A stretch of 24,593 nucleotides of DNA from positions 1 through 24,593 of IMG/VR virus record IMGVR_UViG_3300022752_000378; one strand, 5' to 3'. The DNA is from a virus. Under the pieces are notes generated by a model. It saw nothing but the letters and a program-made list of their open reading frames with translations. It was not told where the DNA came from and made no database searches. Shown here piece by piece: positions 1 to 24,593 of this stretch. The translations under genes were made by a program, and so were the position numbers. How positions within the stretch are numbered: the stretch's first letter is position 1; each line of letters opens with the position of its first letter.

Positions 1-180
1 AACAAAGGTTTAACCAATTATGAAAGAAGATTGTTTAATATATGGTTTAATTTAGAGAAAAAAACTGGCAAGGAAATAAGTCAATACTTAAACATTAGTT
101 TATCACTGAGTTATAGAACGATTAAAGAATGTAAGGTAATTCAAGATAAGTTTAGACAATTTATAGTTAGTAAATTATAG
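1..180 (+). CDS. 3' end of an unidentified gene, possibly helix-turn-helix
   Basis: The first 59 codons of the window are open from base 1 and end in TAG at 178-180, so this is the C-terminal end of a gene that starts upstream. The visible part is basic and predicted to be helical. It contains a stretch around GKEISQYLNISLSLSYRTIK (residues 24-43 of the fragment) that resembles a helix-turn-helix, a design used by phage DNA-binding and regulatory proteins and by some terminase small subunits. I do not recognise the family. It lies just before the terminase operon and is separated from it by a 125-nt gap containing repeat copy A. Base composition matches the neighbours. The reading frame is convincing, but the function is only a guess. 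Confidence 0.6.
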   Translation, partial: NKGLTNYERRLFNIWFNLEKKTGKEISQYLNISLSLSYRTIKECKVIQDKFRQFIVSKL

Positions 181-190
181 ATTTCTATTC

Positions 191-261
191 TATATTTCTA
201 TACTCTCTCTTATGTTCCACAAAACACACTCAAAGCCTTGCTGTTATTGAGTTACAGACGA
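191..261 (+). repeat. Dispersed element copy A, upstream of the terminase operon
   Basis: Bases 196-260 match 22834-22898 (copy C) at 57 of 65 positions without gaps, including 27 identical bases at the left end and TCAAAGCCTTG. They also share TATATTTCTATA, CTCTTATGT and AAAGCCTTG with 14831-14901 (copy B) at the same overall spacing. The gap from 181 to 305 otherwise holds only an A-rich leader before the terminase start at 306. TATATTTC at 191-198 loosely resembles the Bacteroidota -7 box (TAnnTTTG), so this could be a promoter plus leader. It also stays open for translation in the frame used by copy C, so a relic of that gene is possible. Confidence 0.75.
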
Positions 262-305
262 CAAAAAAATTGAATATTGAAAAATAAAAAAATAAAAAAA
301 CTATT

Positions 306-671
306 ATGGCAAAGAAATACGATCCAGTATATAACAAAAAAAAGTTATTGATCGCCCTAAAAAAGAAATATGGAATTGTTTCACAGGCTTGCGAGGCTGC
401 TGGACTTGTTCCAAGCACTTTTTATACTTATTATAAAACAGACCCTGAATTCGCAAAAGAAGTTGATGAAATTCAAGATATAGTTCTTGACTTTGTAGAA
501 TCCAAACTTTTTGAAAAGATTGAAGGTGGATCAGAAAAATCAATTCTGTTCTACATGCGTTATAAGGCAAAGAAAAGAGGATACACCGATAATATTGATA
601 TAACATCAAATGGTGAAAAATTAAATAATGTCCAGATAGAAATAATTAAAAAGAATAATGAAAAAGAATGA
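306..671 (+). CDS. terS: Terminase small subunit
   Basis: A 121-residue protein that probably binds the phage DNA at the packaging site and loads the large terminase subunit. The N-terminal third reads as a helix-turn-helix (KKYGIVSQACEAAGLVPSTF, about residues 20-39), followed by a long helical segment ending near KSILFYMRYKAKKRGY (about residues 78-93). This arrangement is typical of small terminases of the HTH/phBC6A51-like kind. The start at 306 follows CTATT with no Shine-Dalgarno, the same pattern as other genes here. The 3' end overlaps the large subunit gene by 14 nt, which indicates translational coupling and is the usual TerS-TerL order. Identification rests on motif resemblance plus position directly before an unmistakable TerL. 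Confidence 0.85.
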   Translation: MAKKYDPVYNKKKLLIALKKKYGIVSQACEAAGLVPSTFYTYYKTDPEFAKEVDEIQDIVLDFVESKLFEKIEGGSEKSILFYMRYKAKKRGYTDNIDITSNGEKLNNVQIEIIKKNNEKE

Positions 672-1848
672 AACTTTGCAAGTTAAAGGAACAATCGTGT
701 TTGAAAAGAATTGGGAAGCACTCAATTCAGATAAAAGGTTTATAAGGAACCAAGGTGGTTCAAGAAGTTCAAAAACTTATTCTATTATACAAGCTCTGAT
801 TCTATACTGCCTTAAAAACAGAAAGAAAGTTGTTTCAGTTGTTAGAAAGACAGGGCCTGCTTTAACTGCAACCTGTTATAGAGATTTTATTGAAATCTTA
901 AAAGATTGGAACCTCTATTCAGAAACACAACATAACAAAAGTGAAAAGATTTATACTTTTGAAAATGGATCACAGATTGAATTTTTTTCAGTTGATAATG
1001 AACAAAAGTTAAGAGGACGCAAAAGGCACCTTTGTTGGTGTAACGAAGCAAATGAATTGTTATACGATGATTTTCAACAATTGAATTTAAGAACATCTGA
1101 AAAAATCATTATTGATTATAACCCGAGTGATTCTGATAGTTTTGTTTATAACTTGCCTGTTGATAAAACATTTGATATTCACTCAACTTATAAAGACAAT
1201 CCATTTTTAGAGCAACCGATTATTGATGAAATTGAAAATTATAAAAATACTGATGAAAATTATTATCAGATATTTGCACTCGGACAAAGAGCCTTCTCAA
1301 AAGAAAATGTTTATAACAGGTGGGAGGTTACTTCTAAACCAGAAAATCTGACGAGTTATATTTATGGACTGGATCTCGGCTACAAACACCCGAGCGCACT
1401 TATCAAAATTTGGTTTAACCCAAAAGTAAAAGAATTATATTTTGAAGAGGTGATATATGAATCACACCTGACATCACAAGATTTGATTGATTTGATGAAT
1501 AAAAAAGGAGTTGATAAAAGTGCGACTATTGTGAGTGAGACGGCAAGACCCGAAATTATTGCTGATTTGAGAAGGAGTGGTTTTAAGATAATTGAAGCAA
1601 ACAAAAATGTTAAAGATGGAATAAACTGCGTTAAAACATTTTCCATAAAATTGAGTGAGAGTTCCTACAATATACAAAAGGAAAATGAAAATTATAAATA
1701 TAAAAAAATGAATGGTGTCGTAACAGAAGATATTGTAAAACTATATGACGACGCTATGGATGCGATAAGATATGGTGTCATGTATATCAAAAAGTTTTTA
1801 TTAAAAGAGGAAACAACACCAACAAAAATCTATACATTTAACATATAA
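658..1848 (+). CDS. terL: Terminase large subunit, ATPase and nuclease
   Basis: The 396-residue packaging motor and headful/site nuclease, of the Terminase_3 (PBSX-like) family. The Walker A loop is GGSRSSKT (residues 33-40). The Walker B region is RHLCWCNEANEL with the catalytic glutamate at E130. IDYNPS follows at 152-157, as is usual in this family. The RNase H-like nuclease domain starts at YIYGLDLGYKHPS, with metal ligands D239, E294 (SETARP) and the DDAMD cluster (D364, D365, D368). Length is slightly short but normal for the family. The TAA stop shares its last base with the next ATG (TAATG), a stop-restart junction. It sits next to the small subunit but about 18 kb from the portal gene, which is unusual because most siphophages place portal directly downstream. 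Confidence 0.96.
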   Translation: MKKNETLQVKGTIVFEKNWEALNSDKRFIRNQGGSRSSKTYSIIQALILYCLKNRKKVVSVVRKTGPALTATCYRDFIEILKDWNLYSETQHNKSEKIYTFENGSQIEFFSVDNEQKLRGRKRHLCWCNEANELLYDDFQQLNLRTSEKIIIDYNPSDSDSFVYNLPVDKTFDIHSTYKDNPFLEQPIIDEIENYKNTDENYYQIFALGQRAFSKENVYNRWEVTSKPENLTSYIYGLDLGYKHPSALIKIWFNPKVKELYFEEVIYESHLTSQDLIDLMNKKGVDKSATIVSETARPEIIADLRRSGFKIIEANKNVKDGINCVKTFSIKLSESSYNIQKENENYKYKKMNGVVTEDIVKLYDDAMDAIRYGVMYIKKFLLKEETTPTKIYTFNI

Positions 1849-3671
1849 TGGCAATAACAATTTTAGCACAACCAGATAGAGTTCATCCAGGTTACAATCC
1901 GATTTATTATTGGGTTGATTCAACGAATAAAAACCTGCCTGGATTCAGATACATTTTTGAAATCAAATTATGTAGTCCATCATCAACTATTATTAGAGAG
2001 TTGAAAGTTGCTCCTCGTCCGAGTGACAAATATGGATACGCAGATATTTCTAAAATCATTCAAGATTATTTAAGAAACGCACTTGATATAAACTCAAACA
2101 CTTGGATAAACGCAGATGATTTTAGTGACTTTGAATATCAAGTTGATTTTGGTGAAGAGTATATAGATAGTTATGAATTATACACAGCTATTTCAACTGG
2201 TTTAACAGGATCTTTGATTGCACCTGCTAACTCAACCTTATTAACAGGAACAAGTTCCATGCCTTTTATAGTTGGTGATCAAGTTTTTGTAAATATTGAT
2301 TCTGGTTATACAGATTGTCGTGCTGGAATTGAAGGTTATTGGACGGTTAATGGTGCTGCTGTCGGTGTTGGTTTAATAACAATAAACTATAATACTTTTT
2401 GCGTTGGTTCTCAAAATATATCTGGTTCTTATATTAGTTACGCAGACAATAGAAAAATTAGGGTGACTGGTTTGACGAGTTCAAGTTGTTCGGTTGCTTT
2501 TAACGCTGCTTATTCATTTCAAGATTTTAAGAACTACGATGAGAATCAAATTATTTGTTCAACATCAAGTTCAGAGATTTTGACGAACGCACCGAATAAA
2601 GATTTTTATATTTTTCCATTTCAGAGTTTATATTGGAACTTTTTTGACGATCAAACAGATAATGTTGGTTCTATACTTTTTGAAAATTCAAACGGCTCAC
2701 AATTTCTTTTAGACACCTGTGCTAACAGAATTCCTGTTCCGATTCCTTATATCAAACAAGTTGATGTTAGTCCAAACGCAGGTGTTGTCCTATTATCTGG
2801 TTCAAGTTCAAATATAGTCATGCCTGATACAGAATGGTATGACATTCAAGCGATTGATAATTGTGGTTGTGGATTGCCTGATTCAATAACCTTGACTTTT
2901 AATACAGGAGGTGGAACATTATCAACAAATCACAACGCAAATGGAATTTATAACGGTGCTTATTTTTATCAATTCACGAATGGTTTATCAACATTTTTCT
3001 TGTGGTATGACACAATTTCAACAACATTTGTTGTAACAGATTCTCTTGGTTTAACTGCAACATTATATGTTACTGGTTTGATTGCACCATCAAACTTGCC
3101 TTATGTTTTTTATGGTTCATCAACTGCTGGTGACTGGAACGCGATTTCATTCACTTATTTCCAAACTGCTCCTTGTGTTCCTGATTTAACTCAAACAACA
3201 TCAGAAAAGAGGAGGATTTATATTGACAGGAGGTGTCCGATAAATGAAACACAAATTCTATTTATGGATAGAGCTGGCTCATGGAGTTCATTTGGCTTCA
3301 CTCTTCGTGAAAAAAGAAATATAACTTCTGAAAAGAAAAATTATAGAAAAGAGTTTGGTTATTTAGATCAGAATCCAAGTCCGAATATTTGGACTTATGA
3401 CTTGACTGATGCTGGTGAAGTTACTTATAATGTAACAACAGAAAAAACATATACTCTTACAACTGACTGGATGAATGATGGAATGAGTGTTTATTTTGAA
3501 GAACTTATCACAAGTCCTGAAACTTATTTGAAATCGGATGAAACTGGTGGCTCGTTTTTAAGATGTATAGTTTTAACAAATCAAGTTGAAACTCAAAGAA
3601 GTAAAAATACTAAATTGATTAACAAGACAATAAACATTAAGTTGGCTGTTAATGAAAATATAAATATTTAA
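1848..3671 (+). CDS. Tail/baseplate-like structural protein
   Basis: A 607-residue soluble, beta-rich protein full of Ser, Thr, Gly, Asn and Tyr, with no signal peptide or membrane segment. The N-terminus (QPDRVHPGYNPIYYWVDST, from about residue 8) and the C-terminal part with WTYDLTDAGEVTYNVTTEKT resemble a family seen in phages of Bacteroidota next to the gene that follows here; I know them only as tail or minor structural proteins. The start overlaps the terminase stop by one base, and only one base separates its stop from the next ATG, so the genes are tightly co-translated. The position between terminase and the large baseplate-fibre protein argues for a tail-tip or baseplate component. 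No enzyme motif is visible. The exact role is not known from sequence. Confidence 0.7.
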   Translation: MAITILAQPDRVHPGYNPIYYWVDSTNKNLPGFRYIFEIKLCSPSSTIIRELKVAPRPSDKYGYADISKIIQDYLRNALDINSNTWINADDFSDFEYQVDFGEEYIDSYELYTAISTGLTGSLIAPANSTLLTGTSSMPFIVGDQVFVNIDSGYTDCRAGIEGYWTVNGAAVGVGLITINYNTFCVGSQNISGSYISYADNRKIRVTGLTSSSCSVAFNAAYSFQDFKNYDENQIICSTSSSEILTNAPNKDFYIFPFQSLYWNFFDDQTDNVGSILFENSNGSQFLLDTCANRIPVPIPYIKQVDVSPNAGVVLLSGSSSNIVMPDTEWYDIQAIDNCGCGLPDSITLTFNTGGGTLSTNHNANGIYNGAYFYQFTNGLSTFFLWYDTISTTFVVTDSLGLTATLYVTGLIAPSNLPYVFYGSSTAGDWNAISFTYFQTAPCVPDLTQTTSEKRRIYIDRRCPINETQILFMDRAGSWSSFGFTLREKRNITSEKKNYRKEFGYLDQNPSPNIWTYDLTDAGEVTYNVTTEKTYTLTTDWMNDGMSVYFEELITSPETYLKSDETGGSFLRCIVLTNQVETQRSKNTKLINKTINIKLAVNENINI

Positions 3672-3672
3672 A

Positions 3673-6600
3673 ATGATTAGAATACAACTATTAGGACAAA
3701 ACGCAGGTTATTTAGATGTAATTGAGGATTCAGTTTTTGCTTTGAATCTCGCAGTTGCTGATATTAAAGATATAACAAAAAGAACTGGTTCATTCAGTAA
3801 AACAATTTTGTTGCCTGGAACTAAAAACAACAATAGATTGTTGAATGATTATTTTGAGGTTAATGTTATTGATGGAACTTTTTCAATCAATAAAGTTCAA
3901 AGGTGTTTGCTTTTAGAGGATAATGTTCCAATTTTCAATAACATGATACTTCAACTTATATCTGTTAAAAAGGAACAAGCTACAAATATGGAAGATGATT
4001 TGGTAGAATATGAAGTTTCTATTAAAGATACATCTGGTGATTTTTTCACAAATATCAACAATCGTTATTTAGATGAACTTGATTTTAGTGAATTTGGACA
4101 CACTTATTCAGCACAAGAAATCTACGATAGTTTTAGTCATAGTTATGTAGATGGTTATAAATATGTTATTCCTTATGGTGATGATAATTGGTTTCCAATA
4201 ATTGAACTCGCACCTGCGATCTATGTAAAAAATTATTGGACTAAAATTCACGCTGATGCTGGATTCACTTATCAGTGGATTAGTGAAACAAATCAGAATA
4301 TAAAATTTGATAAACTTATAATTCCTTTTAATGGTGGTGCTGTAAAATTAACCGAAGATGAAATAAATAAAAATAGAGTTATTGCGACTGGTTCTGATCA
4401 AAGTATAATAACAACAAGTTTCACGACACCTGTTGGTGGATACTATCCTTATAGAGGTGGTATTCAACGAGTTTTTGCTTCAACTGAAATACAAGATCCG
4501 TTGAACGCTTGGAATCCTGCTACGAGTAGATATACGAGTCCATTCTATATAATGGCTCCGAGTAATTTAGAGTTTATAATTGAGTTTGATTATGACTTAA
4601 TTGTTAATAACCTTCAAGCTTTGTCTGGTAGTGTTTTGAATTCACAAACTCAATATTATGGACAATTCAACATGATTTGTAGAATATTAAACACAAGAAC
4701 TGGTTTATTTGATACAGCTATATTCAATCAAACACCAACACCAACTATTCAGAACTCAATTTTTCCACCAGGTCCGACAATAATTTTGAGTGGTAGAGCA
4801 AATAGAATAGTGAATACATCTGGACATCAACCAGGTGATTTATTAGAAATCTATTTTGGTGTTGCTCATGCTGCTGGTGCGAGTGTCAATTTGAATTTTC
4901 AAAGAATAACAGAAGTGAATATTGATGTTAAAAATCTTAATGTTAGAATACAGATAAGTGAGCCTGTTTTTGGTAGTTATATAAATCCAACGAGTTTTAT
5001 TCCAAAACAAATAAAACAAAGTGAGTTTGTCAAATCAATAATGACTATGTTCAACCTTTTTGTTGAACCTGACACAATAAATCCAACACAACTCAATTAT
5101 TATACGAGAGATGAATACTATGATAATGGAGGTTTGATTGATTGGACAAAAAAGATGTCACGAGATACTGAACAATCTTTGAACTTCTTGCCTGAATTAG
5201 GTAATAAGAGTATAATTTTTTCATATACGCAAGATGATGATGTTGCAAACAAATTATACTTTGAAACAACAAAAGAAGTATATGGACAACATCAAGTTAT
5301 ATTTTCAAATAATTATGTAAAAGGTGTTGAAACAAAAGAAATCATTTTTAGTCCGACACCGATGGCTGAAAGTGGTTGGAATTCAGTTTTGCCGATGTTG
5401 CCTTCTGGTGATCAAGCTTCAAATATCAGAATACTTATTGACGCAGGTAGAAGAAATTGTCAGCCTTGGTTTTTAGTTAATTATGTAGATCCAAGTGTTA
5501 CGAATTTTCCTCCTGGTGCAACTGCTGGTTCATGGTTGAGCATAACCGACTATCCTCTGATTAGTCACATGGATAATGACTATAACGCAACTATGGATAT
5601 AAACTTTGGTGTTTGTGATTTTTATTTTTATGACTTGAAAAATATCTGTCAGAATAACCTCTTCAATAACTTTTGGAGAAGAACTATGGCTCAAAAAAAT
5701 AATGGAAAATTATTAACGGCTTATTTTTGGTTGAAAGGTTCTGATGTTGCTAATTTAAGATTGAACGCAAAAGTCAGAATTGACAATTCATATTGGAATA
5801 TCAATAGAATTATTGACTTTGACGCAAACGCTTATAAACTCACAAAAGTTGAACTGATGTCAATTGATGATGAATTATTATTGCCTGCTTATGGGAAAGA
5901 TAGTGAATTCCTCACACCAGGACAACAACTTGCACCATTTTTTGAATGGACACCTGTTGGTGACAATCAAATCATTATAAAAAATGTTAAGAGTTCATAT
6001 AATAGTGTAAATCACAATAGTAGATTAACAAGCAACAATAATAATGGTGTTATAAATTTAGGTAGTTTCAATAAAGTTGATGGTGGTGTGAAGGCAGTTA
6101 TTGTGGGTGATTTTATTCACGCAACTCAAAGTGGTTTATATGTTGGTCAAAATACTTTTATCGGTGATAATTTAGGTAATGTTGGAGGTTTGCCTTCAAC
6201 ACTTGCTGTGGATAATACAACAAGTGGAAATAATATTGTTGTTAGTCCAGGAGATTTTATAGCAAGTGAAGTAGGTAATCAATTGGGCTTGATTAGTGAT
6301 AGCAATATTTTGATTGAAGCTAATGATGGTGTTTCTAGAAATAATCAAGTTTTAATAGATCAAACTTCTGGATATACTGGAATGTATGCTTTTGAAACTG
6401 CTTTGAATTTTAATTCAAAAGTAGAGATTGATTATCAAACAATAGTGGCTCAATATTTTGACTCCACTTATACAAGTTTTATGAGTATAAGTCCTAACCA
6501 ATTAGCTTTGGAACATACTGATACAGCAAACTATGCTAATGACATAATTTTGAATAATACAGCAAAAATTGATTTAATAAGTCAGGATATAGCTGCTGGT

Positions 6601-6930
6601 AAGTTTGCGATTATAGAATTGATTCCTACAATTTCAACTTGGAAAATGTATGACACTACAACTTATGAAAATAGGATCGAAATATATGATACTTCAAGTG
6701 CTGGTATAAGAATAGGTGCTGATGATTTAGGAGGTAATGCTGCTTCTTTGAATATTAAAGATACAGGAATTGAAATACAAACTAGTGGTAGATTTAATTT
6801 CAATCCATCTTTGCCTGCTTATGCTGACGATGCTGCTGCTGGTGCTGGTGGTTTGAATAGTGGTGATTTATACCAAACAGATGGAACTGGTGCTTTGACA
6901 ACTGCTGGAATTGTGATGATTAAACAATAA
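3673..6930 (+). CDS. Large tail-tip/baseplate protein with fused C-terminal fibre
   Basis: A 1085-residue structural protein. The N-terminus carries SFSKTILLPGTKNNNRL (about residues 40-56) followed by a GTFSINKVQRC stretch, a pattern I associate with a large tail/baseplate family of Bacteroidota phages. From about residue 755 (APFFEWTPVGDNQIIIKNV) the character changes to short beta repeats rich in Asn, Gly, Ser and Asp, like a trimeric fibre shaft. It ends with YADDAAAGAGG...GDLYQTDGTG...GIVMIKQ (residues 1050-1085), a tip motif found at the ends of many phage fibres. I infer a fusion of a baseplate body with a receptor-contacting fibre. It follows the preceding gene with a one-base gap, and a homing endonuclease gene lies after it. 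No catalytic motif is visible. Confidence 0.75.
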   Translation: MIRIQLLGQNAGYLDVIEDSVFALNLAVADIKDITKRTGSFSKTILLPGTKNNNRLLNDYFEVNVIDGTFSINKVQRCLLLEDNVPIFNNMILQLISVKKEQATNMEDDLVEYEVSIKDTSGDFFTNINNRYLDELDFSEFGHTYSAQEIYDSFSHSYVDGYKYVIPYGDDNWFPIIELAPAIYVKNYWTKIHADAGFTYQWISETNQNIKFDKLIIPFNGGAVKLTEDEINKNRVIATGSDQSIITTSFTTPVGGYYPYRGGIQRVFASTEIQDPLNAWNPATSRYTSPFYIMAPSNLEFIIEFDYDLIVNNLQALSGSVLNSQTQYYGQFNMICRILNTRTGLFDTAIFNQTPTPTIQNSIFPPGPTIILSGRANRIVNTSGHQPGDLLEIYFGVAHAAGASVNLNFQRITEVNIDVKNLNVRIQISEPVFGSYINPTSFIPKQIKQSEFVKSIMTMFNLFVEPDTINPTQLNYYTRDEYYDNGGLIDWTKKMSRDTEQSLNFLPELGNKSIIFSYTQDDDVANKLYFETTKEVYGQHQVIFSNNYVKGVETKEIIFSPTPMAESGWNSVLPMLPSGDQASNIRILIDAGRRNCQPWFLVNYVDPSVTNFPPGATAGSWLSITDYPLISHMDNDYNATMDINFGVCDFYFYDLKNICQNNLFNNFWRRTMAQKNNGKLLTAYFWLKGSDVANLRLNAKVRIDNSYWNINRIIDFDANAYKLTKVELMSIDDELLLPAYGKDSEFLTPGQQLAPFFEWTPVGDNQIIIKNVKSSYNSVNHNSRLTSNNNNGVINLGSFNKVDGGVKAVIVGDFIHATQSGLYVGQNTFIGDNLGNVGGLPSTLAVDNTTSGNNIVVSPGDFIASEVGNQLGLISDSNILIEANDGVSRNNQVLIDQTSGYTGMYAFETALNFNSKVEIDYQTIVAQYFDSTYTSFMSISPNQLALEHTDTANYANDIILNNTAKIDLISQDIAAGKFAIIELIPTISTWKMYDTTTYENRIEIYDTSSAGIRIGADDLGGNAASLNIKDTGIEIQTSGRFNFNPSLPAYADDAAAGAGGLNSGDLYQTDGTGALTTAGIVMIKQ

Positions 6931-6992
6931 AAAAACAAAAATATGTAAAAGGTAGAACCAAATATTTAATAAATAAAATAAAACATTTATTT

Positions 6993-7361
6993 ATGAAAAT
7001 ATGGAAAACAATTCCATCAGAGCAAGATTATGAAGCTTCAACAGATGGACAAATTAGAAACAAAAAAACAGGTAGAGTTATTAGACAAGTCAATTGTGTT
7101 GGATATTTGAAGATATGTATAAAGAATAAGACAAAATTAGTTCATCGTTTAGTGGCAGAAACTTTTTTGGAAAAAAATGATTTTAATATAGTGCACCATA
7201 AAGATAATGATAAAAGAAACAATAATGTTGAAAATTTAGAGTGGACTACACAAAGTTATAATGTGAAAAAAGCTTATATTGATAATTTATATAAAAAAGA
7301 TAGAAAAGGTTTGAATAATCCAAATTATAAAAATGGTAAATATATCAAATCAAAAAAATAA
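6993..7361 (+). CDS. Freestanding HNH homing endonuclease (NUMOD4-HNH)
   Basis: A 122-residue DNA endonuclease, probably a selfish mobile gene inserted between structural genes. The N-terminus WKTIPSEQDYEASTDGQIRN (residues 4-23) is a NUMOD4 DNA-binding motif. HRLVAETF (51-58) and HHKDNDKRNNNVENLEW (68-84) form the HNH core with paired histidines H68/H69 and downstream asparagines. GLNNPNYKNGKY near residues 106-117 resembles a NUMOD3-type DNA-recognition motif. The 62-nt A-rich gap before it and the short gap after it are larger than those between the surrounding structural genes, as expected for an insertion. No intron boundaries were recognised around it. Proteins of this size are common as freestanding homing genes in phages. 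Confidence 0.9.
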   Translation: MKIWKTIPSEQDYEASTDGQIRNKKTGRVIRQVNCVGYLKICIKNKTKLVHRLVAETFLEKNDFNIVHHKDNDKRNNNVENLEWTTQSYNVKKAYIDNLYKKDRKGLNNPNYKNGKYIKSKK

Positions 7362-7373
7362 AATATAAAAAAT

Positions 7374-7820
7374 ATGCCTGTAAGTTTAGGAAGAGACAAA
7401 GATGGATGTTTTGCTCGTTGGGGTAAAAAAGGAGCTAAATATCATTATGAATGTGGAAATGAAACCTCACGATTGAACGCGAGAAAAAAAGCGATTGCAC
7501 AAGGTGTTGCGATTGGTGAGTTTGTTGACGAAAAAATCAGTTTTGATTTTGATGGTGTTTTAACCACATCAAAAGGAAAAGATTTAATAAAAAAATATAT
7601 TGATGAAAACAATATAGTTTATATCATTTCAGCACGAAGTTCAAAAGATGGACTTTTGAAAGTTGCGAACGAAGTTGGTGTTCCAGAGAGTAGGGTTTTT
7701 GCAACTGGTTCAAATAAAGCAAAAGTTGAAAAGATTAAGGAATTAAATATATCCTCACACTTTGATAATAACCCAGATGTTATTGCAGAGTTAGGTAATA
7801 TAGGAAAAATATTCAAATAG
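7374..7820 (+). CDS. Phage DGCFARWG domain fused to HAD-type phosphatase
   Basis: A 148-residue two-part protein. Residues 10-48 (DGCFARWGKKGAKYHYECG...KKAIAQG) match a small domain I know from phage head and other virion-region proteins. Residues 51-148 read as a compact HAD-like hydrolase: motif I FDFDGVL with D58 and D60, motif II ISARSS with S86, a basic cluster K115/K117/K120 as motif III, and HFDNNPDV with D131 and D135 as motif IV. All residues needed for an Mg-dependent phosphotransfer via an aspartyl intermediate seem present; no cap domain is visible, so the substrate could be large or a nucleotide or nucleic-acid end. It lies between the homing endonuclease and the tape measure gene with a two-base gap to the latter. 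Role in the virion or the infected cell is unknown. Confidence 0.8.
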   Translation: MPVSLGRDKDGCFARWGKKGAKYHYECGNETSRLNARKKAIAQGVAIGEFVDEKISFDFDGVLTTSKGKDLIKKYIDENNIVYIISARSSKDGLLKVANEVGVPESRVFATGSNKAKVEKIKELNISSHFDNNPDVIAELGNIGKIFK

Positions 7821-7822
7821 AA

Positions 7823-9994
7823 ATGGCTGTTAATGAAGTAATTGAATTAAAGATAAACGCCGCGATTGAAAGTGCTAATGCAGCTAAATCAATCGGACAA
7901 TTAAGAAGATCATTATTTGAGTTACAATCAGTAGCCGAAGATTTGGATTTAGGTTCTGATGAATTCAAAAAAGTTGAGAAACAAATTGCTCAAACATCAG
8001 TTGGTTTAGCTCTATCAAGAGATAGAATGGAGGACTTAAAGGAATCTGTTTCAACCTTGACTGGAACGCCTGTTGAAAGATTATCATCAAGTTTCAAGCT
8101 ATTAAGACAATCAATATTTGATTTGGATTTTGATAAGTTCAAAACAGGTATAAATGGTATAGGACAAAGTTTTGACGCTCTTGGAAAGCAACTTCTTGCA
8201 AATCCGTTACTTTTGTTAGCCGCAGTCATAACTGGTATAGTTGTCGCTGTTGTCAGTTTAATGGACTCACTTGGATTGTTACAACCAATCTTTGATGGAA
8301 TCAACGCAATTATAGGAAATTTAGTTAGTGGATTCAAGGAACTTACAAATTGGATCGGATTAACAAATGATGAATTTGAAAAAGGTAAAGTTGCTGCTGA
8401 ACAATACGCAACTGAAATAGAGGGTCTAAATAAAAGTTTAGATCAGAATGTTTCAACTGCTCAAAGAGAAATCGCAGTTCTTAAAGCAAAAGGTGCAAGT
8501 TTAGAAGAAATTAGACAGGCTGAAATTAAACTTATTGTTGCTGAAAAGAACGCTGCGATTGATAGAACAAACATTTCTTTGAAAGAAATTCAAAGGATTG
8601 AAAATTTATTAGCAAGTGGAAAGTTAGATTCAAAACAAACCGAAGAAAACTTAAAACTAAAATTAAAAGTTCAAGCTGAATTAGAAAAGGCAAAGAAAGA
8701 TGAGTTTGACGCAGAAACAAGAAGACAAACTTCACAATATGAATTTGAAAAAAATATTGCAGAAAGAAATAAAAATCTTGGTGAGCAAGAAATCGCGAGA
8801 AGGAGAAAAGCAGCTGAGGAAGCAGTTAAGATTGTTGAACAAGAGGAAAAATTAAAAGTTCTAAAAACAGAAGAAGGTTCTCAACAAAGGATTGAAGCAC
8901 AGATAAATGAATTGAACGCTATCTTTGAAGTAAGAAAAAAGTTTGCAGCTGATCTTAAAATAACTGAACTTGAACTAAACATTTTAGATCAAGAAAGGTT
9001 AAACTCTTTGGCTAAATTAAGAGCTGAATTAGAAAAGTTAGGTGCTGGACAATTCAATCTTCTTAAAGGTTTTGATTTGAAAAATCTTGTGGAATCAAAT
9101 AAAACATCAACAGATGAATTGATTCAACAAGGAATGTTGTTAAGTAACAACTATGCAGAGATGCAACAGAAGTTGTTGAATGGTTATCAAAGTCAAGTTG
9201 ATATAGCTAAATTAACAGCAGAGGTTGAAAATAGTGACTATCAAACAAAAATCAATAATATAAACAGCCTTTTTGACTTACAATCAAAAACTTTGATGGC
9301 TCAACAAGCACTTGAAATAACTGCTGCTGAGGAAACAGGCGCTGATGTTGAAATGGTTAGAGAAAAATATAGATTGTTACAGGTTCAAAATGAACAAAAG
9401 AAAGCTGATTTAATAAAACAAGTAAATAAAGATATTTTTGATGAAGGAATAAAAACTGCAAATGGTGTAATAAGTGCTTTTGGTGCTTTTAGTGATTTTA
9501 TGTTTGAAAATCAAAAAAAGAACCTTCAAGAAGGAACAAAAGAAGCAGAAGCTGCTGCGAAAAAAGAGTTTGAAGTTAGAAAAAGGATGGCTATTGCGTC
9601 AGCGATTATATCTGGAATAAGTGGTGTTGTTAATATCTTATCAGCACCAACCACACTTCCAGATCCGATTGGTGCGATATACAAAGGAGTTCAAATCGCA
9701 GCTCTTGCTATAACAACTGCCGCTCAAATTGGTAAAATATCATCACAACAATATGAATCAACTTCTTCAAGTATAGGAGGTGGTGGTTCAACAGCACAAC
9801 CACAACAACCATCAGCACCTTCGTTCAATTTATTTGGACAAGGCAATCAAGCGAATGTTACATCAGCTCAACCAACAACAACGGTGTCTGATCCGAACGG
9901 AAATGTTTTAAGAGTTATTGCTGAGGTGAGTGAAACTGAAATCACAGCAGTTCAAATGAGAAATAGAAGATATTATAATAGTTCTGAACTATAA
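7823..9994 (+). CDS. Tape measure protein
   Basis: A 723-residue protein that sets tail length and travels through the tail tube. After an amphipathic N-terminus it has a strong hydrophobic segment at about 124-148 ([20 protein letters not shown] and following). A long charged, helical, coiled-coil region runs from about 180 to 580 with many Lys/Glu/Ala heptads. A second hydrophobic alanine/isoleucine-rich part lies at about 587-640 ([18 protein letters not shown]), and a Gln/Ser/Thr-rich low-complexity tail follows. This layout is characteristic of tape measure proteins. No peptidase or lysozyme domain is visible. By the usual rule of about 0.15 nm per residue the tail would be near 108 nm, which is an inference. 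Only two bases separate it from the preceding gene. Confidence 0.88.
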
Positions 9995-10011
9995 AAAATG
10001 AAAACAATTTA

Positions 10012-12456
10012 ATGAATACGACTTGGATTAGAACTCTACAATTGATTGAAAGTTTTGCCTCAGCTCATATACAAGTGAGAAGATTCAAAGCTGACTTTTT
10101 AGAGCAATTAGGAAACTTCGGAACAGAAACCGAACAATATCCGATTTTATACGCAGTTCCAGAATCAGCAGTTTTTCAAAATGATTTATTAACTCAATTG
10201 AATAGATTTTCAATAACATTTTATTCACTTGATGTTATTCAGAAAGACAGAGCGAATATCAATAATGTTCTGAACAACACGAGTTTGATTTTGAATGATT
10301 TATTCAAATATTTCAAAGAAAGTGATATTCCTGGATTAGAAGTTATTGAAAATTCTGGTTTAACACCTGTCAATAATTATCTTTTAGATTATGTTGCTGG
10401 TTGGAGTATGACTTTGACTTTTGAAGTTGAAACTTATTCGTTCTGTGAAATTCCTTTTTCAAGTCCTCCAACATATTCAATTTATGATCCAGATATTATA
10501 TACGCCCAGTGGATGGGTCCACAGGGTCCAGCAGGTGCAACAGGCGCAGATGGTCTTCCTGGTGCAACAGGTCCACAAGGTGCGACAGGTTCACAGGGTG
10601 CAACTGGTTCTGTTGGTGAATGTCGTCACGGACAAGTTTATGTTGATGGTTTTAACGCAATCACTTTTACACAAAGTGGTGTTTATAGATCAACAGGATT
10701 GATTTCAACATTAGATACAAGTGTAACATCTGGATTTCAAATTGGTTCAGATTCTTTTTCACTTCAAAATATCGCAAATGAAATTTTATTAGTTAAAGCA
10801 ACTTTGACTATGAATTGGTTTTTAGATCCATTAACTGGTGGACAAATTGAATTTGGTGCGATGATTTATAAAAATGGTTCACCAATTTTAGAAACTGAAA
10901 CAAGAAACACAAATGAATCAAATAATTTGAGTTGTGAATTAACAACTGATTATTTGATATTGATGAATCCAAATGATGAACTTGCTATTTATGTAGCTCA
11001 TTTCACACCATTTAGTTTAGGTAAGGTTTTTATTGATAGAACAAGATTTAATGTTTCAACTATTTGTGGTTTTGGTGAGATAGGACCGACAGGTCCGAGT
11101 GGTGTGACTGGTTCACAAGGTGCAACAGGCCCACAAGGTGCAACTGGTGCGCAAGGTGCGACAGGAGCGACTGGTCCGCAAGGTTCAACAGGATCTCAAG
11201 GAATTCAAGGTCCAACAGGAACTGGTGGTGCACTCGGTTATTATTTCAGTGGATTTGATACAACAACTCAAACAAATTTAGGTGCAACATTCGCAAATGC
11301 TTTTAGAATTGATACAACAGCAGAGGCAAATGGAATTTTCATAACTCAATCTTCAAAATTAGTTTTTGAAAATCAAGGAACTTATAATATTCAATTTTCT
11401 GCTCAAATTGATAAAACTGATAGTGGAACTGATGAAATAGAAATTTGGTTAAGTAAAAATGGTGTTAATTTAGATTGGACAAATACAACATTAGAACTTC
11501 AAGGAAATAACACAGAATTAGTTGCTGCTTGGAATTTTTTATTAACTTTGAATTCAAATGATTATTTAGAATTATATTGGCACTCAATTGATACAAATAT
11601 GAGAATTCTAACGAGAGCAACTCAATCAAATCCAATAAGACCCGCTATTCCTTCAATTATTCTGACTGCTCAACAAGTCATGTATACTCAAGTAGGTCCG
11701 ACTGGTTCAACAGGTCCACAAGGGGTGACTGGACCACAAGGTATTCAAGGAGTGACTGGACCACAGGGAATTCAAGGCGTGACCGGACCACAAGGAATTC
11801 AAGGCGTGACTGGATCACAAGGTGCTACTGGATCACAAGGTGCAACAGGTCCACAAGGTGTTTCAGGTGTAACGGGTCCGAGTGGTGCGACAGGGGCAAC
11901 AGGAGCAGGAGTATATGATTATATTTCTGGACATTATCAAACTTTTATGGAAAATACGAGTTTAGGTGGATCACCATATACACAAGCTTTAAGTGCGAAT
12001 CAATTAAGAGCTTATCCGATTATAGTTAGAAAAACGGTAGTTATTGACAACATGAGATATGTAAATGCAGTTAATTCAGCTGGTAATTCTGTTTGGGGTT
12101 TATACGATACTTTGAATTGTGCACCTAATAATTTATTGTTTCAATCAACACCATTCAATAATGGTTTAATTGGTGTGCTTCAATCTTATAACTTGACAAC
12201 ACCTTTGACTTTGACACCTGGAATTTATTGGTTGAGTTATCTGTCAAATTCAGGTCCATCAATTAGAACTTATCAAGTGGTAAATGGTTCACCAAATATA
12301 ATTGGTGAAAGATTAGGAACAATTTTTAATGGTCCGATGAATTTTGTTTTTCAAACTTTGGCTTACACTTCATCTATGCCGACAACTTTTGGAACTTGGA
12401 GCGTTTCAACAAATCCTGTTCCACTTCAACCTTATGTTTATTTCAGAATACAATAA
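10012..12456 (+). CDS. Collagen-like adhesin with tail-protein N-terminus
   Basis: An 814-residue appendage protein. Residues 1-155 form a non-repetitive alpha/beta domain ([20 protein letters not shown] onward) that looks like a virion-anchoring domain. Three blocks of Gly-X-Y triplets follow at about 169-203, 358-408 and 562-632, with units such as GPQGATGSQ and GPQGIQGVT. Between and after them are beta-rich globular domains: about 205-355, then about 410-555, whose [20 protein letters not shown] region recalls C1q/TNF-like jelly rolls, and 635-814. I infer a trimeric, flexible fibre that displays binding domains on collagen stalks. It lies directly after the tape measure, in the adsorption module. 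Codon choice in the repeats is degenerate, so the tracts are old or selected at protein level. Confidence 0.85.
11731..11811 (+). repeat. Three 27-nt tandem repeats encoding GPQGIQGVT
   Basis: Three consecutive 27-nt units begin at 11731, 11758 and 11785. They differ at only a few positions, mostly third codon bases, and each encodes GPQGIQGVT within the third collagen-like block. Such tracts change length by slippage or recombination and can alter stalk length. Shorter imperfect 9- and 18-nt repeats lie around them in the same block. Confidence 0.9.
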
Positions 12457-12471
12457 AAAAAATTATATAAA

Positions 12472-13041
12472 ATGACAACTTATGTTTTTACGCAAGGAAA
12501 TTATCAAGTTTATAAAGCACTTAATAATAATACAGAAGCAGAGAATTTCAAAAATACTTATTTAGATAATTCCTGGACTTATTCATTATCTGTTGCAGAA
12601 ATTGATAATGATTTATCGGCTTCACATGCTCCTGTTGATATTTTTGCTTTAAGTGATAGAGTTGATGTAATTGAAACTATTGTCAATCCAAGATATATAA
12701 ATCTTACTTTGGATGGTGGTGGCTCAGCTATAACTTCTGGACTTCAAGCCGAAGTTCAAATTCCATTTAGTGGAACAATTTCATCTTGGGCTATTTATTC
12801 AACTGCAACTGGATCTTGTGTGGTAGATGTTTTGAAGTGTAATGATTATTCGTCTTATCCAACTTTCACTTCAATCGCTGGTTCGGAAAAACCAACTTTA
12901 ACAAGTCAAAATAAAAATCAAGATTTAGTTTTATCAACTTGGAGTCAAAGTATAGCGAGTGGAAATATTCTAAGGTTTAATGTTAATAGTGCTTTGGTGG
13001 TTCAAAAAGTTTATGTGACAATAAAAATAATAACAATATAA
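12472..13041 (+). CDS. Appendage protein with beta-sandwich tip domain
   Basis: A 189-residue protein. The first 70 residues (helical, YQVYKALNNNTEAENFKNTY) could form an attachment or trimerisation segment. From about residue 75 (INLTLDGGGSAITSGLQAEV) it matches a beta-sandwich domain common in phage fibre and receptor-binding proteins, recognisable by the LDGGGS...G, GTISSWAIY, GSCVVDVLKC and LSTWSQ signposts. No enzyme residues are apparent. It is placed between the collagen-like adhesin and another beta-rich protein and is separated from the latter by one base, so the three are probably made together and may form one complex at the tail tip or on the capsid surface. The precise receptor role is inferred from the domain and context. 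Confidence 0.72.
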   Translation: MTTYVFTQGNYQVYKALNNNTEAENFKNTYLDNSWTYSLSVAEIDNDLSASHAPVDIFALSDRVDVIETIVNPRYINLTLDGGGSAITSGLQAEVQIPFSGTISSWAIYSTATGSCVVDVLKCNDYSSYPTFTSIAGSEKPTLTSQNKNQDLVLSTWSQSIASGNILRFNVNSALVVQKVYVTIKIITI

Positions 13042-13042
13042 T

Positions 13043-14317
13043 ATGGCTCAAAGAACAATTAGTCCAGCTGGTGGTAATTTTGGTTCAGCTTCTGCTTGGG
13101 TTGAAGGTTTAGTTCCAACTTCTTCTGATAATGTGGTTGGAATAACCACTTCTGGTAGTATAACTATGAATGCGAGTTATACTATTCAAAGAATTGACTT
13201 GACAAGTTATTCTGCTACTTGGAGTTATGCAACAAGAACTTTAACTTTAGGTCTTTTGAATGGTAGTAATATTTTTGGTGTAAATACTAAAACAGATTCC
13301 ACGGGTTTATTATTTTTTGGTAATGTTAGTGCTAATTTAACTCACCTTGGAACTTACTCAATAGGAAATTTATCGTCAAATGCTACAAATGGTATAATAA
13401 CAATAAACTCCGATGTTTATGTGAATGATGTTGTAAATCAAAATGTTGGTGTTAGATGGAATGGACCTACAAGAACTATTTATGTAAGAGGTAATTTTAG
13501 AAATAATGCTGAAACTTCAACAACTCAATTAGTAGCGTCACCTCAAAATTTTTCAGGTTCAGTTTTAGTAGATTTAATAGGCGAAGGTTATATTTCAACA
13601 AATTTAGGTGATGGTTCAAATCCTGGTAGATTAAGAATTTCTGGTTCTTATTCAAGTAGGTTCAACCCATTTAGAGTTTTACAAAATACAACTTTAGAAG
13701 TTGCAACTGCTGCTAATGTTTCAAATTTAGATTTGACTTTTTGGAACACAAATAATGGAACAGGTGTTTTTACTGCAAGTATATCAAGTCCTCCAAGAAG
13801 TGTTTTAGTTTATCAAACAGCTAAAACGGTTCAAGGTTCAACAGACTTAAATTTGACTTCAACTTTGGTTGCTAATAATTTTGGATCTTATCCACTTTTA
13901 CAAAGTAATGTAACTGCTTCTTTTTATGATAATATTAGATTTTTAGGAACAGGTGGTTTTTCTTTTTCTAATTTTAGTTTATATCCAACTTTTAGTTTGA
14001 TACAGGCTCAGGGACTACAACCATATAGATCACCAAATATTCAACTAGCACCGGGCTCAATATATACGATAGGTAGATTTCAGGCAATAGGAAATGCTGA
14101 TGATAGATCAACAATATCTTCTAGTTCACCGGGAACTCAATCAACAATAAATATAACAGGAACAAATGCAGTTGTAACAAATTATAATTTTACCGATATA
14201 ACTGCAACAGGTAAAACAATATACGCACTAAACTCAACTTTAAGTAACACGACAAACATAAAAGCAACAGCCTCAATTGATAATGTTAATCCAACAGCTT
14301 TTGCTTTTGTTTCATAA
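13043..14317 (+). CDS. Beta-helix-like appendage or tail spike protein
   Basis: A 424-residue Ser/Thr/Asn-rich protein with regular short hydrophobic-strand repeats, as in parallel beta-helices. The N-terminus (ISPAGGNFGSASAWVEGLVP, about residues 6-25, then TSSDNVV) resembles phage appendage proteins whose opening reads GG-W-x-x-x-x-W-x-x-G-x-x-P-x-x-x-D-x-V. No polysaccharide-lyase or glycosidase catalytic set is evident, so binding and not cleavage of a surface polymer is the safer reading. It starts one base after the preceding appendage gene and ends the long block of adsorption genes; three very small genes follow. The codon usage in the last 250 nt (more ATA and ACA) differs a little from the rest, which could mark an exchanged C-terminal tip. 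Confidence 0.65.
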   Translation: MAQRTISPAGGNFGSASAWVEGLVPTSSDNVVGITTSGSITMNASYTIQRIDLTSYSATWSYATRTLTLGLLNGSNIFGVNTKTDSTGLLFFGNVSANLTHLGTYSIGNLSSNATNGIITINSDVYVNDVVNQNVGVRWNGPTRTIYVRGNFRNNAETSTTQLVASPQNFSGSVLVDLIGEGYISTNLGDGSNPGRLRISGSYSSRFNPFRVLQNTTLEVATAANVSNLDLTFWNTNNGTGVFTASISSPPRSVLVYQTAKTVQGSTDLNLTSTLVANNFGSYPLLQSNVTASFYDNIRFLGTGGFSFSNFSLYPTFSLIQAQGLQPYRSPNIQLAPGSIYTIGRFQAIGNADDRSTISSSSPGTQSTINITGTNAVVTNYNFTDITATGKTIYALNSTLSNTTNIKATASIDNVNPTAFAFVS

Positions 14318-14333
14318 AAATAAAATTATTAAA

Positions 14334-14501
14334 ATGAATAAAATAACAAAATTAAATATTGAATTCGGCGAAACAATTGAAGTTGATGAAAACTTCAATA
14401 TTGATGAATACATGAATGAATGTATAACAAAAGTAGTTAAAATGATAGACAACCAATTTATTGATGGTAATTGGATTGATGATCATCTAAAAAATAAATA
14501 A
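14334..14501 (+). CDS. Small acidic hypothetical protein
   Basis: A 55-residue protein starting at the ATG at 14334, preceded by the A-rich TATTAAA leader typical here; an upstream in-frame ATG at 14277 would lie inside the previous gene and is unlikely. The sequence MNKITKLNIEFGETIEVDEN is followed by an acidic helical part ending in basic residues. No family was recognised. It sits 16 bases after the appendage gene and 6 bases before the next small gene, so it is probably co-transcribed with the end of the tail module. Function unknown. Confidence 0.6.
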   Translation: MNKITKLNIEFGETIEVDENFNIDEYMNECITKVVKMIDNQFIDGNWIDDHLKNK

Positions 14502-14507
14502 TTTATT

Positions 14508-14636
14508 ATGGGATTTACATGGACAGGAACTGAAATTGTAAGATTGATGTCAAAAAAATTTGAAGAAATTAAAGCTGAGCTTGAACTTTTAAGAGAAGAA
14601 ATAAAAAAATTAAAAGAAAATGAAAAGATTGATTAA
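14508..14636 (+). CDS. Tiny coiled-coil protein overlapping the holin-like gene
   Basis: A 42-residue open frame with a TTATT leader before its ATG. After MGFTWTGTEIVRLMSKKF it is a single charged helix (FEEIKAELELLREEIKKLKE) with leucine heptads, so a coiled coil is very likely. The last 17 bases overlap the start of the next gene, an arrangement typical of translationally coupled phage genes. It could assemble with the adjacent membrane protein, for example as a lysis accessory, but this is inference. The short length limits certainty, although the leader, the overlap and the clear heptad pattern support it as real. Confidence 0.55.
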   Translation: MGFTWTGTEIVRLMSKKFEEIKAELELLREEIKKLKENEKID

Positions 14637-14802
14637 GGATGGAGTTTATACTTCGTTAATAGGTTTATTTGTTTTAATATTCATAATGTTAATGTTATGG
14701 TTCGGAAAAGCAAACACCACCGATATGGCTGGTTGGTTAGCTTTTGCAGGAACTATGTTTCGTGCAAAAGATACAATTTTAGGTTTTAAGGAAGATAAAT
14801 AA
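14620..14802 (+). CDS. Small membrane protein, holin-like
   Basis: A 60-residue protein with a basic N-terminus (MKRLIKDG) and one strong membrane segment at about residues 10-29 (YTSLIGLFVLIFIMLMLWFG). A weaker second hydrophobic stretch, DMAGWLAFAGTMF, lies at about 35-47 before a charged C-terminus. Size and layout suit a small phage holin or holin-like protein that would permeabilise the inner membrane, but no endolysin gene is visible in this window to support it. It overlaps the preceding coiled-coil gene by 17 bases and ends the tail module; a 121-nt gap with repeat copy B follows. Confidence 0.5.
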   Translation: MKRLIKDGVYTSLIGLFVLIFIMLMLWFGKANTTDMAGWLAFAGTMFRAKDTILGFKEDK

Positions 14803-14829
14803 TATTTATATTTATATTTATATTTATAT
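14802..14829 (+). repeat. TATATT hexanucleotide repeat tract
   Basis: About four and a half units of a 6-nt TATATT repeat run from the end of the holin-like gene into the gap and lead straight into dispersed element copy B. Such tracts are prone to slippage and bend or melt easily; being immediately upstream of a candidate promoter, it could tune expression. Confidence 0.8.
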
Positions 14830-14830
14830 G

Positions 14831-14901
14831 TATATTTCTATATACACCTCTTATGTAGTAACAATTCACGGAAAGCCTTGATACAAAAGGTTTATAGATG
14901 A
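14831..14901 (+). repeat. Dispersed element copy B, upstream of the chaperone/head operon
   Basis: Shares TATATTTCTATA with copy A at identical offset, CTCTTATGT shifted by one base, and AAAGCCTTG back at the original offset, followed by a weaker match TTTATAGATGA versus GTTACAGACGA. With copy C it shares the 13-nt run AAAGCCTTGATAC. Unlike copies A and C it contains stop codons in the equivalent frame, so what is conserved is nucleic-acid sequence and spacing. It is the only feature in the gap between two gene blocks and ends 22 nt before the chaperone-like gene, so I consider it a candidate promoter or transcribed leader. Confidence 0.6.
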
Positions 14902-14923
14902 TTAAAAAAAAATTAAAAATGAA

Positions 14924-15448
14924 ATGATAGAATTAAAGGGTTTTAAGTTTAAGACGAATATAAACGAAATGACTATTGCTGAGTGGCAGTTAATATCAAA
15001 CATCGTTTATAGTGAGGATGATTTTATTGAAAAATATATTAGAATTTTTCAGGTTTTAGGTGCGTCCGAAGATATTATAGACGAATTAGAGGAATCCGAT
15101 TTACTCGCTTTTGTTGACGAGTTTTCAAAAAACACTCAATTGAGTATAGAAAAGAAAAGAGGTTTTGAATTAGATGGAAGAACCTATGTAGCTTACGAAG
15201 GTGACGAATATGTTTTGAAACTTAAAGATTTATCCTATATTGAAAAATTCTGTAAAAAAGAAAAAAACTTTTTTAGTTTGATGCTTGCAATTGTTTTCAA
15301 AGACACCGATGTTCATAATCATTATGAAGAGTGGGAAATAAACAGGAAAGCTGAATTATTCAATAATTTGAATGCAGGTGAATATTTGAATTATATAACT
15401 TTTATAACAGAAAAACTTACCAAAAAAATAGAAAACTTAAATGGTTAA
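14924..15448 (+). CDS. Tail assembly chaperone-like protein 1
   Basis: A 174-residue acidic, all-helical protein. The pattern NINEMTIAEWQLISNIVYS near the N-terminus, then LKLKDLSYIEKFC (about 98-110), LMLAIVFKD (119-127) and EINRKAELFNN (138-148), matches the next gene in the order and spacing of its motifs, suggesting divergent paralogues. Such acidic helical pairs are typical of tail assembly chaperones, which coat the tape measure during tail building. Here, unlike in many siphophages, the two are separate overlapping genes and lie far downstream of the tape measure gene. The last 8 bases overlap the next start. The start follows AAAAATGAA with no Shine-Dalgarno. The function is inferred from family resemblance. 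Confidence 0.55.
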   Translation: MIELKGFKFKTNINEMTIAEWQLISNIVYSEDDFIEKYIRIFQVLGASEDIIDELEESDLLAFVDEFSKNTQLSIEKKRGFELDGRTYVAYEGDEYVLKLKDLSYIEKFCKKEKNFFSLMLAIVFKDTDVHNHYEEWEINRKAELFNNLNAGEYLNYITFITEKLTKKIENLNG

Positions 15449-16193
15449 TATTCCAAAAAGTTGGTTTGAAATTAGTTTTGATCAATATTTGGAATTATTT
15501 GAAATTGAACAATCCACCGATATTGAGTTTAATAAAACTTTTGAACAATTAGCAGTTTTACTTGATATTAGTTCCGATGATCCATATTTTGACGAATTAT
15601 CTGTTGATGACGCTTTTAAGATTTTTAATGAAATTAGATTTCTAAAAAGTCCTATTCCAAAAAAACTTGAAAAAAATTTTAATGAATATAAATTAATTGA
15701 TTTTAATGATTTGACTTTTGGTGAGTTTATAGACATAGAAAACTTTTTAGCTGCTGATCCAAATCAAAATAAAATTCTGTTATGTGCAATTTTATATAAA
15801 AAATGGAAAACTGACGAGTGGGGTAACTTTATAACTGAACCGTATATTTACGATATTCAGGAACGAGCAAAATTATTTCAAGATTGTTCAATAGTTTTTA
15901 TAGAAAGTTTATTTGAATCTTGGATAAATTTCAAAAATAATTTTATGAAAAACTATGAGCAGCTTTTTGAAAAAGATGTTGATGAAAAATTTGATGACGA
16001 GGTAACTGGTGCTGACGCTAAGGAACAAAAGCAAATGATAATTGAAGATAAAAAAAGAAGGAAATGGGGTTGGGAAAATTTAATTTGGAATTTATCGTCA
16101 AATGATATAACAAAGTTTGAACAGATTTTTTCACAGAAATTGATATTAGTTTTTAATATTTTGTCTATGAGGAAAAGTTTAGGCGTTGACTGA
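15441..16193 (+). CDS. Tail assembly chaperone-like protein 2
   Basis: A 250-residue acidic helical protein. It has FEISFDQYLELFEI at about 9-22, LIDFNDLTFGEFIDIE at about 85-100, ILLCAILYKKWKTDEWG at 112-128 and YDIQERAKLFQDCS at 137-150, which parallel the preceding gene. The C-terminal part has KKRRKWGWENLIWNLSSND (about 204-222) followed by a hydrophobic helix, a Trp-rich ending I associate with tail assembly proteins of Bacteroidota phages. It overlaps the previous gene by 8 bases and the convergent minus-strand gene by 15 bases at its 3' end. No slippery site suitable for joining the two chaperone frames was found, so they are probably separate products. Confidence 0.6.
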   Translation: MVNIPKSWFEISFDQYLELFEIEQSTDIEFNKTFEQLAVLLDISSDDPYFDELSVDDAFKIFNEIRFLKSPIPKKLEKNFNEYKLIDFNDLTFGEFIDIENFLAADPNQNKILLCAILYKKWKTDEWGNFITEPYIYDIQERAKLFQDCSIVFIESLFESWINFKNNFMKNYEQLFEKDVDEKFDDEVTGADAKEQKQMIIEDKKRRKWGWENLIWNLSSNDITKFEQIFSQKLILVFNILSMRKSLGVD

Positions 16194-16502
16194 AATATTT
16201 ATTTTATAACTCGGAATAACTGGTTTCAAACCTTTAAGTTGATCCTCAAATATTTTTTTAATAGAAGGTTTTACTATATTTGATATTTCTTTTGAAAAAC
16301 CGTTTTGATTTATAAAAACACTAATAATATTATAAGGTTCCAAAAGATATTTGATATAATCGGCTGCTGAAACAGAAATATCAACAACACCGTTTATATA
16401 ATTTACATTAACTTGAATTGAACGATATAAATTTCCTGTGTCGTATAATTTCAAATCAAGTATGGTTTTTTTGAAAAGATTAGTCAAAGTTGGATTATTC
16501 AT
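16179..16502 (-). CDS. Probable tail/neck completion protein (HK97 gp10-like)
   Basis: A 107-residue protein on the opposite strand. The stretch LYDTGNLYRSIQVNVNYING (about residues 19-38), followed by VDISVSAADYIKYLLEPYN, resembles HK97 gp10-like proteins, which typically carry a D-T-G-x-L-x-x-S motif and a later Y-x-x-Y/F pair. These join head and tail or close the tail. The plus strand of this stretch has no sensible gene, and the protein has normal composition, so it is real. It converges on the second chaperone gene with a 15-base overlap and diverges from the protease gene across a 53-base gap carrying an inverted repeat. It is the only minus-strand gene in the window; inversion or separate timing of expression are both possible. 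Confidence 0.72.
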   Translation of the reverse strand: MNNPTLTNLFKKTILDLKLYDTGNLYRSIQVNVNYINGVVDISVSAADYIKYLLEPYNIISVFINQNGFSKEISNIVKPSIKKIFEDQLKGLKPVIPSYKINISVNA

Positions 16503-16506
16503 AAAA

Positions 16507-16550
16507 TATATTGTAAAAACTTAAAAAAAATTTATAAAAAAAACAATATA
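16507..16550. promoter_or_regulatory. 8-bp inverted repeat between divergent start codons
   Basis: TATATTGT at 16507-16514 and ACAATATA at 16543-16550 are exact reverse complements separated by 28 A-rich bases. Because the genes on both sides are divergent, each ATG is preceded, 4-5 bases upstream in its own sense, by the same ACAATATA sequence. This could be a pair of translation-start leaders, or operator half-sites governing both genes. The gap is so AT-rich that chance is a real possibility. Confidence 0.45.
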
Positions 16551-16555
16551 ACTAT

Positions 16556-17878
16556 ATGGAAAAATTAGATATTTTTAAGATCACAATTGACGAGGAGTAT
16601 GGTGACGGTGAAGATTTAGGAATTTCACAAATTGCTTTTACGAACACACCTGCAATCAAAGTTAAAGGTCTTGCTTTTAGGGAAGATAAACCGAGTAAAA
16701 TGATTTTTACCGATAATGTAAAAATGAGGATTGCAGCACCTGCTTTGATTCCTATGACTATTTATAGGAATGATGAAATGGGTGAATATTATGTGCAGTT
16801 TACCGAGGAAGAAGTAGAAAAAATATTTGTTAAGTTTATGTCTAATCTTAACAATCAAGGTAAATTCAATCTTGAACATAACAACGATGAAATCGTTCCT
16901 GCTTTTATACTTGAAACTTGGATGGTTGGTGCAGATACAAAAGGTGATCGTTCTTTTACAGAATTCGGTGTTGAGGTTCCTAAAGGAACTATATTCATGG
17001 TGTCACAGGTAACTGACCCGATATACTATTCAAATTTAGTAACTAATGAACAGGTAGGTTTTTCAATTGAAGGTTTTTTAGGAATGAAATTAAGAAAACA
17101 CGAAGGACCCTATGAAAAAGAACTTGCAGTGGATTCATTTAATGATTATCCGGATGCAGCAGTTAATAACGCAAAAAGAGCCTTAAAATATCAAGAAGAA
17201 AACAAAACTCGTTGTGGAACAAGAGTGGGTTGGACTCGTGCAAGACAACTCGCAAACAGAGAAGTTTTAAGTGAAGATACAATAAATAGAATGGCGGCTT
17301 TTATTCGTCATGAACAAAATTCAAAAACACCTTATAACGAAGGTTGTGGTGGTTTGATGTGGGATGCGTGGGGTGGAACAGAGGGAATTAACTGGGCTAT
17401 CCGCAAGTCAGAACAACTTAAAAAGTTGAAAGAATTAAAAATTAACTTTACAGAAATGGAAAAACAAACTAAAATGGGTGACTTATATCTTCCAGATGGT
17501 GAGTGGGAAATTGCTGGTAAAACTTATGTTATTGAAGGTGGTAGAGTAACCGAGATCATAGATGAAAATGAAATGATGGATGGTGAAGAACAACAATCTT
17601 GTAACTGCGGTGGATCCACTTTTAATGAACTTCAAGCTGAGGTTCCTGCTGAAACAATCACAGAAGAAAAAGTAACTGAAAAAATAACTGAACCTTCAAT
17701 CAAAGAAGAAGAGGTTATGAAACTGATTGAACCAAAACTTGAAGAAATCTATAAAATGATTGCTGACTTAAATGTTAAACTTGAAGGTAAGCAAGATGTT
17801 AAGATTGAGGAAAAGGTTGAAGAGGTTAAAATGAGTAAGCAACAGGCTTATTCAGAAATTCTAAAAAAATTGAAATAA
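16556..17878 (+). CDS. Prohead protease (XkdF-like) fused to a scaffold-like domain
   Basis: A 440-residue, three-part capsid maturation protein. Residues 1-180 resemble the XkdF-like/HK97-type serine protease: FNLEHNNDEI with H108, the FILETWMV strand at 118-124 (an E-T pair where many relatives have E-S), and VGFSIEGFL with S170 as the likely nucleophile. Residues about 198-290 form a cysteine- and tryptophan-rich module (CGTRVGWTRARQLANRE, then CGGLMWDAWGGTEGINWAI) known fused to such proteases. The remainder, from about residue 340, is acidic, low-complexity and coiled-coil (KLIEPKLEEIYKMIADLNV) and ends in a basic helix, as expected of an internal scaffold. M301 (17456) offers a possible internal start for a separate scaffold product. 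It lies 18 bases before the capsid gene, the usual order. Confidence 0.82.
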   Translation: MEKLDIFKITIDEEYGDGEDLGISQIAFTNTPAIKVKGLAFREDKPSKMIFTDNVKMRIAAPALIPMTIYRNDEMGEYYVQFTEEEVEKIFVKFMSNLNNQGKFNLEHNNDEIVPAFILETWMVGADTKGDRSFTEFGVEVPKGTIFMVSQVTDPIYYSNLVTNEQVGFSIEGFLGMKLRKHEGPYEKELAVDSFNDYPDAAVNNAKRALKYQEENKTRCGTRVGWTRARQLANREVLSEDTINRMAAFIRHEQNSKTPYNEGCGGLMWDAWGGTEGINWAIRKSEQLKKLKELKINFTEMEKQTKMGDLYLPDGEWEIAGKTYVIEGGRVTEIIDENEMMDGEEQQSCNCGGSTFNELQAEVPAETITEEKVTEKITEPSIKEEEVMKLIEPKLEEIYKMIADLNVKLEGKQDVKIEEKVEEVKMSKQQAYSEILKKLK

Positions 17879-17896
17879 AAAAAAATTAACAAAAAA

Positions 17897-18817
17897 ATGA
17901 GAAAATTAAGATTCACAACTGACATACAGCCGAATGCTCTATTATGTCCAAATCCACAAGAATTTTATTCAAAATGTTACATCACAGAAGATATCGCTAA
18001 CAATTATAGAGCTATTCCTGGTGTAAAATCATCTACAAAAGTTGCAAATGTTTTGTTTGATGACTTATTGAAAGCTTCTGAATGTTCGTTCACTGATGCT
18101 TCAACAACTCTTGATGCAAAAGAAATCACGGTTTGTCCGATTTCTGCTATGGCTCAATTATGTCGTTTTGACCTTGAAACTTCATATGTAGCTTTACAAA
18201 TGGCTAAGGGTTCAAACGGAAGTTTTGAAGTTGCTTCATTCATGCAATACTATTGGGATGAAATGTCAAAACAAATTCAAGATGAGATCGCACAGATCAG
18301 ATGGCAAGGTAACACTTCTGGTGGAACAGGAACATTCCTTGATCTTTGTGATGGTTATGAAGTTCAATTCGCAACTTCTAGTTCAGGTGTAGTTCCTTTA
18401 ACTCTTGGAACGGTTTCAGTTACAAATGTTATTGACAAATTTGCAGCCGCTTGGGATCTTTTGACACCTGCTTGTAAGTTCAAAAAAGCTTCTTTAAGAT
18501 TTTATGTTTCTGCTGATATTGCAGCTCTTTATCAATTGGCTGCGGCACAGGGTAATACTCAAACTTATGTTACTTTACCTCTTGGTTTAACATTCTTGGG
18601 AATTCCTATCGTTATTTGTGAAGGTATGTCTGCTAAAAAAATGGTTTTGACTATCAAAGACAATCTTATCTATGCTTTTGATGGTGAAGATGATTCAAAA
18701 GCACTTAAAGCTGTAAATCTTGAAGACACGGTTGCTGAACCACTTTTAAGAACAAGAGCTAACTTCAAAGTTGGTTTTCACTTCGTGAATCCAGCAGAGA
18801 TCGTTTACGGATCATAA
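17897..18817 (+). CDS. Major capsid protein
   Basis: A 306-residue protein directly after the protease/scaffold gene, the standard place for a HK97-fold major capsid protein. It has an N-terminal segment with conserved-looking cysteines (C17, C27), a helical and spine-like middle (SFMQYYWDEMSKQIQDEIAQ, about residues 114-133, resembling the long spine helix), a GNTSGGTGTFLDLCDGYEV loop, and a C-terminal beta region ending AEPLLRTRANFKVGFHFVNP, which resembles the conserved last strands of the fold. Composition is well balanced, with more preferred codons than its neighbours, as expected of the most abundant virion protein. A 7-bp stem-loop follows the stop. No motif alone is diagnostic; the identification rests on size, pattern and context. 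Confidence 0.85.
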   Translation: MRKLRFTTDIQPNALLCPNPQEFYSKCYITEDIANNYRAIPGVKSSTKVANVLFDDLLKASECSFTDASTTLDAKEITVCPISAMAQLCRFDLETSYVALQMAKGSNGSFEVASFMQYYWDEMSKQIQDEIAQIRWQGNTSGGTGTFLDLCDGYEVQFATSSSGVVPLTLGTVSVTNVIDKFAAAWDLLTPACKFKKASLRFYVSADIAALYQLAAAQGNTQTYVTLPLGLTFLGIPIVICEGMSAKKMVLTIKDNLIYAFDGEDDSKALKAVNLEDTVAEPLLRTRANFKVGFHFVNPAEIVYGS

Positions 18818-18821
18818 TAAA

Positions 18822-18842
18822 AGGGGAGCTAAACACTCCCCT
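18822..18842 (+). terminator. Stem-loop after the capsid gene
   Basis: AGGGGAG (18822-18828) pairs with CTCCCCT (18836-18842) around a 7-nt loop CTAAACA, just after the capsid stop. It is followed by ATAAAAAAATATAAAA and not by a U-tract, so it is not a classical intrinsic terminator; it may be a host-type terminator, a processing site or a stabiliser of the abundant capsid mRNA. Confidence 0.75.
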
Positions 18843-18864
18843 ATAAAAAAATATAAAATTTAAT

Positions 18865-19410
18865 ATGGCTTTATGTAACTCCTTAACTTCTATCGCAAAA
18901 AGTTGTGATAATAATATGGGGGGAATCCAAGGATTGTGGTTATGGGATATGGAAGATGTTGTTGGTGCTTCTTCTTCATTCAATACTACAACTTGGACTT
19001 GGGATTCTTATAATGTAACTGGTGGTGCTACTGCTGTTCCGACTGGTTATACTTTTATCAGAAACTCCTCCAATTATACAGAAGAAACAAATATAGATTT
19101 AGGTAATGGTTCAACTTATGTAACTGCAACCTTGAATTTGATTTTTACAAGACGCGAAGCTCTGAAATCAAAATCAATTAAGATTCTTGGTGAAGGACAA
19201 AGATATTTAGGTGCCCTTGTTTGGGATTCAAACGGACTATATTGGTTGTTTGAAGATTTACAATTATCAGCAACAGGTGAAGGTTCTGGAACTGCGAAAG
19301 CAGATGGTTCAAAATACTCTGTTACTTTGATTGGTGAAAATTTAGATTTGGCTGGTGAAATTTCAGCCGCAGATGCCGCTTTATTGATCGCTAACGGATT
19401 CTTCGTTTAA
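18865..19410 (+). CDS. Major tail (tube) protein
   Basis: A 181-residue beta-rich protein. Its opening (MALCNSLTSIAKSCDNNMGG with C4 and C14), the later FTRREALKSKSIKI strand, the WDSNGLYWLFEDLQLSATGE region and the closing KADGSKYSVTLIGEN form the signature of a family found after the capsid gene in Bacteroidota phages, which I believe is the major tail tube protein. Length is in the usual range. It is bracketed by two stem-loops, 18822-18842 upstream and 19435-19458 downstream, consistent with an abundant product made from its own protected mRNA segment. Evidence for tube identity is pattern and context, not a diagnostic motif; a head decoration protein is the main alternative. Confidence 0.7.
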   Translation: MALCNSLTSIAKSCDNNMGGIQGLWLWDMEDVVGASSSFNTTTWTWDSYNVTGGATAVPTGYTFIRNSSNYTEETNIDLGNGSTYVTATLNLIFTRREALKSKSIKILGEGQRYLGALVWDSNGLYWLFEDLQLSATGEGSGTAKADGSKYSVTLIGENLDLAGEISAADAALLIANGFFV

Positions 19411-19434
19411 TTCTGTTCTATTCTTTTCATTCAG

Positions 19435-19458
19435 AGAGGTGGTTTCAAAACCACCTCT
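19435..19458 (+). terminator. Strong 10-bp stem-loop after the tail tube gene
   Basis: AGAGGTGGTT (19435-19444) pairs perfectly with AACCACCTCT (19449-19458) around the tetraloop TCAA. It is the strongest simple hairpin in the window and lies 25 bases after the tail protein stop. TATTAAAAATATAAAA follows, so a U-tract is missing. The role is probably transcription attenuation or mRNA stabilisation between the tube gene and the genes after it. Confidence 0.8.
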
Positions 19459-19479
19459 TATTAAAAATATAAAAACACG

Positions 19480-19911
19480 ATGATCTATATTGAAAAGAAC
19501 ATATTGAATAAGGTTGCTCTTGAATTATCAAATCTATTGCCTTCAACTCCTTCAAACACATTTTTGTTTGAGTTTGTTTATGAAGGAAATCAGAATAGAT
19601 ATTCAAGATATTTTTATACACCTGATATTTCTGTTTATCAAAATAGATACAATCTTTTTGAAATTGACGAGAACTTTTTAGGCGCAACTGGAACAACCGC
19701 ACTCAATCCAATTCAGCTTGAACCTGGACAATATTATTATAATGTTTATAGTTCAACTTTTTCTGTTGATTTTAATGATTTGAGTCCATTCACAAGCTCT
19801 GTTTTATCAACAGGAAGAATGGTTGTTGCTGGCACAATATCAGGAACATTCTCAAATCCAGTATATGATTATTTAATAATAGATCCTTTTACACAAAGTG
19901 TCTATTTCTAA
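19480..19911 (+). CDS. Unknown virion-module protein
   Basis: A 143-residue protein rich in aromatic residues, with probable beta strands throughout: LFEFVYEGNQNRYSRYFYTP, then YQNRYNLFEIDEN, then LEPGQYYYNVYSS. The last resembles a strand pair of an immunoglobulin-like fold. The first helix (IYIEKNILNKVALELSNL) may be an assembly handle. I do not recognise a named family. It lies between the tail tube gene and the portal gene, which suggests a virion or assembly role such as a tail, decoration or head-tail component. It starts 21 bases after the strong hairpin and ends 15 bases before the portal start, so it is probably translated together with the portal. Confidence 0.6.
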   Translation: MIYIEKNILNKVALELSNLLPSTPSNTFLFEFVYEGNQNRYSRYFYTPDISVYQNRYNLFEIDENFLGATGTTALNPIQLEPGQYYYNVYSSTFSVDFNDLSPFTSSVLSTGRMVVAGTISGTFSNPVYDYLIIDPFTQSVYF

Positions 19912-19926
19912 AAAAATACAAAAACT

Positions 19927-21132
19927 ATGAAACTATTTGGTTTTAATATCGGTTCAAAAAAAGTTGAAGCACAACCATTAACACAATTGACTGATCACTC
20001 TTTTGGAACTTATAAGAACTTTGCTTTTTCAACGCCTTTTTATAAGATTTCAAAAGACAATTTGTCTTTGCCTTATGTGACTAAATACTACACCACGAAC
20101 AACATAGTTAGGTTTGGTGAAGATAATTTATATCCACAGCTTCTCAATCAACTATACTATACAAGTCCTCTCCACGGCTCAATTATTGAGTTTATAACAA
20201 ACGCAGTTATTGGTGGTGGATATACATATAAAAATGATAAACTGACATCATCTGAAAAAATTGAATTGATAACTTTTGAAAAGTTGAATGATTGGCAAAA
20301 GTTATTGCGACTTTTAACTCGTGATTATTTGATACACCGAAGAGTTTGTGTCAAAGTGGTTAAGAGAAAAGGTGCTTATACAAAGTTTTTCAGATTGGAT
20401 CCATCAACCATCAGAAATGATGTTTATAATATTAAGTTCATCTATTCTTATGATTGGAGTAGAGGTTATTATGATTTTAGAGAGTTCAATAGGTGGGAAC
20501 CAACTGATGAAGATGGTGAAACACTATATGTTTATCAAGACAATACACCTGGACAAGATATTTATCCGATTCCACAATATAATTCAATTCTAAACTATGC
20601 AGCACTTGATGGTGAAATCGCTTATTTTCATAAGAATAATATTATGAATGCAGTTTTTCCAAGTTTAGTTATAAGGCGTCCAAAAGAGTTCAATTCAATT
20701 GAGGAAATTCAAGCGTTCAAAGAGGAAATAACTTCAAAAACAGGTGCTCATAATGCAGGTAGAGTTTTAGTTCTAACAGGTAATGGAATTGATGATGTTC
20801 CTCAACTTGATAGTTTAAAAGCAAATGAAAATGATAAAATGTTTGAAACTATATCAAAAGAACTGAAAGATCAGATTTGTTTTGCTTGGAGTTTGAATCC
20901 ATCAATTATGGGTATAAAAGTTTCAGGAAGTTTAGGAAACGCAGAAGAACTTCAAATGAGTTACGCAATTTTTGAAAAGAATGTTGTCATGCCTTATAGA
21001 AGAGAATTAACTGAAATATTCAATCAATTATTGTTCATCGCAGGACAGAAAAACGAGGTTGAAATAAATAACTATCAAATTTTAGATAAAACAATAGTTC
21101 CTACAAAAGAAACTATTGAGAAAAAAATATAA
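19927..21132 (+). CDS. Portal protein
   Basis: A 401-residue protein forming the dodecameric DNA channel at the capsid vertex. Typical portal signs are the early NIVRFGEDNLYPQLLNQLYY segment (from about residue 59), the SPLHGSIIEFITNAVIGGGY stretch (from about 79) marking the start of the wing, a DWQKLLRLLTRDYLIHRRVC helix, the FRLDPSTIR turn, and a stem/crown region with KELKDQICFAWSLNPSIMGI and SGSLGNAEELQMSYAIFEKN. Length is at the short end for portals. It is followed by the head-tail connector, as expected, but stands after the capsid and tail tube genes and about 18 kb after the large terminase. Confidence 0.9.
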   Translation: MKLFGFNIGSKKVEAQPLTQLTDHSFGTYKNFAFSTPFYKISKDNLSLPYVTKYYTTNNIVRFGEDNLYPQLLNQLYYTSPLHGSIIEFITNAVIGGGYTYKNDKLTSSEKIELITFEKLNDWQKLLRLLTRDYLIHRRVCVKVVKRKGAYTKFFRLDPSTIRNDVYNIKFIYSYDWSRGYYDFREFNRWEPTDEDGETLYVYQDNTPGQDIYPIPQYNSILNYAALDGEIAYFHKNNIMNAVFPSLVIRRPKEFNSIEEIQAFKEEITSKTGAHNAGRVLVLTGNGIDDVPQLDSLKANENDKMFETISKELKDQICFAWSLNPSIMGIKVSGSLGNAEELQMSYAIFEKNVVMPYRRELTEIFNQLLFIAGQKNEVEINNYQILDKTIVPTKETIEKKI

Positions 21133-21138
21133 ACTATT

Positions 21139-21657
21139 ATGATCTACTTTGTAACCGAACAATACATTAAGACATATACACCAATAACTCAAAATGTTGA
21201 TGTTAATGATTTTCTGCCTCTGATTAAAAGTGCTGCCGATGGTTATGTTCGTTCTTATTTAGGAACTTATTTTTATAATGACTTATTGACGAAGTATAAC
21301 GCACAGACACTCAATCCAGATGAAATCACACTTGTTCAGGATTATGTAAAAGACGCAGTTGCTTGGAGAGCCTGTTCAGAATCAGTTTTGACACTATCTT
21401 ATCAATTAAAAAATAAGGGAATTCAAAGTCAATCTGGTGACTTCTCACAAAATCCAGGATTTCAACCTGTTTCTTTTATTTCACACCACTATCGTGATAA
21501 GGCTGACTTTTACGATGGTAGATTAAAGAAATATCTTTTAGACAATAAAGATTTATATCCAGAATTTATATCAGACTTAAACAAAGATACAATATTAAAA
21601 CCTTTTCCTTGTTGGAGGAGAGACAACTATTTCCAAAGTGGAATAAACTTTGTATAA
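21139..21657 (+). CDS. Head-tail connector (adaptor) protein
   Basis: A 172-residue helical protein that probably binds below the portal to make the tail attachment ring. The N-terminus (MIYFVTEQYIKTYTPI) and DFLPLIKSAADGYVRSYLGT (residues 27-46), then YFYNDLL, and the DAVAWRACSESVLTLSYQLK helix resemble the gp6-like connector family as found in Bacteroidota phages. The C-terminus, with KPFPCWRRDNYFQSGINFV, extends beyond the usual helical core. The start shows the CTATT leader used by the terminase. It lies six bases after the portal stop, the normal order. Family membership is by pattern, so a near relative with a slightly different ring function remains possible. Confidence 0.75.
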   Translation: MIYFVTEQYIKTYTPITQNVDVNDFLPLIKSAADGYVRSYLGTYFYNDLLTKYNAQTLNPDEITLVQDYVKDAVAWRACSESVLTLSYQLKNKGIQSQSGDFSQNPGFQPVSFISHHYRDKADFYDGRLKKYLLDNKDLYPEFISDLNKDTILKPFPCWRRDNYFQSGINFV

Positions 21658-21674
21658 AAATAAAAAGCAATCAA

Positions 21675-21935
21675 ATGGAAATTTTACAAATTAGTGGAGT
21701 TGTTTTTGGTGTGTTATTAGGTGTTATATCATTTTTTCTTAAAGCAACCATGGACGATATCAAGAAAATGAAAGAGTGCGTCTATTCAACTAAAACAAAA
21801 GTTGAGGTTATGGAGAGTGATTATTTGAATAAGCACCAGAACTTAACTGAAAAGTTCGATCTTCTAAACACAACTATGAAAGATTTAACAAGTGAAATAA
21901 AAAAGTTGAGTGAGCAAATACATAGAGGAATGTAA
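21675..21935 (+). CDS. Small membrane/coiled-coil protein, holin- or spanin-like
   Basis: An 86-residue protein starting at 21675 after an AATCAA leader; a longer frame beginning at 21609 would overlap the connector gene and is less likely. An N-terminal membrane segment lies at residues 6-23 (ISGVVFGVLLGVISFFLK), followed by a long amphipathic region from about 26 to 83 with heptads (LTEKFDLLNTTMKDLTSEIK). This one-pass-plus-coil layout occurs in phage proteins near lysis genes, for instance XhlA-like and DUF-type holin partners, but no lysin is seen here. It is the last gene of the head block, and a strongly structured leader for the next gene begins soon after. Confidence 0.55.
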   Translation: MEILQISGVVFGVLLGVISFFLKATMDDIKKMKECVYSTKTKVEVMESDYLNKHQNLTEKFDLLNTTMKDLTSEIKKLSEQIHRGM

Positions 21936-22007
21936 AAAAAATTGAATTTTTTTTTAAAAAAAGTTAAAAAAAAACGATTTTGGTTTTTAAAACCGTATAT
22001 ATAGTAA

Positions 22008-22087
22008 TAGAGGTTAGTTGGTAATTAGGAGGGAAGTCATGAGCCCTCCTCCTCTATAAAAATAACCAACAATAAAAATTACCAACT
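22008..22087 (+). promoter_or_regulatory. Structured leader RNA with competing stems before the polymerase-like gene
   Basis: Three pairings are exact in sequence. AGGAGGG (22027-22033) with CCCTCCT (22044-22050) makes a 7-bp hairpin with loop AAGTCATGAG. AGTTGGTAATT (22016-22026) with AATTACCAACT (22077-22087) makes an 11-bp helix enclosing it and ending 4 nt before the start codon. TAGAGG (22008-22013) with CCTCTA (22051-22056) makes a 6-bp helix that crosses the 11-bp one, so the two must alternate or form a pseudoknot. ACCAAC at 22065-22070 can also replace the right arm, pairing with 22017-22022. The 11-bp helix would occlude the start region, so a translational switch is plausible; a replication origin or terminator for the upstream genes is also possible. 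Confidence 0.75.
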
Positions 22088-22091
22088 AAAA

Positions 22092-23588
22092 ATGAAGTTA
22101 GTTAAAAGATATGTTCCAGAATTGGTGCATAATTTCATTAAAAATTCCCACTATAAAAACGCTGATCATCTTTATGTAATTTGTGATATGTTAAATAGAA
22201 TAACTATTTATCGCAAAGAGGATGATAATTCAAAAGAGTTCAGAGATATTCCACAAAAATATTTCACTGAAATTATCAGTAATTATGAATATTTTAAAGC
22301 TGGATTAGATTTTTTAGAAAGCAACAATATTATTTCTTGTGATGGAATATCTTCAAAAGATGCAGGTAAAGCTTTTGGTTATAAATTCAATAATGAATTT
22401 ATTTCTAAACTAATTTCTGTTCAGTTACAAAGTATGACGATTGTTAGGAAGTTAATTAAAAATGTAAATGAAAGTAGAAATGCTGTTTCTAAAAAGTTTA
22501 AAAGTTATAAAAATTACTTCTTAAAAAATTTCAAAATTGATTTTGAAGGTGCAAATAAATGGTTAGAAAATTGGTTTAATGATGAAAGAGAAAAATTAGA
22601 ATTAGGACAAAACTATTCAACTGAAATAATTCAACTTATCAATAAATACAATCGCCTTTTCATTTCTATTAACGCTATTAATGATGGCGACTTGTTTTTT
22701 CGTAAGAACGAAACTAACGGCAGAATAGATACAAACTTAACCAGTTTGAAAAAAGAATTTAAGAAATTTATTTCTATTGATAATTTATTTCAGGTAGATA
22801 TTAAGAACTCTCAACCCTATTTCTTATCTACTATTCTATACTCTCTCTTATGTTCCACAAATCATAGTCAAAGCCTTGATACTATTGAGATACAGAAGTT
22901 CCAAAAATGGTGTTCTGACGGTAATTTATATGAAAAATTCAGTTATGAGTATGAAAAGCAAACAGGAAAAACTTTAACCAGAAGTCAAATCAAAGAAATA
23001 ATGTTCTGTATATTCTATTCAAAGAACAACTCTTACAGAAAAGAAAAATCTATATTCAAAACTATTTTCCCGACAATACTTGCTTGGATTGAAAAACAAA
23101 AAGAAAAAAACCATAACCAATTTAGTATAAGGTTACAAAAGATTGAATCAGAAATCTGTATAGATGAAATCTTGCCTCTTTTAGAAGAAGCAAACATAGA
23201 ATATTTCACAATACACGACTCCTGGTTGGTTAAAAAAGAAGATTTGAACCAAGCTATAAAAATAATAGAAAATAAGTTTATGGAGAAATTTGGTTACACA
23301 CCGAAACTTGATATTGAAGATGTAAAAAATCCAGATAAAAAAGAAGCAACTTTGTTTGAAAAGCCGAAGCAGAAAATCTTATACAAAGGTTACAAAGAAG
23401 TTGAGATTGATGAAATCACCGAAGAAGATAAAAAATTATTTTTAGAAAAAGTAAAATTTTTAGAAACTCAATATTTTGGTGTAAGTGAGGAAATTTTGAT
23501 AGATTTAAGGTTTTTTGATAAGTATAAGACAAGTTACATGTATGAAAAGTTGTTAAAAAGTGAAAAATGGCAAAAAATGACTTTTTGA
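22092..23588 (+). CDS. Divergent palm-domain polymerase, family A (PolA/T7-like) motifs
   Basis: A 498-residue protein. NGRIDTNLTSLKKEFKKF (about 209-226) resembles the R-L-S-S-x-x-P-N-L-Q region of family A DNA polymerases. VDIKNSQPYF holds D236 as motif A. RSQIKEIMFCIFYSKNN has R297, K301 and Y309, spaced like the finger helix R-x3-K-x7-Y. YFTIHDSW holds H375 and D376 as motif C, reading HDS as in T7 RNA polymerase. No exonuclease domain is visible; the first 200 residues are unknown and helical. It probably makes DNA or RNA primers or replicates a small replicon, but could be inactive. It is preceded by a structured leader and includes repeat copy C. Confidence 0.72.
   Translation: MKLVKRYVPELVHNFIKNSHYKNADHLYVICDMLNRITIYRKEDDNSKEFRDIPQKYFTEIISNYEYFKAGLDFLESNNIISCDGISSKDAGKAFGYKFNNEFISKLISVQLQSMTIVRKLIKNVNESRNAVSKKFKSYKNYFLKNFKIDFEGANKWLENWFNDEREKLELGQNYSTEIIQLINKYNRLFISINAINDGDLFFRKNETNGRIDTNLTSLKKEFKKFISIDNLFQVDIKNSQPYFLSTILYSLLCSTNHSQSLDTIEIQKFQKWCSDGNLYEKFSYEYEKQTGKTLTRSQIKEIMFCIFYSKNNSYRKEKSIFKTIFPTILAWIEKQKEKNHNQFSIRLQKIESEICIDEILPLLEEANIEYFTIHDSWLVKKEDLNQAIKIIENKFMEKFGYTPKLDIEDVKNPDKKEATLFEKPKQKILYKGYKEVEIDEITEEDKKLFLEKVKFLETQYFGVSEEILIDLRFFDKYKTSYMYEKLLKSEKWQKMTF
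22834..22898 (+). repeat. Dispersed element copy C, inside the polymerase-like gene
   Basis: The coding stretch for residues 248-269, directly after motif A, repeats copy A at 57 of 65 positions and shares the AAAGCCTTGATAC core with copy B. Here the element is translated (LYSLLCSTNHSQSLDTIEIQ). It could be an intragenic promoter for the small genes after 23608, a site for a phage protein, or the coding source from which the other copies arose. Confidence 0.75.
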
Positions 23589-23607
23589 AAAAAATATATA
23601 AAAGAAA

Positions 23608-23841
23608 ATGGATTATATAGAAATGAATGAACTTGAAAAATCAATTTTATACTTTTTGAACCGTAGAAAAGAAGGTAAGTTCTTTGTGTTCAAACTTGAT
23701 GCCATGCACCATGAATATTATTTAGGATTTGCTTATCCACTTTGGAATCCGAATATGAAAGGTGAACACGATAAACTATATCTTAAAATTAGTAGGCAAG
23801 AGTTGCGACTTTGGAAATTGAATCAGATATTAAATAGTTAA
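23608..23841 (+). CDS. Hypothetical protein, 77 residues
   Basis: A small protein starting 19 bases after the polymerase-like stop, with an A-rich leader. MDYIEMNELEKSILYFLNRR is helical, then KEGKFFVFKLDAMHHEYYLG and KLYLKISRQELRLWKLNQIL alternate strand and helix. No known motif was recognised. It is mixed in charge and soluble. It probably shares a transcript with the polymerase-like gene and so may belong to the same replication or early function. The frame is long for this AT-rich DNA and starts in the usual context, so it is probably real. Confidence 0.62.
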   Translation: MDYIEMNELEKSILYFLNRRKEGKFFVFKLDAMHHEYYLGFAYPLWNPNMKGEHDKLYLKISRQELRLWKLNQILNS

Positions 23842-23893
23842 AAAAATTATAAAAAAAAATTAAAAAAATATTCAAAAAATCGTAAAGGGAAAC

Positions 23894-23910
23894 ATATATA
23901 ATTTATATAT
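23894..23910. promoter_or_regulatory. AT-only palindrome in the gap before a small gene
   Basis: ATATATAA and TTATATAT flank one T, giving an exact 17-nt palindrome in the 96-nt gap 23842-23937. The gap also has A-tracts and CGTAAAGGG. Similar A-tracts followed by a TATATATAG-like box occur at 21940-22005, before the leader of the polymerase-like gene, so both gaps may carry promoters. Base composition alone makes chance palindromes likely here. Confidence 0.3.
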
Positions 23911-23937
23911 ACTTATATAGAAAAATATAAAAAAGTT

Positions 23938-24108
23938 ATGAATTTAATTGAATTGAATATAAGACAGGTAAAAACATTCTTACAATTTGCTGAAATAAGC
24001 GGTGATAAAAAAGATATAATTAAATATAGAAAACAATTATCCGATTTGACAGACAAATTAAGAATCCAAAAAATAGATGAAATATTAAGAAACTATTCTT
24101 GTGTTTGA
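23938..24108 (+). CDS. Small helical hypothetical protein, 56 residues
   Basis: An open frame starting at ATG 23938 after the AAAGTT leader and ending in TGA at 24106-24108. The product (MNLIELNIRQVKTFLQFAEI, then KYRKQLSDLTDKLRIQKIDE) is basic and almost entirely helical, with a possible short coiled coil. No family is recognised. It is followed within 5 bases by a G-rich/C-rich stem-loop, as other genes here are. The AT-only palindrome and A-tracts upstream could be its promoter. The frame is short, but the start context and the hairpin placed right after the stop support it. Confidence 0.55.
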   Translation: MNLIELNIRQVKTFLQFAEISGDKKDIIKYRKQLSDLTDKLRIQKIDEILRNYSCV

Positions 24109-24112
24109 CTTG

Positions 24113-24131
24113 GGAGGGTGAAATTCCCTCC
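24113..24131 (+). terminator. Stem-loop between small gene and zinc-ribbon gene
   Basis: GGAGGG (24113-24118) pairs with CCCTCC (24126-24131) around loop TGAAATT, with a possible G-U closing pair outside. TTTTATAAAAAAAA follows. It has the same arm sequence as the hairpin at 22027-22050 (GGAGGG/CCCTCC), so the two may share a function such as termination or binding of one protein. Confidence 0.7.
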
Positions 24132-24154
24132 TTTTATAAAAAAAAACGAATGAT

Positions 24155-24593
24155 ATGGAAAAGATAGAATTATTAGAAAAGATTGAAAAACAACATGGTT
24201 GGGTAGATGTGATAGATGCTTATACTATTATACATCTTTTCACCGAAGAGTTTGGAATCATTCAAACTGCTTTGAGTGTAGAAAATGAATTGACTTATAT
24301 GTTGATGCGTTTAAGAGGTGATTCAGTTTTATGGACTGATTTTGAAACTAAAAAAAAACTTTGCACGAAATGTGGTGAAGAAAAATTCGCAACTGATTTT
24401 CAAGTGAATGTTGCGATGAAAGATGGTAGAAGCAGCAGATGTAAAACATGTATAAATGGTAGAGCAAAAGATGTTCAATCAAGAAAAAGAGATGAGGAAA
24501 AGAAACAAATCAAAACTTGTTTCACTTGCAAGACAGACAAGATGCACGACGATTTTAGAAGATATTATGTTAAAGGAGTTTTGAAAAGAAGTA
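24155..24593 (+). CDS. Zinc-ribbon protein, 3' end beyond the window
   Basis: At least 146 residues, with the end lying beyond the window. Residues 1-60 are helical without a known motif. From residue 70 there are three CxxC pairs: C70/C73 (CTKC), C96/C99 (CKTC) and C122/C125 (CFTC). C-x-x-C-G-E-E-K-x-x-x-x-F, followed about 20 residues later by R-C-K-x-C, is the zinc-binding arrangement seen at the start of many phage HNH or endonuclease VII-like nucleases, and the second CxxC at 122 repeats it. The nuclease part would come after the window edge and is not seen. The start at 24155 is chosen because the ATG at 24150 runs into a stop after five codons. Confidence 0.7.
   Translation, partial: MEKIELLEKIEKQHGWVDVIDAYTIIHLFTEEFGIIQTALSVENELTYMLMRLRGDSVLWTDFETKKKLCTKCGEEKFATDFQVNVAMKDGRSSRCKTCINGRAKDVQSRKRDEEKKQIKTCFTCKTDKMHDDFRRYYVKGVLKRS

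Follow-up and report, generated by a model that had tools for sequence, protein, structure and literature searches.

A short repeated element at two gene-block boundaries and within a polymerase-like gene of a phage: a candidate mobile regulatory cassette

Introduction

To our knowledge, little is known about transcription control in the phages of Bacteroidota. Among mycobacteriophages, the start-associated sequences and stoperators are about 13 bp long and are present in many copies. Like the element described here, they are cluster-specific, asymmetric repeated motifs that lie mostly in one orientation and were found by sequence alone (PMC3203893; PMC9283540), whereas our element is about 65 bp long and has three copies, one of which is coding. 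Mobile cassettes consisting of a promoter and a stem-loop (PeSLs) are described for T4-type phages (Arbiol 2010 and Comeau 2014, as cited in PMC4503421). The element of about 65 letters that we describe is present three times, as copies A, B and C, in a 24.6-kb virus contig, which was analysed as a whole and is referred to below as the window.

Results

Genomic context

The window has the gene order of the phage genome G001 (28.5 kb, IMGVR 3300036982_000947), with identities of 84% for terL and 87% for the portal, and the host is probably a member of the Bacteroidota. Assuming that G001 is nearly complete, comparison with it indicates that roughly 2.5 kb between the last and the first gene are missing from the window. 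At its left end is the C-terminal part of a gene (1–180, plus strand) whose product has a helix-turn-helix-like end and resembles a sigma factor or late regulator by eye only; it has no Pfam match, and the full ortholog in G001 is 187 aa long. The genes for the terminase small subunit (terS; 306–671, plus strand) and large subunit (658–1848, plus strand) follow. Elsewhere in the window, an HNH endonuclease gene (6993–7361) sits amid the structural region and has no G001 homolog in the ORF comparison, collagen-like Gly-X-Y repeats (10300–12100) are found within an 814-aa protein that is probably a tail fibre, and a minus-strand ORF of 107 aa (16179–16502), conserved on the same strand in G001, is weakly matched by a PHROG tail protein. 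Nowhere in the window does the cumulative GC skew turn.

Three copies with constant spacing

Copy A (TTCTATACTCTCTCTTATGTTCCACAAAACACACTCAAAGCCTTGCTGTTATTGAGTTACAGACGAC; 196–262, plus strand) is intergenic; it starts 15 bases past the stop codon (178–180) of the upstream gene and lies 43 bases 5' of terS, the first gene after it. Copy B (14836–14902, plus strand), the most diverged of the window copies, is also intergenic. It is located between a 60-aa gene that ends just before it (14620–14802, plus strand; membrane-protein-like by eye) and the next structural block, which begins with a gene encoding 174 aa (14924–15448, plus strand). The G001 ortholog of the latter starts about 20 bases past its upstream gene, without the element, and the B site thus spans about 20 bases in G001 versus 121 in the window. 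A and B each stand right after a stop codon and ahead of a gene block, and the gaps that hold them are two of the larger same-strand gaps. Copy C (22834–22900, plus strand), which codes for about LYSLLCSTNHSQSLDTIEIQK, is in frame within a polymerase-like ORF, just past its motif A (DIKNSQP). The preliminary description placed A and B in gaps preceding operons, and these two alone are intergenic before gene blocks; it had missed that C is inside the ORF at 22092–23588.

Positions 196–260 of A and 22834–22898 of C are identical at 57 of 65 bases without gaps. With the collagen-like gene excluded, this exceeds every other ungapped 65-base pair in the window, all of which have fewer than 46 identities. 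With B held out of the model, a profile built from A and C only was run on the window and returned B as the next match (11.3 bits, E-value 0.007, model positions 3–68), above the best score obtained among 200 Markov-shuffled windows (9.5 bits). In every copy, AAAGCCTTG follows TTCTATA at the same distance of 36 bases (A, 196 to 232; B, 14836 to 14872; C, 22834 to 22870); within this spacing, copy B has one additional base before CTCTTATGT and one base fewer after it. An additional, earlier TTCTATA is present at 188, ahead of copy A. Both the recurrence of three copies at these places and the constancy of their spacing, as put forward in the preliminary description, are borne out. The three copies have common ends, and the element is asymmetric, with A, B, C and D (a partial relative in the phage contig L004; see below) all pointing along transcription.

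Copy C lies in a variable loop of a polymerase-like protein

The ORF that hosts copy C (22092–23588, plus strand) is intact and encodes 498 aa. Its product has no match in Pfam, PHROGs or NCBIfam, and we confirmed about 90 relatives in viral contigs, large phage contigs among them, where the protein is widespread; there are also relatives in huge phage genomes and on two Hymenobacter plasmids. The predicted structure (pLDDT 83) gives apicoplast, Bst and Taq DNA polymerases as its best Foldseek matches (E-values of about 1e-6 to 1e-5, probability 1.00), at TM-scores of only about 0.3–0.4. The family-A fold with motifs A, B and C is recognisable, and D236, N239, Q241, P242, K301, H375 and D376 are invariant. 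On the strength of this model we regard the product as a divergent family-A DNA-polymerase-like protein with putative activity. It carries the motifs DIKNSQP and HDS, the second of which we take to be RNA-polymerase-like; in G001 the equivalent position is occupied by a distant ortholog that has DVKNCQP replacing DIKNSQP. The suggestion that the protein is a phage RNA polymerase using A, B and C as promoters was rejected, since the structural matches are to family-A DNA polymerases. The gap ahead of the gene (21936–22091) contains a long dyad (GTTAGTTGGTAATT ... AATTACCAACTAA) with a GGAGGG...CCCTCC hairpin inside it, which is possibly an operator, a terminator or an origin.

Copy C encodes part of the loop that follows motif A (NSQP/NCQP) and ends about 690 bases before the end of its host gene. 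This loop has 35 residues here; in relatives its length lies between 19 and 91, mostly at 28–30. Nothing resembling C is present in that loop in the closest relatives (L111–L113, 29–33% identical) or in G001, and the repeat is absent from all polymerase relatives examined; a general link of this polymerase family to repeats of its motif-A region was also discarded, none being seen in relatives. Copy C is an in-frame copy within an otherwise conserved protein gene, as is characteristic of Rickettsia palindromic elements. The differences between A and C at codon positions 1, 2 and 3 number 4, 7 and 4 respectively; they are not concentrated at third positions and therefore give no hint of an origin of A from a copy under protein constraint.

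Partial relatives in other phages

When a profile of A, B and C was searched against the window, G001 and L004 only, a small search space, the first matches beyond the three copies were E and D, both of which are intergenic. E (G001 13733–13765, minus strand; 15.2 bits, E-value 0.001) covers the second half of the element only and is on the opposite strand, and D (L004 286–331, plus strand; 12.2 bits, E-value 0.0095) covers mainly the first half; D was read as having an inverted second half, a choice made after viewing the sequences. D and E were first detected in a larger 2.5 Mb search, with E-values of 0.045 and 0.39. We consider both to be weak partial sequence matches, which take their weight from their location and the small search space.

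D immediately follows the stop codon found ahead of the A site and is itself followed by a small gene, an ORF of about 60 codons (MDEEIEIDFENFPDG...; L004 283–533) that is not in G001. L004 and G001 share 98.9% identity as far as that stop and 96.9% past the insertion, which consists of about 250 nt, comprising D and the small ORF, found only in L004. Because D and its ORF are absent from the near-identical G001, the element appears to have been gained or lost as a unit, in this one clear case. G001 is without the element at both gaps equivalent to those of A and B; it nevertheless keeps both gene blocks, so the element is not indispensable to them. These comparisons draw on the two relatives close enough to be informative, and on a window that is incomplete. 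The search of relatives with a consensus, as proposed at the outset, thus succeeded in part, placing D at the A-equivalent site of L004 and E in a gap of G001, but finding both equivalent gaps of G001 empty. E is about 500 bp upstream of the polymerase ortholog in G001. Within G001 (L027) 13680–13935, a hairpin (GAGTTCGTG...CACGAACTC) occurs on either side of E, and its first copy, with a T-rich stretch behind it, is terminator-like.

Exact-core scans of viral contigs (CTCTTATGT...AAAGCCTTG; CTCTCTTATGTTCCACAAA; TATACTCNNTCTTATGT) gave no convincing new copy except that in L004. The second-half pattern AAAGCCTTNNNNNNATTGANNTACAGA was found in viral contigs in G001 (E), at a noncoding site in L192 (4997–5028), which matches the second half of the element at 19.7 bits, possibly by chance, and at a coding-looking site in L191. 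There are seven matches to AAAGCCTTNNNNNNATTGANNTACAGA in bacterial genomes, some of them coding, compared with about two expected by chance according to an estimate that ignores composition; Bacteroidota contigs account for four of the seven and a single Leptolyngbya genome for two.

Promoter, RNA and terminal-repeat signals

No sigma-70 (TTGACA/TATAAT) or Bacteroidota (TAnnTTTG) promoter overlaps A, B or C among the sites listed, and a recognisable early promoter followed by a stem-loop, as in PeSLs, was not found in the element. The other PeSL trait, a shuffled intergenic cassette with a neighbouring small gene, is seen in one case, that of D and its small ORF. The earlier proposal of a phage-specific promoter, leader or protein-binding element is therefore upheld insofar as the element is discrete and lineage-specific, with A and B after a stop codon before a gene block and D and E intergenic, but not by any listed match to these two promoter consensuses. 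The same proposal had called for a check of RNA structure and covariation, and the structure searches lent it no support: no consensus fold of the element was found on the plus strand, and the minus strand gave only a weak six-pair helix. Rfam and tRNA searches returned nothing at the copies, and RNA hairpins conserved in every copy, such as those of HK022 put or lambda nut, were not found.

The ends of the copies match as imperfect inverted repeats (TCTATA..ACCT in B) when compared with random genome segments (p = 0.004 for B, 0.03 for C, 0.11 for A and 0.08 for E, with no such match in D), for an arm pair that was chosen after viewing the sequences. Inspection by eye of the L004/G001 junction and of the B-site flanks revealed no target-site duplication; about 16 bases are replaced, and there is no clean insertion. 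A DGR-like template/variable repeat pair was rejected because the differences between A and C extend beyond adenines.

Discussion

The explanation that we favour, with a probability of about 0.42, is that the element is a lineage-specific mobile cis-acting regulatory cassette, most likely a transcription signal (a promoter or a 5' leader), in which the regulatory part is what we infer from sequence. The placement and orientation of the copies point to a transcription signal, and the presence/absence pattern and the in-frame copy point to mobility; by analogy with the PeSL cassettes of T4-type phages, these two properties would be compatible. The element of about 65 bp would be read by a phage-encoded regulator, which may be the protein encoded directly upstream of A (sigma-like by eye only), and would start or condition transcription. 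Neighbouring genes would be gained and lost with the cassette, as happens with the T4-type mobile regulatory cassettes, and copy C may have entered a pre-existing, length-variable polymerase loop and been tolerated there. Counting against the cassette are the lack of a listed sigma-70 or Bacteroidota promoter consensus overlapping the copies, the G001 gene blocks without the element, the distance of about 690 bases between C and the end of its host gene, and the partial nature of D and E. A bolder reading, which we think unlikely, is a new class of very short phage element with imperfect inverted ends that would combine a transcription signal with mobility, inserting at the joints between operons and, in one instance, in frame in the polymerase gene of the phage while leaving that gene intact.

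A possible, if doubtful, alternative is a MITE- or RPE-like miniature mobile element that has no part in regulation. Its terminal inverted repeats would be imperfect and its length about 65 bp, and it would have inserted at two gaps and, in frame, in the polymerase loop. This is consistent with the presence/absence difference between the near-identical L004 and G001, the in-frame location of C in a variable loop, the ends common to A, B and C, the inverted-repeat match of the two ends at the p values given above for B, C, A and E, and the minus-strand location of E; Rickettsia palindromic elements, too, are known to insert in frame (PMC10969869). However, the inverted repeats are short and imperfect, there are only three copies, no recombinase is tied to the element, and no target duplication was seen by eye at the L004/G001 or B junctions; moreover, A and B are both at gene-block joints and in the direction of transcription, and D is accompanied by a gene. 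An RNA element of the HK022 put or lambda nut type, affecting elongation through antitermination or pausing, is distinctly unlikely. It would consist of a boxA-like CTCTTA and then a leader, and is suggested by CTCTTATG, which A, B and C all contain, by TCTTATG in D, by the location of copies at gene-block starts, and by two arms of A, B and C that could pair, but there is no stable or consensus plus-strand fold and no Rfam match, and ribosomes would cover the translated copy C. The resemblance of CTCTTA to boxA, which is presumed here, extends to only 6–7 of 9 positions.

The positions of C, in the polymerase gene, and of E, about 500 bp upstream of the G001 ortholog, could instead reflect a site for replication or polymerase recognition, and phage origins can lie within replication genes, as in lambda O. 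We regard this as very unlikely given that A, B and D lie among structural or terminase genes, that GC skew does not turn within the window, and that no iterons were noticed at the copies. Least credible is a derivation of A and B from the polymerase gene as decayed fragments. A does read in the frame of C with similar residues (FLYSLLCSTKHTQSLAVIELQ), but all three copies have the same ends, B contains stops and indels, D and E are intergenic in the relatives, the polymerase relatives are without the sequence, and the A/C differences show no third-position bias.

If the mobile cassette that we favour is a phage-specific promoter or leader, it provides a concrete sequence to map, with L004 and G001 as a natural with/without pair. 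A regulatory repeat that is also in frame in a polymerase gene would show short signals spreading between the genes and gaps of a small genome.

PeSLs (PMC4503421), like this element, are short cassettes between genes that come and go with small genes, and they are thought to carry a promoter; unlike PeSLs, the element is without a recognisable promoter or conserved stem-loop, has one copy in a gene, and belongs to an unrelated phage (about 28 kb, with a Bacteroidota-type terminase). It shares with HK022 put and lambda nut (PMC9378689) the presence of a few related copies where operons begin and a boxA-like motif, here CTCTTA, whereas no conserved RNA hairpins were found in it. Compared with Rickettsia palindromic elements (PMC10969869), the phage element is shorter, hardly palindromic and present in few copies, but it resembles them in being a repeat that is found both between genes and in frame within an ORF.
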